DNA of 56,221 nucleotides from Bacillus sp. AFS037270 (lineage in GTDB: Bacteria; Bacillota; Bacilli; Bacillales_B; DSM-18226): NCBI RefSeq assembly GCF_002585305.1, contig NZ_NUNF01000062.1, positions 8,978 through 65,198 of the forward strand, written 5' to 3'. The first letter of the stretch is position 1, and each line of letters opens with the position of its first letter. Of the stretch, positions 1-56,221 are shown piece by piece. The position numbers and the translations under genes were made by a program. The notes under the pieces were generated by a model that saw only the letters and a list, made by a program, of their open reading frames with translations, was not told the origin of the DNA and searched no databases.

Positions 1-35
1 TGACCTCGAGGGGCTAGGCGCTGGAGCTGGACGTA
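1..35. repeat. edge of a GC-rich dispersed repeat (tentative)
   Basis: The first bases are GC-rich and abruptly different from the AT-rich DNA that follows. Read on the minus strand they contain the string CTCCAGCGCCTAGCCCCTCG, which I recall as part of a very common intergenic repeat in Bacillus and relatives. Only its edge is in the window and no second copy was seen, so the call rests on memory of the family. Confidence 0.3.
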
Positions 36-52
36 TCTAAACCTGTAAAAAG

Positions 53-61
53 TTATCCACA
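53..61 (+). other. single consensus DnaA box
   Basis: TTATCCACA matches the consensus DnaA box exactly. It stands alone in the gap beside the regulator gene, with no cluster of boxes, no AT-rich unwinding element and no dnaA or dnaN next to it. It is not evidence for an origin here; it may be a chance match or a DnaA titration site. Confidence 0.3.
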
Positions 62-91
62 AGTAGTAAATCTATAATTTCCTAGAACACG

Positions 92-131
92 AAAAAGCCT
101 TGTCCATCAACAAGTGATTGGGCAAGGCCTT
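92..131 (-). terminator. Rho-independent terminator of the first regulator gene
   Basis: Read on the minus strand, AAGGCCTTGCCC pairs with GGACAAGGCTT around a loop of about 17 nt and is followed by a run of five U. It begins six bases after the stop codon of the upstream minus-strand regulator gene. Confidence 0.75.
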
Positions 132-136
132 ATATG

Positions 137-1969
137 TTAAATCTCAATTTTTCCTTTTGCTTTTAAAATATTGATGGCTAAATAAAGCGTGAAGGCATAT
201 TGTGTGTCATTCAGATCATGGTTTAAAATCTCACTAATTTTGGCCAATCGATAGCGTAATCCGCTAATCGACATGGATAATTCCTTCGCGGTATTGTTAA
301 TACTGCTACCATTATCTATATAGGCATATAACGTTTTTATTAACTCAAATTCATTGTCATCTACTTCTAACAACCTACCAATATGTTGATTCACAAAGCG
401 CTCAATCAACACATCATCTTGTATCTGGAATAAAACGCTTTCAATTCCAAGCTCTTCGAAGTAATATACATTTTTTCGATTGTTTGTTGTACGTAATGCC
501 GCCAATGTCTCCTTATATAGCGTGACCGTTTGTGAAAACTCCTGGATGACAGAACTTACACCAACAGAGATCCTATATTTTGGGAAGCGCCGTGAACAAT
601 GCTTTAACAATTGATCAATAAACGTAGACTGTGATAGATGCAAACTTTCAAAAGTAGGGTACTCCATTAGTATAATAATTTTGTTGAGTTTTTGTGAAAC
701 GATTGAATTGATCTTGCACTCTTTCAAAAATAGATGAATATGACGAATCAATTCTTCATTAAACGCGATTTCATGTTCGATTTTTGATTCCTTTACAAAT
801 CGTTCTAACGTTATCATCCAATATGTTGAGGAAGGATTGAAATCTAAATAATAGGCGATTTTATACATTTCTTCCTTTGCTAATCGACCTTCCAAGATAT
901 CATTTAAAAAGCTCCGTTTAATCGTTTGCTCCGTATTAACTTTTATACTTTCATTCATTAATATAAGCGAAGACGTTATGGCGGCCTTTTCAATAATCAT
1001 ATAATCAAGCTCATTAGGCTGATTCTCTCCCGTATAAACAAAAGAACAATAGCCTTTCATTTGCTCTCCATTAATAATCGGGGTGCGTAACAAGGAAAGC
1101 TTTTCTGAATAACGTACAAATGCCGTGTTCGAATCTCTAAATGTATGTAAAGTAAGTGGATTTGGAAGGTTTCCCGATTTTACTATAATTTGGTTATATT
1201 CATCCTCAATAAAGACTGTTAAACCAGTCGTTTCAAATAAAATATCAACCACTTTTTGTAACCCTTGGTTCGACAGTAGTTCCTCAATTAATTGCCGGTG
1301 TATATCGCTCGCTTTACTTAAATGGTCCCGCTCGATTTTTAATTTCGCTGTTATTTCATCGAGTTCCTTGATCATGCTATTTGCTTGATAATAACTCAGG
1401 TCACTCGTAATTTCTTCTCCCCATTTTTCAATTGGCATACAAATACATTTGCATTGCTCGCTGCCCATCGCACGACATTCAACTTCCTTAACAAGGATCG
1501 GCTGTTGCAACACTTTTGATAAGTAACCGCTCGCATATCCACACAAGGTATAACAAACAGGCTCTTTACTAAGGCCTTTGGCTTTTAAATATTGAGACGC
1601 TTCAAACGTATTAATCCAAAGGACTTCAATAAAATTGCACTTCTTATTCTCATCAAAGCTCATTTCCAAAATTTCCACTTTATTTAAGTAACCATGCAAC
1701 CTGTGAAATTTAGGACCTGCATGGACCAAATCCATCTCATCGTCCCATTGCAATGACATGGCTTTTTCTGCATCACTCACACCACAATGCCAGCCGTAGC
1801 GAATAAATACGCCCCTTGTTCGTTCCTCGCCTATGACCGTAATGAGCTCATTTTTCAAATTGGTTCTTGCTTCAATAGGGATTGAAATTATTCGTTCATA
1901 AAATTCATTCAAAACTGTTTCTTTAGGTGATTCAAAAGCATTCTTTATGTGCATTGGCTTAAAACTCAT
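137..1969 (-). CDS. XylR_N/V4R sensor with PucR-type HTH, aromatic catabolism regulator
   Basis: A 610-residue cytoplasmic regulator. Residues about 30-115 resemble the XylR N-terminal effector domain of aromatic-sensing activators. Residues about 120-185 resemble a V4R small-molecule domain with conserved cysteines (PVCYTLCGYASGY, then ECRAMGSEQCKC). The last about 60 residues contain a PucR-family helix-turn-helix (NNTAKELSMSISGLRYRL). There is no AAA+ sigma-54 domain, so it should act with ordinary sigma factors. The start ATG lies 18 bp after a run of AG-rich sequence. A homologue of the same architecture lies at 6488-8326 and the ring-cleavage operon lies between them. An aromatic ligand is an inference from the domain and the context. 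Confidence 0.85.
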   Translation of the reverse strand: MSFKPMHIKNAFESPKETVLNEFYERIISIPIEARTNLKNELITVIGEERTRGVFIRYGWHCGVSDAEKAMSLQWDDEMDLVHAGPKFHRLHGYLNKVEILEMSFDENKKCNFIEVLWINTFEASQYLKAKGLSKEPVCYTLCGYASGYLSKVLQQPILVKEVECRAMGSEQCKCICMPIEKWGEEITSDLSYYQANSMIKELDEITAKLKIERDHLSKASDIHRQLIEELLSNQGLQKVVDILFETTGLTVFIEDEYNQIIVKSGNLPNPLTLHTFRDSNTAFVRYSEKLSLLRTPIINGEQMKGYCSFVYTGENQPNELDYMIIEKAAITSSLILMNESIKVNTEQTIKRSFLNDILEGRLAKEEMYKIAYYLDFNPSSTYWMITLERFVKESKIEHEIAFNEELIRHIHLFLKECKINSIVSQKLNKIIILMEYPTFESLHLSQSTFIDQLLKHCSRRFPKYRISVGVSSVIQEFSQTVTLYKETLAALRTTNNRKNVYYFEELGIESVLFQIQDDVLIERFVNQHIGRLLEVDDNEFELIKTLYAYIDNGSSINNTAKELSMSISGLRYRLAKISEILNHDLNDTQYAFTLYLAINILKAKGKIEI

Positions 1970-2240
1970 TTTTTTCTCAACCCCTTAGTTTGTGCTCAAT
2001 CGAACAAATGAATAGTTATCATATACCACGATGGAAATTCTATTCTTTCACGTTCACATTTTTTTGTTTTGCACTCTATGCTACCATAATTTAGAGGGTA
2101 CAATTTTCATTCTAACATATTTTTCTGAAAACTTAGATATTATTAAGTGAAATTTAAGCTAATCCTCAACAACTATATCACTGTCGTACAATCCGATGGA
2201 AAAGATTATGCCCTTGAGATGATACATGATGTCTAACTAC

Positions 2241-2345
2241 GTTCGAGCGCTGAACCGCGAAAACCGACGGCGCATCGGCGTCGTCGGTTTTCGTGTTGAA
2301 GCTCTTCTCCGCCCGGCAGCGGCACGATGCCGGTACCCAGTGGAG
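2241..2345. other. GC-rich island with a long perfect hairpin
   Basis: About 100 bp of GC-rich DNA in an AT-rich gap. GAAAACCGACG at 2259-2269 and CGTCGGTTTTC at 2282-2292 are perfect 11-bp inverted arms with a 12-nt GC-rich loop. A second GC-rich inverted repeat follows at about 2310-2335. Short open frames cross it but resemble nothing I know. It could be the end of a mobile element or a terminator of foreign origin. The rest of 1970-2465 holds the promoter side of the regulator and nothing else I can name. Confidence 0.4.
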
Positions 2346-2465
2346 CTTTTTACATGCCATACTAAATAAAACTTTGATTTTGTTCTAAGCCAGCATTTCC
2401 CCAATCTGAAGAGGATTTGCTGCAAACGGCTTACCTGCCGTCCCCTTCTCTTCCATTCTACTTAT

Positions 2466-2702
2466 CTACTTAATTGTCATATGATCGATTTTAATAGGTG
2501 GTATGCCATTAAACTGATGTGTATTACGCATCGGCAATGCTTTAATCGTCCCAAATTCATTTCGAATCTCAACTTGCTTCATCGAATGATAAAAGACTAC
2601 AGTATGTCCATTTGGCTCAGCAACCTTTAAGCATGAACTAAGACCTGGATAGATACCTTCAGCCACATACTCATTTCGAATACCCATTTGTGATTGTGCC
2701 AT
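2466..2702 (-). pseudogene. internal fragment of an extradiol (catechol 2,3-type) dioxygenase
   Basis: A 78-codon frame whose translation matches the middle of VOC-fold extradiol dioxygenases. It has the end of the N-terminal domain (GIYPGLSSCLKVAEPNGHTV, then VFYH) and the start of the catalytic domain (PPIKIDHMTI, where the His is normally the first iron ligand). The frame stops right after this, so the remaining iron ligands are absent, and the N-terminal half is missing too. It is distinct from the intact dioxygenase at 5310-6254. It lies beyond the operon terminator, next to another decayed meta-pathway gene. Confidence 0.6.
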
Positions 2703-2737
2703 TCTTTTAACTCCAGTAAAAACTCTTTACTCGAATC

Positions 2738-3110
2738 TCGTCAACCACTCTCTAAATCCTTTTTCAAAACAAAAGCAATTTCCCCATCAACTTTAGGTTG
2801 GAACAATGTTTTCAGTGAAACATCTCTCCAACCTTCACTTCCATAGAATGAAATAAATGACCATAATCAGGTTGATCCACTCCAAGTAGGTTTTGCATCG
2901 CTATAGAAGTAAGCCCCATTTTCTTACCACTAATCATTTCGCCAGCTTTCAGTGTCGAAGCCTTTAAAGCAGCCATTACCTCTGGCTTATAATATTTTCC
3001 TAAAAAATGTGGAACCTCATCGACTAAACCTTCAATAAGTCGCTGTCAAATAGCAGTAGAGCTTATTTTTTCTCCTAGATAATCCACACACTCAACCTCG
3101 GAAAATTCTA
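2738..3110 (-). pseudogene. decayed 2-keto-4-pentenoate hydratase (MhpD/DmpE family)
   Basis: The minus strand encodes, with an in-frame stop near 3046 and a frameshift near 2820, recognisable MhpD-family blocks: [20 protein letters not shown], then [12 protein letters not shown], then in another frame LFQPKVDGEIAFVLKKDL. In live enzymes this family adds water to 2-hydroxypenta-2,4-dienoate, the step after hydrolysis of the ring-cleavage product. The C-terminal part is missing and the sequence runs into the dioxygenase fragment at 2466-2702. It cannot make a functional enzyme. Confidence 0.7.
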
Positions 3111-3185
3111 CCTATTGAATCAGATGGACAGATATTCATTATAAATATGATTTCTTAAAATGTAAGTTGATGTTTTAAATAAAAC

Positions 3186-3213
3186 AGAATTAGAGCAATT
3201 CTGCTCTAATTCT
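3186..3213 (-). terminator. terminator of the ring-cleavage operon
   Basis: AGAATTAGAGCA and TGCTCTAATTCT form perfect 12-bp arms around a 4-nt loop. Read on the minus strand it ends in a U-rich run. T-rich DNA also flanks the other side, so it may work in both directions. It separates the intact operon from the decayed genes downstream. Confidence 0.8.
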
Positions 3214-3247
3214 TTTATTACTTCAATAGATTAATAAGTAACGCCTA

Positions 3248-4438
3248 TTAACCCCAACCAATACCTTGATAGCCATATAAATTGCGACCATAAGTGTAAA
3301 CAGCATCCTCATACAAAGAAGTAACATGTGTGGCAACTGCAATAATGTCACGTACAAATACTTCAATCGTGTCATTCTTTGTTAGAGATGCCCCGCCAAG
3401 TGATACCATTACTGTCGTAGCAATATCCTGACAAATTTTGATGATTTCCGCACGAACTGCAGAAAACTCACCTTTTTCATAAGGACCTTCTGTTTCATAC
3501 GTCGCTAATAAATCGTAATAGTGATCCATTAATCCATTCGCTTTTTTATATTGAAGCATAAGCTGAGCTAGAATTCGTTGACTACGTGGAGAATCTTTTT
3601 CATTCTCCCCATGGAGACGGACTCGGGCTGCTGTTCTCTGCTTATACTCATCGATTAAACGTTTGGCTCCACCTAATGCCATATTCGGGAATCCAAGATA
3701 GAATGCTGAAAAGTATGGCACATGATAATATGGATAGTCTGGATCATAATTAGAACCCACTGGCGGACGACGTGTATCATTCGCAACCTCAAGTCTTAAA
3801 ACGCGCCTTCTTGGAATAAATACATCCGATGCAACTACCTGGTTACTACCTGAACCACGTAAACCAAATGTATCCCAGTTTTCATTTACTTGGACTTCTT
3901 CTTTACGCATGAATCCCATGATAAATTCAGGACGATCCCCTTCAGGTAATTGAGCAAATGCCCCTAAACCAATCCATTCTGCAAACGCAACACCACTTGT
4001 ATAGTTATAAGTACCAGTTAACCGAATTCCGCCATCTACAACAGTTACTTGTCCAACAGGTGCGAAAACATCAACGATTAAACCGCCTGATTTTATCATT
4101 TCATCTCTACCTTGTTGTGGAAGGTGTGATGGTAAAGAGTTGTGTAATGGGAAGAAATAGCTTACCCACGCAGCAGAGATATTATGGTACGCAATTGTGC
4201 GTACAATTTCTCCTAGGCCACGTAATGATATTTGTGGTCCTCCGTATTCTTTTGGAAGCATTGCACGTGTAATACCTGCTTCAATCAACTTATTAACAAA
4301 GTTTTGAGAAACAGATGCAATTAGTTCTGAAGTTACTAATTCTGATTCAGCTAGTTTGCCAGCTTCACGAGCTTTTTCAATCAATTCTAACTCTGTTTCA
4401 GTAAACCGCTTATTCAATACTTGCCCTTGAACTGTCAT
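3248..4438 (-). CDS. acyl-CoA-dehydrogenase-fold flavin-dependent monooxygenase
   Basis: A 396-residue protein of the acyl-CoA dehydrogenase superfamily. Features include the N-terminal helical region, the middle strand domain (NWDTFGLRGSGSNQVVASDV) and a C-terminal helical bundle (VSLGGASLTKNDTIEVFVRD). Members clustered with extradiol dioxygenases are usually reduced-flavin-dependent hydroxylases, such as the HsaA type, that place the second hydroxyl on an aromatic ring. That role here is inference. The start chosen is the ATG at 4438, behind GGGGGCTC; the open frame extends further but has no ribosome binding site there. It is the third gene of the operon, 32 bp after the hydrolase. No flavin reductase gene is visible in the window. 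Confidence 0.8.
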   Translation of the reverse strand: MTVQGQVLNKRFTETELELIEKAREAGKLAESELVTSELIASVSQNFVNKLIEAGITRAMLPKEYGGPQISLRGLGEIVRTIAYHNISAAWVSYFFPLHNSLPSHLPQQGRDEMIKSGGLIVDVFAPVGQVTVVDGGIRLTGTYNYTSGVAFAEWIGLGAFAQLPEGDRPEFIMGFMRKEEVQVNENWDTFGLRGSGSNQVVASDVFIPRRRVLRLEVANDTRRPPVGSNYDPDYPYYHVPYFSAFYLGFPNMALGGAKRLIDEYKQRTAARVRLHGENEKDSPRSQRILAQLMLQYKKANGLMDHYYDLLATYETEGPYEKGEFSAVRAEIIKICQDIATTVMVSLGGASLTKNDTIEVFVRDIIAVATHVTSLYEDAVYTYGRNLYGYQGIGWG

Positions 4439-4470
4439 ATATGAGCCCCCATTCTGTTTTGTTTTTATTA

Positions 4471-5298
4471 TTAAAAGAATTCTCTCACTGCTGATAAAAA
4501 CTCGTTCTTTTTCTCTACCTGAATCCAATGTCCACATTGAGTAAATAATCGTAATTGAGCATTTGGCAGGTAGTTCATCATAGCAAGGCTGCTCTCCTTC
4601 GCAACAAAACGGTCATTATAGCCATGCAACAGTATAAATGGTTGTTGCATTTGTTTTAAGGCATTTGGTGGAATAATGGCCTCACCTGGTCCAGGGAACA
4701 TATTATGATTATATGATTCTCTAATTTCTGGTCTTTGCACCATTTCATAACGGATTTTTAAAATATCATCTAAGGAATCCTGTATCAATGACGAATCATG
4801 CACGAACCATGTAGTAAGGTTACGTAAGTTTTCGAAAGTCGGATTTTTATAAAAACCAACCATACGTAAAATTTCAGCCGTTGGTGGAGCGTCTCCACCT
4901 GCACTTCCCATTAACATTACTTTTTTAACTCTTTCTGGTGCATGTAGTACAACATTTAAAGTTACATAACCACCCATAGAGTTCCCAATTAGATTAAATT
5001 CATGGATATTCTTTTTATCTAATAGCTCAAGAACTTGGTCCACTCGACATTGAGTCCATTCCCAAAAGGTTTTAGGATGGATGTCTGGATGCTCGGTATG
5101 ACCAAAACCATACATATCTGGTGCAATGACATGATATTCTTCTGAAAGTTCATTAAGGATATACTGCCAATTGCTAATAGAATTGGCTCCTGGTCCTGAT
5201 CCATGTAAAAATACAAGAACCTCTTTATTTTCTGTTCCGGTCTCACAATAAAAAGTTCGATAATTTCCTGTATCAAGAATTTCTGTTTGATATACCAC
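4471..5298 (-). CDS. alpha/beta hydrolase, meta-cleavage product hydrolase type
   Basis: A 275-residue alpha/beta-fold hydrolase of the MhpC/DmpD type. The oxyanion motif HGSGPG is at residues 32-37. The nucleophile elbow GNSMGG gives Ser107, with Asp229 (HGYNDR) and His257 (CGHW) completing the triad. In meta-pathways such enzymes cut the C-C bond of the yellow semialdehyde or dienoate made by the extradiol dioxygenase. It follows the dioxygenase gene after 11 bp and precedes the monooxygenase gene, so the three are almost certainly cotranscribed. The exact substrate cannot be read from sequence. Confidence 0.85.
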   Translation of the reverse strand: MVYQTEILDTGNYRTFYCETGTENKEVLVFLHGSGPGANSISNWQYILNELSEEYHVIAPDMYGFGHTEHPDIHPKTFWEWTQCRVDQVLELLDKKNIHEFNLIGNSMGGYVTLNVVLHAPERVKKVMLMGSAGGDAPPTAEILRMVGFYKNPTFENLRNLTTWFVHDSSLIQDSLDDILKIRYEMVQRPEIRESYNHNMFPGPGEAIIPPNALKQMQQPFILLHGYNDRFVAKESSLAMMNYLPNAQLRLFTQCGHWIQVEKKNEFLSAVREFF

Positions 5299-5309
5299 GT
5301 TGACACCTC

Positions 5310-6254
5310 CTAGGCTTCAGTTGATTCTTCATTGCCAATAACTGCATCTTGTCCCCAATAAGTTAAACCAACTTTTAAATCCTCTGGAGTCCATTGAACA
5401 GGCTCCCAGTCTGGTTCAAAAATTAAATAACTTCCTGAAAACAGTTCGATACGGTGATTACTTCCTGGATCTTTAACATATAAGTAAATCGCTTGAGAAA
5501 TACCATGTTTCCCTGGACCAACAAACTCGATGCCATACTCACTTAAAATATCAGCTGCTCGTAAAATGTCTTGTGCATTATCGAACCAATAAGCAAGGTG
5601 GTGCAAACGGTTTGGTGTTTCCGCTTCTGGTTCTGCCATTACCGCGATATCATGTACTAGAGGAGTTACACTTAACCAACCAGCTTGAATAACACCATTT
5701 CCTAAATCTACATATTCACGTAATTTAAAGCCTAAATTATCTATTAACCATTTATGAATGACAGCTGGATCTTGAGAAGTAGCTAAATTGACATGGTCGA
5801 ATCGTCTAGGTGAAGCACCTTTACGCCACGATTTATATACTTGGTTTTTAAGTACAGACTTACGTTCTTGGTCAGGTTTTGTTTTTTCCATCTCATAGTA
5901 AATTTCAAATGGATGTTCACTTGGTAATTGGAAACGGATTGCTCTACCTTGTCCAGCTTCAACACCCTTTTCAACCCAAGTTACTTTAGCTCCAGCAGCC
6001 TCTAACATTTCAGCAAATTTCCCCACATCCTCAGGACGTTTCGTACGCCATGCAATGTGATCTACTTTTGATTTTCCCCCTTGTGTTAACGACAGTGAAT
6101 GATGTTCAAAATCTCCCCATGCTCTAAAATAATGTGTACCATTCACTTCCTCTGTTTCTTCAAGACCTAATACTTCAGTGAAGAACCATAGTGATTTCTT
6201 TAAATTCGGAGTAATTAATGCTATATGCCCTAACTTTGCAATTTCTGGTAACAT
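5310..6254 (-). CDS. extradiol ring-cleavage dioxygenase (VOC superfamily)
   Basis: A 314-residue, two-domain VOC-fold dioxygenase. The Fe(II) or Mn(II) ligands are visible in the C-terminal domain: His154 (RRFDHVNL), His218 or His219 (LHHLAYW) and Glu270 (NHRIELFSG). The C-terminal block ending in FEPDWEPVQW is typical of catechol or homoprotocatechuate 2,3-dioxygenases. It opens a catecholic ring next to a hydroxyl. It is the first gene of a minus-strand operon with a hydrolase and a flavin monooxygenase. The start ATG at 6254 is preceded by a GGGGGA-like site. The divergent gene upstream is a putative aromatic-responsive regulator. Confidence 0.9.
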   Translation of the reverse strand: MLPEIAKLGHIALITPNLKKSLWFFTEVLGLEETEEVNGTHYFRAWGDFEHHSLSLTQGGKSKVDHIAWRTKRPEDVGKFAEMLEAAGAKVTWVEKGVEAGQGRAIRFQLPSEHPFEIYYEMEKTKPDQERKSVLKNQVYKSWRKGASPRRFDHVNLATSQDPAVIHKWLIDNLGFKLREYVDLGNGVIQAGWLSVTPLVHDIAVMAEPEAETPNRLHHLAYWFDNAQDILRAADILSEYGIEFVGPGKHGISQAIYLYVKDPGSNHRIELFSGSYLIFEPDWEPVQWTPEDLKVGLTYWGQDAVIGNEESTEA

Positions 6255-6315
6255 AAATACATCCCCCTTGAACAGTTATTGTTTTACAACTTCACTATAC
6301 AAGAGTTAAAATATT

Positions 6316-6356
6316 CTGATAACGAACTATCCGTCTGGAAATGAAAACGTTATCAG
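6316..6356. promoter_or_regulatory. inverted repeat in the dioxygenase/regulator divergent promoter
   Basis: CTGATAACG at 6316-6324 and CGTTATCAG at 6348-6356 form a perfect 9-bp inverted repeat whose centres are 32 bp apart, close to three helical turns. It sits in the 233-bp gap between the divergent operon and regulator, about 60 bp from the dioxygenase start. A related but unpaired string, GTTATCA, occurs upstream of the first regulator near 2014. It is a candidate operator for a dimeric PucR-type regulator. Confidence 0.5.
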
Positions 6357-6487
6357 TATGATTCGTTTGGTTTTTTTATACGAAATTTTTGCTATATAAT
6401 AATAAATACTATTTACTTGCATTCTATTAGATGAGAATTAGTATTGATAAATTGTTTAATGCGGATTTGTCATAAGGGGGATCATTA

Positions 6488-8326
6488 ATGAGTTCACAAA
6501 TCGTAACTATCAATAAAACTACCTTTCAATCCGAATATGATATGGATAACATTGTCATGACAAGGGCGATTGTCCATTTACGAAATGAACTATTAAACAC
6601 CGTCGATGATGAAAAAGCTAGAGAATTAATGTTCGAATATGGCTATGAATTGGGGAAAACAGAAGCCATGTTAATGAAAGAAAAATATTTCAACATAAAG
6701 GAACTGATTAACCAAGGTCCTATTTGTCATTGTAAAAAAGGTCATTTTACTGGTTCTATTTTCGAAGGATATATAGAGCTTTACGGGGATGATACGATTA
6801 AAACGATTCAAGGAACTGGAACATGGCAGCAATCATTTGAGGCGTTGGAGCATTTAAAACAATTTGGCCAAAGCGACAAACCAGTTTGCGACATACTTAT
6901 TGGATTTGCCTCAGGTTATATGAGTACGGTTTGTCAATTTAAAGTGAATGTTGTGGAAAAAACTTGTGTTGGAAAAGGTGATGAAAATTGCACTTGGGAT
7001 ATATATACAGTGCAACCGTTAGTAGAAAAATCTTCTAATGATCATACACAGGGGAAGAACTTCGATTTAATCGAATTAAGTAATATTCAAATCAAATTAA
7101 TTCAATCTATAACAGATGGTGCTTCTATTGAGGAGGTTCTCCAACGAGCATTCCTTGCTTTTGATCGCAAATTTGTTATCGAAGATATCTTTTTTAATGT
7201 TGCACATTTTATTGGTCTTGATAAAAATGAGAAAAATCTAATCCAACAAGATATGTATAATTATGATCAGCAGCAGCGTCAACAATTAGGTGCCAATTTC
7301 TTTGAGCAACGACAGCAGCTCGCTTTTAACAAAAAAGTAATAACACTTGACCACCACACGCGACTATGTAATACAATCGTTATCCAAAATAAGGTTGTCG
7401 CCTATTTATCAATTATAAGCGTTAAAAAAAATTTATTTACATCAAATGATTATTTAATTCTTTCCAAATTCACAAATGTAGTTTCAATCCTCTTATTAGC
7501 GAATCAGATTAAGACCAACTCAAGTGAAATGGACGAAAATCGCTTTACACATAATTTAATCAATAAAAAGCACACAAGTTATAATGAGATTCTTTCCAAA
7601 TCGCGTTTTTTTAACATAGATGTCAATGAAAAGTACACGATTGCAATCTTAAGATGGAACAAGAACATTTCCCCTATTCAACAAGAAATCGAACACTACC
7701 TTCAAAAGCAACTCTCGAAATACCGTATATTAATTACCAATAAAGAGTTGGAAACGATCACAATTATTTTCCATCGCCTAAATAATGATGAAGAAGTCGG
7801 CTTAATCTTAAAACATCTCTATCAAGTAGTTAGCAAACAATTTCCAAATCATCCTCTACAAATTGGTTATAGCAATATTGGTCATTCTATAAACGAAGCA
7901 AATTCACATTATCATGAGGCATCACTTGCACTTTTTTCCGATTCAAAGAATTCAATCGCTGCTTTTCAGAACATTAGTATCCTTTCAATTTTTTTAAATG
8001 AATCAAATAGTGATCACATAATACAATTATCAAAGCATAAATTCGCTCCCATCCTTACTTTAAAGGAGCAAAAGAGCAAAGAATTATTACAAACACTTTA
8101 TGTTTATTTAAATAATAATTTAAAAATCGAAACAACAATGCGTATTTTGAACATTTCTAAAAGCGGCCTCCTATATCGTTTAGATAACATTAAAAACTAT
8201 TTGGAAACTGACTTAAAAGATCCAAATGAAAACTTCCAATATTTGTTATTGTTAAAAACTATAGAAATCTCCTCCCACAAGATTAATTTAACTGAGGGCG
8301 ACATCGACTTGAATATTTTATTATAA
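6488..8326 (+). CDS. XylR_N/V4R sensor with PucR-type HTH, second regulator
   Basis: A 612-residue protein with the same layout as the product of 137-1969. It has an XylR-like N-terminal domain (about 30-115), a V4R region (KPVCDILIGFASGYMSTV, later EKTCVGKGDENCTW), a long middle region and a C-terminal PucR-type HTH (ETTMRILNISKSGLLYRL). The two proteins are clearly homologous but diverged. It is divergent from the ring-cleavage operon, and the inverted repeat at 6316-6356 lies between them, so it is the best candidate for the operon's activator. GGGGGATC 8 bp before the ATG is the ribosome binding site. Confidence 0.85.
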   Translation: MSSQIVTINKTTFQSEYDMDNIVMTRAIVHLRNELLNTVDDEKARELMFEYGYELGKTEAMLMKEKYFNIKELINQGPICHCKKGHFTGSIFEGYIELYGDDTIKTIQGTGTWQQSFEALEHLKQFGQSDKPVCDILIGFASGYMSTVCQFKVNVVEKTCVGKGDENCTWDIYTVQPLVEKSSNDHTQGKNFDLIELSNIQIKLIQSITDGASIEEVLQRAFLAFDRKFVIEDIFFNVAHFIGLDKNEKNLIQQDMYNYDQQQRQQLGANFFEQRQQLAFNKKVITLDHHTRLCNTIVIQNKVVAYLSIISVKKNLFTSNDYLILSKFTNVVSILLLANQIKTNSSEMDENRFTHNLINKKHTSYNEILSKSRFFNIDVNEKYTIAILRWNKNISPIQQEIEHYLQKQLSKYRILITNKELETITIIFHRLNNDEEVGLILKHLYQVVSKQFPNHPLQIGYSNIGHSINEANSHYHEASLALFSDSKNSIAAFQNISILSIFLNESNSDHIIQLSKHKFAPILTLKEQKSKELLQTLYVYLNNNLKIETTMRILNISKSGLLYRLDNIKNYLETDLKDPNENFQYLLLLKTIEISSHKINLTEGDIDLNILL

Positions 8327-8390
8327 AATTTCGCGTTTACTAAATTTAAAAATCTAACTATATATACATCATGCAAAACTGACTAACATC

Positions 8391-8424
8391 AGAAGTACAA
8401 ACCAAGGCCATGGTTTGTACTTCT
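8391..8424. other. perfect 14-bp inverted repeat between convergent operons
   Basis: AGAAGTACAAACCA and TGGTTTGTACTTCT form perfect 14-bp arms around a 6-nt loop. It lies after the second regulator and before the Mo-hydroxylase operon end. Neither side has a convincing U-run, so it may be a weak terminator of the plus-strand gene or a protein-binding site. Confidence 0.5.
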
Positions 8425-8454
8425 CTTGTCGAACGGATAACAGGGTTTTTCTGA

Positions 8455-8489
8455 TAAAAAAACGTTCCTTACAAAATGTAAGAAACGTT
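8455..8489 (-). terminator. terminator of the molybdenum hydroxylase operon
   Basis: Read on the minus strand, AACGTTTCTTAC pairs with GTAAGGAACGTT around a short A/T-rich loop and is followed by a U-run. It begins 14 bases after the stop of the XdhC-like gene. Confidence 0.8.
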
Positions 8490-8502
8490 GAAAATATTCT
8501 AC

Positions 8503-9297
8503 TTATCTATTTAATTGTTTCACTTTCATAGACTTGTTTTCCTTGCTTACTTTGATGATTTCCCCGATAATACTGATGGCAATTTCTTGTGTTGTTTCCG
8601 AGCCAATGTCCATTCCGATTGGAGAATGAACCTGCTCCAACTGTTCCTGAGTGACTCCTTCATTTTTTAATTTTTCAAATATGGTTATGACCTTGCGCTT
8701 GCTGGCTACCATCCCAACATAAGCAATTGGAAATTGCAGTGCTGTTTTTAAGACCATATCATCACGGTCTTTTGTCACAATCACCACATATGACTTTTCA
8801 TTTAGGTTGGCTGCAAGCATTGCCTTGCCAATATCCTCGTTCACAAAAAGATTTGTCGCATTAGGAAAGCGTTCCTCCGTACAATACCCGGCGCGATCAT
8901 CGACGATGCAATAGGGATATTCAAGGGAATCCGCAAGCCTGGCCAATGCATAACCGAGATGACCGGCTCCGGCTATTACTAGTTCAGGCCTGCTGGTATA
9001 GACTTCAATAAAGACCCGTAACGTGCCGCCACAACTCATCTGAATTCCGTCTTTTGCATGTCTATTCAATTTATATTCAACGATTTTTGATTGGCCATTT
9101 TGTATCGCCTTTACACTGTCTTCGATGATATAATGTTCAGCCAAGCCCCCTCCGACAGTACCTTCAATCGTACCATCACGGTATACAATCATTTTTCCAA
9201 CATGCCTGGGAGTCGAGCCCTTGGATTCTATTATCATGGCTAAAGCAAAGGTTTCGTTATGACGGTTTAGCATGGCCACTTTTTCCATAAGCAGCAT
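8503..9297 (-). CDS. XdhC/CoxI-family molybdenum cofactor insertion protein (PucA-like)
   Basis: A 264-residue XdhC-family protein. It has the N-terminal XdhC/CoxI domain with the SCGG motif that contributes a cofactor-binding cysteine, and a C-terminal Rossmann domain (VIAGAGHLGYALARLA, GMVASKRK and HSPIGMDIGSETTQEIAISI). Family members bind molybdenum cofactor, help sulphurate it and insert it into xanthine-dehydrogenase-type enzymes. It is the last gene of the Mo-hydroxylase operon, 26 bp after the FAD subunit. A GGAGGGA site precedes the ATG. Confidence 0.85.
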   Translation of the reverse strand: MLLMEKVAMLNRHNETFALAMIIESKGSTPRHVGKMIVYRDGTIEGTVGGGLAEHYIIEDSVKAIQNGQSKIVEYKLNRHAKDGIQMSCGGTLRVFIEVYTSRPELVIAGAGHLGYALARLADSLEYPYCIVDDRAGYCTEERFPNATNLFVNEDIGKAMLAANLNEKSYVVIVTKDRDDMVLKTALQFPIAYVGMVASKRKVITIFEKLKNEGVTQEQLEQVHSPIGMDIGSETTQEIAISIIGEIIKVSKENKSMKVKQLNR

Positions 9298-9323
9298 GAC
9301 AAGCTCCCTCCTTTTTGAAAAAA

Positions 9324-10193
9324 TTAATTCGTTTGAGTTTGCTTCAAGCTAAGAAAATAGCGTAACAGATTTAATGCAACAGTTTTTCTATAGACGGCCG
9401 TGGAGCGCTGATCGTCGATTGGACGAATGATCTTATCGAAGTCTGCCACAATCGGAGCAATATCTGAATTTGCTAATGGGATGGATTTTCCAATCAGCTT
9501 CTTCTCAATATCAAGGGACCGAACCATCGTAGGCCCGACCGCCCCAAAGGCAAAGCGGACATCCTCGATTCGGGGACCATTTAACCGGATATATCCGGCA
9601 AACCCTACCTTGGCAATGGCATCGGCGTTGCGGTTGCCGACTTTCTCAAAAACAACATGAGCACCTTCTTCGAAAACGGACGGCAAGATAATTTCAGCCA
9701 AAATTTCATTAGGATGCCGCCCGACCCTTCGTGGACCTTGAATAAAATCGCTAATCGCAACGATGCGATTACCATTTATGGAGCGCAGCAGAAGCCTTGC
9801 ATTGTATACATATAATAATGGAAGCGTGTCACCGGCTGGAGAGGCGTTACAAATATTGCCGCCTAATGTTCCTCGGTTTCGGATGGCAGGGGCCGCAATG
9901 GTTTTAATGGCGTTCTTTAAGGCAAAAGGTATTAAGGGATGTTCAAGTAATTCACTATACGTACAGCAGGCCCCGATGTGGAGATCCTTGTTATCTTGAT
10001 AAATCTGCTTTAGCTCGGAAAGATGATCAATAAAAACAATCGGTCTAGGGATCTTCGGTGGTACTCCCCTTCTGCTTTTGTGAAGAACCATGACATCGGT
10101 GCCGCCGGCTATGATGGCGCAATCTTCACTGTTCAATTGGCTCAACGTTTGGTCTAATCGATCGAAGCGGTACGCGGTTATTTTCTCTGCCAT
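9324..10193 (-). CDS. FAD-binding subunit of a xanthine-dehydrogenase-family enzyme (PucC-like)
   Basis: A 289-residue medium subunit. The FAD-binding blocks are visible near residues 30-36 (AGGTDVMV) and 110-128 (GTLGGNICNASPAGDTLPLL). It would carry electrons from the FeS subunit to NAD or another acceptor. It overlaps the FeS-subunit gene by 16 bp, consistent with translational coupling. An AAGGGGA site lies 6 bp before the ATG. Confidence 0.88.
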   Translation of the reverse strand: MAEKITAYRFDRLDQTLSQLNSEDCAIIAGGTDVMVLHKSRRGVPPKIPRPIVFIDHLSELKQIYQDNKDLHIGACCTYSELLEHPLIPFALKNAIKTIAAPAIRNRGTLGGNICNASPAGDTLPLLYVYNARLLLRSINGNRIVAISDFIQGPRRVGRHPNEILAEIILPSVFEEGAHVVFEKVGNRNADAIAKVGFAGYIRLNGPRIEDVRFAFGAVGPTMVRSLDIEKKLIGKSIPLANSDIAPIVADFDKIIRPIDDQRSTAVYRKTVALNLLRYFLSLKQTQTN

Positions 10194-10654
10194 ATGCCGT
10201 CCCCTTTTTTAGCTGCCAGATTAATCGCATCCACAATCATATTGTAGCCCGTACATCGGCACAGATTTCCGGAGATCCCTTCACGAATTTCCTCCTCTGA
10301 AGGATGAGGGTTATGGGATAATAAAGCGGCACTAGCCATGACCATTCCAGGAATGCAGTAACCGCATTGCACTCCTCCAGCAATGGAATAGCACTCATCT
10401 AAAATCCTAAATTGTTCCGTTTCCATGATCCCTTCGATTGTTTGAATATCGGCCCCCTCAATCGAGCCAATCGGGATCAGGCAGCTGTTTTGCAGGAGGT
10501 TATTCACAAAAACACTGCAGGCTCCGCATTCTCCTTCACCGCAGCCTTCCTTTGTACCGATTAACTCAAACTCATCTCTTATTAAATCTAGTAATCTTGT
10601 TGTGGCCGGAGCATCCGTTTCTATCGTTCTTCCATTTAGTGTAAATGTAATCAA
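10178..10654 (-). CDS. 2Fe-2S subunit of a xanthine-dehydrogenase-family enzyme (PucE-like)
   Basis: A 158-residue small subunit with two [2Fe-2S] clusters. The plant-ferredoxin-type site is CGEGECGACSVF, with a further Cys at residue 58. The C-terminal helical site has CGYCIPGM and LCRCTGY. It starts with TTG; its TTGA overlaps the TGA stop of the Mo subunit gene by 4 bp, and AAGGTG in the end of that gene serves as the ribosome binding site. The pair is therefore probably translated in a coupled way. Confidence 0.9.
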   Translation of the reverse strand: MITFTLNGRTIETDAPATTRLLDLIRDEFELIGTKEGCGEGECGACSVFVNNLLQNSCLIPIGSIEGADIQTIEGIMETEQFRILDECYSIAGGVQCGYCIPGMVMASAALLSHNPHPSEEEIREGISGNLCRCTGYNMIVDAINLAAKKGDGIWQRK

Positions 10655-12813
10655 CCTTCTTCACCTTCTTTCATCCAAAGACTTTCCATAATGACTTCCG
10701 GTGTAATCGGAATCTGCTGAAAAGAAGTCTGCAGTGCATCCTCGATCGCCGCCTGAACGGCTGGGGCGCCGCCGATTAATGTCAATTCACCTGCGCCCTT
10801 CGCTCCGTAGGGACCATCCGCATAGGGATTATCAAAGACCTTGCTTTCGATTGGAACAACGTCCAATGAAGTCGGCGGTCCATAATCCGATATGCTTTTT
10901 TGTTGAATTCTTCCTTGATGTGTCGTCATCTTTTCTAGATATCCGTACGCTAATCCTTGAGCTAAACCACCGTCAATTTGGCCTTTCATAATCCGATCAT
11001 CGATGACCTTTCCAACCTCATAATTGGCGTATACTTTTCCCAGCTTTACATTTCCTGTTAACGTATCCACTTCTACTTCTACGATATTCACGCCCCATGA
11101 ATAAGCCGGGTAGGCATCTCCAGTGAAGGTTTTTTCGTCCCAAGGTATCATTTCACGGTGAACATACTTCTCTACTACTTCCTGTTCCACCCCTGGTTGC
11201 CACTGAGCCTTCAGTTTTTGGGCGGCTCGTACAAGCAATTTTCCGACAATCATGGTCGTCCTAGAGGCTACGGTCGGGCCGGAGTCGGGAACCTCTTTGG
11301 TATCGGGATTAGGGAATATAACTCTATCAAACGGGAGGTCGAGTTCTTTGGCCACAATCTTACTAAGAGTCGTATAAATGCCTTGTCCCATATCAGAATT
11401 GGAGATTTTTAGCATAACTTTGCCATCCTTTGATTTAACCAGCTTCACTGTTGCTTTAATATGATCTCTCTCGCCACTGCCTGTAAATCCACAGCCGTGG
11501 AGGAACAGCGAAGTTCCGATGCCTTTTTTATAGCGATGATTTTGTTGATTATAACGGTGAAATTCCTCCTTTTTCTTTTGGTATTTTGACGTGTTGAGTA
11601 AATCCTCAATCATATCTTCTACTAATATTGGGTCACGGAATTTTCCTTTGGTGATGGTGGGGTCTCCTTGTTTGACGAGGTATTTTCGTTTATATTCAAG
11701 TGGTTCGGTGTTTGCTAGTTTACTAAGATGTCCGATATGACTTTCGATTCCGGCAAAGCTTTGTGGAGCACCAAAGCCTCTGAAGGCACCGTTTGGAACG
11801 GTATTCGTTTTTAAAACATAGCCTTTTGCATGAAAATGTGGAATTTTATAGACACCGGCACTGTTTATTAAGGCACGCTGCAGCACGACAGAGCTTAATC
11901 CCGCATTCGCTCCGCCATCCAGAAAAATGTCCACACACATGCTCAAGATATTTCCTTCCTTATCAAGGGCCGTTCGATAGTGGAGTTTGGCCGGATGCCT
12001 TTTGGTGGTCACCACCATATCCTCAGAACGGTCGAACACGAGCATGACCGATTTTTTGACTGCTTTTGCCGCAACGGCTACGTGACACGCCATCATCGAG
12101 GGAAAATCTTCTTTACCGCCAAAACCACCGCCGGTAGGGCTTTGAACCACTCTGACTTCATCGTCACCACAGGCTAAAGCGCTTAGCAATGCATTTTTTA
12201 TATAATAAAGACATTGCATGGAACCCTGGACGACGATTTCATCATCCTCATATATGGCGAGCATACCTTGTGGCTCTAAGTAGACATGCTCCTGATAACC
12301 TGTATCATATTCTTCTTCAATGATTTGATGGGCTCCCTGCTCGAGCGCTGAAATATTCTCTAAGTTCTCCCCGAATTCATAGTTTGCCATCACCACCCCG
12401 GATGATGATTTTTGTTGAATGGCATCGTCCAAGGTATAAATGGCCTGATGCTCTTCAAAATCAACCTTCACTTCATTTAGCAAACTATATAGGGTATCTA
12501 GTTCTTCTCCAACGAGCATAAGAATCGGCTCCCCAATATAATTGACCCACTCATTGGCAAAAATAGGCTGATCTTCTTGGATAATTTTCACATAATTAGG
12601 TCCAGGAATATGCTCTGCTCCAACGGCTTCATATCCTTCCGGCAGGTTCGGTAAATGAATGGATAGGATTTTTCCATAAGCAATCGGCGACCGAACCAAA
12701 ACGCCATACACCATATTTTCCACTTTCACGTCACTAATATAAGCCAACTGGCCCGATACTTTCCCTTTATGGTCCTTTTTGGGCACTGAGGTGCTTATGT
12801 CTTTTAGCTTCAT
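10651..12813 (-). CDS. molybdopterin-binding subunit of a xanthine-dehydrogenase-family hydroxylase (PucD-like)
   Basis: A 720-residue large subunit of the xanthine dehydrogenase/aldehyde oxidase family. Recognisable blocks are GGGFGGKEDFP, the Arg-containing GAFRGFGAPQ, and GAKGAGELTLIGG, which carries the catalytic Glu. These enzymes hydroxylate N-heterocycles or aldehydes at a Mo centre. The substrate is not evident: the regulators nearby are PucR-like (purine) but also V4R/XylR-like (aromatic). The start chosen is ATG at 12813, 10 bp after AAGGG; the open frame begins six codons earlier at a TTG that overlaps this site. It is the first gene of a four-gene operon. Confidence 0.88.
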   Translation of the reverse strand: MKLKDISTSVPKKDHKGKVSGQLAYISDVKVENMVYGVLVRSPIAYGKILSIHLPNLPEGYEAVGAEHIPGPNYVKIIQEDQPIFANEWVNYIGEPILMLVGEELDTLYSLLNEVKVDFEEHQAIYTLDDAIQQKSSSGVVMANYEFGENLENISALEQGAHQIIEEEYDTGYQEHVYLEPQGMLAIYEDDEIVVQGSMQCLYYIKNALLSALACGDDEVRVVQSPTGGGFGGKEDFPSMMACHVAVAAKAVKKSVMLVFDRSEDMVVTTKRHPAKLHYRTALDKEGNILSMCVDIFLDGGANAGLSSVVLQRALINSAGVYKIPHFHAKGYVLKTNTVPNGAFRGFGAPQSFAGIESHIGHLSKLANTEPLEYKRKYLVKQGDPTITKGKFRDPILVEDMIEDLLNTSKYQKKKEEFHRYNQQNHRYKKGIGTSLFLHGCGFTGSGERDHIKATVKLVKSKDGKVMLKISNSDMGQGIYTTLSKIVAKELDLPFDRVIFPNPDTKEVPDSGPTVASRTTMIVGKLLVRAAQKLKAQWQPGVEQEVVEKYVHREMIPWDEKTFTGDAYPAYSWGVNIVEVEVDTLTGNVKLGKVYANYEVGKVIDDRIMKGQIDGGLAQGLAYGYLEKMTTHQGRIQQKSISDYGPPTSLDVVPIESKVFDNPYADGPYGAKGAGELTLIGGAPAVQAAIEDALQTSFQQIPITPEVIMESLWMKEGEEG

Positions 12814-13218
12814 TCCGGCAACACCCTTCAACTCATTTTTTTATAGCGGACACGTAATAAATAGAAACCTCTTCCTACGATTTTATAAAATAAAGTAGTC
12901 TTTTATGATTAATTTTTATTCTAGAATTTCGGTGTTTTTCTTTATATTTTTTAAAATCATTTCGAAACCCTGCAGCTTCCCTGATCTTTTTGTAAATACA
13001 AGAAGATAAGCTCAGGAAAGGATTAGATATTTCTAATTCTATTTATCAATATGTGGCGTAAAACTATTTTCTTGAAAAATAGGAATATATCTTATTCTAG
13101 TTATAGCGCCCTTCCATCCATAATTTCATAACATATATTGTAATAATGAGTTTAAAATTGGGGCTAGCAATGCCTCATATTGGGGTAATCGTATTTTACC
13201 TGATTGGAGGGATTATTT
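12814..13218. other. intergenic region: operon promoter side and infC-like leader
   Basis: About 400 bp of AT-rich DNA between divergent genes. It must hold the promoter of the Mo-hydroxylase operon and that of the IF-3-like gene. Nothing coding is seen. I found no convincing long inverted repeat or riboswitch. Confidence 0.4.
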
Positions 13219-13710
13219 ATTAAAAATATTATTATGAACGAAGCGATACAATCAAAAGAAGTAAGACTCGTTTCAGAAAACGGTCAACAAGTTATACCTA
13301 CCATTCAAGCACTTAAAATGGCAAATGAAATGGGATTAGACCTTATTCAAATCAGTGAATCTAATCCGCCAGTATGTAAGATATTGGATGGTGGAAAATA
13401 CAAATTTGATTTACAGAAAAAAGAAAAGCTGAGCAAACAGAATCAGCAAACAATAGAAACAAAAGAAATACGTATGTCAATCACAATTGGCGAAAATGAC
13501 TTTCAAACAAAAGTAAAAAGCGCAATCTCCTTTTTAACCAAAGGTTATCATGTAAAGGTAAGCGTTCGTTTCCGAGGAAGGGAAATCACGCATACAAACA
13601 TTGGCGAAGAACTCCTCGCAAATTTTTGCCAGGAAGTTAGCCACTTGGTAAAGTCTCAAACAAAAGCGACATTGCAAGGCAGTATATTATCGATAATGTT
13701 AAAACCATAA
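13219..13710 (+). CDS. infC: stand-alone translation initiation factor IF-3 paralogue
   Basis: A protein of about 163 residues that aligns end to end with IF-3: N-terminal block NEAIQSKEVRLVSENGQQ, then the linker LDGGKYKFDLQKKEK, then the C-terminal block TKEIRMSITIGENDFQTK and VSVRFRGREITH. Canonical infC sits with rpmI and rplT; neither is here, so this is likely a second copy. The only well-placed start is ATT at 13219, 7 nt after GGAGGG; the TTG at 13204 overlaps that site and the ATG at 13234 is 22 nt away. AUU is the start of canonical infC and the basis of IF-3 autoregulation. The C-terminal end is more diverged than the rest. Confidence 0.8.
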   Translation: MKNIIMNEAIQSKEVRLVSENGQQVIPTIQALKMANEMGLDLIQISESNPPVCKILDGGKYKFDLQKKEKLSKQNQQTIETKEIRMSITIGENDFQTKVKSAISFLTKGYHVKVSVRFRGREITHTNIGEELLANFCQEVSHLVKSQTKATLQGSILSIMLKP

Positions 13711-13815
13711 AAATCAAGATCTAAATAAAATATTTAACCTTTGAAAATATGGATTTTTATTGCAATTAATAAAAATAATGGACATTCATAAAATTATACT
13801 ATTTAGAAAATGGAA

Positions 13816-13846
13816 AGGGCGAACAGTTTAAAATACTGTGCGCCCT
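13816..13846 (-). terminator. terminator of the ketosynthase/GGDEF-EAL operon
   Basis: AGGGCG and CGCCCT, extended by ACAGT and ACTGT with one mismatch, form a hairpin with a 7-nt loop. On the minus strand it is followed by a U-rich run. It begins 7 bases after the GGDEF-EAL stop codon. Confidence 0.75.
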
Positions 13847-13852
13847 CTCTTA

Positions 13853-16279
13853 TTAGATTAATGTAGTTGCAGGTTCATTGTGTTGCTCTAGAAAGCTTCT
13901 TTCAAATTCTTCATCCGTTATCGGAGGACTGAACAGATATCCCTGTACAATAATACAGCCATTTGCTTTTAAGAATTTTAACTCCTCTTCAGTCTCTACT
14001 CCTTCCGCAATCACATCAAGATTTAAATTATTGGCCATTGAAATAATGGTTTTTACAATTGCCCGATTTTCAGAATTGCTTGTAATATCTCTTACAAAGG
14101 AACGGTCAATTTTTAGATTATTAATTGGAAACTTTTTCAGATAACTTAATGAGGAATATCCTGTTCCAAAATCATCTATTGAAATCGATATCCCCATTGC
14201 CCTTAACTCATTCAGCGTGGAAATCACAGAATCGATGTTCGCCATCGAAATACTCTCCGTTATTTCTAAATCTAGATATTGAGCGTCAAGTTTTGTTTCT
14301 TCTAAGATATTTATAACAGATTCTACAAAGTTCCCGTCATAAAATTGCCGCATTGAGATATTTACGGATACTGATATAGGAGTGTACCCCATATCTTGCC
14401 AAATCTTATTTTGAATACATGCTGATTTCAGAACCCATTCACCTAGTGGTAATATGATTCCAGTTTCTTCTGCTAAAGGTATAAATTCAGCAGGTGAAAT
14501 CATTCCTAATTCAGAACTCTCCCATCTTAATAATGCTTCCATACCAATGATGCTGTTCGTTTCAATATCCATTTTTGGTTGATAAACTATTTTAAGTTCA
14601 TTAGAATGTAATGCTTTTCGCAGAGCTTTTTCTAATACCATTTTCTTCTGATAATCATCATTCATCTCCTGCGTAAAGAAGGAATAAGAATTTCTTCCTG
14701 ATTCTTTGGAGGAATACATTGCAATATCTGCATTTTTAATTAAAACATCTGGATGATCACCATCCGTTGGATACATACTGATCCCCAAACTGGAAGTGAC
14801 AAATAGTTCATGATCTTTTAGAGTAAATGATTTCTTAAATATATTTAACAATCTTTTTACAAAGAGGGTTGTTTCATCCTTCGTTACACTAAATAAAATA
14901 AAGGTAAACTCGTCACCGCCGAGTCTATAAACTGAAAAATCGGTCACCCTTTTATCATCCGCTTTACTTAACCGTTCTGCTACTTTCTTTAATAGAAGAT
15001 CTCCATTTTCATGATTGAGGGTGTCATTAATAATTTTAAAACGATCTAAATCTAAAAAAATGACCGCTATACTTTCTTGATTGAGTTTTGCTAATTTAAT
15101 TCGTTCGATTAAATCCTGATGAAATGCCCGCCGATTAGGTAATCCGGTGAGAGGATCATGAAGAGCTTCCCACTCTCTCTTTTTTTCATTGATTTTCCGT
15201 TGTGTAATATCAGTTGCTACACTAAGAACTTGCTTATCTCCAGTTGAAATGATGGGCAGCTTTACGGTTTGTATCCACCTTTTATTTCCTTGTGAATCAA
15301 TGATTTCATTTTCCGGTATATGCTTTTCTACTAAGGTGGATAATACCTGATGATCTAAACTAATATTCTGTTTTGCCATATCCAAATCAGGATTATAATC
15401 CATCTCAAAATTTCCGATAAGTTCTTCGGAATTCACCCCAAATAGTAAACCATAAGCTTGATTGGTTAATGTATATTTTCCATCCTGACTTTTGGCATAG
15501 ATATAGCTGGGATTCATATCGATGATTTTATGAAGAAATTCTTTTTGATCTAAAAGTGCATTATTCATCTTAGCAATGATCTTTTGGTGCATTCTAATAA
15601 CAGGGATGAGGATCCCAATGGATAAAAATAAAACAGCGATACTGCTTGGTAATAATAGATAGCTTTTAATCATATTTAAGATTCCAATACAATATCCTAC
15701 TGTTGCAATGATAATAAAGTAATGGACAAACGTTTTGGTTTCAGAATCCTTCAGGTTTTTACTTAATGCAAGGGATAATACGGTGATAATAATGAATATT
15801 AATAAATTAAAGTTAAAGATCCATGACAAATCTCCATAGACTGGGTATAAGAAACTTACCTTTATTAATCCCTGCGGTTTTACTAACTCAAAGCTTTGAA
15901 TTCCTTTGTGACTCCATCCAATCAAGTAGACAAAGGTTGACCATATATATAGAATGACTACAGTAAATTTATTCACTGCATATTTTACCATTCTAGATTC
16001 AACCATTTGTGTTTGGTTTATCGCCGTATATATAACGGAAAATAAAGTTGGAGCCAACATTATTGAGCCAAAACGAAATAACTTAAATAAAAACTCTATA
16101 ACGCTATTTGAAAAAAATTCACGAGCATATAAAAAAGAAACATCTATTTGCCAAAACGAGGTAAAAATAAAAAAGAGAAATAAAAGCTTTGATAATTTCG
16201 TTTTCCCCAAAATATAGATTGTTGTAATTCCAGCTGCTAAAGGAAATAATGCAAAAGAAATCATTAATAAATAAATCAT
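13853..16279 (-). CDS. membrane PAS-GGDEF-EAL cyclic-di-GMP enzyme
   Basis: An 808-residue protein. Residues 1-230 hold about seven predicted membrane helices, like the 7TM sensor region of some histidine kinases. A PAS domain covers about 245-360. GGDEF is intact (YRLGGDEF, 451-458), as is EAL (GMEALLRW, from 579), with ITES (673-676), DDFGTGYSS (702-710) and AEGVETEEE. Both the diguanylate cyclase and phosphodiesterase motifs look complete, so it could make or degrade c-di-GMP. The start follows GAGGAAGAGG. It begins 10 bp after the ketosynthase gene ends, so the two are probably one transcript. Confidence 0.88.
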   Translation of the reverse strand: MIYLLMISFALFPLAAGITTIYILGKTKLSKLLFLFFIFTSFWQIDVSFLYAREFFSNSVIEFLFKLFRFGSIMLAPTLFSVIYTAINQTQMVESRMVKYAVNKFTVVILYIWSTFVYLIGWSHKGIQSFELVKPQGLIKVSFLYPVYGDLSWIFNFNLLIFIIITVLSLALSKNLKDSETKTFVHYFIIIATVGYCIGILNMIKSYLLLPSSIAVLFLSIGILIPVIRMHQKIIAKMNNALLDQKEFLHKIIDMNPSYIYAKSQDGKYTLTNQAYGLLFGVNSEELIGNFEMDYNPDLDMAKQNISLDHQVLSTLVEKHIPENEIIDSQGNKRWIQTVKLPIISTGDKQVLSVATDITQRKINEKKREWEALHDPLTGLPNRRAFHQDLIERIKLAKLNQESIAVIFLDLDRFKIINDTLNHENGDLLLKKVAERLSKADDKRVTDFSVYRLGGDEFTFILFSVTKDETTLFVKRLLNIFKKSFTLKDHELFVTSSLGISMYPTDGDHPDVLIKNADIAMYSSKESGRNSYSFFTQEMNDDYQKKMVLEKALRKALHSNELKIVYQPKMDIETNSIIGMEALLRWESSELGMISPAEFIPLAEETGIILPLGEWVLKSACIQNKIWQDMGYTPISVSVNISMRQFYDGNFVESVINILEETKLDAQYLDLEITESISMANIDSVISTLNELRAMGISISIDDFGTGYSSLSYLKKFPINNLKIDRSFVRDITSNSENRAIVKTIISMANNLNLDVIAEGVETEEELKFLKANGCIIVQGYLFSPPITDEEFERSFLEQHNEPATTLI

Positions 16280-16289
16280 TGCCTCTTCC

Positions 16290-17471
16290 TCAATTTCCTT
16301 TTGTAATTAATAAACAAGTATTATTTCCGCTAACCCCATGGTTAGTTATTGCAACACTTTCGACATTTTGATACTTCGTCTCAAAGACAATTGGCAAGTC
16401 ATTAAAACCGTCTCCACTCGTTTTAATTGTTGGTGGAATAAATCCATATTCCATACTTAATAACGAAGAGACGACTTGGATAGCTCCCATTGAGCCAAAG
16501 GTATGGCCTGTCATTCCTTTTATGGAAGTAATAGGGACAGAGGACCCAAATAGATTAGTATGAGTAAGGTACTCAATCATATCATTCTGTTTTAATCCAA
16601 GCGCTTGACTGTTTACATAGGTGGGAACGCAATCGCCTATTGCACTTTTTAAGGCAGCTGTCATCAAGGTTCCTGTTGTATCGGACATTAACATTGAAAG
16701 AGCTTCATTGTTAGAAGCCCCCCCGTTGACTTGCCCCCATATCTTAGCACCTCTTGAATCTGCGTCTTTCTTCCGTTCCATGATAACAACGGCAGAACCC
16801 TCTGATTTAACAAAACCCTTATGAGATGTGGAAAAGGGTACCCCAGTTTCTTCAATCTCCACATTTTCGGCAATCGCATCTGTCTTTAAAAATCCATAGG
16901 TAATCCAATCCCCTAAAAGAGCATCTGAGCCGCCAACGATACATATATCTGCGTATCCAGCTTCTAAGAATAATTTGCCCATAAGGATCGCGTCTAAGCT
17001 TGCCGTACAGCCAGTAGAGATGGTATAAGCCTGTCCATTTATTCCAAGATGCTTAGTGATCCCAGAGGATAATGTATGCGGATCACCGATAGGAACATAT
17101 TGAATAGGTACTTTTTTAAGGTTATTACCATGGTTAGAGAACTTTTCAACTTCTAGAATACCTCCACCGGATGTACCCATTATGACGGCAACACGTGCAA
17201 AATCATCATTTGGTAAGTTGGCCATCTTATAAGCCTCCTCAGCTGCTGCAATTCCCAACCGAGCTGCACGGGGGTACCTTTTATATTTTTGACCAGAGAT
17301 AATATCCAAATCTTCATGAACTACTCCACATACTATATTAGAGCCGTTATTGCCGCGGCCGTGGAGTATTTCCTGTGTACAGATACCCTGTTCTAAAACG
17401 TCTTTAAATTGATCTATATTACGGATACCTGGGGCTTTAACTCCATAACCTGTAATGACAATTTTATCCAT
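16290..17471 (-). CDS. beta-ketoacyl-ACP synthase-like protein with altered active site
   Basis: A 393-residue thiolase-fold ketosynthase related to FabF. The nucleophile Cys155 (STGCTASLD) and the second catalytic His323 (GMTGHTFGSMGA) are present. The first His, normally in a HGT motif, is replaced: residues 286-291 read VNSQAL, putting Gln289 where His is expected. It may be a decarboxylase-like or chain-priming variant, or may have another role. It is not surrounded by acyl carrier protein or other fatty acid genes. It is the first gene of a two-gene unit with the c-di-GMP enzyme. A GAGGTC site precedes the ATG. Confidence 0.8.
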   Translation of the reverse strand: MDKIVITGYGVKAPGIRNIDQFKDVLEQGICTQEILHGRGNNGSNIVCGVVHEDLDIISGQKYKRYPRAARLGIAAAEEAYKMANLPNDDFARVAVIMGTSGGGILEVEKFSNHGNNLKKVPIQYVPIGDPHTLSSGITKHLGINGQAYTISTGCTASLDAILMGKLFLEAGYADICIVGGSDALLGDWITYGFLKTDAIAENVEIEETGVPFSTSHKGFVKSEGSAVVIMERKKDADSRGAKIWGQVNGGASNNEALSMLMSDTTGTLMTAALKSAIGDCVPTYVNSQALGLKQNDMIEYLTHTNLFGSSVPITSIKGMTGHTFGSMGAIQVVSSLLSMEYGFIPPTIKTSGDGFNDLPIVFETKYQNVESVAITNHGVSGNNTCLLITKGN

Positions 17472-17949
17472 AGTTGACCTCGATTATGATAAATTTTATA
17501 TTAATCTATAAAATTATATTATAAGAGGTAAATCGACAACCAACAACAAATTTCGACATATAGTTCCTTGCTATTTTTCCCAGTTGTAACCATAAAGTTA
17601 TTACCTATTAAGTAAAGCCCATTAAGTATAAAAAAGAGAATAATGAATACATCGATTTTTTTGATTTACACTTTTTAACGGGTTGCATGGACCGCCCTGC
17701 CCTCTTGTAAAGCAATCTTTAATAAAAACATCCGGGAATAAAAAAATGACCACCGTAGTGATCAATAGTGTAGTCCGTTCATTCTTTTACTATCCAGCAC
17801 CATTCGTTTTACAAGCCCCCTTCTCTTTTACTGACATTTTCTTCTTATTGGACTCTCTATTTCACCATATCGATCAATTTCTCGTTAACTTTTGTTATCA
17901 TCCGAATTTAACCGTACTTTTGAACATATATAAATAAGAGGTGATTGAA
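17472..17949. other. intergenic region between divergent units
   Basis: AT-rich DNA of about 480 bp. An 84-codon plus-strand frame at 17683-17937 has no ribosome binding site and reads like chance translation. The region must carry promoters for the ketosynthase unit and the GerPB-like gene. I see no clear repeat. Confidence 0.4.
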
Positions 17950-18165
17950 ATGGATAAACATCTACAACAGACATTTGATATCCGTTTTTTAAAAATTGGT
18001 GGAATGGTCAATGGTGGAGTCTTACAAATTGGTTGTGGAGCTGGTAAAGTCCCACGAGTCCCTCCTATTGCCTATACAACAATAGGAAGTTCATTAGTTG
18101 GATTACCAGGAGCCCCTCTAGAATTTGCTGTCCCATTACAAGCAGCAGTAAGGCAGAAATCATAA
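17950..18165 (+). CDS. GerPB-like spore protein
   Basis: A 71-residue protein. The block FLKIGGMVNGGVLQIGCGAG matches the pattern of the GerPB/GerPD group of GerP proteins (hydrophobic residue, K/R-I, then S/G-V-L-Q-I-G-x-A-G). GerP proteins help nutrients pass the spore coat to the germinant receptors. It stands alone, not in a gerPABCDEF operon. The start ATG at 17950 is 6 bp after GAGGTG; an upstream in-frame GTG overlaps that site and is rejected. The family call is from pattern memory only. Confidence 0.6.
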   Translation: MDKHLQQTFDIRFLKIGGMVNGGVLQIGCGAGKVPRVPPIAYTTIGSSLVGLPGAPLEFAVPLQAAVRQKS

Positions 18166-18261
18166 ACTACTTGCTTTCTATATTTTTATTTTTTTAAGCA
18201 AAACTTTTGATAATAGCCTATTGATGGTTATTTTCCTGTTCTACGAAACAAATTTGTACGA

Positions 18262-18293
18262 AAAAACGGCTAGGGTTACCTCTAGCCGTTTTT
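18262..18293. terminator. bidirectional terminator
   Basis: AAAAACGGCTAG and CTAGCCGTTTTT are perfect 12-bp arms around an 8-nt loop. It has A- and T-runs at its ends, so it can end transcription of the GerPB-like gene and of the convergent VOC gene. Confidence 0.85.
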
Positions 18294-18389
18294 CCGCTGC
18301 CTCACAATATATTCATGTAAATATCGTTAAGCCTTATTGGAACAAGGCATCCGTTTGTGTGGTACCTAGCACAATGAATCAACCGTATC

Positions 18390-18821
18390 TTAATCTTCTT
18401 TGTTGTAATTTAAAGTATAAGAATTTTGCAGTACGATTCTCCACCCATCCGGATCCTCGATGGTCACTCCTGCATTTTTCCAGTATGGATTTTCAGGTGC
18501 AACTTCTTTATATCCCATTAGATTCAATCTTTGCACAATCCTATCTCTAGCATCTTTATCCGGAAAATAGAACACGAGCAAATTATCTTTTGTAGGTGCC
18601 AAGCACGGGCTTCCCTCTACATGCTGCGTAAACTCCAAATGGTAACTAGCATCCGGTAATCCTAGCATGATACCGTCATACCCATCGTGTCCTTCAAATG
18701 CTCCAATTACCTTTAAGCCAACTCCATCACGATAAAACTCTACTACTTTCTGTAATTGATGAGTAGGTCTTGCAACTCGAAATTGAACAACAGGTAAGTC
18801 CTCTGACCAAACCTTTTTCAT
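18390..18821 (-). CDS. VOC-family protein, YycE-like
   Basis: A 143-residue glyoxalase/VOC-fold protein. It resembles Bacillus YycE: QFRVARPTHQL near the start, FYRDGVGLKVIG, and GYDGIMLGLPDASYHLEFTQ, then IEDPDGWRIVLQN at the C-terminus. The function of this subgroup is not established. The start chosen is ATG at 18821, 7 bp after AAAGAGG, rather than the GTG one codon earlier. It appears to be a single-gene unit with its own terminator. Confidence 0.8.
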   Translation of the reverse strand: MKKVWSEDLPVVQFRVARPTHQLQKVVEFYRDGVGLKVIGAFEGHDGYDGIMLGLPDASYHLEFTQHVEGSPCLAPTKDNLLVFYFPDKDARDRIVQRLNLMGYKEVAPENPYWKNAGVTIEDPDGWRIVLQNSYTLNYNKED

Positions 18822-19033
18822 CACTGCACCTCTTTAAATAAAAATTGTTGTAATACTCCCTGACAGTTACTACCCTTGTACAATTTTTCACCCAAATCTA
18901 TTAATGTTTGTGGCTGCTTTCTTTGATCTAATAGGAGTTTTGATTTTCACCCCAAATATCCATCTTGTGAACGTAGTCTGCTTGATGATGAATTCATATA
19001 TTATTACTGAAATCATAAAGGTTATAGCCATAA

Positions 19034-20048
19034 TCAATAAATATTCCTGCCAAAACCGATTTTTAATTTTAGTATAAAATACCCTCCTACAACAAGGATA
19101 CTTTGGTGAATAATATAAATTGGAAAAGATGCCTCATTCATATACGGGACGAGCTTATGTGAGAAATTCAAAAACTTATTTCCATACCCAAGGATCACAA
19201 TTAAAGTTAACCAAGTATTTAGTGATCTTAAGAATGCCTTGAAGATATCTATCGGAGAAAAACTTGTTGAATCCAGCGAATGATATAAAATGATTTCCCA
19301 AACAGGTACTAGGATTAGAATGACAATTAATGCAGGGAAACGGTATTTGTTAAACATTTTTTGGTAATTGGGATGGCTAGCTGTGACAAATCCCATGATT
19401 AAAAAAGCTATGAAATAAAAAGGATTTTGTCCTCCTGGTGCAGGCAAAGGCTGTGTCGCTGCTAAAATGATAAAAAACAAGATATACACATAGGGTTTGC
19501 TGAAAATCGAATGGACTTTTTCAAACCCGGATGTGCCATTTTTATTTTTCATATAAATAAATAATGGCAGCGCTAATAAACGATAAAACAAATAAATAAA
19601 GAATGAACCACAAATGGGCAGGGGTAAATGAACCAAAGTATCCTGACAAATCACTAAAATCCAAAAAGTAGTTTTTCAAGAAAGTAGAATAATTGCCAGA
19701 TGATTCACCACTGTGCTGTTATAATGAAAAATATCCCTGTGGTGGAACAATAAATAACAAACCAAAAATAAATGGTATTAGCAATCTAGATATCCGGTCC
19801 TTCAGATACTGCTGATATGATCTATGCTGCAAGGCATACCAGGTTGATGAACCTGCAAGCCAAAATAATAATGGCATAAACCAGTAGCTAGTAGAAGCTA
19901 TAAACCAGCTTAACCCCCAGCTTAAAACATTACTCTTCACATAGAATGGATCCCAATGGTCGAATAACCTTGCTGAATGGAATGGGAACAATAATAAGAT
20001 CCCCAAATTCCTCAACCAATCAATATCATATCTTCGATTTGGCTTCAT
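19034..20048 (-). pseudogene. broken acyltransferase-3 family membrane protein
   Basis: The N-terminal part (20048 to about 19722) starts with RYDIDWLRNLGILLLFPFHS, typical of acyltransferase-3 family integral membrane proteins. It ends at a TAA (19719-19721). The same frame continues after that stop with plausible protein (SGESSGNYSTFLKNYF, then FGSFTPAHLWFILYL) until a frameshift near 19600, beyond which the rest of the protein reads in another frame to 19034. So there is one nonsense change and one indel. Intact relatives acetylate surface or small molecules. The ATG at 20048 has an AAGGGGA site. Confidence 0.8.
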
Positions 20049-20221
20049 CAAATTTCCCCTTTTAAAATGACTCTTAAAAATTACTTTTCCCTTCATATTA
20101 TGTAACATAATTTAGTAGGTATTTAGTCACTTTTATGAATATATTACCATTTAAAGGGTTTTATTACCATGTGATTTTTTAATAGTTGGCTAGCTTAATA
20201 TAACATCGATTATTCAATTCC

Positions 20222-20407
20222 GATTTATTTTTGCGCTGGCAGATTCGATTTCAACACCCTTCTCAACTGGTGGAAGAGTATTTCCATCGTATCCATGCAC
20301 CTGTAAAGGAACTGATTTGGTTTGAGAATTCCGGACATTGTCCTCTGTCTGAAGAACATGAAAAATTTAATGAGGTGTTGTGTCATATAAAAAAAGCTGT
20401 CGGCTAA
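20222..20407 (+). pseudogene. C-terminal remnant of an alpha/beta hydrolase
   Basis: The plus strand encodes the end of an alpha/beta-fold hydrolase, including IHAPVKELIWFENSGHCPLS with the catalytic His, and ends at a stop that overlaps the following terminator. No upstream part with the nucleophile is present. It is not part of the neighbouring minus-strand genes. Confidence 0.65.
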
Positions 20408-20419
20408 GACAGCTTTTTT
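20390..20419. terminator. bidirectional terminator
   Basis: AAAAAAGCTGTC and GACAGCTTTTTT are perfect 12-bp arms around a 6-nt loop. It serves the hydrolase remnant on the plus strand and can also end the rph-VOC transcript on the minus strand, whose last stop is at 20471. Confidence 0.85.
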
Positions 20420-20470
20420 GCACGCTACTATTTCCTCAAGTCGTCAGAACTAGGTTAATTCGTCATGAAG

Positions 20471-20854
20471 TTACTTCTGCACTATTTGAATAAGGTTGCC
20501 GCATGTATCGTCTAAGACAGCTATTGTGACTTCTCCCATTTTTGTCGGTTCCATAGTAAACCTCACGCCTTTTTCCATTAATCGCTCGTACTCTTTGTGA
20601 ACATCTGCAACGCCAAACATTGTTGCTGGGATGCCTTCAGCAAATATCTTGTTTTGATACTCCTTTGCGGCAGGATGGGCATTCGGTTCGAGTAAAAGCT
20701 CGGTACCATCTTGATTATCGGGAGACACAAGCGTTATCCATCTAAATTCTCCGACGGGAACGTCCTCCTTTTTTACAAACCCCAGCTTTTCTGAATAAAA
20801 CTCCAGTGCCTTGTCTTGATCTTGTACGAATATACTGGTAACAATGATGTTCAA
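20471..20854 (-). CDS. VOC-family protein (glyoxalase/bleomycin-resistance fold)
   Basis: A 127-residue single-domain VOC protein with the usual N-terminal block (IFVQDQDKALEFYSEKLGF) and C-terminal block (VLDDTCGNLIQIVQ). Members of this PhnB/YraH-like group are mostly uncharacterised. The start chosen is TTG at 20854, 10 bp after AAAGGAGG; the open frame runs 18 codons further up but has no site. It follows the dikinase gene after about 54 bp and is probably cotranscribed with it. Confidence 0.8.
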   Translation of the reverse strand: MNIIVTSIFVQDQDKALEFYSEKLGFVKKEDVPVGEFRWITLVSPDNQDGTELLLEPNAHPAAKEYQNKIFAEGIPATMFGVADVHKEYERLMEKGVRFTMEPTKMGEVTIAVLDDTCGNLIQIVQK

Positions 20855-20908
20855 AATACTTTTGCCTCCTTTGATATTTTTGAAGCATAACTGTAAGGTA
20901 TTAAGCAA

Positions 20909-23509
<2,601 letters not shown>

Positions 23510-23978
23510 CTATATCTCCCCTAACCATTACATTTCTTTTGGTTTCTTTGATATATTTATCCCTCTCAGCAAATCTAGTTTAAGTTCTATTGTATTTTAG
23601 CAGTAGCAAATAAGAATAAATAGTCTATATTATCCATTTTTTGTATGTTATAATTAAATTAGGAAGAGTTAGAGTTCAATTCTAAAAAAACAGCTAGATC
23701 TTAACCATACAGAAACCTGATAACCCGGTTCATCCCCTCGAAAGTAACTCATATACCTTTTATCCCACAATTAATATGGTTTAATTCAACTTTTTTCCAT
23801 CTAATTTGTTTATTCCCCCAAAATACCCTGTATTAATATGAGATATCGAGCTCTCATTAAACAAGCCTGCACGAGGGTTTAAGTACAGCTTTTCACAAGC
23901 TGCGTGTGAAGAACTGTTTAACTATAATAAAACTAATCGGAGTTCGGATTACCGCGCAGTCCATGTAGTAAATACTAG
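23510..23978. other. intergenic region upstream of the dikinase gene
   Basis: About 470 bp. It contains the rph promoter side and AT-rich DNA. I looked for the palindromic rifamycin-associated element and did not find an obvious one. A 45-codon plus-strand frame at about 23840-23980 looks protein-like but has no start or ribosome binding site, so I do not call it. Confidence 0.35.
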
Positions 23979-24392
23979 TTAATTTTCATAATCTGGGTCT
24001 AGATAAATGAAAAGTCTATTTATCTTGTAATCCCGTATTTCAAACACGTTACAAAAGCGTCCTGCATGGGTGACTCCGGAACGCCATTCTTTTCCATTGG
24101 AAGTAACACCAGAACTTGTACCCTCTACGACAACTGTGTCGCCTTGAAATATATAGTTAAAATAAGCATAGTCGTGGGTGATGGATTTAATTTTTGGACC
24201 ACTACCACTCTCAAAAAGAAGTTTTTTGAGTTCTTCAATTCCATTTGCAATTCCCATTTTTGGGAAATAAAACTGTGCATCCTCGGCAAATAATTCAAGA
24301 AAGGCAGGGTTGCCCTGATCCATTAGTTTAAAGTATTCAAGTGCAACTGACTTACGTTGCTCATTTGTCATCGATTGTTGTGTAATTGCCAT
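23979..24392 (-). CDS. NTF2/SnoaL-like protein
   Basis: A 137-residue single-domain protein of the cone-shaped NTF2/SnoaL-like fold: ALEYFKLMDQGNPAFLELFA near the start, FYFPKMGIANGIEELKKLLF, then VVVEGTSSGVTSNGKEW and the end strand RLFIYLDPDYEN. Many such proteins are small isomerases, hydrolases or binding proteins acting on small organic molecules; no substrate can be assigned. An AGGAG site precedes the ATG. Its upstream neighbours are decayed hydrolase and short-chain dehydrogenase pieces, so it may be the survivor of a small metabolic operon. Confidence 0.75.
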   Translation of the reverse strand: MAITQQSMTNEQRKSVALEYFKLMDQGNPAFLELFAEDAQFYFPKMGIANGIEELKKLLFESGSGPKIKSITHDYAYFNYIFQGDTVVVEGTSSGVTSNGKEWRSGVTHAGRFCNVFEIRDYKINRLFIYLDPDYEN

Positions 24393-24497
24393 AATTAATT
24401 CTCCTTTACATTAAATAACTGTATTTTTTCTTAAAATCTGATCTAGGTAGTAGCTACTTAGAAGAAAAGCGTAGGTTACATAACATACGACTCACTC

Positions 24498-24806
24498 TTA
24501 TATGGCAGTAAGCCCACCGTCCACTGCGAGCTTAGCCCCGTGGATGTCCCTGAAAACATTCCAGGATCTGAAATCCTTATATTTGAAGATGGAGGACACC
24601 TCATGTTTTATGGCCGAAGAGTTCAACGCTGCTGTTGAGTCATTTATTGCTACCTCACAGCAAAAATATGACGAACACTCCAAAACATGAAAGGTACGGT
24701 GGGATGCGGTCCATCCATGAACTAAGACCAATGGGTTACCTGAACCGACATCTTCATAGAACCGTTCCACGCCATAATTTGTCTGAAAACTTGCCTTCAT
24801 ATTCAC
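24498..24806 (-). pseudogene. mosaic of alpha/beta hydrolase and short-chain dehydrogenase remnants
   Basis: The open frame is a fusion of unrelated pieces. Its first 41 codons (24806-24684) are the start of an alpha/beta hydrolase (VGSGNPLVLVHGWTASHRTF). Its last about 14 codons look like the end of a short-chain dehydrogenase (GAKLAVDGGLTAI). Between them, the opposite (plus) strand at about 24550-24690 reads as a hydrolase C-terminus, GSEILIFEDGGHLMFYGR then, one frameshift later, AEEFNAAVESFIATSQ. The hydrolase C-terminus therefore appears inverted relative to its N-terminus. Confidence 0.6.
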
Positions 24807-24842
24807 TCCTTCTACTAAAGATAACTCCTCACAATTTGTATA

Positions 24843-26063
24843 TTATGCCTGAATTTTTTTGGAGAAGGGCGATGTTTTAGCTTTTTTAGCTAGGGCTGCA
24901 TAGGCGATGATAGACAACAAGCTCGTTGTGAAAATAATAACTCCAAATGGTACTGCCGAATATTCACCTGCAATACCCACAAGTGGGGCAGTAACGGCAC
25001 CTAATAAAGTTGGCATAACACCCAAGAGTGCGGCGGCGCTCCCAGCAATATGCCCTTGCGATTCCATCCCTAATGTAAAAGAAGTCGGACCTGTAATACC
25101 GATTGCAGCGTTTAAAAAGAAAAGCGGAATGACTAACATCATTAACGGACCATGCAATAAGACTTCGATTAAGACCATCGTCCCGGCTATAAAAGCTATT
25201 GTAAGCCCGATAAGAAGAATACTATCTTCTTTTATCCGCCCTGCTAATAATTTCACAATTTGAGCCCCTAGAATTAAACTTATGCCATTCAGAGCAAAAA
25301 GCATTGAAAACACTTGCGGTGTCACGTCATAAATTTTTTGATAAATAAAGGAAGCTCCGGAAATGTAGGCAAAAACCCCGGCAAACAATATACCTTGAAC
25401 AAGAGCGTATCCCATGAATCTCTTAGACTTAAGCAAATCTTTAAAATTGTTTAATAATCCCATGAAATCACTAGAAACACGCCGTTCTGCAGGTAGGCTT
25501 TCTATGATTTTCAATGCTGTTAAAGTTGATAATAAGACTCCAAAAAAACCTAAAAAGATAAATACACCTACCCAAGGAGTAAAAGAAATGATAGCACTTC
25601 CTGCAAGCGGTGCAATCAACGGAGCTAGATTACCGATGATTGTTAAGAGTGAAAAAAACTTTGTCAGTTCTATACCACTGTATAAATCACGAACAATTGC
25701 ACGAGAAATAACAATCCCAGCCGAACCTGCAAATCCCTGTACGAAACGAAAAATAATAAATACAGTAATGTTCGGTGCGAAAGCACAAGCGAAAGAAGAA
25801 AGAGAATACACGATCATAGAAATCAATAAAGGTTTACGTCTGCCATGAACATCACTTAATGCACCCATGATGATTTGACCGAAAGCGATCCCTAAAATAC
25901 AAGAGGTCAAGCTTGCTTGGACCATAGAAGCCTTTGTCCCAAAATAGCCCATAATTTTAGGAAATGACGCTAAATACATATCGATGGTAAACGGACCAAT
26001 TCCAGAAAATACTGCTAAAAGTATAGCGAAAGCAAGCGAATATTTATTCGACTTTAAAACCAA
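24843..26063 (-). CDS. Bcr/CflA-family drug efflux transporter (MFS)
   Basis: A 406-residue major facilitator protein with about 12 hydrophobic helices. Typical Bcr/CflA blocks are FTIDMYLASFPKIMGYFG near the N-terminus, the loop GALSDVHGRRKPLL (motif A), GSAGIVISRAIVRDLYSG and GPTSFTLGMESQGHIAGSAA. The family exports bicyclomycin, chloramphenicol and related drugs by proton antiport. It starts with TTG at 26063, behind TAGGAG. It lies in the same direction as the oxidoreductase gene 60 bp upstream. Confidence 0.88.
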   Translation of the reverse strand: MVLKSNKYSLAFAILLAVFSGIGPFTIDMYLASFPKIMGYFGTKASMVQASLTSCILGIAFGQIIMGALSDVHGRRKPLLISMIVYSLSSFACAFAPNITVFIIFRFVQGFAGSAGIVISRAIVRDLYSGIELTKFFSLLTIIGNLAPLIAPLAGSAIISFTPWVGVFIFLGFFGVLLSTLTALKIIESLPAERRVSSDFMGLLNNFKDLLKSKRFMGYALVQGILFAGVFAYISGASFIYQKIYDVTPQVFSMLFALNGISLILGAQIVKLLAGRIKEDSILLIGLTIAFIAGTMVLIEVLLHGPLMMLVIPLFFLNAAIGITGPTSFTLGMESQGHIAGSAAALLGVMPTLLGAVTAPLVGIAGEYSAVPFGVIIFTTSLLSIIAYAALAKKAKTSPFSKKIQA

Positions 26064-26123
26064 TTCAATACAACTCCTAACTATATTTTCAAATCATAGC
26101 AATACTCAAAGGCAGATACATTT

Positions 26124-27089
26124 TCAATTTACAATGACGATTTTTCCGTTAGCCGCATTACTTTCCATTAAAAGATGTGCTTTATGGATTTCATCAAGTG
26201 TGAAGACCTGTGCAATAGGCACCTTAATTTTATGTTGTTCAATATGGTCGAATAGTTCAATCAGCAAATTTTTATTAAAATTTATTCCGCTATCAAACTG
26301 AGTAAAATACGTACCAGAAGGAATATCCATCATAGGCTCAAAATTTCCCAACACCCACTCACCGCCTAATATTCCTGTCATACATAAGATACCGTGATGG
26401 GAAAGTAACTTCAGTGAATGTTTCAACGTGACCGTTCCCACTAGATCTAAAACTTTGTTCACGCCGTTTGGAAAAAGTGAGAAAAATTGTTCTGATAAAC
26501 TTCCATCATCAAGTAACACAAAATCCGCACCATATTGCTTTAAAAAATCCACCTTGTTTGTGTTTCGGGTAGTCGAAATAACAGTAGCTCCGACACTTTT
26601 AGCAAGTTGCAATGCTGCTAGTCCAACAGAGCTGCTGCCTCCACGGATCAGCAGAGTTTCTCCCTTTTTAAGCCGAAGCGTATCAAAAAGGGAGGCATAT
26701 GCTGTGTAATACATTTCAGGGATGGCTGCTAATTCCACCCAGTCCATATCATTGTCAAGCGGATAAACCTGTGAGGATGGAATTAGCGCATATTCCGCAT
26801 AACTCCCATCAAACTCACGCCCAAGCCCCCCCATCAGGGATACAACCCGTTGACCTTTTTGAAAAGAACTATCTGATGGATCTTCTATTTCTCCTGCGCA
26901 TTCGATTCCAATAATTCGAGGGAGTTTTACAGATGGAGAATCACCTTTTCTCGTAAAAATCTCCGACCGATTGATACCAAACGCCTTAATTTTTACCAGC
27001 ACCCATCCCGGCTTCACTTTAGGGGTGGGTACTTCTTGTACAACTAATTCATCTGCTCTACAGGGTTTTTCCAATACAACTGCCTTCAT
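26124..27089 (-). CDS. medium-chain dehydrogenase/reductase, quinone oxidoreductase type
   Basis: A 321-residue MDR-superfamily protein. The GroES-like N-terminal half (FGINRSEIFTRKGD) is followed by a Rossmann domain with IRGGSSSVGLAALQLAKSVG and GATVISTTRNTNKVDFLKQY. The cysteine set of zinc alcohol dehydrogenases is not evident, so an NADPH-dependent quinone or enone reductase is more likely. An AGGAGG site lies before the ATG. It follows the OpuC-type permease after 19 bp and may be cotranscribed with it. Confidence 0.82.
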   Translation of the reverse strand: MKAVVLEKPCRADELVVQEVPTPKVKPGWVLVKIKAFGINRSEIFTRKGDSPSVKLPRIIGIECAGEIEDPSDSSFQKGQRVVSLMGGLGREFDGSYAEYALIPSSQVYPLDNDMDWVELAAIPEMYYTAYASLFDTLRLKKGETLLIRGGSSSVGLAALQLAKSVGATVISTTRNTNKVDFLKQYGADFVLLDDGSLSEQFFSLFPNGVNKVLDLVGTVTLKHSLKLLSHHGILCMTGILGGEWVLGNFEPMMDIPSGTYFTQFDSGINFNKNLLIELFDHIEQHKIKVPIAQVFTLDEIHKAHLLMESNAANGKIVIVN

Positions 27090-27108
27090 TTTAAGTCCTC
27101 CTTATACA

Positions 27109-28635
27109 TTACTTGTTCAGGAGACCTTCCTTTGTTAAGAAGTCTCTCGCCACATCTTCGGCTTTCTTTCCTTTCACACCAACTTCATAGTTCATTTTTT
27201 GCATTTGACTATCGGTAATCTTCCCGGCAAGTTTGTTCAATGCTGGTACAATCTCTGGGTATTGATCTATCGTTTCTTGCCGTAATAAAGGTGATCCTTG
27301 ATATGGCGGGAAGAAATGTTTATCATCTTCAAGAACAACGAGATGGTATTTTTTCAGTTCACCATCCGTTGAATAGGCATTCATCAGATTTACCTTGCCT
27401 GTTTGAATTGCATGATACCTTACAGACGGGTCCATGGTAACAATTTTAAAATTCAAACCATATTTCTGAGCCAAACCTGGATATCCATCTTTTATATCGG
27501 CAAACTCAGGATCAAAACCGGCTGTAACATACTGCTCTACTTTTACGAGGTCAGAAATCTTTTTCAGATTATACTTTTTTGCAAAATCTTCAGGGACCGC
27601 TATCGCATAGGTGTCATTAAATTTCATTGGCGATAACAATGCCATGTTATATTTTTTGGCCATGCCTTCTTTTGCTTGTGTGTAGACTTCTATACTGTTT
27701 GTACTTACAGGGTTCTCTTTTAATAAGTTAGCAATTGCTGTCCCCGTAAATTCAGGATAAATATCAACATCTTTCGATTTTAATGCATTAAAAACAAAGG
27801 TCGTATCGCCTAATCCGGTTCTTAGCCTCACTTTCAAATCTGTATTTTCTTCGATCAATAATTTATACATATTGTCTAGAATTTCCGGCTCTGGACCGAA
27901 TTTGCCAGAGATCACAATTGGCTTTTGCTCATTTTGAAGCAGGGTCGGACCAACCATAGAACCAATGATTAGAATGGTAACCAGCGCAAGAGCACCAGAG
28001 GCGACCATGATCTTTTTAAAGGAAACTCTTTCCAGCTTTCGGAGCAGAAGGTCAAAAATAATCGCTAAAAGTGCGGATGGTACAGCTCCGAGGACAATAA
28101 GTGAATAATCATTTCGAGATATTCCAAGTAGAATAATATCCCCTAATCCACCTGCTCCGATTAAGGAAGCAATCGTGGCCGTTCCTATAATAAAAATGGT
28201 AGCCGTTCGGATACCCGCCATGATGACAGGCATGGCTAAAGGAAGCTCGACTTTTAATAGTCTCTTCCTCCTGTTCATCCCCATGGCACTGGCGGCCTCC
28301 AATAATGAAGGTTCTACCTCTTTAATTCCCGTATAGGTATTCCGTAATAGAGGAAGGAGAGCATAAGCGATTAGCGCTATCACAGCAGGGACAGTCCCTA
28401 TTCCAAAAAGTGGAATCAAAAGACCTAACAAAGCTAAAGAAGGAATGGTTTGCAGCACTCCAGTAATGCCAATGATATATTCTGCTATTCTTTGTTTTCG
28501 TGTTAAATAGATTCCTAGTGGTATCGCAATTATTAATGAGAAAAAAAGAGCAATTAACGAAATTTCTAGATGTTGCAAAAGAGCGTTCAAGAGCTGAGAT
28601 TTCCGGTCTGACAAGACACTTATCAAATTACTCAT
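27109..28635 (-). CDS. OpuC-type ABC permease fused to its substrate-binding protein
   Basis: A 508-residue fusion. Residues 1 to about 215 form a glycine betaine/choline-type permease (EAASAMGMNRRKRLLKVELP is the coupling EAA loop). Residues about 235-508 form an OsmF/OpuCC-like binding protein, tethered on the outer membrane face, with FGPEPEILDNMYKLLIEE and the characteristic DIYPEFTGTA. It would import betaine-, carnitine- or choline-like osmoprotectants. Its ATG overlaps the end of the ATPase gene by 8 bp and has AAGGAGGG. The fusion replaces the separate OpuCB, OpuCC and OpuCD genes of B. subtilis. Confidence 0.88.
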   Translation of the reverse strand: MSNLISVLSDRKSQLLNALLQHLEISLIALFFSLIIAIPLGIYLTRKQRIAEYIIGITGVLQTIPSLALLGLLIPLFGIGTVPAVIALIAYALLPLLRNTYTGIKEVEPSLLEAASAMGMNRRKRLLKVELPLAMPVIMAGIRTATIFIIGTATIASLIGAGGLGDIILLGISRNDYSLIVLGAVPSALLAIIFDLLLRKLERVSFKKIMVASGALALVTILIIGSMVGPTLLQNEQKPIVISGKFGPEPEILDNMYKLLIEENTDLKVRLRTGLGDTTFVFNALKSKDVDIYPEFTGTAIANLLKENPVSTNSIEVYTQAKEGMAKKYNMALLSPMKFNDTYAIAVPEDFAKKYNLKKISDLVKVEQYVTAGFDPEFADIKDGYPGLAQKYGLNFKIVTMDPSVRYHAIQTGKVNLMNAYSTDGELKKYHLVVLEDDKHFFPPYQGSPLLRQETIDQYPEIVPALNKLAGKITDSQMQKMNYEVGVKGKKAEDVARDFLTKEGLLNK

Positions 28636-29578
28636 GAATTTGCCCTCCTTCTCTCAAATATTGAGACATTACTTTAAGTGCATGTTGCCTGAGGATCATC
28701 CCGATTACTTTTCCATTGTCCTCAACAGAAATTTGTTCAAACGATGCAAGGTGTTCTAATACCTCATCTACTGGAGTTGATAAGGAAATGGTTTTAGTAT
28801 TAGATAAAAATTCTGCTGGAACAGGTGAAATAAGTTCATTTAAACTCATGGAAAATTTACGGATTCCCACAAATTCACGTACAAAATCATTCACGGGAAT
28901 AGTTAAAAATTCGTTTGGAGTGCCAATCTGGACGATTTCACCATCTTTCATCAGACAAATACGATCCCCTAGCTTTAAAGCTTCTTGCATATCATGAGTA
29001 ACAAACACAATGGTCTTTTTCAGTTTTCGCTGAATTTCAAGCAGTTCATCCTGCAATTTTTCCCGGCTAAATGGATCAAGCGCACTAAACGGTTCGTCCA
29101 TCAAGATGATTTCAGGATCCGCAGCTAAAGCTCTTATTACGCCTACTCGTTGCTGTTGTCCGCCCGAAAGTTCACTAGGTTTACGATTTCGATATTCTTT
29201 TGGATCAAGACCTACCATTTTTAGCAATTCATCAACACGAGCAGCGATCTTTTCTTTGTCCCAATTTACTAATTCCGGAACAATTGCAATATTTTCAGCA
29301 ATTGACATATGTGGAAAAAGAGCAATTTGTTGCAGAACATACCCTATATTCCAACGAAGTTCATTGATATCATAGTCGCTTATTTTCATCCCATTAATCC
29401 AAACCCAACCTTTTGATAATTCGATGAGGCGATTAATCATTTTTAATGTGGTTGTCTTACCAGAACCACTGGGACCAATCAATATAAAAAATTCCCCTTT
29501 CTTTATTTCGAAATCTAAAGATTTTACGGCAAAGGTCCCGTTAGGAAATTGTTTGGATACTTGTTCAAACCGGATCAT
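28628..29578 (-). CDS. OpuC-type ABC transporter ATPase
   Basis: A 316-residue ATPase of the betaine/carnitine/choline uptake family. Walker A is GPSGSGKT at 35-42, the signature is LSGGQQQRVG, and Walker B is IILMDEPFSALD. The C-terminal about 70 residues look like a single CBS-type regulatory domain, as in OpuCA, where such domains respond to ionic strength. It pairs with the permease/binding protein fusion downstream. A palindrome identical in its core to the MarR operator lies 58 bp upstream of the ATG, so the operon is probably regulated by the adjacent MarR protein. Confidence 0.88.
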   Translation of the reverse strand: MIRFEQVSKQFPNGTFAVKSLDFEIKKGEFFILIGPSGSGKTTTLKMINRLIELSKGWVWINGMKISDYDINELRWNIGYVLQQIALFPHMSIAENIAIVPELVNWDKEKIAARVDELLKMVGLDPKEYRNRKPSELSGGQQQRVGVIRALAADPEIILMDEPFSALDPFSREKLQDELLEIQRKLKKTIVFVTHDMQEALKLGDRICLMKDGEIVQIGTPNEFLTIPVNDFVREFVGIRKFSMSLNELISPVPAEFLSNTKTISLSTPVDEVLEHLASFEQISVEDNGKVIGMILRQHALKVMSQYLREGGQIHE

Positions 29579-29635
29579 TTTACCTCTCCTTTTTTTTAAT
29601 AATAGATTACCTTAGTTTTAACTTTTAAAATTTAC

Positions 29636-29659
29636 CATTACATAGACATCTATGTAATG
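29636..29659. promoter_or_regulatory. MarR-type operator upstream of the OpuC operon
   Basis: CATTACATAGA and TCTATGTAATG are perfect 11-bp arms with a 2-bp spacer. The core ACATAGACATCTATGT reappears on the opposite strand in the regulator's own promoter. On the minus strand TTGCAC lies just before it, so it may occupy the -35/-10 spacer of the ABC operon promoter. Confidence 0.75.
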
Positions 29660-29671
29660 TGCAAAAAAAAA

Positions 29672-30094
29672 TTAAAACCTTTTTAGGATTATTTCTAATA
29701 AATGTTCTACCTGTTCTTTTTCGATGTCCGTTAACCCACCGTAAATAACAGAATTTAATTTTTCTGAGATCTCATGAAAAATTGGTTCCAACTGGACTCC
29801 CTTTTCCGTTAGTTTGATTAACGTTACTCTGCTATCCTCCCAACTCTTTATTCTCTCGACATAACCTAATTTTTGTAACTTATCAATTAAAACTGTTACA
29901 GTCGGCTGAGTGCGATGGATTTTTTCAGCAAGTTCCTTCACGGATAAGCGATTTTTTTCGTAAAGGCACACTAAAATATCCCCATGTGAAGGGGCAATAC
30001 CATTCACACCTTGTTTGTTAAGTTCCGTCAAAATCAAATTGTTTACTGCGTCTCTAATCTTTCCAACCATTGAAGCTGTATTATATTTAATCAT
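29672..30094 (-). CDS. MarR-family regulator of the OpuC-type operon
   Basis: A MarR-type winged-helix protein of about 140 residues: SHGDILVCLYEKNRLSVKEL, then the recognition region RTQPTVTVLIDKLQKLGYVE and the wing KSWEDSRVTLIKLTEKG. The open frame begins at 30193, but the perfect promoter at 30102-30130 has its -10 box over the Met at 30103, so translation more likely starts at the ATG at 30094, seven bases past the -10. That would give a leaderless or nearly leaderless mRNA. Related regulators (GbsR, OpcR) repress osmolyte uptake genes. Matching palindromes in both promoters suggest autoregulation and control of the ABC operon. Confidence 0.8.
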   Translation of the reverse strand: MIKYNTASMVGKIRDAVNNLILTELNKQGVNGIAPSHGDILVCLYEKNRLSVKELAEKIHRTQPTVTVLIDKLQKLGYVERIKSWEDSRVTLIKLTEKGVQLEPIFHEISEKLNSVIYGGLTDIEKEQVEHLLEIILKRF

Positions 30095-30101
30095 GTTTTC
30101 C

Positions 30102-30130
30102 ATTATACATAGATGTCTATGTTTTTTCAA
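30102..30130 (-). promoter_or_regulatory. sigma-A promoter of the MarR gene with embedded operator
   Basis: On the minus strand TTGAAA (30130-30125) and TATAAT (30107-30102) are separated by exactly 17 bp. The palindrome ACATAGACATCTATGT (30122-30107) fills the spacer. Binding there would block RNA polymerase directly. Confidence 0.75.
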
Positions 30131-30372
30131 GTGAATCACTATTTGTATAACTTTGTGGAAAGTTTTACTTAAATTAAGGCACCCGTTAGCCATCCATGAA
30201 TCGCTAAAAAGATCGCTAAAAACCAGCTCTTCACCACAGAGAATGAAAATATTGTTAAACCGTCAATACTGACTGTCGCTCCCTAACGGGAAGCACACAT
30301 GGTAGATTAATCCTATTCTGGCTGTTGCACCAGCCTCCAATAATATCCAGTCCCGTGGAAAGGATGTTTTCA

Positions 30373-30726
30373 ATGGAAGTAGTCATTGAAAGTGCATGTG
30401 GTATAGATGTTTATTAAGACAACATTACTGCATGTATTATTACTTCACAAGGAAAGGAGATTCAAACGTTTTTTGCCAAAACAGTTTTTCTTTTAAAACT
30501 GCTCGATCAGCTTCTAATAGATTAACAATTGGCTTCCAATATACAGTCGTACTTTCCATGGCAGTTACGTATCTCTTATTATCTCTGCACACGGAAAGAA
30601 ATGTATGTAGACTTAGGCGAAGACTACTTTGATAAAAAAAGTCAGCAATCCATTGTTCGGCATTCACTACGAAGACTTGAAAGTTTAGGATACACAGTTA
30701 CTTTAAAAGAACCAGAAGCATCTTAA
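30373..30726. mobile_element. scrambled IS110-family transposase remnant
   Basis: Three pieces of one IS110/IS1111-type transposase. The plus strand from 30373 gives the N-terminus (MEVVIESACGIDV, a stop where Lys is expected, then DNITACIITSQGKEIQTF). The minus strand at about 30485-30590 gives the middle (YVTAMESTTVYWKPIVNLLE), inverted. The plus strand at about 30600-30726 gives the tail (DLGEDYFDKKSQQSIVRHSL, ending in LESLGYTVTLKE). Most of the protein, including the catalytic Ser domain, is gone. The surrounding 30195-30936 holds no other gene I can support. Confidence 0.65.
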
Positions 30727-30936
30727 TCTATTCAACTCTATTACAAAGATCATGAATTAGGCGCTCTCCCCTTTTTTAAAAATGAATGAGCTGCTTCTTC
30801 TTCAGTATTGCCTTTTTTCCTGAATTACAGAAGTTTATTTTCATGGTAGTTGAAGTGCGTTTATTCACAAACTTTTGCTAAAACAAGTTTATTGAATTAA
30901 GTTTTAAAGCAGAAGCTAGTATGATTACCATACTTA

Positions 30937-32085
30937 CTACTCCAATCCATAAAAGAGTTGTATAGGTGAACTCCAAGTTAATCCTTTTCCGAAGAAGAGC
31001 AACTCACGCAAACCTTGTATCATAAATCGCATGGGCAACCAAGAATAAACCCAATCTCGATAAAATGGAGACATCATTTCTGGAGCCATTGAAAGCAGTG
31101 GTTCACCAAAGAATAACATTAATCCAAATAAGGGTAAACTTTTCATCCCCAACAACGAAAGTACCGCTAAAATCATTAGGAAAAAGCTAAAAGAAGTAAT
31201 CGATAGGAATAAATCTGTATCCGTAAACTGTGGAATATGAAGTCCTACCATTTCACCTGCCAGCCAAGTTAAACCATATCCACTGACAAGGGAAATAATC
31301 GCACCTATTAAAATTTGTCCTATCTTTACGATAAGGTTCTCTTTCCGATTTGAAATTGATAATTTTCTAACAGCCATAAAGATAATTGCAGCACTTGCCA
31401 AGCTTCCTATCCATAATGGCTGAAATAAGGAAACAGGAGAATTTCCGTTTGCACTATTAGTACCAATTTCATTAACATTTGTGACTTTTTTTGATATAGG
31501 AGTCGCTAAGCTTGCAGCTTGTTTTACTGTTAATGTTGCTCCTTGTTTTTCAAATCCTTGAAGGAGTTGGGTACGAATATTGTTGTTCATACTGTCAACC
31601 ACTCCATTCAAGACCCGTCCCGCCATCGTTGAGGCAGCTGTATTCATTCCCTGATTGATATATATTTGAACTTCAGGTGAAGAAGGTGCTGGTGTCCTTA
31701 ATGATGCCTGATTAGCACTGAAATCTTTCGGAATGACCAATGCTGCATAATATTTTTGCTCATCCATTCCTTTTTGTGCTTCCTCTGCTGTTTTTACTTC
31801 AACCCATTTTACAGCAGGGTCTTCATCTGTTGTTGTATTTTTTTCCATTGTTTCAACGATGGTTTTACCCATATTCATTTCTGGTTGATTAGGACTTTGC
31901 ACTCCCTCATCCTCATTTACGATTGCAATAGGCAGATTTTTGGGTTGTGGCTGGACTGATGGAAATAATGTTAGTGAAAAAATAAAAATTACTGCCAATA
32001 CAATAATTGGTGACAGCAATACTAGTTTGTTTTTAATAACAACTAAAGCGAAAATTAATAGGGGTACATTTATACACACTATCAA
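30937..32085 (-). CDS. YhgE/Pip-like ABC-2 membrane protein, damaged at both ends
   Basis: A 382-codon frame. It has an N-terminal membrane helix, an extracellular domain (PKNLPIAIVNEDEGVQSP through GMNTAASTMAGRVLNGV) and a cluster of C-terminal helices, as in YhgE/Pip and ABC-2-type efflux permeases. The C-terminus ends early in FYGLE; one frame over, the sequence continues as a good last helix (LLWIGVVSMVIILASALKLN) to a stop at 30878, so a frameshift near 30970 removed about 28 residues. The 5' end overlaps a TetR fragment on the other strand, and no ribosome binding site precedes any start. It is probably non-functional. Confidence 0.6.
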   Translation of the reverse strand: MIVCINVPLLIFALVVIKNKLVLLSPIIVLAVIFIFSLTLFPSVQPQPKNLPIAIVNEDEGVQSPNQPEMNMGKTIVETMEKNTTTDEDPAVKWVEVKTAEEAQKGMDEQKYYAALVIPKDFSANQASLRTPAPSSPEVQIYINQGMNTAASTMAGRVLNGVVDSMNNNIRTQLLQGFEKQGATLTVKQAASLATPISKKVTNVNEIGTNSANGNSPVSLFQPLWIGSLASAAIIFMAVRKLSISNRKENLIVKIGQILIGAIISLVSGYGLTWLAGEMVGLHIPQFTDTDLFLSITSFSFFLMILAVLSLLGMKSLPLFGLMLFFGEPLLSMAPEMMSPFYRDWVYSWLPMRFMIQGLRELLFFGKGLTWSSPIQLFYGLE

Positions 32086-32541
32086 GACAAATTTGATTTA
32101 ATGACCAAATGCGAAGAAGAGATTATGCTTGAAATGTCCAGAATTGCAAAGCAGAACTTCCCAGGTGTTATTGCCGCACTTGAAACCAACTCACCGACTG
32201 CAACACCATTATCCCTTTCAGTTTTAATATTTGAGTATCTTAATGAAAATAGTGGTTTTATGAAAGCTGTGTTAGGTCCAAAAGGCGATTTATCTTTTCA
32301 AACAAGACTGAAAGATTTTATGTGGAAAACGCTGTTTGGAAATGAACCAAACGCAATTATTAAGGAGGAAAATTTACTTGTTCCAGGACAATATTTAGCT
32401 TCTTACGTTGCGTCTGCACATATAGGAGTAATTCAACAATGGTTAGATAGTGGCAGGAAAGAATCTCCTCAAGAGATAGCTCGAATCCTATCAACAATAA
32501 CAGTAAATGGACCCTTCTTTGCATTCGGATTAAAAAAATAA
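32036..32541 (+). pseudogene. TetR-family regulator lacking most of its HTH
   Basis: The plus strand reads ITTKAKINRGTF, then after a one-base shift THYQDKFDLMTKCEEEI, which is the end of a TetR HTH and the start of its ligand domain. The rest of the ligand-binding domain is intact to 32541. The first about 30 residues, with most of the DNA-binding helices, are missing. The sequence in their place is the 5' end of the YhgE-like gene in the opposite direction. Such regulators commonly sit beside YhgE-like efflux genes. Confidence 0.7.
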
Positions 32542-32552
32542 ATTAATCAAGT

Positions 32553-32592
32553 AAAAGGGACAGTCCCATAGAAAAAACGGTACTGTCCCTTT
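32553..32592 (+). terminator. terminator after the TetR remnant
   Basis: AAAGGGACAGT and ACTGTCCCTTT are perfect 11-bp arms with a loop of about 17 nt, ending in a T-run on the plus strand. It lies 13 bases after the TetR stop. Confidence 0.75.
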
Positions 32593-32604
32593 ATTAATTA
32601 TATG

Positions 32605-32683
32605 CTTCTTCAGCTAAACCGCCACGTTAGCTGAACAAGAAAAAGCGACTGCTCCTATTGAACAATCGCACCCTTTAGTCTAA
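32605..32683. repeat. short dispersed repeat, copy 1
   Basis: Contains GTTAGCTGAACAAG and GCACCCTTTAGT, variants of a core YGCRCCCKTTAGTTGAAYAA seen at least six times between 32.6 and 39.2 kb. Copies are usually preceded by a short imperfect hairpin and lie between genes. Confidence 0.55.
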
Positions 32684-32762
32684 GTACAATATTTCACAAT
32701 CTTCATACTATAACTATCATGCTTTATTAGACCAACATGCACATTCTTTGCCGTTATCTATG

Positions 32763-33602
32763 TTATCGGGTACCGCCTGTAAGATGCGCGTCAAACATAT
32801 CAATGATTTCTAGGAACCTATCAGCTTCCCGGAAAACATGGTCTGCTAAAAGAGGATGAATAATGCTCTTTATTTTACATTGCTCAATTAAATCACGGGC
32901 TGTTTTCTTAAAGTCCCTAAGAGATGAGACCGACACCCGATTTTGATCAAGGAATTGATCTAACAGAGGAACTGTTTGAGATTGTGGCTTCATAGATTCT
33001 AAGTCCCTTGCTTGATACAGCAATTGATCAAAATCATTGCTGAAATTCCGTGCTACATCAACTAGCTTCCTTTCGGACGGATCTAATAGATGACCAATAA
33101 ATTTGGCATGGTCTGCCATAATCCTTAAGAAGAAGACATTTTCTTTAATAATGGCATCTGGGAGCGATTGCAATTTTCCTTCATTTAATTCAATTAATCG
33201 TTTTCTAAAATAATTAGCTTCCCTACTTGTATGGTCAACTAATAGTGGAAAATTATTTGCCCCCGGCAATTTGCATGTGAGAATTAGTCCTAATACTTTC
33301 CGTTTAAATACGAAAATATTAGTTGCAGCTTGTTGTACCTCTGAATTAAATCTTCTTATTTGTTCCGGATCAGTTTGATTATTAAAGGAATGTGCAGTTT
33401 GTTCGATGTGTTCAAATAATCGATAAAATTGATTAGCCTCTTGAATTAGTTGAGTATCCTCTGCTCTAAAACCTAATCGAAGAAATAAAGAATGCTCTTT
33501 CATGATCCTAGCCCAAAAACGTATTTCATTTAAAGAGCGTTCAACAAACAATCCAGATGTAACACCGGTATCAGCATGGAAAGATGTATCATCCCCGTTC
33601 AT
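32763..33602 (-). CDS. DUF2935 family protein
   Basis: A 279-residue, all-helical protein made of two similar halves, each beginning with an E-x-x-F-W/R motif (NEIRFWARIMKEHSLFLRLG and REANYFRKRLIELNEGK). This matches DUF2935, a family found almost only in spore formers and related to hemerythrin- or ferritin-like bundles; conserved His/Glu residues (EHSLF, DHTSRE, DHAKFI, DHVFREA) suggest a metal site. Its role is unknown. The start chosen is ATG at 33602, 7 bp after GGGGAGG; the frame is open 54 codons upstream without a site. Confidence 0.82.
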   Translation of the reverse strand: MNGDDTSFHADTGVTSGLFVERSLNEIRFWARIMKEHSLFLRLGFRAEDTQLIQEANQFYRLFEHIEQTAHSFNNQTDPEQIRRFNSEVQQAATNIFVFKRKVLGLILTCKLPGANNFPLLVDHTSREANYFRKRLIELNEGKLQSLPDAIIKENVFFLRIMADHAKFIGHLLDPSERKLVDVARNFSNDFDQLLYQARDLESMKPQSQTVPLLDQFLDQNRVSVSSLRDFKKTARDLIEQCKIKSIIHPLLADHVFREADRFLEIIDMFDAHLTGGTR

Positions 33603-33780
33603 TCTATAACCTCCCCGAAATACTTCTTTTGTTCTATTCATATTTACATTGTCATTTGAATATGCCTTAAAGCAAAAGTTCCGTTTTATTTGAAAGTTAT
33701 GAAATAAAGAGGACTTTATCTTTGTTCTGCCTATGACTATCGTTAAAAATCTTAGTTTCCCCACATTAATCTTATGAAAC

Positions 33781-33862
33781 TAAACTGCACCTTTAGTTGA
33801 ACAACAAAAAAAGAGCTGCCACCGTAACTCCATCAACTCAAGCACCCGATAGCTTAATAACA
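33781..33862. repeat. short dispersed repeat, copy 2
   Basis: Contains TGCACCTTTAGTTGAACAAC and later GCACCCGATAGCTTAAT around a short inverted repeat. It is the same family as at 32605 and lies between the DUF2935 gene and the hydrolase gene. Confidence 0.55.
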
Positions 33863-33877
33863 CCTTAGTTAATTTAA

Positions 33878-34471
33878 TTAATGTTTCACAATAAATTTCA
33901 CCAATTCGTTAAATGCTTTTTGTGCAGATTTTACATTATATTTTGGAGAGTAGGGGTCACTGAATCCGTGCGTTCCGTTAAATTTATGTAATTCGATATT
34001 CTTTTTATCTAAAGTTAAAATTAACTCGTCCACATTAAATGATTGTTCTTCTTGCGGAAAGAATAGCATTGTAGGACATTGTGGTGTTAATTCTACATAA
34101 TCCCGAATACGTGAACCATAGTATCCAACTATTCCAGCGACACATTCTTCCTCACTACATAACCAAGCAACAGTTGCCCCTACACTAAACCCAATGATAA
34201 ATATTTTTTGGTATTCATCTTTAACATCTGATAATATATGTTTTATTTTATGTATAGCGTGAGTGAATCCTACTTTCTCCATAAAATTACGATAAGCATC
34301 TTCCTCTTGAGAATAATCAAAAGGTGTCTCTGATTCTAAAAAATTTGGACAAATGACATCAAAACTCTGTTTTGATAGAAATTCACAAAAACTCTTCATA
34401 TGTTGGTTAATTCCATAAATTTCGTGTATAACAATGATAACAGTACCAGACTTTTTATTTATTTGAATCAT
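33878..34471 (-). CDS. dienelactone hydrolase-family protein
   Basis: A 197-residue alpha/beta hydrolase of the dienelactone hydrolase family: HEIYGIN near the start with the family Glu (17), nucleophile elbow GFSVGA with Ser96 (classical enzymes have Cys here), and C-terminal GTHGFSDP with the catalytic His. Classical members open lactones in chlorocatechol breakdown, but most small relatives are uncharacterised esterases. It is not linked to the ring-cleavage locus at 3-6 kb. It seems to be a single-gene unit. Confidence 0.82.
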   Translation of the reverse strand: MIQINKKSGTVIIVIHEIYGINQHMKSFCEFLSKQSFDVICPNFLESETPFDYSQEEDAYRNFMEKVGFTHAIHKIKHILSDVKDEYQKIFIIGFSVGATVAWLCSEEECVAGIVGYYGSRIRDYVELTPQCPTMLFFPQEEQSFNVDELILTLDKKNIELHKFNGTHGFSDPYSPKYNVKSAQKAFNELVKFIVKH

Positions 34472-34535
34472 TTTGTAGCCCCCTTGAACTGATACTCAAA
34501 TTATACATATTAATACCCATTATATCATTCCTGCT

Positions 34536-34622
34536 TCCACTAACCTGACCGTTAGTAAAAAAGAAAACTGCCTTAATGACAGCTCCGATCTTGAACTCTT
34601 GCACCCTTTAGTTGAACAATAG
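34536..34622. repeat. short dispersed repeat, copy 3
   Basis: Contains GACCGTTAGTAAAAAAG and then TTGCACCCTTTAGTTGAACA, the best match to the family core. It lies just upstream of the hydrolase gene. The rest of 34472-34884 shows nothing I can name. Confidence 0.55.
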
Positions 34623-34884
34623 GGTATATAGCTACGGCTTCAAATAATTCACAGTATTTTCATCACATTCTATTCAAACTTCCAATTGGATGTCAAACAC
34701 TTCCCTTTTTTGGGAATCAAAATATTCAGAAATATATACATGTTCACCTAACCGTTTAGACTCACTTAATGTTACACGCAAAATATCTCTAATCTCATAA
34801 ATTAGGAGTTTGTTTTCTTTCTATTCCTATAGGTGTGTTTAGCTGCACATTCACCACCGCATGTAGCAGTTTTAAATATCTCTT

Positions 34885-35249
34885 TTATTGGAAATGATTT
34901 TCTAAGCCGGTACACTGTTTATTAATTTCCCAAACTCGATAATAAAAGGGTTTGGCAAAAGTAATTTTTTCCCCTGTGTCTTCATCTTCTTTCTCTTTCC
35001 ACAGCCAATAGACAATGATATGGGAATTTTTTAGTTCTTCTTTTTTAATTCGTCCACCCGCTTCTAAAATCTGTTTTTTGGAAGCATATTCCCCTGGCTC
35101 CACCAGAAAAACATTGATTCCTCGTATGGTTTTTGTGTTTTCCAATTGACCGCATTTGTATTGGTCCACGGCTGGCGCCACGGTGCAACGCACTTCTCTA
35201 ATTTTCCAATGATTTTTTCTGTAATGATTTCATAAACACTTTTTGTCAT
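34885..35249 (-). pseudogene. ArdC-like (DUF1738) antirestriction/ssDNA-binding protein, broken
   Basis: From the ATG at 35249 the frame reads like the N-terminus of ArdC (VYEIITEKIIGKLEKCVAPW, then NTNAVNWKTQKPYE). A frameshift near 35125 moves the rest to another frame (RGINVFLVEPGEYASKKQ, then GGRIKKEELKNSHIIVYWLW). It stops after about 120 residues, whereas ArdC proteins are about 300, so the metallopeptidase-like C-terminal domain is missing. ArdC binds ssDNA and protects incoming plasmids from restriction. AAAGGAGG precedes the ATG. The 35310-35740 element lies directly upstream. Confidence 0.75.
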
Positions 35250-35309
35250 TTTGTTTTTCCTCCTTTGATTTTTTGAAGTTTTGTTTAAGATTTTCTTTTT
35301 CCTTTTGAC

Positions 35310-35740
35310 TTGCGAAGCGAGTGAGTTCCCCAAAGGGGGATGATTTTTCCCCTTTTGCAAGTAGAACGAAAAACACGCATAGGCAATGGGTCAAGGGTGC
35401 TCTTCGCACAAAAAGTTTTTTGCTGTTGCGAAAGCGTCCTTAAGCAAAAGACTTTTTTGCCCCTTGACCGATTGACTATCCTTTTTAGCTTCTAGCCGGT
35501 AAGGTTCGGGTGTCCTGCCGGCTGGAAGGTTAGAAGGCTTGCGCTGTTTTACGATTCGGAAGGCAAAAGGGAAAAATAAATAACAAAAGCAGCCGTTTCG
35601 GCTGCTCTCCTTTTGTTTTTTATTCTCTTGATCTTTCAATTTTTTGATCTTCCGGTTTTCGGCTCGTTCGGTATGGCGGCGTAAGCCGTAAAGGGAACAG
35701 AAACCTACAGAGTGTAGGCATGAGCCGTACAGACCGTGGT
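35310..35740 (-). repeat. large structured repeat element, copy 1 (upstream of ardC-like gene)
   Basis: One of three copies of a long non-coding element, all in the same orientation. In minus-strand sense it starts near 35740, lacks the 5' module of the other copies, and has the shared core (35740 to about 35463) and the 3' module (to 35310), ending about 60 nt before the ardC-like ATG. Visible stems: CCTACA/TGTAGG, AGCAGCCG/CGGCTGCT (35588-35606, followed by a U-rich run), AGCCGG/CCGGCT, and a long closing stem GGTCAAGGG/CCCTTGACC. The core is richer in GC than its surroundings. Short frames inside it look spurious. Confidence 0.75.
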
Positions 35741-35929
35741 TTTTTATTAAAAGTCAATATATTTTATTAATGAGTTGATAAAAGGGAAGAATTATATAAT
35801 GTTGCACATTATATAAGGCAAAAAGGAAGGATAGATAAAATTTGCTTTATCTATCCTTCTTTGTACTACATTTAACCTCATTTACTACAACAACATTAAG
35901 ATTTACTAAGATAAAATAAGAAATAGTTG

Positions 35930-36022
35930 TTCCATTAAAGCGCCCGTTTGCTGAAGATCAGGATAATTGTTATGATAGCTGCCTTTAGCTTGTTTAACGG
36001 TACAGTTAGTTCAACAAGCACT
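35930..36022. repeat. short dispersed repeat, copy 4
   Basis: Starts ATTAAAGCGCCCGTTTGCTG and ends with ACAGTTAGTTCAACAAG. It lies just past the stop of the RraB-like gene, as copies commonly do at gene ends. Confidence 0.5.
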
Positions 36023-36024
36023 AA

Positions 36025-36360
36025 TTAATCAACCATTACTCCCCATCCATCCGAGTATACATTATAAGGTTTACTTAATTCATTTAGTCGTTTTTGAATA
36101 TCAACAATATCTTCGTGAATTAAAAGCATTTTTACAAAACAATAACAGGTCCAGTCCTCGGTCTCTTCATCTTGTTCTAATTCGTAATTAAACCCATCAT
36201 CGCTTAATAATTTTAATACAGCTTCGCCACTCTTTTTATCTGGAACTGCAACAAAGAAATCAACATTTTGTGGCTTTTTAAAATCAACACCATCTTTATA
36301 AAGCATTTTTAACACTTGTCCATCTTCATCATTAGGGAATTTTTTAGGGAATAAAATCAA
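36025..36360 (-). CDS. RraB-family (ribonuclease E inhibitor B-like) protein
   Basis: A 111-residue protein with the RraB-family pattern: FPNDEDGQVLKMLYKDGVD at the start, then VDFFVAVPDKKSGEAVLKLL and C-terminal YSDGWGVMVD. In E. coli RraB inhibits RNase E; bacilli lack a true RNase E, so the name describes the fold only and the role here is unknown. It is a single gene flanked by dispersed repeats. The usual family length is about 110-140. Confidence 0.8.
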   Translation of the reverse strand: MILFPKKFPNDEDGQVLKMLYKDGVDFKKPQNVDFFVAVPDKKSGEAVLKLLSDDGFNYELEQDEETEDWTCYCFVKMLLIHEDIVDIQKRLNELSKPYNVYSDGWGVMVD

Positions 36361-36504
36361 TTTTATCGTCTACTAGTTTAGTCAGCTAAATTATCTAATA
36401 CTTTGATTTTATCAAATACTATCGTCTATTAATATAGTTATTCTTTAACTAACTTTATTACTTCAATAAGAAAAGGCGATTACATTTGTTAAGCGCTAAA
36501 CATA

Positions 36505-36555
36505 AAGAAAAAGCACAATTCTTGCTGCAGAATTGCGCCCGATAGTTGAATAACT
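36505..36555. repeat. short dispersed repeat, copy 5
   Basis: Hairpin GCACAATTCT/AGAATTGCGC with a 6-nt loop, followed by CCGATAGTTGAATAAC. This copy shows the hairpin-plus-core layout of the family most clearly. Confidence 0.55.
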
Positions 36556-36567
36556 TTCATATTTCAA

Positions 36568-36775
36568 TTAACCCATATCCCCAACATATGCTTGAGCCAT
36601 TTCGTTACGAATACCGTAATTTATTAAATGAGGTATCATAGCTTTTCGATAAAAATCATATTTAATAATTCTTCTAATGGTATCCATCCAAGTGCCACTT
36701 GTTCAGAATCAGTTTCAATTCCTTTACCAAAACCACTTTCATCTATTATGGTATAGGCGAAAAGATGAACAACAA
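36568..36775 (-). pseudogene. C-terminal remnant of a NUDIX-like hydrolase
   Basis: The minus strand reads VVHLFAYTIIDESGFG, then EQVALGWIPLEELLN, which fits the end of a NUDIX hydrolase. After a frameshift it continues as YDFYRKAMIPHLINYGIRNE to a stop at 36568. The NUDIX box itself is absent. Between it and the TetR gene (36776-36901) is GC-rich DNA that I cannot assign. Confidence 0.45.
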
Positions 36776-36901
36776 CATGAACATGAGTATCCCAGCATCT
36801 CGGGCGGCGGGAGCACGGCATCGAAATCTACCTCAGCGATCTCTTGAATTCGCCTCATCAGTAAAGCAAAGGGACACTCCTCGTAAGATTTGGGTATCTA
36901 T

Positions 36902-37480
36902 TCAATCCGAATTAATTCCTGTAAATGAATATTTCACTAAATTTTCAACATAAACATCATCCAAATTTTCACCTATCACAAGCAATCTATAGAAAATTGG
37001 CCCATAAATGAGGTCAATGCTTAAATCGAGATCGAGATTTCCCCTCAATTCCCCGCGCTGAACCCCCCGTTCCATAAGATGCCTAGCCTCAAGCCGGCGA
37101 GGATGGAAGTATCTGGTCCGGTATGCCTTCGCCAGCCCTGAATCAAATTGCCCTTCACCAATCAGCTCCTTAATGATTTTACCCTCCCGACTGGTCAAAA
37201 ACCGAGCTAAACTAGTGGCATGGATGAGTATGTCATTAAATACTGAACCCGTGTCGGGCACCGGCAGTCTTGCCGCAGCAGCAGATAGAAAGCCGTCCAT
37301 AACAACGGCTGCTTTGTTGGGCCACCATTTATAAATTGTGGCTTTACTAACCCTGGCACGCTCAGCAATTTTCTCTACAGTGACCGTTCCAAAGCCATTT
37401 TCCAACAACAAATCATATGAAGCAGAAAGGATAGACTTTTGCGTTTCAACATTACGTGGACGTCCTCTTTTGGCATTCAC
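36902..37480 (-). CDS. TetR/AcrR-family regulator of the divergent MFS pump
   Basis: A 192-residue TetR protein. The HTH is clear (TVEKIAERARVSKATIYKWW, residues about 34-53) after an RGRPR N-terminal arm. The ligand domain follows. Its base composition is richer in GC than most of the window, as is the divergent transporter, which suggests the pair moved together. Three copies of a 17-bp operator-like motif lie in the gap between the two genes, so it probably represses itself and the pump. Confidence 0.88.
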   Translation of the reverse strand: MNAKRGRPRNVETQKSILSASYDLLLENGFGTVTVEKIAERARVSKATIYKWWPNKAAVVMDGFLSAAAARLPVPDTGSVFNDILIHATSLARFLTSREGKIIKELIGEGQFDSGLAKAYRTRYFHPRRLEARHLMERGVQRGELRGNLDLDLSIDLIYGPIFYRLLVIGENLDDVYVENLVKYSFTGINSD

Positions 37481-37505
37481 ACGAATCCTCCCCTTTACAA
37501 TAAAA

Positions 37506-37617
37506 ACTATACGTTCATTATACTAAATATTCAACAAAAAGAAAAAATAGCTATTTACAAAACCGAACGTTCAGTATATTATTTAAATATCAATTACTAA
37601 ACTATACGTACATTATT
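37506..37617. promoter_or_regulatory. three TetR-type operator motifs
   Basis: ACTATACGTTCATTATA (37506-37522), ACCGAACGTTCAGTATA (37562-37578) and ACTATACGTACATTATT (37601-37617) share the pattern ACYRWACGTWCAKTATW. They cover the divergent TetR/MFS promoter gap; a TTTACA and TATATT pair overlaps the middle copy. Confidence 0.7.
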
Positions 37618-37690
37618 TAATTTGTCATGGCAGTACTGAATATTGTTAGCACTGCCGCACACACAATTAATGAAAATTGGGAGGATTACA

Positions 37691-38896
37691 ATGCAAACGA
37701 ATCAAGTTATCGAGGGTAAACGCATTTCAAGCTGGATTATGTTTCTGTTAGCGTCCGCATGTGGTCTTATTGTCGCCAATCTTTATTATGCGCAAACCCT
37801 GGTAGGACCTATCAGTGTCTCTACGGGTCTTTCTTCCGCAGCAGCAGGATTAATTGTCACCTTAACACAAATCGGTTATGTTGCAGGGCTGCTGTTTATC
37901 GTACCGCTTAGTGACATTATTGAAAATCGGCGCCTCGTGGCAGTATCACTAATTGTTGTGGTATGTGCATTGCTTGCGGCAACATTCGCCTCCAATGCGC
38001 TATTTTTCCTGACTGCGTCCCTGTTTATTGGACTGGGATCTGTGGTAGCCCAAATACTGGTTCCCTATGCCGCCCATTTAGCGTCTGAAGAGCAGCGCGG
38101 CCGCGTGGTCGGAAACGTGATGAGTGGACTCTTACTCGGAATTATGTTTGCCAGGCCGGTGGCAAGCTTTATAACCAGCATTTGGGGATGGCAAACAGTA
38201 TTTGCTTTATCGGCGATTGTTATCGCTCTATTGACGGTTCTGTTGTCACGTATTCTCCCTGAGCGTAGACCTTCACCTACGCTAAACTACGGTAAATTAA
38301 TTGTCTCTTTAGGCACCCTCTTAAAACAAACGCCTATATTGCGCCGCCGCGGCATTTATCAAGCTTGTTTATTTGGCGCCTTTAGCCTGTTTTGGACTGT
38401 GGTTCCTTTGCGATTGGTGGATGATTTCGGAATGTCCCAGCAAGGCATCGCATTGTTTGCATTGGCAGGTGTGGGAGGCGCGATAGCAGCGCCGATAGCT
38501 GGAAGACTGGCGGATAAAGGCTGGACCGAATTTTTGACCGGACTCGCAATGATTATTGCTTCCTTGTCTTTTTTGCTGGCATTTCTTTTTCAAGGTAATT
38601 CAGCAACGGCTCTCACATTGCTCATTCTTACTGCTATTATGCTGGATGCGGCCGTATCGGGAAATCTTGTGCTTGGACAGCGAGCGATTTATTCATTGGG
38701 GAGTGAAGCAAGAGGACGACTGAACGGACTTTTCATGTCTATATTCTTTATTGGCGGAGCAATTGGCTCTTCTTTGGGTGGTTGGTCTTATGCTCATGGC
38801 GGCTGGAGTTTCACATCTCTAATTGGAGTTGTTATGCCGCTTTTAGCCTTACTTTACTTTCTTACTGAAAAAAGAACCATCCGTAAAGGACGTTGA
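37691..38896 (+). CDS. MFS transporter, TetR-controlled
   Basis: A 401-residue major facilitator with about 12 helices. Blocks include ACGLIVANLYYAQTLVGPIS, the motif-A-like loop PLSDIIENRRLV, and EQRGRVVGNVMSGLLLGIMF with a second-half motif RLADKG. It resembles YnfM/YdhP-like drug or metabolite exporters; the substrate is not known. The start chosen is ATG at 37691, 6 bp after GGGAGGA; a longer frame upstream has no site. Moderately GC-rich, like its regulator. Confidence 0.85.
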   Translation: MQTNQVIEGKRISSWIMFLLASACGLIVANLYYAQTLVGPISVSTGLSSAAAGLIVTLTQIGYVAGLLFIVPLSDIIENRRLVAVSLIVVVCALLAATFASNALFFLTASLFIGLGSVVAQILVPYAAHLASEEQRGRVVGNVMSGLLLGIMFARPVASFITSIWGWQTVFALSAIVIALLTVLLSRILPERRPSPTLNYGKLIVSLGTLLKQTPILRRRGIYQACLFGAFSLFWTVVPLRLVDDFGMSQQGIALFALAGVGGAIAAPIAGRLADKGWTEFLTGLAMIIASLSFLLAFLFQGNSATALTLLILTAIMLDAAVSGNLVLGQRAIYSLGSEARGRLNGLFMSIFFIGGAIGSSLGGWSYAHGGWSFTSLIGVVMPLLALLYFLTEKRTIRKGR

Positions 38897-38940
38897 AACC
38901 CTTGCAGATGGTTCAGGGCAGTGAAACTCCCCCAAAAGCG

Positions 38941-38996
38941 GGAGAGCACATTGCAGGCAGCGATGAGGTTAGGGGGTTCGATTCCCCTTGACGCTA
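38941..38996 (+). other. tRNA-like 3' half, probably a tRNA remnant
   Basis: CATTG/CGATG can form a 5-bp anticodon-type stem with a 7-nt loop CAGGCAG (GGC in the anticodon place). It is followed by a 6-nt variable region and a T-arm GGGGG-TTCGATT-CCCCT. Position 33 is A, not U, and no matching 5' acceptor strand or D-arm is found. It lies between the MFS stop and a strong terminator. Confidence 0.35.
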
Positions 38997-39003
38997 TAAA
39001 CAA

Positions 39004-39032
39004 AACACCGACTATAGCAGGTCGGTGTTTTT
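39004..39032 (+). terminator. terminator after the MFS gene
   Basis: AACACCGAC and GTCGGTGTT form perfect arms around an 8-nt loop and are followed by a T-run. Confidence 0.85.
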
Positions 39033-39172
39033 CGTTTTCTTAAATACACTTTTGTTAAATACAGTAAATATTAAGTCGTATTTCTTGTTCATCTAAACTC
39101 CCTTTAGTTTCAGTACATTTCTTCACAACCTCACCTCAATTCTAACATAAATATCCAGTTTTGTTTGAGAGC

Positions 39173-39212
39173 CTTACTCCATTAAATGGCCCGTTTGTTG
39201 AATAAGAGTGAT
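39173..39212. repeat. short dispersed repeat, copy 6
   Basis: ATTAAATGGCCCGTTTGTTG followed by AATAAG, close to copy 4. It lies next to a decayed gene. Confidence 0.45.
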
Positions 39213-39229
39213 CTAGAATATATATCTAT

Positions 39230-39575
39230 TTAAACACATTCAAAATGATTCGCCACCCACTTTGAATTATTATCTGCAACGTATTGTTCCGCAAGGATCA
39301 GGCGTTGTACAAGTTCTTTTTTTGATAATTTCATATATTTTCTTTGTATATTATCAAGATTTCGGTTTGGTTTTATTTTATGAAGTTCAATATTCTCGAT
39401 AGTTACAGAACTCTTGGATGGATTCTTGTCGTGCTTCCTTCCGAAAAGTGCGTGCTCTTCACCTCTACGTCTTTCCCCAGACGGCTAAAACGTTTCTCTG
39501 TATCTTTTGTCCATTCAATCAACTCGTATAATTCATGCCTCTGTTCAGGCTGCGGGATCTTCGCTTTAGTTCAAA
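39230..39575 (-). pseudogene. unrecognised frameshifted gene
   Basis: The minus strand reads PEQRHELYELIEWTKDTEKR and then GKDVEVKSTHFSEGSTTR. After a frameshift near 39410 it continues as IENIELHKIKPNRNLDNI and KKELVQRLILAEQYVADN to a stop at 39230. The composition is protein-like (charged helices) but I cannot name the family. The 5' end is not clear. The rest of 38897-39832 has only the tRNA-like piece, a terminator and repeat 6. Confidence 0.4.
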
Positions 39576-39832
39576 TAAATGCATCAAGCAAATTTGACCT
39601 CTCGTTTAATATTATAAACGAGTGTTTCTACACCTTCACTAAGCAAGGTACCGAATGAATATCAATTGTATTGTGAATTTTTTTGTATTTACTCATGGAT
39701 TACAAAAAACCTACTTCCAGCATCTAAGAAAACTTAACTTTAGGTTAAAACTTAATCCTTCATTTAGAAAAAAAACCACAGTATCTAGGACTGTGGTAAA
39801 TAAAAATTTTCTTTCTTATCTTTTTAATAGAC

Positions 39833-40771
39833 TTATATAGATCTCTTACTAAATGCAATTCCCATTGGTCTCTTTGCTTTACCATTAGATTCTTTGTAAT
39901 CTCCACCAATAAAAGGATCATTCCAAACTTCATAATTATAGATTTTGTTATATTCTTTAGCATATATACGGTACGTTTTTCCTTTAGGAACTGTAACTGC
40001 ATATTCATCACTTACAGTTTTTGTTTTTTGATACTGAAAACCTAATTCATATGCAATAGTTTTTACATCCATTCCGGCAGTCCCTGAAAAAGTATACGCA
40101 ACAGAGTCACTGACAGCCATTTTTGCTTCCGCTGGTCCTTGGTAACTACTCACACGAATCGTATCGCCAGTATCGTAATAACTAGTCTTTTTCTTTAGAT
40201 ATAACCCTGATCCCCATTGGGCTTCCATTGTTGAAGTTTCTGTACTAGTTGATGTTTCTGAAGCAGTAGTATTGATATCTTCCTCTGCACCAATAAATGC
40301 ATCAATCTGTTCTTCAGGAATAACTAGACTATACTCAAGAAGAGTTCCTTCTTCTGGTTCTGAAGCAACAGGATCAGAAGTTCCTTCCTCTGTAAGAATT
40401 GGTTCCTGTGACTCACTATTTTGTTGTGCATCAATTTCTTGCAATGTTTCAGGATCTGTAATATGTATTTGTAAATCTCCTGTTCTTGTTACCCCTACAG
40501 TTACACCATCTTCATCTTTATTTACATCAATTCCATCTGCAACTTCATATGTTTCCGTCTCTGCAAGCTTATCGTTTACTTCCTCAATAGTTTCCTTATC
40601 AGTGTACAAAGTTGTCCCATCGGTAGCAGTTGCATCTTCCGTTGTTTGAACAGTAGACGTTACTTCAGGATTTTGGGTAGATTCACCACTTTCTTCAGCC
40701 CTAACATTCATAAACAATAATGAACTCACAGCTAAAAATGTAGAAAGAAAAGTAAACACAATTTTCTTCAT
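39833..40771 (-). CDS. secreted acidic protein of unknown function
   Basis: A 312-residue protein with a Sec signal peptide (cleavage likely after VRA, residue 25). Residues 27-185 are a low-complexity, acidic, Glu/Thr/Ser-rich stretch. Residues about 186-312 look folded and beta-rich, with SGLYLKKKTSYYDTGDTIRV, VAYTFSGTAGMDVKTIAYEL and a basic end KAKRPMGIAFSKRSI. I recognise no catalytic motif. It is divergent from a subtilase gene with a 167-bp shared promoter gap, so the two may be expressed together. Confidence 0.7.
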   Translation of the reverse strand: MKKIVFTFLSTFLAVSSLLFMNVRAEESGESTQNPEVTSTVQTTEDATATDGTTLYTDKETIEEVNDKLAETETYEVADGIDVNKDEDGVTVGVTRTGDLQIHITDPETLQEIDAQQNSESQEPILTEEGTSDPVASEPEEGTLLEYSLVIPEEQIDAFIGAEEDINTTASETSTSTETSTMEAQWGSGLYLKKKTSYYDTGDTIRVSSYQGPAEAKMAVSDSVAYTFSGTAGMDVKTIAYELGFQYQKTKTVSDEYAVTVPKGKTYRIYAKEYNKIYNYEVWNDPFIGGDYKESNGKAKRPMGIAFSKRSI

Positions 40772-40938
40772 AGTTCCTTAGTCCCTTTTTCTATTTATTT
40801 CTAGTAAAATATATATTATTAATTGGAAATTGTATAGTGTTTTTTTTAAAATATGGAAAATGTTTTATTATTCTATTAAATTTTTAAAGATTTTTTTATA
40901 TAATAAATGTAATTATTTATCATGTTGAAGGAGATATT

Positions 40939-42015
40939 TTGAAAATAAATACTAAATTTCTATTAATTACTTTATGTTCCTTAATTATTATTTCAACCTT
41001 AGGCTTTATTAATAATTTTGAAACTCAAAAACGTGAAAATTACAAGAACAGTCCCTTTTTTTTAGTACAAAACATTAATAACAATAAAATGATATTGGAT
41101 TTAACTAGTCAAATATATCCTTCGGGAATTCCATTAGTTAAAAGTTCCTTTATTAGGAAAAAATACGGGGGATCAGGGATCAAAGTTGGAATTTTAGATA
41201 CGGGGGTAGACTACAATCATAAAGATTTAAATATTAAGGGCGGTATATCACTGATAGATAAATCTAATAATTATATGGATTATAGCGGACATGGAACTCA
41301 TGTAGCAGGAATTGTTGGATCATTGGATAATGGTATCGGTACTATTGGAATTGCTCCAAATGTTCAATTATTTGCTATAAAAGCTTTAGACTACAATGAA
41401 AAAGGGAAAATATCTAATATTATTGCAGGAGTACAATGGGCAATTGATAATGAAATAGATATATTAAATATGAGTGTCGGAGCCCCTATTTATTCTAAGG
41501 ACTTGAAGAATGTCTTGGAAAAGGCTTATCTTGCAGGGATGTTTATAGTGGCACCAGTTGGTAATAACGGATTTTCATATCAGTCTAACATACTTTATCC
41601 AGCTAAGTTTCCTACTGTCTTTGCGGTCGGGTCTGTTGATAAAAATTTACAAAGATCTCGTTTTTCTAACGTCGGGAACGAGTTAGATATAATGGCACCG
41701 GGAGAAAAAATAATTAGCACTTTTATTAATAATAAATACGCTTATGGTCAAGGCACCTCAATGGCTTCTCCTCTTGTTGCCGGTGCAGCTGCTGTTTTAC
41801 TAAGTGCAGACCCAACTCTTACTAATATACAAATTTCAGCTATTCTTAAAATATCTGCAAAAAGGAGAGGTGACACTTACGAATATAGTAATGGGGTTTT
41901 AGATGTTTCTAAAGCTTTAGATATAGTCTTGTTAAAGAAGAAGGATACTTTTTTATATAATTTTATTGTGGGTAAATTCACCCAAAATGCAAATCTTACT
42001 GTGGTTAGGTTTTAA
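40939..42015 (+). CDS. S8-family subtilisin-like protease, short form
   Basis: A 358-residue serine protease with an N-terminal signal or anchor helix (residues 6-25). The catalytic triad is Asp87 (GILDTGVD), His118 (GHGTHVAG) and Ser274 (GTSMASP), with the oxyanion Asn209. Only about 45 residues separate the signal and the catalytic domain, too few for the usual I9 propeptide, so it may not need the standard inhibitor-type maturation. It starts with TTG, 6 bp after AAGGAG. Its divergent neighbour is a secreted acidic protein, a possible substrate or partner (inference). Confidence 0.85.
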   Translation: MKINTKFLLITLCSLIIISTLGFINNFETQKRENYKNSPFFLVQNINNNKMILDLTSQIYPSGIPLVKSSFIRKKYGGSGIKVGILDTGVDYNHKDLNIKGGISLIDKSNNYMDYSGHGTHVAGIVGSLDNGIGTIGIAPNVQLFAIKALDYNEKGKISNIIAGVQWAIDNEIDILNMSVGAPIYSKDLKNVLEKAYLAGMFIVAPVGNNGFSYQSNILYPAKFPTVFAVGSVDKNLQRSRFSNVGNELDIMAPGEKIISTFINNKYAYGQGTSMASPLVAGAAAVLLSADPTLTNIQISAILKISAKRRGDTYEYSNGVLDVSKALDIVLLKKKDTFLYNFIVGKFTQNANLTVVRF

Positions 42016-42135
42016 TTATCCTAATAAGTAAATATACAAGGTTTCTCTTTTTAATTGCTTAATTCAAGTATATCATAAATATTATATAAACAGATTAAGT
42101 CGTCTTTGCATGCCCCAGCCTTTATGTCAAGTTTT

Positions 42136-42153
42136 GGCCCCGTAAAAGGGGCC
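42136..42153 (+). terminator. terminator downstream of the subtilase gene
   Basis: GGCCCC and GGGGCC arms around a 6-nt loop with T-rich flanks. It lies 120 bp after the stop, but there is no other gene between. Confidence 0.6.
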
Positions 42154-42904
42154 ATTTACTATTTAAGATAATTGTTTAAACGGATAGCAAAGTAATTCCA
42201 CATAATACTAATTGTCGCACTGCCAATCTTAATTTTTTTTAGACATTTCCATACCCCTTTTATCATCCTTTAAATAGATATTGATTTTTATTTCAGGTTC
42301 AACGTTCACCCCCCCCCCGACACAACATCCATTTATTTACAAATTAAAACCAAAATACAAATGGTAAAAGAACTCAATTATAATTCGTGTAAATTTGAAA
42401 CTACTAATAAAAAAACAGGAGTGCTATTATAGCAACTCCTGTTTTAAATAATAGTGAGGATATTGGCGAAATAGTTATTGAGATAAATGATGGAGTTATT
42501 ACCTATCAAGCACAGACTCTTCCTCAATGAACACTTCCTGTTGCAGAACAATTCAAAGAAGATTAACTAAAAAGAATCTATATCTGTGTTAAACCTTATT
42601 GGTGTAGGCACGTTAAATACTAATCTACAAAAAACAAGCATCTTTACTAAAAAGTGATTTTTTATTTAGATTACTTCAAGTTGGTTCTTCTTCAGACCTT
42701 TCTTATATACTTAATTAATTCAAAAGACCATTTGCCCTGCAAATTGGTTACCTTTCTTCCCCGAATCATCTATCAAAAGGTTGCCCAAGCAACCGTCAAG
42801 CAGGCTCGATGCCTGTGTTATTTAATCAAGAAAAAACGGATGTTTTTTTTCCATTCGTGAATCAACATCGGCGTAGGTCCTGCAGATGTTTTTCGGTTTC
42901 AGTT
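42154..42904. other. intergenic region with a hairpin and a protein-like scrap
   Basis: At 42412-42445 AAAACAGGAGTGC and GCAACTCCTGTTTT form a hairpin with one bulge and T/A-runs, like a terminator. Plus-strand codons at about 42446-42565 read ILAK-like and NSEDIGEIVIEINDGVITYQ in different frames, with an in-frame stop before PVAEQFKED, so a decayed gene is possible. Its family is not clear. Confidence 0.35.
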
Positions 42905-43096
42905 TTATACGGATAAAATCATCGTATGTTTTGTCGGTTTATATTTATCGTTCATAACCTCAATAAATAGCTGGATATAGATTTTTTTAGGCTTACAACC
43001 ATATTCCATTAAATGGTATTCGATTTCATCTTTAAGACCGGTATTTTCAATTGCTTTTGCTTCCACTTTATAAAAATCAGATAGGATAATCATCAT
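42905..43096 (-). CDS. small hypothetical protein downstream of radC
   Basis: A 63-residue protein, mixed charged and aliphatic (SDFYKVEAKAIENTGLKDEI, then GCKPKKIYIQLFIEVMND). No family is recognised. AGGGAGAAGG lies before the ATG at a good distance. It follows the RadC-like gene after 58 bp in the same direction and may be cotranscribed. Confidence 0.55.
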   Translation of the reverse strand: MMIILSDFYKVEAKAIENTGLKDEIEYHLMEYGCKPKKIYIQLFIEVMNDKYKPTKHTMILSV

Positions 43097-43154
43097 AATA
43101 ACCTTCTCCCTTCAAGCAAAGGGGGAAATCTCCCCCTTTGCTATATTGCTATTA

Positions 43155-43607
43155 TTATAGATAGCCTTTCTCCTTAAGGCTGACATGCTTTCCGGTATGG
43201 GTGACAATCACATGGTCAAGGACTTCAATACCTAAAATTCTCCCTGCCTCTGCGAGTCGCTTGGTAATGTCGATATCCTCCCGGCTCGGTGTAGGGTCTC
43301 CACTAGGATGCTGATGGCTGACAATAATGGAGGCCGCATTATTAATAATAGCGCATTTCATCACCTCCCTTGGATGAACAATACTCGCGTTCAAACTTCC
43401 TACATGAGCTCTATGTAACCCAACTACCTGATTTTTCGTATTGAGCATCATCACAAGAAGCACTTCCCGGTCTTCATCCGCAATGTAAGAGGCGGCTAAT
43501 TTTTGGGCATCTTCTGGTGAACGAACAGCATACTGTGCAAACGGCTCAGCGGATTCCTTAATTTCTTGTTTGATTCTAACGACTTCAAAGATTGACATTA
43601 ATTCCAT
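43155..43607 (-). CDS. radC: RadC-family JAB-domain protein
   Basis: A 150-residue JAB/MPN domain with the JAMM motif intact: His98, His100 and Asp111 in VSHQHPSGDPTPSREDID. It lacks the N-terminal helix-hairpin-helix region of full-length chromosomal RadC (about 225 residues), which is typical of RadC-like proteins carried on mobile elements. The biochemical role is unsettled; a link to DNA repair has been withdrawn for E. coli. A GGGAG site precedes the ATG. Copy 2 of the large repeat element ends about 52 bp upstream. Confidence 0.85.
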   Translation of the reverse strand: MELMSIFEVVRIKQEIKESAEPFAQYAVRSPEDAQKLAASYIADEDREVLLVMMLNTKNQVVGLHRAHVGSLNASIVHPREVMKCAIINNAASIIVSHQHPSGDPTPSREDIDITKRLAEAGRILGIEVLDHVIVTHTGKHVSLKEKGYL

Positions 43608-43659
43608 TTTTCAAAACTCCCTTTCATTATTTGTTTTTTCTTTTCCATTTTTTCTTTTT

Positions 43660-44183
43660 GGATTCCGAAGCGAATCCATTCCCCAAAAGGGGATGATTTT
43701 TCCCCTTTTGCAAGTAGAACGAAAAACACGCATAGGCAATGGGTCAAGGGCGATTTTCGCACAAAAAGTTTTTTGCTGTTGCGAAAGCGTCATTAAGTAA
43801 AAAACTTTTTTGCCCCTTGACCGATTGACTAACTTTCTTAGCTTCTAGTCGGAAAGGTTCGGGTGTCCTACCGGCTGGAAGGTTAGAAAGCTTGCGTTGT
43901 TTTACGATTCGGAAGGCAAAAGGGAAAAATCAACAATAAAAGCAGCCGTTTCGGCTGCTCTCCCTTTGTCTTTTATTCTTTTAGTCTTTCAATCTTTTGA
44001 TTTTCCGGTTTTCGGCTCGTTCGGTATGGCGGCGTTAGCCGTAAATGGAACAGGAACCTACGGAATGTAGGCGTAGGCCGTACAGTCCGTGGGTATCGGT
44101 CCATTTAATGCCGAAGCGACACGTACGGAATGACAGAAAGGGTGCTTTTCCTTTCTGATCAGTCCGTAGTGCTGCCGCCCAAA
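43660..44183 (-). repeat. large structured repeat element, copy 2 (upstream of radC-like gene)
   Basis: The most complete copy. In minus-strand sense: a 5' module (44183 to about 44093) with ACGGA...TCCGT enclosing CAGAAAGG/CCTTTCTG and then GCTTCGGC; the shared core (to about 43815) with CCTAC/GTAGG and AGCAGCCG/CGGCTGCT (43941-43959) followed by U-rich DNA; and the 3' module with GGTCAAGGG/CCCTTGACC enclosing TTTCGCA/TGCGAAA and CAAAAA/TTTTTG, then GGATTC/GAATCC at 43660-43677. It ends about 52 nt before the radC ATG. Open frames inside are not conserved between copies. Confidence 0.75.
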
Positions 44184-44430
44184 ATATGTTCTCATCCTTA
44201 TAACACTCTCTGAACATTGACGTAATCTTCCGAATACCTTTTGAACTTAATAAAAAAGCCCCTCAACTTTTAGTAAGGGGGAAATTAATAAAAATAATAG
44301 ATTTTTCACTTTTCGCTTCCGATTTCTCATTTTTCATATTTTTAAAGATTCACATTATAAGGATATGATGATGAAAAATCAACTTGTATAATGTATATTA
44401 TATGCTAAGTTAAATTCAAGCATCGAGCAT

Positions 44431-44460
44431 AGAGCAAACCTTTAAAGGCTTGCTCTTTTT
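44431..44460 (+). terminator. orphan terminator hairpin
   Basis: AGAGCAA and TTGCTCT arms around a 12-nt loop followed by a T-run. No plus-strand gene ends just before it, so it may be left over from a lost gene. A second C/G-rich hairpin (CCCCT/AGGGG) lies at about 44254-44281. Confidence 0.55.
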
Positions 44461-44745
44461 GTGTTCAAATCAACATCAATTTAAGAATTTCCGAATGCTG
44501 GGATATTGTCTCTGAATTTCACGAAAAATTCCGAATACCCTGATTTTTTGTGTTACTATAAGCTTCCAACAAATTCACATCTCCATACATCATCTTTATT
44601 CGTTTCTGTTTTTAAATAATTTCGAGTGGTAACAAGCTCCAAAACTATTAAATGAAAAACCTTGTCAGATATTCTGACGAAAATATTCACTGAAGATTCA
44701 TAAAGTTATATATTCAATTCAAGGAAAAAAGAGAGGATGTAAAAA

Positions 44746-44817
44746 ATGAAAAAAATAGAAAATATGGGATTAATTTCATTCTTAGTTTTAGTTATTAGAA
44801 CAACATTTACTTATTAA
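44746..44817 (+). CDS. possible 23-residue hydrophobic peptide
   Basis: ATG with GAGAGG 9 bp upstream opens a 23-codon frame with a hydrophobic centre (MGLISFLVLVIRTTF). It could be a membrane peptide, a leader peptide, or the start of a gene that shifts frame into the next entry. Evidence is limited to the start signals. Confidence 0.3.
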   Translation: MKKIENMGLISFLVLVIRTTFTY

Positions 44818-44823
44818 AAGGAG

Positions 44824-44979
44824 TTGCTCAATATAACATTCGTAAAAAGCACTTTTAACTATACTATTTTACCATTTATTTTAATAGGCTTAATAATCAC
44901 GCTACTACCAATTTTACTATTATCAGAAAATGTAAGTGTTTTTCAATGGTTAATGTGTCGCATGTTTGAAAATAAATAA
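44824..44979 (+). CDS. possible small single-helix membrane protein
   Basis: A frame of 51 codons from TTG with a strong membrane helix (FILIGLIITLLPILLLSE) and a basic/aromatic end. AAAAGGAG touches the TTG, which is too close, so the start is uncertain; it may be the frameshifted end of the peptide gene just upstream. No family is recognised. Confidence 0.25.
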   Translation: MLNITFVKSTFNYTILPFILIGLIITLLPILLLSENVSVFQWLMCRMFENK

Positions 44980-45560
44980 AGGTGGAAAAATAATAAATGT
45001 TAATTTAATATAGAAGAGAAAAAAGCTTTTTGTATTTTAGTTTTTTTAATGTTTATAAGTGATTTTATTTTCTTTTTTTGATTTATACGAAATTGAAAAC
45101 TCTTCTTTTAATATAGTGTACATCTAAATATTGGTCCGTTACTTTTACAAATATTCATTTTTATTTATGCCTACAAATAACCAAAAAGAACTCGGATAAA
45201 AATCTAAGTATCCTATGTTGGTTATATATTTTTCCGTTTTGTTGTCCAATAAGAAATTAATTTTTTTCCTAGTTATCTCACCCACTTTAGATATTTCCTA
45301 TTTTTAACGAATAAGGAATTTCCTTTTTTAACCTGCTTCGCTTAATAGATTTTAATCAATCTTTTTTATAGACTTTATTACAAATTATCAAACTTTATTC
45401 AGAATCCATACTTTTTACGTATTTCAATGTAACAAAAATGTATTATGTAACATAATACAAGTCACCCTGGGGTGACTTCATGGTTTAGATGCATTTGAAT
45501 AGTACGAGCACGTAACGATCTACCTTGCACTATCATGAATAGCTGATTACCTATTTATGA
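44980..45560. other. AT-rich intergenic DNA
   Basis: Nothing coding seen. A hairpin AAGTCACCC/GGGTGACTT with a short centre lies at about 45461-45480. Confidence 0.35.
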
Positions 45561-45564
45561 TCTT

Positions 45565-45900
45565 TCGACTATAAATAAACAGTTTACCACCCATGATAAT
45601 GGTTCGTTCGACCGTACAAAATACCTGTACACCCATATATAACCTCTCGGCCATATATGAACGTTAACTTCATTGAGTCATGTACTCATCTAATTCTGCG
45701 GCACTCGGCACGATCTTCGCTCGACCCATATGATAAATTGGGACCTTATAGTAATAATACCTTCTAGTGGTACGACTACAATAAAACCTTTCTCTACCAT
45801 ATAGAATCTTCCCTCCGACCATACACAAACCATTATTAGATGATCTGTATACAATCTTTGGCTAACCTATATATACTCCATAAGAGCATATATAAAATCT
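45565..45900. repeat. degenerate tandem repeats, period about 22-24 bp
   Basis: Units approximate CGACCATATATAAACCTT and recur near 45565, 45587, 45608, 45630, 45647, 45721, 45744, 45768, 45792, 45814, 45862 and 45884. Read on the minus strand many units give Tyr-Gly-Arg-like peptides (ILYGRERFY, VIYGCTGILYGR), and a frame ends MGRAKIVPSAAELDEYMTQ, but frames are broken. It may be a decayed repeat-protein gene or a non-coding array. Confidence 0.5.
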
Positions 45901-46352
45901 TGGCTCAACCGTTACGTACTAATATCAAGAGCAAATTCATTCGAACTATACGCAATGAGAATATAACATATTTGGAAAAAGGTCACTCATTACAATCAAC
46001 ATATTATTTTTTCTTCTACACATAATAATTTTTAGGTTTTACCCTAATTTATACTTCCTGAGGAGTGATCACTCAATACACAACCCGTTCCTACTTTCAC
46101 TAGTAAATCCAAAACATCAAATTGCTTTTTTCTTTCTTCCAAGTTGAGCTCCAGTCCCTTCTATGTACCTTTATAACCTTATCCTATTTCTCTAGTTCCT
46201 TTAAATTGTTTCTTTAGTTTTTGAAACTTTATTATATTTCAGGGGTTTTAAAATTTAAATACTATTCCTGTAATCATTTTCAATGATTTCAAATAATTAA
46301 GTCTTGAAATGTATTTCAGCAAGTAAACCATGACATTAAAGGGAGAAAAACC

Positions 46353-46580
46353 ATGAAAGTATTAGGAGTATTTGTATTTATTCTTTTATTAGCCATTTCT
46401 TTAAGTATATTAATGGATATTCTCTTAGGCTTTAAGCTTTCTCACGCATTATTGCATATACTTAACTCATTTTGGGTAATAGAAACTGGAGAATATGTAA
46501 TGATTGCATTTCTTTTATTAATTACAATTGGTCAGCAAATCATGATTATCATAAAAAAGAATAAACAAAATGGTACCTAG
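46353..46580 (+). CDS. small two-helix membrane protein, possible germinant receptor D subunit
   Basis: A 75-residue protein with two membrane helices (VFVFILLLAISLSILMDILL and MIAFLLLITIGQQIMIII). A GGGAGA site precedes the ATG. Its length, topology and position fit the D subunits of GerA-type receptors, small two-helix proteins encoded in or beside ger operons that tune germination. It converges on the B-subunit gene and overlaps its end by 4 bp, rather than being in the operon. The match rests on features, not on alignment. Confidence 0.55.
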   Translation: MKVLGVFVFILLLAISLSILMDILLGFKLSHALLHILNSFWVIETGEYVMIAFLLLITIGQQIMIIIKKNKQNGT

Positions 46581-47680
46581 TTAGCTTTTTTTATGAAACG
46601 ATTACGTATCATAGCAACAACCATCATGCATAACGGAATGATGATATGCAAAGGAATGTGAATATAATATGAAGTAATCGTTTGACCTTCCTCAATATGT
46701 TCAGCAAAATTGGAGGCAATCATCATTGATAAAAATGTGATTATAATCCCAGCTGGGAAAATAATTTGTTGATGATTTTTTAACTTGAACAAATCAACCA
46801 TTCCGATTACCGCGGCATAAAAAAAGATGGCGATTTTAAAAAACATCGTAATTAGAAAGGTAAAAACAACAATAGCATCAAGCCGTTGTAAAAACTCCAT
46901 AAGATTAACTTTTCCGATGGTTGATAGCAAAGGGAAAGTCGATCTTCCCACTTCATCAGCACCAAGAACAGCAACATTTAAAGCAGCTGTATAACTTAAT
47001 ATGAGACCACTTGAAATTAAGGCAGAAAGCCAAGTTTTTTTTGCTAATTCAGGTCGATTTAAATAAGGAAGAATCATAGTAAAGACAAGTATTTCAGCAA
47101 AAGGGAAATAGGTAATCAACGGAAATGCTGTTGTAATGATTGGATTCCATCCATTTTCTAGGAACGGCTCCAAATTATTAAATTCGACATTTCCTGAAAC
47201 ATATACTAACAGGTTGCCTATGAGGCCCAAAAGGATCAGAATGACAATTAATACTTCTGATGTTCTTCCTACTACTTCAATCCCTAGATAAAGTACATAA
47301 CAAATGGCAAGAACCATCAAGATATTGATCGCCAATAACGGTGTCGCTGGCATAGTTGAGGTAAGTAACAAATCACTGAAGTCCCGTAAATTCCGGGAAG
47401 CAGCATACAAAAAGTAAACCGTGTATACTAAGCCGATGATCCACCCAATGTACTTGCCAAATATTTTCCGGGCATATCCGGTTAACGGCAGGTTGGGATA
47501 TAGACGAAATAAAAAGTAGTACATGAAAAATAAAACAATTCCCCCGAATAGCCCTAACAGAATAGCAAGCCAGGCATCTTTTCCCGCACTACTGCCTAGG
47601 CTTACTACAAGCGCGCTTCCAAGTTCAAACAAGAACATCATGGCAAATAGTTGGACGACACTAACTTTGGCTTTCTCCAT
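46577..47680 (-). CDS. GerAB-family germinant receptor B subunit
   Basis: A 367-residue integral membrane protein of the spore germination permease group (amino acid-polyamine transporter fold), with about 10 helices. It begins VQLFAMMFLFELGSALVVSL; other blocks are GWIIGLVYTVYFLYAASRNL and FADISLT-like YFPFAEILVFTMILPYL. B subunits bind the germinant in the inner spore membrane. It is the last gene of the A-C-B operon, 47 bp after the C-subunit gene. Confidence 0.88.
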   Translation of the reverse strand: MEKAKVSVVQLFAMMFLFELGSALVVSLGSSAGKDAWLAILLGLFGGIVLFFMYYFLFRLYPNLPLTGYARKIFGKYIGWIIGLVYTVYFLYAASRNLRDFSDLLLTSTMPATPLLAINILMVLAICYVLYLGIEVVGRTSEVLIVILILLGLIGNLLVYVSGNVEFNNLEPFLENGWNPIITTAFPLITYFPFAEILVFTMILPYLNRPELAKKTWLSALISSGLILSYTAALNVAVLGADEVGRSTFPLLSTIGKVNLMEFLQRLDAIVVFTFLITMFFKIAIFFYAAVIGMVDLFKLKNHQQIIFPAGIIITFLSMMIASNFAEHIEEGQTITSYYIHIPLHIIIPLCMMVVAMIRNRFIKKAN

Positions 47681-47727
47681 TGTTTTAGAAGACCTTCCTT
47701 CGTTACTTGTTATGCTCGACTTTTCAT

Positions 47728-48939
47728 TTATTTTATATATGATTTTGTCCTCAATCCAGACCGTCGAATAAACGAGTGTACCTTTACCTTGATTTCTGTC
47801 TCGGGAAAGATTTCATCATTCCATCTGTTCTTAATCTTCTTCCACAATTTTGAATTTTCACGGTTAATATTTTCACCAAAACGAAATATATCGGTTTTTT
47901 GTTTTTTCGCCTCTTTTACAGCCTTTATCACTTCTGCTTTTATTTCGTTCTCCATCTGGTTTTCAAGTTTTTCAATAGTTGTATGTTTACTGAGATCAAT
48001 GGGACAATGGACCTCTGAGATGTGGCCTTCTGATCGGACGGTAATCTGAATAACGGGTTTTTTGTTTTTTATTTCCACTTTAATTTTTGTTTTGGCGCGC
48101 ATAACGTCCACCGCAATCCCCTTTTTTATCTCCCCACAATTAAGGTCTACAACGGTTTTTTTTAACTCATTATTAATCCATATTGAACCACGGGCTGTAT
48201 CTTCATCCAACCATTTAATGAGTTTCCCTTTTTTAAAAATAGCAAGTCCTTTGATTTCGATCGCTGTATTTGGAGATATTTGTTGAATATTTGTGAACTT
48301 GTTCCCTTTTTTCGGGTCTCCGATAATCTGAACCCCCGTTAAATTTGCCCCTTCTCCTCCCCCTAATTGTTGAATAACTTGGTCAGCACGGGTACTTGAA
48401 TACTCTCCCCAGATTTTTGTGGTGGATTCCAACCCACCAACAATTTTTGCAGAAGGAACGTCCTCTAAAGGTGTGGTGATTTGGAGAAGAGTCTTTGCTG
48501 TATTGTTTCTGACGACTAGAATAGGAAACAGTGTACGAAATTGGGAATCTCGTTCAATCAAATCAAACAAATCTTGAATCCCCTTTTTCCGAGCGAGCTC
48601 CTCCCCAATCAACATTAGTTGGACATGAGGAAAAAAAAGCTCATTGGGTGACATTGGATTAATTTTTCGGAGTGCCTCTGCAACGGTGCTGCCTTTAGCC
48701 GAATAAGTCGTAACAGGCGCCACTATTGATTTCCCTCCTTGTGTTCCCGCACTAGCTATTTGTCCTTCATTAACAACTTGTACTGTAACGAGATATCTGT
48801 TTTCCGAATTATTGCCACCTTTATCAATGCCAATAGCGCTTACTATATCAAGATCTTGTAATTCTTCACGATCCCAACATCCTGATAGTAATACGGCAGA
48901 TATTATCATAAAGAGAGTGATGAATAATTTATGTCTCAT
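47728..48939 (-). CDS. GerAC-family germinant receptor lipoprotein (C subunit)
   Basis: A 403-residue lipoprotein with lipobox LLSGC and acylated Cys21, followed by the family start CWDREELQDLDIVSAIGIDK. Later blocks (KGLAIFKKGKLIKWLDEDTA, and GRIKSEG-like VRSEGHISEVHCPIDL) fit the three-domain Ger(x)C fold. It is anchored to the spore inner membrane beside the A and B subunits. Its start overlaps the A-subunit gene by 11 bp, with AGAGG in front. Confidence 0.9.
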   Translation of the reverse strand: MRHKLFITLFMIISAVLLSGCWDREELQDLDIVSAIGIDKGGNNSENRYLVTVQVVNEGQIASAGTQGGKSIVAPVTTYSAKGSTVAEALRKINPMSPNELFFPHVQLMLIGEELARKKGIQDLFDLIERDSQFRTLFPILVVRNNTAKTLLQITTPLEDVPSAKIVGGLESTTKIWGEYSSTRADQVIQQLGGGEGANLTGVQIIGDPKKGNKFTNIQQISPNTAIEIKGLAIFKKGKLIKWLDEDTARGSIWINNELKKTVVDLNCGEIKKGIAVDVMRAKTKIKVEIKNKKPVIQITVRSEGHISEVHCPIDLSKHTTIEKLENQMENEIKAEVIKAVKEAKKQKTDIFRFGENINRENSKLWKKIKNRWNDEIFPETEIKVKVHSFIRRSGLRTKSYIK

Positions 48940-50572
48940 TAGAATTCCTCTTCGACTCGTGATCCTTTATTTGTCCTTCTCTCGGTGACGGGCCCAGATC
49001 CTTAGTAGCACCTGTTCGCTTTATATTCGTTTGGTTCAACAATCGAGGACGGTTTGACCTAAACTGGCTCGGGAAACGAATGATGGTATCTTTCCAATCA
49101 GCGAGTATGAGTGGTGCATAAGGAGTTAAATACGGAATACCAAAAGAGCGAACGCTGCAAGTGTGTGCGACTAAAACAATGACTCCGAGTCCAATCCCGT
49201 ATAACCCAAAAGAAGCTGCCAATAACATTATGATAAATCGGAGTAAACGTGTTGCATCCGTCATCGAAGCATGAGGCATCGTAAAACTGGCGATTGCTGT
49301 CCCTGCCACGACAATTACCATTGCACTTGAAACAATTCCTGCTGCAACAGCTGCTTGTCCCAATACAAGTGCACCAACGATTGAAACAGCCTGTCCAATA
49401 GGACGAGGCATCCTAACCCCTGCTTCCCGCAACACTTCAAATGTAAATTCCATTAACAAAGCCTCTATGAATACCGGAAAAGGAATTCCATGTCGCTGTG
49501 CTGACAGACTAACTAATAAGGGAGTTGGAATCAATTCCGGATGAAACGAAATAAACGCAATAAATAAGGACGGTCCCAAAAGAGTGGTTAAAAATGCACT
49601 TAATCTTAGAAGTCTCAAAAAACTGGCAATATACCAATTCATATAATAATCTTCAGCCGTTTGAAAAAATTGAATCCAAGTCGCTGGTAAAATTAAAGGA
49701 AATGGTGACCCATCAACAAAAATAGCGACACGTCCTTCTAGTAAATTTCCGACCACTACATCCGGGCGCTCTGTTGTAAATATGGTCGGCCAAGGTGTCC
49801 AAATGTTATCGTTAATCCATTCTTCAATAGTATTGGAACCAGCAATTTCATCTACTTCTATTTTACCTAATCGTTCTTTTACCTCAGTAAGAAGTTTTTC
49901 ATTGACAATCCCCTTTAAGAACATAATAGAAACATCCGTTTGTGCAACTTTCCCTAGTTTTATGGTTTCAACCCATAGATTAGGGCTTTTTATCCGGTGG
50001 CGAACCATTGCTGTATTGGTAACTAGCGACTCAACAAAGCTCTCTTTAGGTCCTCGGACAGCCGGTTCTGTCGTAGGTTCTGAAATGGCCCTTAACTCCC
50101 CGCCTTGTGCACTACAGGCAATGGATCTATCCCAACCATCAATCAGAAGAATGGTTCTCCCGGATAAAAGGGAACTCAATATCTTGTTCCAATCCGTAAC
50201 GTCCTCAACTCCAGCAATTGTCAATATATTTTCCTTAATATAGGTAAATAATTGACCTGGTTGCTGAGAATCTCCGCTTTCCATATGGTTTCCGTCACCC
50301 ATCAGTCTTTCTATAATAAAATTTCCTAGTATCTCCTTATCTGTTAAGCCATTTATATAAAGTAAGGCAACTTTATTCATAGAAAGTTTTCCCATATTAA
50401 ATTCACGAATAATTAAGTCACTGCTGTTACCCAAAACTTTCTTAATATTTTTGAGGTTATCGTCTAAATCTTGACTGATTATTTGGTTGTTTAATGCCAA
50501 TTCAGTTTCTTCATAATACAGTTTTTGCTCTCTTTTTTTCCTTTTTATCAGTCGGCTCCATGCACTGTTCAT
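48929..50572 (-). CDS. GerAA-family germinant receptor A subunit
   Basis: A 547-residue protein with a cytoplasmic N-terminal domain (about 1-250, containing TILLIDGWDRSIACSAQGGE and RAISEPTTEPAVRGPKESFV), five or six membrane helices and a basic tail. It oligomerises as the channel part of GerA-type receptors. The start chosen is ATG at 50572, 10 bp after GGAGTG; the frame opens six codons earlier at a TTG overlapping that site. First gene of the A-C-B operon. The germinant cannot be told from sequence. Confidence 0.9.
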   Translation of the reverse strand: MNSAWSRLIKRKKREQKLYYEETELALNNQIISQDLDDNLKNIKKVLGNSSDLIIREFNMGKLSMNKVALLYINGLTDKEILGNFIIERLMGDGNHMESGDSQQPGQLFTYIKENILTIAGVEDVTDWNKILSSLLSGRTILLIDGWDRSIACSAQGGELRAISEPTTEPAVRGPKESFVESLVTNTAMVRHRIKSPNLWVETIKLGKVAQTDVSIMFLKGIVNEKLLTEVKERLGKIEVDEIAGSNTIEEWINDNIWTPWPTIFTTERPDVVVGNLLEGRVAIFVDGSPFPLILPATWIQFFQTAEDYYMNWYIASFLRLLRLSAFLTTLLGPSLFIAFISFHPELIPTPLLVSLSAQRHGIPFPVFIEALLMEFTFEVLREAGVRMPRPIGQAVSIVGALVLGQAAVAAGIVSSAMVIVVAGTAIASFTMPHASMTDATRLLRFIIMLLAASFGLYGIGLGVIVLVAHTCSVRSFGIPYLTPYAPLILADWKDTIIRFPSQFRSNRPRLLNQTNIKRTGATKDLGPSPREGQIKDHESKRNSNET

Positions 50573-50728
50573 TTTGTTATAACACTCCAAAGTTTATAGT
50601 GTCACCAAAGGAATGGTCCTATGTTCCTAATATATAGGTTATTTATTTCCCAATTTTTGATACATTTAGTGTAATAATAAATAATGTAAAATGTGTTCAC
50701 TATATACCCTAGTTTCCGTATTAATTAT

Positions 50729-51498
50729 TCAGTTATTTATTGATTTTTGCTCATAAATGTTTTGTTCACTTATCCATTGTTGTACCTTAAACAATCGAAG
50801 GTCAAAAGCCATTTGAAATAATCCTGTCAGTCGATATTGGAAGAAGTCATTTTTCTTAAGCTTAATAAGAGCTTCGTCATATGAAAAAAAGCCAAGCTTT
50901 TGAAAAAGTAACCAATCTAATGTCTGTTTAACGTTCTCAGGATTCTTCCAATAATTGATCTGAACGTTAGTAAATTCCTAAGGTTGAAAATGACCGGGAT
51001 ATACAGCATAAATAACTTGATAAGGCGAATTACCAAAAGATTTAAAAATGCCAAGAAGTCTATAGTCTTTAAAAAAATGATAGTTGATTCGCAAAGGGAT
51101 TTCATGATGGGTCATCTTACATTTTTCTTAGATCCATATCGCACGGCTTCAATCGCCCTTTTTCTTTCGTTTTCTCCTTGCCAATAATTGTTGGAAACTT
51201 GATTGAATTCCCAAGGTCTAAACTTTCCAGGATAAGCATTTTCAATTATCCACATAAAATCCTTCCATCCTTGAACATAAGCCGCAGGTCGTAACCGGTG
51301 ATTCCAAAGTGTTGCCGCTTTCACTTTTCGAGGAATTTCCTTTACGGAAATTCCTAGGTAATCTTCAATTAGATACCTTGTTAGGAAGGCTAAGTATTTT
51401 TTTCCCTGCTCTCCTACAAAGAAGTGATCAGGAAATTTACCTCTTTTTCCATCTAACACATCCCGATAAATTTGGAGCACTTTTTCTCTCTCTACCAT
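50729..51498 (-). pseudogene. DUF4046-type gene broken by a frameshift and a stop
   Basis: From the ATG at 51498 (AAGGAGG 7 bp upstream) the frame reads EKVLQIYRDVLDGKRGKF, then AYPGKFRPWEFNQVSNNYWQ, and stops at 51112. The next frame continues with a second, similar repeat: INYHFFKDYRLLGIFKSFGN, then VYPGHFQP, a TAG where Trp is expected, then EFTNVQINYWKNPENVKQTL, ending at 50729. The twice-repeated YPG-F-PWEF-YW motif fits DUF4046, a Bacillus family of unknown function often on mobile DNA. Copy 3 of the large repeat element lies about 200 bp upstream. Confidence 0.65.
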
Positions 51499-51701
51499 AA
51501 GCATTCCTCCTTTTGCACTTCTGTTTTTTACTAGAGATTTTTGCCCTCAAAACTCAGAAAAATACGCTAAAACAGTAATTAAACAAGACCTAAACGGACG
51601 GTGTTAAATTTCGGTTTGGCTTTTGAAAACGAAAAATCTTCCTAAGTGACCAACGATAAAATCATTGCTAAAATTACTGACTTAGTTTTGAATAAGTTAC
51701 T

Positions 51702-52078
51702 CTTGACCGATTGACTAGCCTTCTTAGCTTCTAGCCGGAAAGGTTCGGGTATCCTACCGGCTGGAAGGTTAGAAGGCTTGCGCTGTTTTACGATTCGGAA
51801 GGCAAAAGAGAAAAACCAACAACAAAAGCAGCCGTTTCGGCTGCTCTCCTTATGTCTTTTATTCTTTTGTTCTTTTGATCTTTCCATTTTTTGATCCTCC
51901 GGTTTTCGGCTCGTTCGGTATGGCGGCGTATGCCGTAAAGGGAACAGGAACCTACGGAGTGTAGGCATGAGCCGTACAGACCGTGGTTATCGGTTCATTT
52001 AATGCCGAAGCGACACGTACAGAATGACAGAAAGGGTGCTTTTCCCTTTCTGATCAGTCCGTAGTGCCGCCGCCCAAA
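51702..52078 (-). repeat. large structured repeat element, copy 3 (upstream of DUF4046 gene)
   Basis: In minus-strand sense it has the 5' module (52078 to about 51987; CAGAAAGGG/CCCTTTCTG within ACGGA/TCTGT) and the core (to about 51702) with CCTAC/GTAGG, AGCAGCCG/CGGCTGCT (51827-51845) and AGCCGG/CCGGCT. It stops just inside the first strand of the 3' closing stem; the 3' module is absent and about 200 bp of unrelated DNA leads to the DUF4046 start. Confidence 0.75.
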
Positions 52079-52263
52079 GTCGTTCTGTTTGTTTTTAACT
52101 TTAAGGAAAAAGTCCTTATTTCTGAAGAAAAGCCGCAGCCTTAAGGCCACATGACTGGAAAAAGATGTAGGGAGATGGAGGAATATCAAAAAAATTATGT
52201 AATATACCCCTTGAATAATAGGAACAAGTGTTCTAATTATAGATGGAAGAGCGGGAATTTTTT

Positions 52264-52602
52264 ATGAATAAAGATTTTAAAGATCGTGGAATGAAGAAAT
52301 GGCAAGGCTTTTTCATGCCCGAAACTATAAAAATGTTGAAGAATCTTTGGGAGGATGATCATAAAAGTCCGAGACCACATCTTGATGAAACGAAAATAGA
52401 AGAGATCGAACGGCTATTATTGGAAAGCATGGAAACCAAAATGCTATTAGAAATTACCACATGGACAAACGGATTTTTTACTTCACGCGTTGGCTTTGTA
52501 ACCAAAATTGATCCTCTAAAGAAAAGAATTCAAATTCAGGATGAACTGAGATCCACCATCAAGCTTGATTTCTTTTCCTTAACCAATGTAATAGTCAAAT
52601 AA
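52264..52602 (+). CDS. YolD-like family protein
   Basis: A protein of about 112 residues with the YolD pattern: DRGMKKWQGFFMPETIKML at the start and TWTNGFFTSRVGFVTKIDPL in the middle, a small beta-barrel-like fold. YolD proteins usually accompany Y-family polymerases (UvrX) in bacilli and phages; no polymerase is next to this one. The start chosen is ATG at 52264; another ATG seven codons upstream has no ribosome binding site. Confidence 0.8.
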   Translation: MNKDFKDRGMKKWQGFFMPETIKMLKNLWEDDHKSPRPHLDETKIEEIERLLLESMETKMLLEITTWTNGFFTSRVGFVTKIDPLKKRIQIQDELRSTIKLDFFSLTNVIVK

Positions 52603-52713
52603 ATACTTACCATAAAAGGGGCAAACCTTTACATTATTGTGCTTTAACGGAAGGATTTTTTTTACATTCATAGAAATACATAGAAGACAAGTCATTATAC
52701 GAGGAGGATTTGA

Positions 52714-52878
52714 ATGGAGTTTTCAGTTCTCGTTTTAGGGTTGCAATATTTCTTGTTGGTAATGGGTGGTTGCTTGATTTTTTTCATCCTAGTGTTATTT
52801 TTCTCCAATAGATACACAAGGAGTGAATTCATTCAAATGGAACAAAACGAAAAAATGAATGAAATACAACGAATGTAA
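52714..52878 (+). CDS. small single-helix membrane protein
   Basis: A 54-residue frame from ATG at 52714, behind a strong GAGGAGG. One membrane helix (GGCLIFFILVLFFSN) is followed by a charged tail rich in Glu, Gln and Met. No family is recognised. The strong start signal makes it more likely to be real than other short frames here. Confidence 0.55.
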   Translation: MEFSVLVLGLQYFLLVMGGCLIFFILVLFFSNRYTRSEFIQMEQNEKMNEIQRM

Positions 52879-53474
52879 CGGTGAACAGTTTTCAGTGTTA
52901 GCGCTAGTTGAAATATTTAGCCCTTCCAGTAAAATGTAGAGTACATACCGTTAAGCTGAGAAGGGCTGTTATATGGATGAGTGCAAACATAACAATGATG
53001 ATCCACAATAAGAGGGTAATCAATTCAAGCGTTTCCCATTTCCTATCGTAAAATTTTAGGGAAGGATCGGTGTCGTAAAGTCGTTTCTAAATATCGAAGT
53101 AAAGAACCTATTCACATAAAAAAAACTGGATAGCGATTTAATCTTTCCAGTACGTATTATTGATATGAATTTTTTCTTATCATACTCCTTCACCCATTTT
53201 CCACATACTTAACTTACATTTAAGTATTTTTTTATAAGGACAAGCTACATCTGTCCCTAGTATCGGCCCCACCTACGCCAGATACGCTGACGGCCACGCA
53301 TGCCATCCAACCCACTATTTATTATAATAGAAAACGCTTACATTTTCAAATTTTAATTGAATTTTCAGAAAAATTTTCTGATAGTTATATATTTGCTGTT
53401 ACTTTATGAATAAGTGGGCAACGTCTAACCTCTATCCTCCCAGGTCAAACACTTTTTCACCACAAAAGATCCAT
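52879..53474. other. intergenic region with two weak hairpins
   Basis: AGCCCTTC and GAAGGGCT, with a loop of about 40 nt, lie at about 52918-52975. ACTGGA/TCCAGT lies at about 53128-53154. Neither has a good U-run. No gene is supported. Confidence 0.35.
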
Positions 53475-53705
53475 TCATTTAAAACTAGTATAAATGACGT
53501 TTGCTTTCACATCATGCACAATCAAAATCTTGTAATTTTTATGTGCAACAACGGTTCTATTTCCTTCAAATTTCAATTCCGTCTTATTTTCGGTTATATT
53601 CACAATGACTGAATTTTCATTTACCTTCTCAACAATCCCTTTGATTGCTTTCTTAAAAAGAATATGATCTCCCATTTCTGCTATTTCTTTTGTCTTGAAT
53701 ATCAT
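53475..53705 (-). CDS. YkvS-like DUF2187 protein
   Basis: A 76-residue protein resembling B. subtilis YkvS: AEMGDHILFKKAIKGIVEKV and NENSVIVNITENK, then NRTVVAHKNYKIL. The fold is a small KOW/SH3-like barrel, with unknown function. The start chosen is ATG at 53705, just after GGAGGGG, in preference to the open frame extending 28 codons up. Confidence 0.72.
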   Translation of the reverse strand: MIFKTKEIAEMGDHILFKKAIKGIVEKVNENSVIVNITENKTELKFEGNRTVVAHKNYKILIVHDVKANVIYTSFK

Positions 53706-53877
53706 TTTCCCCTCCACAGAAAAGTACATATCGACTATTAGCTTTTTCATTCTTACATTTACTGTTTTGTTATTTTTTATGTCCCTCAAAATTGAAGGAC
53801 TTTAAATATAGGCCCTTACCTAAACTTTCTAGATTAGTTTATGAACTCTTTTCTTTCTTCATATCATTTCTATCTGT

Positions 53878-54054
53878 TTAAAGTTTTTTCTTAATTAAAG
53901 TTAAAAGGGTTATCACTCTTTTCTTCCATTTTAGTTGCTTTCCATCGTTACGACCGTATAAATATTGATTCCAAATATAATGGCCCGCCTCCTCAAGCAC
54001 GATCAATAGGATGATAAATAACAAAAACCATAATCCAAATCCACATGTATTAAT
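53878..54054 (-). CDS. possible small membrane protein, start unclear
   Basis: A minus-strand frame reading TCGFGLWFLLFIILLIVLEE, then AGHYIWNQYLYGRNDG and a basic end, to a stop at 53878. The Cys-Gly-Phe-Gly start followed by one helix recalls YjcZ-type sporulation peptides. AAAGGGA lies next to an ATT codon at 54054; no ATG, GTG or TTG is suitably placed in frame. Could be a remnant. The rest of 53706-54292 shows nothing. Confidence 0.3.
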   Translation of the reverse strand: MNTCGFGLWFLLFIILLIVLEEAGHYIWNQYLYGRNDGKQLKWKKRVITLLTLIKKKL

Positions 54055-54292
54055 TCCCTTTTACGGATAATGACACGAAGAACCCATTTTGATAAATTTT
54101 TATATAAGCATTTTACCAAATTTATGGATATAGAGATAGATAGATTGTAGGTTTTATTTTGAATTGCGAAATATTTGTAGAAAATGTGTGGAATTTCGTC
54201 TCCTACTTTAGCTTATTTCCTAAACAACGAAGAAAATGGCACCACATAATGGCGCCATTCCTATTTCTCTTGAAAGCAACCTATCTGACACC

Positions 54293-54748
54293 TTACCCAA
54301 CATACTTAATCATTGCGACTTCATCACAGCAATTAAACTTAGGACAATTCATACAATCCACCCACACTTTTTCAGGCAAAGTCTCCTTTTCTACGATCTT
54401 AAAACCACATTTTTTGAAAAACTCTGTTTCATATGTGAAAGACATTACACGGCTAATTCCAAGTTTCGGTGCATCACTTATAACACGATTAACTAAACTG
54501 CGACCAATACCTTTTCCGGCATAATCGGGAGAAACAACCAAAGAACGTATCTCTGCCAGGTCCTTTCCTAAAACATGTAATCCTGCAACCCCTAGTATAT
54601 TATTATCCTGTTTCATAACATACAAACATTGTAAATGTTGATAGAGTGATAAATATGTACGAGGCAATACGATTCCTTTTTCAGCATATATTTGGATTAA
54701 ATCATAAATATCTTTAACATCACTTGTCACTGCATGATAAATATCCAT
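54293..54748 (-). CDS. GNAT-family N-acetyltransferase
   Basis: A 151-residue acetyltransferase. The acetyl-CoA-binding region is AEIRSLVVSPDYAGKGIGRSL (R/Q-x-x-G-x-G/A as GKGIG), and the end carries several cysteines (CMNCPKFNCCDE). It resembles ArgA-like N-acetyltransferases annotated as glutamate acetyltransferases of short type; the acceptor is not certain. The start chosen is ATG at 54748, 8 bp after AAAAGGAG. Confidence 0.82.
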   Translation of the reverse strand: MDIYHAVTSDVKDIYDLIQIYAEKGIVLPRTYLSLYQHLQCLYVMKQDNNILGVAGLHVLGKDLAEIRSLVVSPDYAGKGIGRSLVNRVISDAPKLGISRVMSFTYETEFFKKCGFKIVEKETLPEKVWVDCMNCPKFNCCDEVAMIKYVG

Positions 54749-54832
54749 TCTGTATCTCCTTTTGGAATAATTACTACAAATAGCTTGGATCAACCTTCCA
54801 AGCTACATTGCCATTAACAACTCCTATGTTAA

Positions 54833-55130
54833 TTCATTTTCAATCGTTCCTTCTCCTGTTCACAAAATTCCTCAACTGTTGATTTACTCCAATAGGGGGT
54901 ACCTGCAAGTTCAACATCCGCTTTCGGCAATTTACCTCGACTATAATACACGTTTAATTTCCGCTTATCATAAATTCAAGCCATTTTCCGATAAGAAGTC
55001 AGCAAACTGCTTTTGATTGAAATAATGATCCGGCGTTTCACGAAGAATGGAAACGATAGGTTTTTGAATTAAATACGTATCCTCTCTAAAGAACTAGTCA
55101 TTTTGTTTTCTGCCTATCCCTAAACTATTT
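54833..55130 (-). pseudogene. unrecognised broken gene
   Basis: The minus strand reads LIQKPIVSILRETPDHYFNQ and KQFADFLSENGLNL, then a frame change, then DKRKLNVYYSRGKLPKADVE and GTPYWSKSTVEEFCEQEKER to a stop at 54833. An in-frame TAG lies upstream near 55092. The pieces join smoothly, so this is one small protein of perhaps 100 residues that has decayed. I do not recognise the family. Confidence 0.45.
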
Positions 55131-55216
55131 TTCATGACTACTACAAAATCAGGTCAGGTGATAAAGCAGCTAGAACACCAACTAAAAAAACTTCCATATA
55201 CACAAAAAACAACTCC

Positions 55217-55666
55217 TTATTTCTTCACATTTCGAACAATATAAGTCAATAGGTCATCACTTTGCCATAATGAATTATACATGTCATTTCCTACTTTGTC
55301 GCTCACAACTTTCATCAACATATCGTGCCGGATATATTCTTTAGCCAGGAGAACTAACATGGGTTCAGTAGTTTGAATAGCTTGTGGGATTTGCCCCTCA
55401 ATAAAGCCCGCAATCAGTACCTCTTGATTATCCTGAAAAACAATCGTTAATCTTTGGTCCATTCTGTGTTTTTCAATGGAAGCTGTATCTCGACGATGAT
55501 AAAAGGTTTCTCCGAAAGAAACAGTCTCTTGATTTGTAAAAAGCAGTGAATACAACTGAATTCCTTTTTTACCTTGTTCTTCAGCAGAACTACGCAATTC
55601 CTCCAGTTCCTTTTCCCACGCAGAAATCAAAATCCCCTCATTTGATGCCTTCATTAATTTTAGCAT
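55217..55666 (-). CDS. hypothetical protein
   Basis: A 149-residue soluble protein with an acidic helical start (GILISAWEKELEELRSSAEE) and a later mixed region (FGETFYHRRDTASIEKHRMD, then LTIVFQDNQEVLIAGFIEG). No known family. No clear ribosome binding site precedes the ATG at 55666 or the inner Met codons, so the start is uncertain and the gene may be shortened at the 5' end. Confidence 0.5.
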   Translation of the reverse strand: MLKLMKASNEGILISAWEKELEELRSSAEEQGKKGIQLYSLLFTNQETVSFGETFYHRRDTASIEKHRMDQRLTIVFQDNQEVLIAGFIEGQIPQAIQTTEPMLVLLAKEYIRHDMLMKVVSDKVGNDMYNSLWQSDDLLTYIVRNVKK

Positions 55667-55906
55667 GGCAAAATCGTATTAAACTGAGGGAGTTTCAGTA
55701 GAATCCTTCACAATCATTTTTTACACATTAATAAACTCCAATCACTTAAATGTGTTGCTCCATACAAAGCGCCTTCTTATTAAAGAAAAGCGCCAGATTG
55801 CGGAATATTGAAAAACAAGAGTAAGCTTCAAAAATAGTTCCTCAGTTATTTTGCTAAAGCCACTCATAGTAAAGTTGAAAATACTGTAAAGCAATTTAAA
55901 ACTTTT

Positions 55907-56185
55907 TTGGATAACAAAAGAGGTAATAAGGCAGCTGATAAGCTATATAAAATAATTCATAATATGAAACAGGATATTTATTTGGCTGAAAATATGCTTG
56001 ATATATTAATTGAAAGTAACGAACCTAATGTGAAAATTTGGGCTTGTAGTGTAGCATTTGATATTGATTATAAATTTAAAGAGGCAGAGAAAATATTAGA
56101 ACATATTACAAATTCATCTGACTTAGGAATATTGAGTCTTAGTGCTGAAATGGTTTTGGAAAACCATAAAGGAAAAACAACATAA
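55907..56185 (+). CDS. DUF2019-like (immunity-type) protein, possibly truncated at the 5' end
   Basis: A 92-codon frame from TTG: KAADKLYKIIHNMKQDIYLA, LIESNEPNVKIWACSVAFDI and ILSLSAEMVLENHKGK fit the HEAT-like DUF2019 family, which includes immunity proteins for contact-dependent toxins. The same frame is protein-like for about 20 codons before the TTG (YFAKATHSKVENTVKQFKTF) back to a TAG near 55840, with no start codon, so the true N-terminus may be lost. No toxin gene is beside it in the window. Confidence 0.55.
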   Translation: MDNKRGNKAADKLYKIIHNMKQDIYLAENMLDILIESNEPNVKIWACSVAFDIDYKFKEAEKILEHITNSSDLGILSLSAEMVLENHKGKTT

Positions 56186-56221
56186 AAGCAAATAGGTCTT
56201 ATTAAACTAAACCAGCTAATA

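Follow-up and report, generated by a model that had tools for sequence, protein, structure and literature searches.

The closest described system to the element reported here is EGeRS1, a leader which controls the establishment genes of Bacillus conjugative plasmids and which was described in 2021 by Val-Calvo et al., its mechanism being left unexplained in print (PMC8708921). As a duplex, the copy EGeRS1-B is promoterless, and it blocks read-through in its native orientation only (PMC8708921). The strand of plasmid pLS20 that is transferred in conjugation is the sense strand of its establishment genes (PMC5313138, PMC8708921), and for this reason the authors of EGeRS1, who reported no promoter in the pLS20 fold, set aside the possibility of a single-strand promoter (PMC8708921). 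The wider question is how Gram-positive conjugative plasmids manage to express their establishment genes for a short time after entering a recipient.

The window, which is the whole stretch of 56,221 nucleotides that was analysed (Bacillus sp. AFS037270, contig NZ_NUNF01000062.1), contains three copies of a related element. A sequence-only reading had described three copies in the same orientation, each directly upstream of a different gene, and the copies and their shared orientation are confirmed. The copies, their parts and the genes which follow them are:

35293..35743, minus strand: copy 1, EGeRS1-type, preceding a broken ardC (470 bits by nhmmer, model positions 98-549)
35338..35575, minus strand: 3' branch of copy 1 (covariance model R1, 251.5 bits)
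34860..35249, minus strand: ardC remnant with a broken frame (ArdcN match; pieces in two frames)
43647..44186, minus strand: copy 2, full length, upstream of an intact radC (nhmmer 549 bits, model positions 5-548)
43691..43928, minus strand: 3' branch of copy 2, made up of stem 1, stem 2, a side hairpin and stem 5 (R1, 260 bits)
43938..43962, minus strand: terminator-like hairpin GAGAGCAGCCGAAACGGCTGCTTTT (sense direction) of copy 2 (pattern match only)
35585-35609 and 51824-51848, minus strand: the same terminator-like hairpin in copies 1 and 3 (pattern match only)
43155..43607, minus strand: intact radC (JAB domain), 150 aa (Pfam PF04002, RadC, E 2.7e-42)
51700..52080, minus strand: copy 3, degenerate, with its 3' end lost (matches end at model position 386 of 552)
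51112..51504, minus strand: DUF4046 open reading frame, 130 aa (PF13255, E 3.8e-6)

Copy 2 is 540 bp long, while copies 1 and 3 are incomplete (451 and 381 bp), copy 1 being without the first 97 or so model positions. Identity is 90.5% over 440 bp between copies 1 and 2, 89.9% over 377 bp between copies 2 and 3, and 91.3% over 287 bp between copies 1 and 3, and the GC content of the copies is 45-49%, compared to 36.8% for the window. The stems which the earlier reading had named in all copies are found in the sequence, with the exception of the GGTCAAGGG/CCCTTGACC hairpin, which is absent from copy 3 together with its lost 3' part. The position directly upstream of a gene likewise holds for copies 1 and 2, which lie 43 bp from the ardC start and 39 bp from radC and have a ribosome binding site and start within 45 bp, but not for copy 3, which has no such site at that distance and ends 195 bp before the DUF4046 frame; the earlier observation therefore stands in part. 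The window gave no match to Rfam at gathering score, the element gave none in phage and viral collections, a comparison by eye of the 60-bp flanks showed no insertion-element ends in common, and a 108-aa open reading frame inside copy 3 has no Pfam match.

Homology shows that the element, as judged from sequence, is a divergent branch of EGeRS1, so it already has a published name (PMC8708921), whereas the earlier reading knew of no named RNA class with such a sequence. Model R1, which was built from window-type copies and counts the 3' branch of copy 2 among its 23 sequences, detects five copies, all on the plus strand, in NZ_CP035233 of B. glycinifermentans SRCM103574 (E 8e-23 to 1e-19). This number is equal to that of the copies EGeRS1 A to E listed in PMC8708921 for the B. 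glycinifermentans plasmid pBglSRCM103574, with which NZ_CP035233 is equated by strain name. The link to EGeRS1 runs through other plasmids in this way because direct homology to pLS20 failed by nhmmer (no match at E<=10). The similarity that R1 finds there is borderline: there is no match at E<=0.01 on the whole of pLS20, and in a search of 50 kb of that plasmid the two best matches (E 0.05 and 0.08) fall in two of the three long repeats of that stretch. The features of EGeRS1 are otherwise found here as well, namely a leader of 400-750 bp, into which range copy 2 falls, with a GC content above that of the replicon and many inverted repeats, present in several copies per plasmid, with a 3' branch of about 300 nt, and placed immediately before the ribosome binding site (copy 3 excepted) of ardC and other establishment operons, the homology being drawn via the clade III reference plasmid.

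The genes that follow the leader are of several kinds. Within 1.6 kb of 64 distinct copies, the gene recognised first is radC for 23 and ardC for 12 (together 35 of 64), and about 22 of the 64 have retained a radC or ardC of near-full length in that range. The proposal that the leader is the conserved part, set before unrelated genes, is supported. The further suggestion that these genes act when DNA enters is supported for some, since ArdC is an anti-restriction protein (PMC7213743) and, on NZ_CP035233, the gene of a DNA cytosine methyltransferase comes after one copy.

The covariation that the sequence-only reading had proposed to look for is present, with two-sided compensation in 31 of 54 pairs across 23 sequences. 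With z between -6.7 and -14.4, the DNA folding energies of each copy on either strand are far below those of 60 shuffles. The z values for template and sense strands are -14.4 and -9.4 in copy 2, -9.2 and -10.3 in copy 1, and -6.7 and -6.9 in copy 3, so that the template strand is favoured by z in copy 2 only, although its raw energy is lower than that of the sense strand in both copies 1 and 2. For pairs found by folding both strands, the ratio of G-T (G-U in RNA) to A-C cells is 37:56 in the core of 23 copies and 87:141 in the full set of 42, while the same script applied to RNA controls from the same genomes gives 46:4 for RNase P (20 of 24 loci, reduced to 13 by the redundancy filter) and 28:2 for T-box RNAs (30 of 30 loci, reduced to 24); Fisher tests on pair numbers, which ignore relatedness, give p from 9e-7 to 0.008. 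The ratio is 17:33 in 18 copies before near-full-length genes, hand-picked from about 22 (two copies of locus L049 and one each of L005 and L050 were left out). When the full set is folded in the sense direction alone, G-T exceeds A-C (236:175), and the strand preference of the folded pairs (58:61) is not significant. Because the stems covary strongly, yet without the G-U excess of the RNA controls, the conserved fold seems to be kept at the DNA level.

The folded template strand is predicted to rebuild a promoter, the commonest form of which is TTGACC-18-TACGAT, matching the consensus at 5/6 positions of the -35 and 4/6 of the -10. The proposed parts are:

43742..43747, minus strand: proposed -35 TTGACC, 3' arm of stem 5, copy 2
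35389-35394, minus strand: proposed -35 of copy 1
43903..43908, minus strand: 5' arm letters (sense ATCGTA, the complement of which is the proposed -10 TACGAT), copy 2
35550-35555, minus strand: the same proposed -10 arm letters in copy 1

Copy 3 has no -35 at a working spacing. In the minimum free energy fold of the template strand the -11 A, which is supplied by the opposite arm, and the -8 A are unpaired. Across the 64 distinct copies the -35 is TTGACC in 41, the spacer is 18 in 52 and the folded -10 is TACGAT in 51; the length of the spacer is fixed while its sequence varies. Opposite the T from which the -11 A derives stand T in 51 copies, C in 7, G in 4 and A in none, so that this position is complementary in 0 of the 62 copies with letters there. 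The promoter site was identified after the fact, and the finding of a comparable arrangement in 0.19% of shuffled arms is post hoc. The pattern used to fetch the genome loci contains the -10 arm, which inflates the conservation of that arm but not that of its partner. When copies 1 and 2 were scanned as duplex DNA for promoter patterns, neither strand gave a sigma-70-type match, and a plain duplex promoter is not supported there; copy 3 as duplex has one promoter match, on the opposite strand. The side hairpin leaves the non-template arm within the spacer, which counts against the proposed promoter, as do the 4/6 match of its -10 and its identification after the fact.

Seven replicons have an identified oriT next to a MOBQ relaxase, and in them 22 of 23 copies have the transferred strand as their template. 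In four of the seven, a copy is located on the leading side at 3.9-6.2 kb from nic, while many others lie far from it. G002:C1, a member of these seven, shares 88.5% identity with window positions 51702-53758; a search of the window itself gave no MOBQ oriT. Judged by the orientation of the relaxase, W12 agrees with this polarity, while of two in which no oriT was located W09 is divided 1:1 and W05 points the opposite way by 4:1 (full matches). Exact matches to the nic motif at L097, L098 and L099 were left out since the fetched stretch holds no relaxase; L098 reads by eye like a tRNA gene, and L097 has an oriT-like inverted repeat. In two large contigs, 8 of 10 copies in profiled 20-kb stretches follow the local majority gene strand, a bias which may explain the distant co-oriented copies, including the one exception. 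Replicon-wide co-orientation was dropped as proof of a strand-of-transfer rule after this control. On pLS20 the published nick read was placed at 27781-27794 on the plus strand, and NZ_CP035233, the copies of which keep TTGTCA-18-TACGAT, would by analogy share the pLS20 polarity because it is arranged alike.

We propose that this branch of EGeRS1 works as a Frpo-like single-strand promoter on the template strand, a reading whose chances we judge to be evenly balanced. Against it stand the opposite polarity of pLS20-family plasmids, the gene-strand bias around distant copies, the G-T majority of the sense-only fold, and the z values of copies 1 and 3, which do not favour the template strand. 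The template strand of the downstream gene would enter the recipient as the transferred strand, as it does in the related MOBQ replicons, and its 3' branch would fold into a long imperfect helix in which stems 5 and 2 stack and place the -35 (TTGACC) 18 bp before the -10 (TACGAT). Both the A at -11 and the A at -8 would come from the opposite arm and remain unpaired, and since they are unpaired RNA polymerase could start on the incoming single strand, producing mRNAs of radC, ardC and similar genes at once. Synthesis of the second strand would then make the site read TTTCGTT and the promoter would vanish, and the upstream terminator-like hairpin would block read-through. Under this model copy 2 looks intact, copy 1 looks to serve a dead ardC and copy 3 looks to be without the promoter helix. 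The wider generalization, to which we give slightly less than an even chance, is that EGeRS1-type leaders may be Gram-positive promoters which exist only in single-stranded DNA, with a -10 assembled from two distant arms and an always-kept mismatch at -11, and which are erased by the second strand, so that plasmid entry would produce a pulse of anti-defence genes. Of the guesses made in the sequence-only reading, whose interpretation is partly supported overall, a mobile promoter cassette comes closest.

The same hairpin promoter could be presented on the template strand if the new supercoiled plasmid duplex extruded its palindromes as a cruciform, in which case the polarity of the transferred strand would be irrelevant. 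Stems that are conserved in DNA yet significantly favour neither strand, a promoter in the folded template arm and the occurrence of both polarities all fit such extrusion, but an EGeRS1-B fusion in the B. subtilis chromosome, which is not a plasmid, had no promoter activity (PMC8708921), and a reason would be required for extrusion only on entry; we consider the cruciform rather unlikely. The folded sense transcript could instead act as an attenuator, an antiterminator target or a riboregulator, and the position of copies 1 and 2 upstream in sense with a ribosome binding site just after, the terminator-like hairpin with its T run in 3/3 copies, the covarying pairs and the G-T majority of the sense-only fold are all consistent with an RNA leader. 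In pairs found on either strand, however, G-U is no commoner than A-C, including in the 18 chosen copies, unlike in RNase P and T-box, and a duplex promoter for such a transcript is unmatched at copies 1 and 2 and absent in published fusions (PMC8708921). The leader RNA or trans-acting RNA of the earlier reading is therefore not borne out, and an RNA role is distinctly unlikely.

Neutral upkeep of the palindrome, in which template switching between the arms repairs mismatches and so generates functionless covariation while copies spread by recombination, would likewise be expected to produce two-sided changes without a G-U excess, and some copies are indeed truncated or lie before broken genes. 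Homogenisation would not be expected to keep one position mismatched or to hold a variable spacer at a fixed length, and about 22 of the 64 copies retain near-full-length radC or ardC; we regard neutral upkeep as highly unlikely. Frpo is reportedly named, in the title of a 1997 paper by Masai and Arai, for both transcription and priming, which would suit a single-strand replication origin (sso) whose fold would prime second-strand synthesis following transfer, with only a secondary part in the control of genes. The sso elements are themselves folded single-strand promoters for RNA polymerase (PMC4595007), but up to eight copies occur per contig, many of them near gene starts, and priming needs neither; the polarity relative to the transferred strand also differs among plasmid families, and a primary role in priming is very unlikely.

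What is new here is the apparent conservation of the stems at the DNA level, the proposed folded template promoter and the MOBQ polarity, the EGeRS1 leader itself being already known (PMC8708921). The single-strand promoter idea that was set aside in 2021 is put back for the MOBQ branch, together with a base-level prediction (the kept mismatch at -11) and a checkable polarity rule, and R1 flags candidate establishment genes in relatives of Bacillus. If the proposal is true, the use of single-strand promoters at plasmid entry would extend to a second phylum of bacteria.

The element differs from EGeRS1 as described in that many of its relatives here belong to MOBQ replicons from other genera, where radC or ardC often follows them, and in that the transferred strand in the seven such replicons is the template, opposite to pLS20. 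EGeRS2 of p576 is likewise the leader of genes of this class, but it is a conventional strong promoter that carries Reg operators (PMC8708921), whereas copies 1 and 2 have no duplex promoter match. With the sso of rolling-circle plasmids and ICEBs1 it would share folded single-stranded DNA readable as a promoter by the host RNA polymerase, but the sso serves priming (PMC4595007), while EGeRS1-type copies precede genes, close to the ribosome binding site. In the Frpo/ssi elements of F and ColIb-P9 (PMC9849209, PMC11541004), the folded single strand rebuilds a -35 and a -10 that are off in the duplex, genes for DNA entry lie downstream and the transferred strand is the template; the same is proposed here, with the last point holding in the MOBQ replicons, and the differences are a three-way junction in the spacer and the phylum of the host. 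The likeness to Frpo of the F plasmid would thus lie in the way of working, and kinship of sequence is not claimed.

The window carries three copies of a single element, one of full length and two incomplete:

35293-35743, minus strand: copy 1, without the first ~97 profile positions
43647-44186, minus strand: copy 2, full length (~540 bp)
51700-52080, minus strand: copy 3, which ends at profile position 386 of 552, the final hairpin being gone

The sequence-only reading had described three same-orientation copies of one element, and this is confirmed: copies 1 and 2 share 90.5% identity across 440 bp, and the GC content of the copies is 45-49%, against 36.8% for the window. Its further claim, that each copy is directly upstream of a gene, stands for copy 2, which is followed by a ribosome-binding site and an intact radC, and for copy 1, which is followed by a broken ardC, but not for copy 3, from which the DUF4046 ORF is separated by 195 bp. 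Elsewhere in the window, 137-12831 is an aromatic-degradation-like block (two XylR_N/V4R/PucR-type regulators, a catechol-dioxygenase-like protein, an alpha/beta hydrolase and a molybdopterin hydroxylase set), and 46577-50590 holds three minus-strand ORFs of 367, 403 and 553 aa which, judging by their first residues, we take to resemble a GerA-type spore germination receptor operon.

The element is a member of a known family, EGeRS1, found here with new members in a new setting. As characterized in the relevant sections of Val-Calvo et al. 2021 (PMC8708921), EGeRS1 sequences are GC-rich leaders of 400-750 bp, full of inverted repeats, which immediately precede the RBS in five operons of pLS20, ardC among them, and have also been described from pBS72 and further non-pLS20 plasmids, at least 10 in all; in the chromosomal fusion described there they showed no constitutive promoter and blocked read-through in the native orientation only, and their mechanism is given as unknown. 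An open-access full-text search returned the term EGeRS1 from that paper only, and open-access literature search listings yielded no report assigning a promoter to it. A covariance model of the 3' branch of the element (R1; 236 positions, 54 pairs) was built from 23 sequences, obtained by reducing 53 copies to 42 non-redundant ones, to 35 with a complete 3' branch and, by a 93% filter, to 23. R1 finds five copies, all on the plus strand, on NZ_CP035233, the plasmid of B. glycinifermentans SRCM103574 to which the Figure 4 legend of PMC8708921 assigns EGeRS1 A to E; a separate search gave a sixth, weak match on the other strand (E 0.009). The whole pLS20 record gave no R1 match at E<=0.01; in a search of 50 kb of pLS20 the best two matches, both weak (E 0.05 and 0.08), fall on the correct strand within two of the three long repeats there, and are taken to be EGeRS1-C and EGeRS1-B. 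By blastn, NZ_CP035233 connects the window-type and pLS20-type sequences, and because a pLS20-like stretch (6566-6804) stands in tandem just before a window-like one (6839-7169) ahead of one operon, EGeRS1 seems to be modular.

By blastn, copy 2 has 44 matches among 72,556 plasmid records and none among phage sequences. The matches are spread over 24 plasmid records, 22 of them named as Bacillus relatives and two labelled Arthrobacter and Aeromonas. A 22-base pattern occurs in 34 stretches among genomes (one per species, GTDB) and in no viral contig; one of these stretches, from a Planctomycetota MAG, has no covariance match at E<=1e-8. The covariance search, run on 57 of 104 loci, a set that excludes pLS20 and most genome stretches, gave 68 matches, 64 of them distinct. 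The first gene recognised within 1.6 kb downstream (tblastn, E<=1e-4, with radC, ardC and DUF4046 as the three queries) is radC in 23 copies, ardC in 12 and DUF4046 in one, none of these in 26, with the sequence too short in two; decayed copies are included in these counts, as are a few genes at a distance of several hundred bp. Records from other genera carrying the element (CP053689.1, Arthrobacter; NZ_KP738729.1, Aeromonas; NZ_LMVB01000001, Paenibacillus) may be mislabelled, or transfer may be wide. Eight copies each, some preceding broken genes, lie on contigs of Bacillus sp. OV166 (G002:C1, 586 kb) and Neobacillus pocheonensis (G001:C2, 1.44 Mb).

The fold of the element is conserved. Covariation, the check that the sequence-only reading had proposed, is present: in the 23-sequence alignment 94.0% of cells are paired, two-sided changes occur at 31 of 54 pairs, a level reached by none of 500 shuffles, and shifting the partner by one column lowers the score from 0.238 to at most 0.070. 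There is little sign that selection acts on RNA, because the G-U surplus expected of a sense-RNA structure is hardly present, as counts made by one script on pairs found in folds of each strand indicate.

G-T:A-C counts (cells, both-strand pairs; by pairs; sense-fold pairs alone)
Core set, 23 copies: 37:56; 27:32; 49:60
Full set, 42 copies: 87:141; 58:61; 236:175
RNase P: 46:4; 27:1; 122:4
T-box: 28:2; 13:2; 135:21

The full-length set shows some G-T surplus in the sense fold, far less than the RNA controls, and 18 chosen copies preceding near-full-length genes give 17:33. DNA folding energies for template (of the downstream gene) versus sense strand are -137.2 versus -118.4 in copy 2, -103.7 versus -91.4 in copy 1 and -77.5 versus -75.2 in copy 3; by z against shuffles, the template strand is favoured in copy 2 only.

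In the predicted fold of the template strand of copy 2, TTGACC appears on both arms of stem 5 and, 18 positions further along the template arm, the non-template arm of stem 2 reads TACGAT, an arrangement that requires stem 5 to be stacked on stem 2 with the side hairpin leaving the spacer. The -11 A of this predicted -10 derives from sense position T25 (alignment A1) and is unpaired in the MFE structure because T25 faces T; the -8 A is bulged. As duplex DNA the same site reads TTTCGTT, and no duplex promoter turned up on either strand of copies 1 and 2 in a pattern scan under the same limits as the folded site (>=9/12, A at 2, T at 6). Among the 64 distinct copies, in which the alignment of strongly decayed members is uncertain, TACGAT is present in 51 and the spacer of 18 in 52. 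The mismatch at -11 is conserved, the partner of T25 in the 62 copies with letters there being T in 51, C in seven, G in four and A in none; the best aligned of the clade III copies read TTGTCA-18-TACGAT, and T faces C in all five clade III copies. In the 11 rows obtained independently of the 22-base pattern (10 plasmid loci and the window) conservation is 0.89-0.96 in the -35 core and 0.95 in the -10 arm, against 0.78 overall, and in the spacer 0.61, 0.93 and 0.80 at columns 208-213, 214-217 and 218-222. Shuffling the arms reproduces this arrangement in 0.19% of cases, the site having been found post hoc.

The strand that is transferred can be read from the MOBQ oriT, whose consensus appears in the pertinent part of PMC3832669 as NWACCNNTAAGTGCGCCCTYNN. 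The motif occurs in seven replicons, preceded by an inverted repeat and just upstream of a MOBQ relaxase on the opposite strand. We take NWACCNNTAAGTGCGCCCTYNN as printed to be the nicked strand, cut after GTGCG and transferred 5' end first.

Copies for which the transferred strand is the template (W records, E<=0.01; G contigs, E<=0.001; weak mirror matches at the same places omitted)
W06, motif with one mismatch: 1/1
W08: 2/2
W11: 1/1
G001:C2: 7/8
G002:C1: 8/8
G005:C10: 2/2
G016:C132: 1/1

Within MOBQ replicons with a located oriT the transferred strand is thus the template, for 22 of 23 copies, and W08, W11, G005 and G016 each have a copy 3.9-6.2 kb from nic on the leading side. Counting against this rule, in a control on G002:C1 and G001:C2 (20 stretches of 20 kb profiled on each) 8 of the 10 copies that fall within the profiled stretches match the majority gene strand there. 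Where relaxase orientation is the sole guide, W12 agrees, W09 is divided 1:1 and W05 is 4:1 against; according to the nick published for pLS20, in the portion of PMC5313138 concerned, it is the sense strand that is transferred, and NZ_CP035233 is arranged like pLS20. The rule is thus limited to MOBQ replicons with a located oriT and does not extend across EGeRS1. No MOBQ oriT was found in the window, which is tied to that group by sequence (51702-53758, 88.5% identical to G002:C1). A locus on another contig (L097, G019:C100) has a MOBQ-type oriT with an inverted repeat (nic 6963-6974), no relaxase in the 13 kb examined, and a stretch matching window 45619-46075 at 81.7% over 470 columns; it is possibly an oriT-only mobilisable replicon.

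The main rival is a cruciform version of the hairpin promoter, under which the polarity conflict between the plasmid groups would vanish. Most likely, the element works as a promoter on the incoming single strand: RNA polymerase would start on the folded strand as it arrives, the transcripts would be the mRNAs of radC, ardC and like genes, and the signal would stop once the second strand is made. This single-strand promoter is a testable proposal for the mechanism of EGeRS1. A Streptococcus example is described, in the literature passage concerned, as having no sequence significantly similar to Frpo, the single-strand promoter of the F plasmid. The proposed promoter would resemble Frpo in being switched off after second-strand synthesis, upon which expression from Frpo ends according to the account in PMC9849209.
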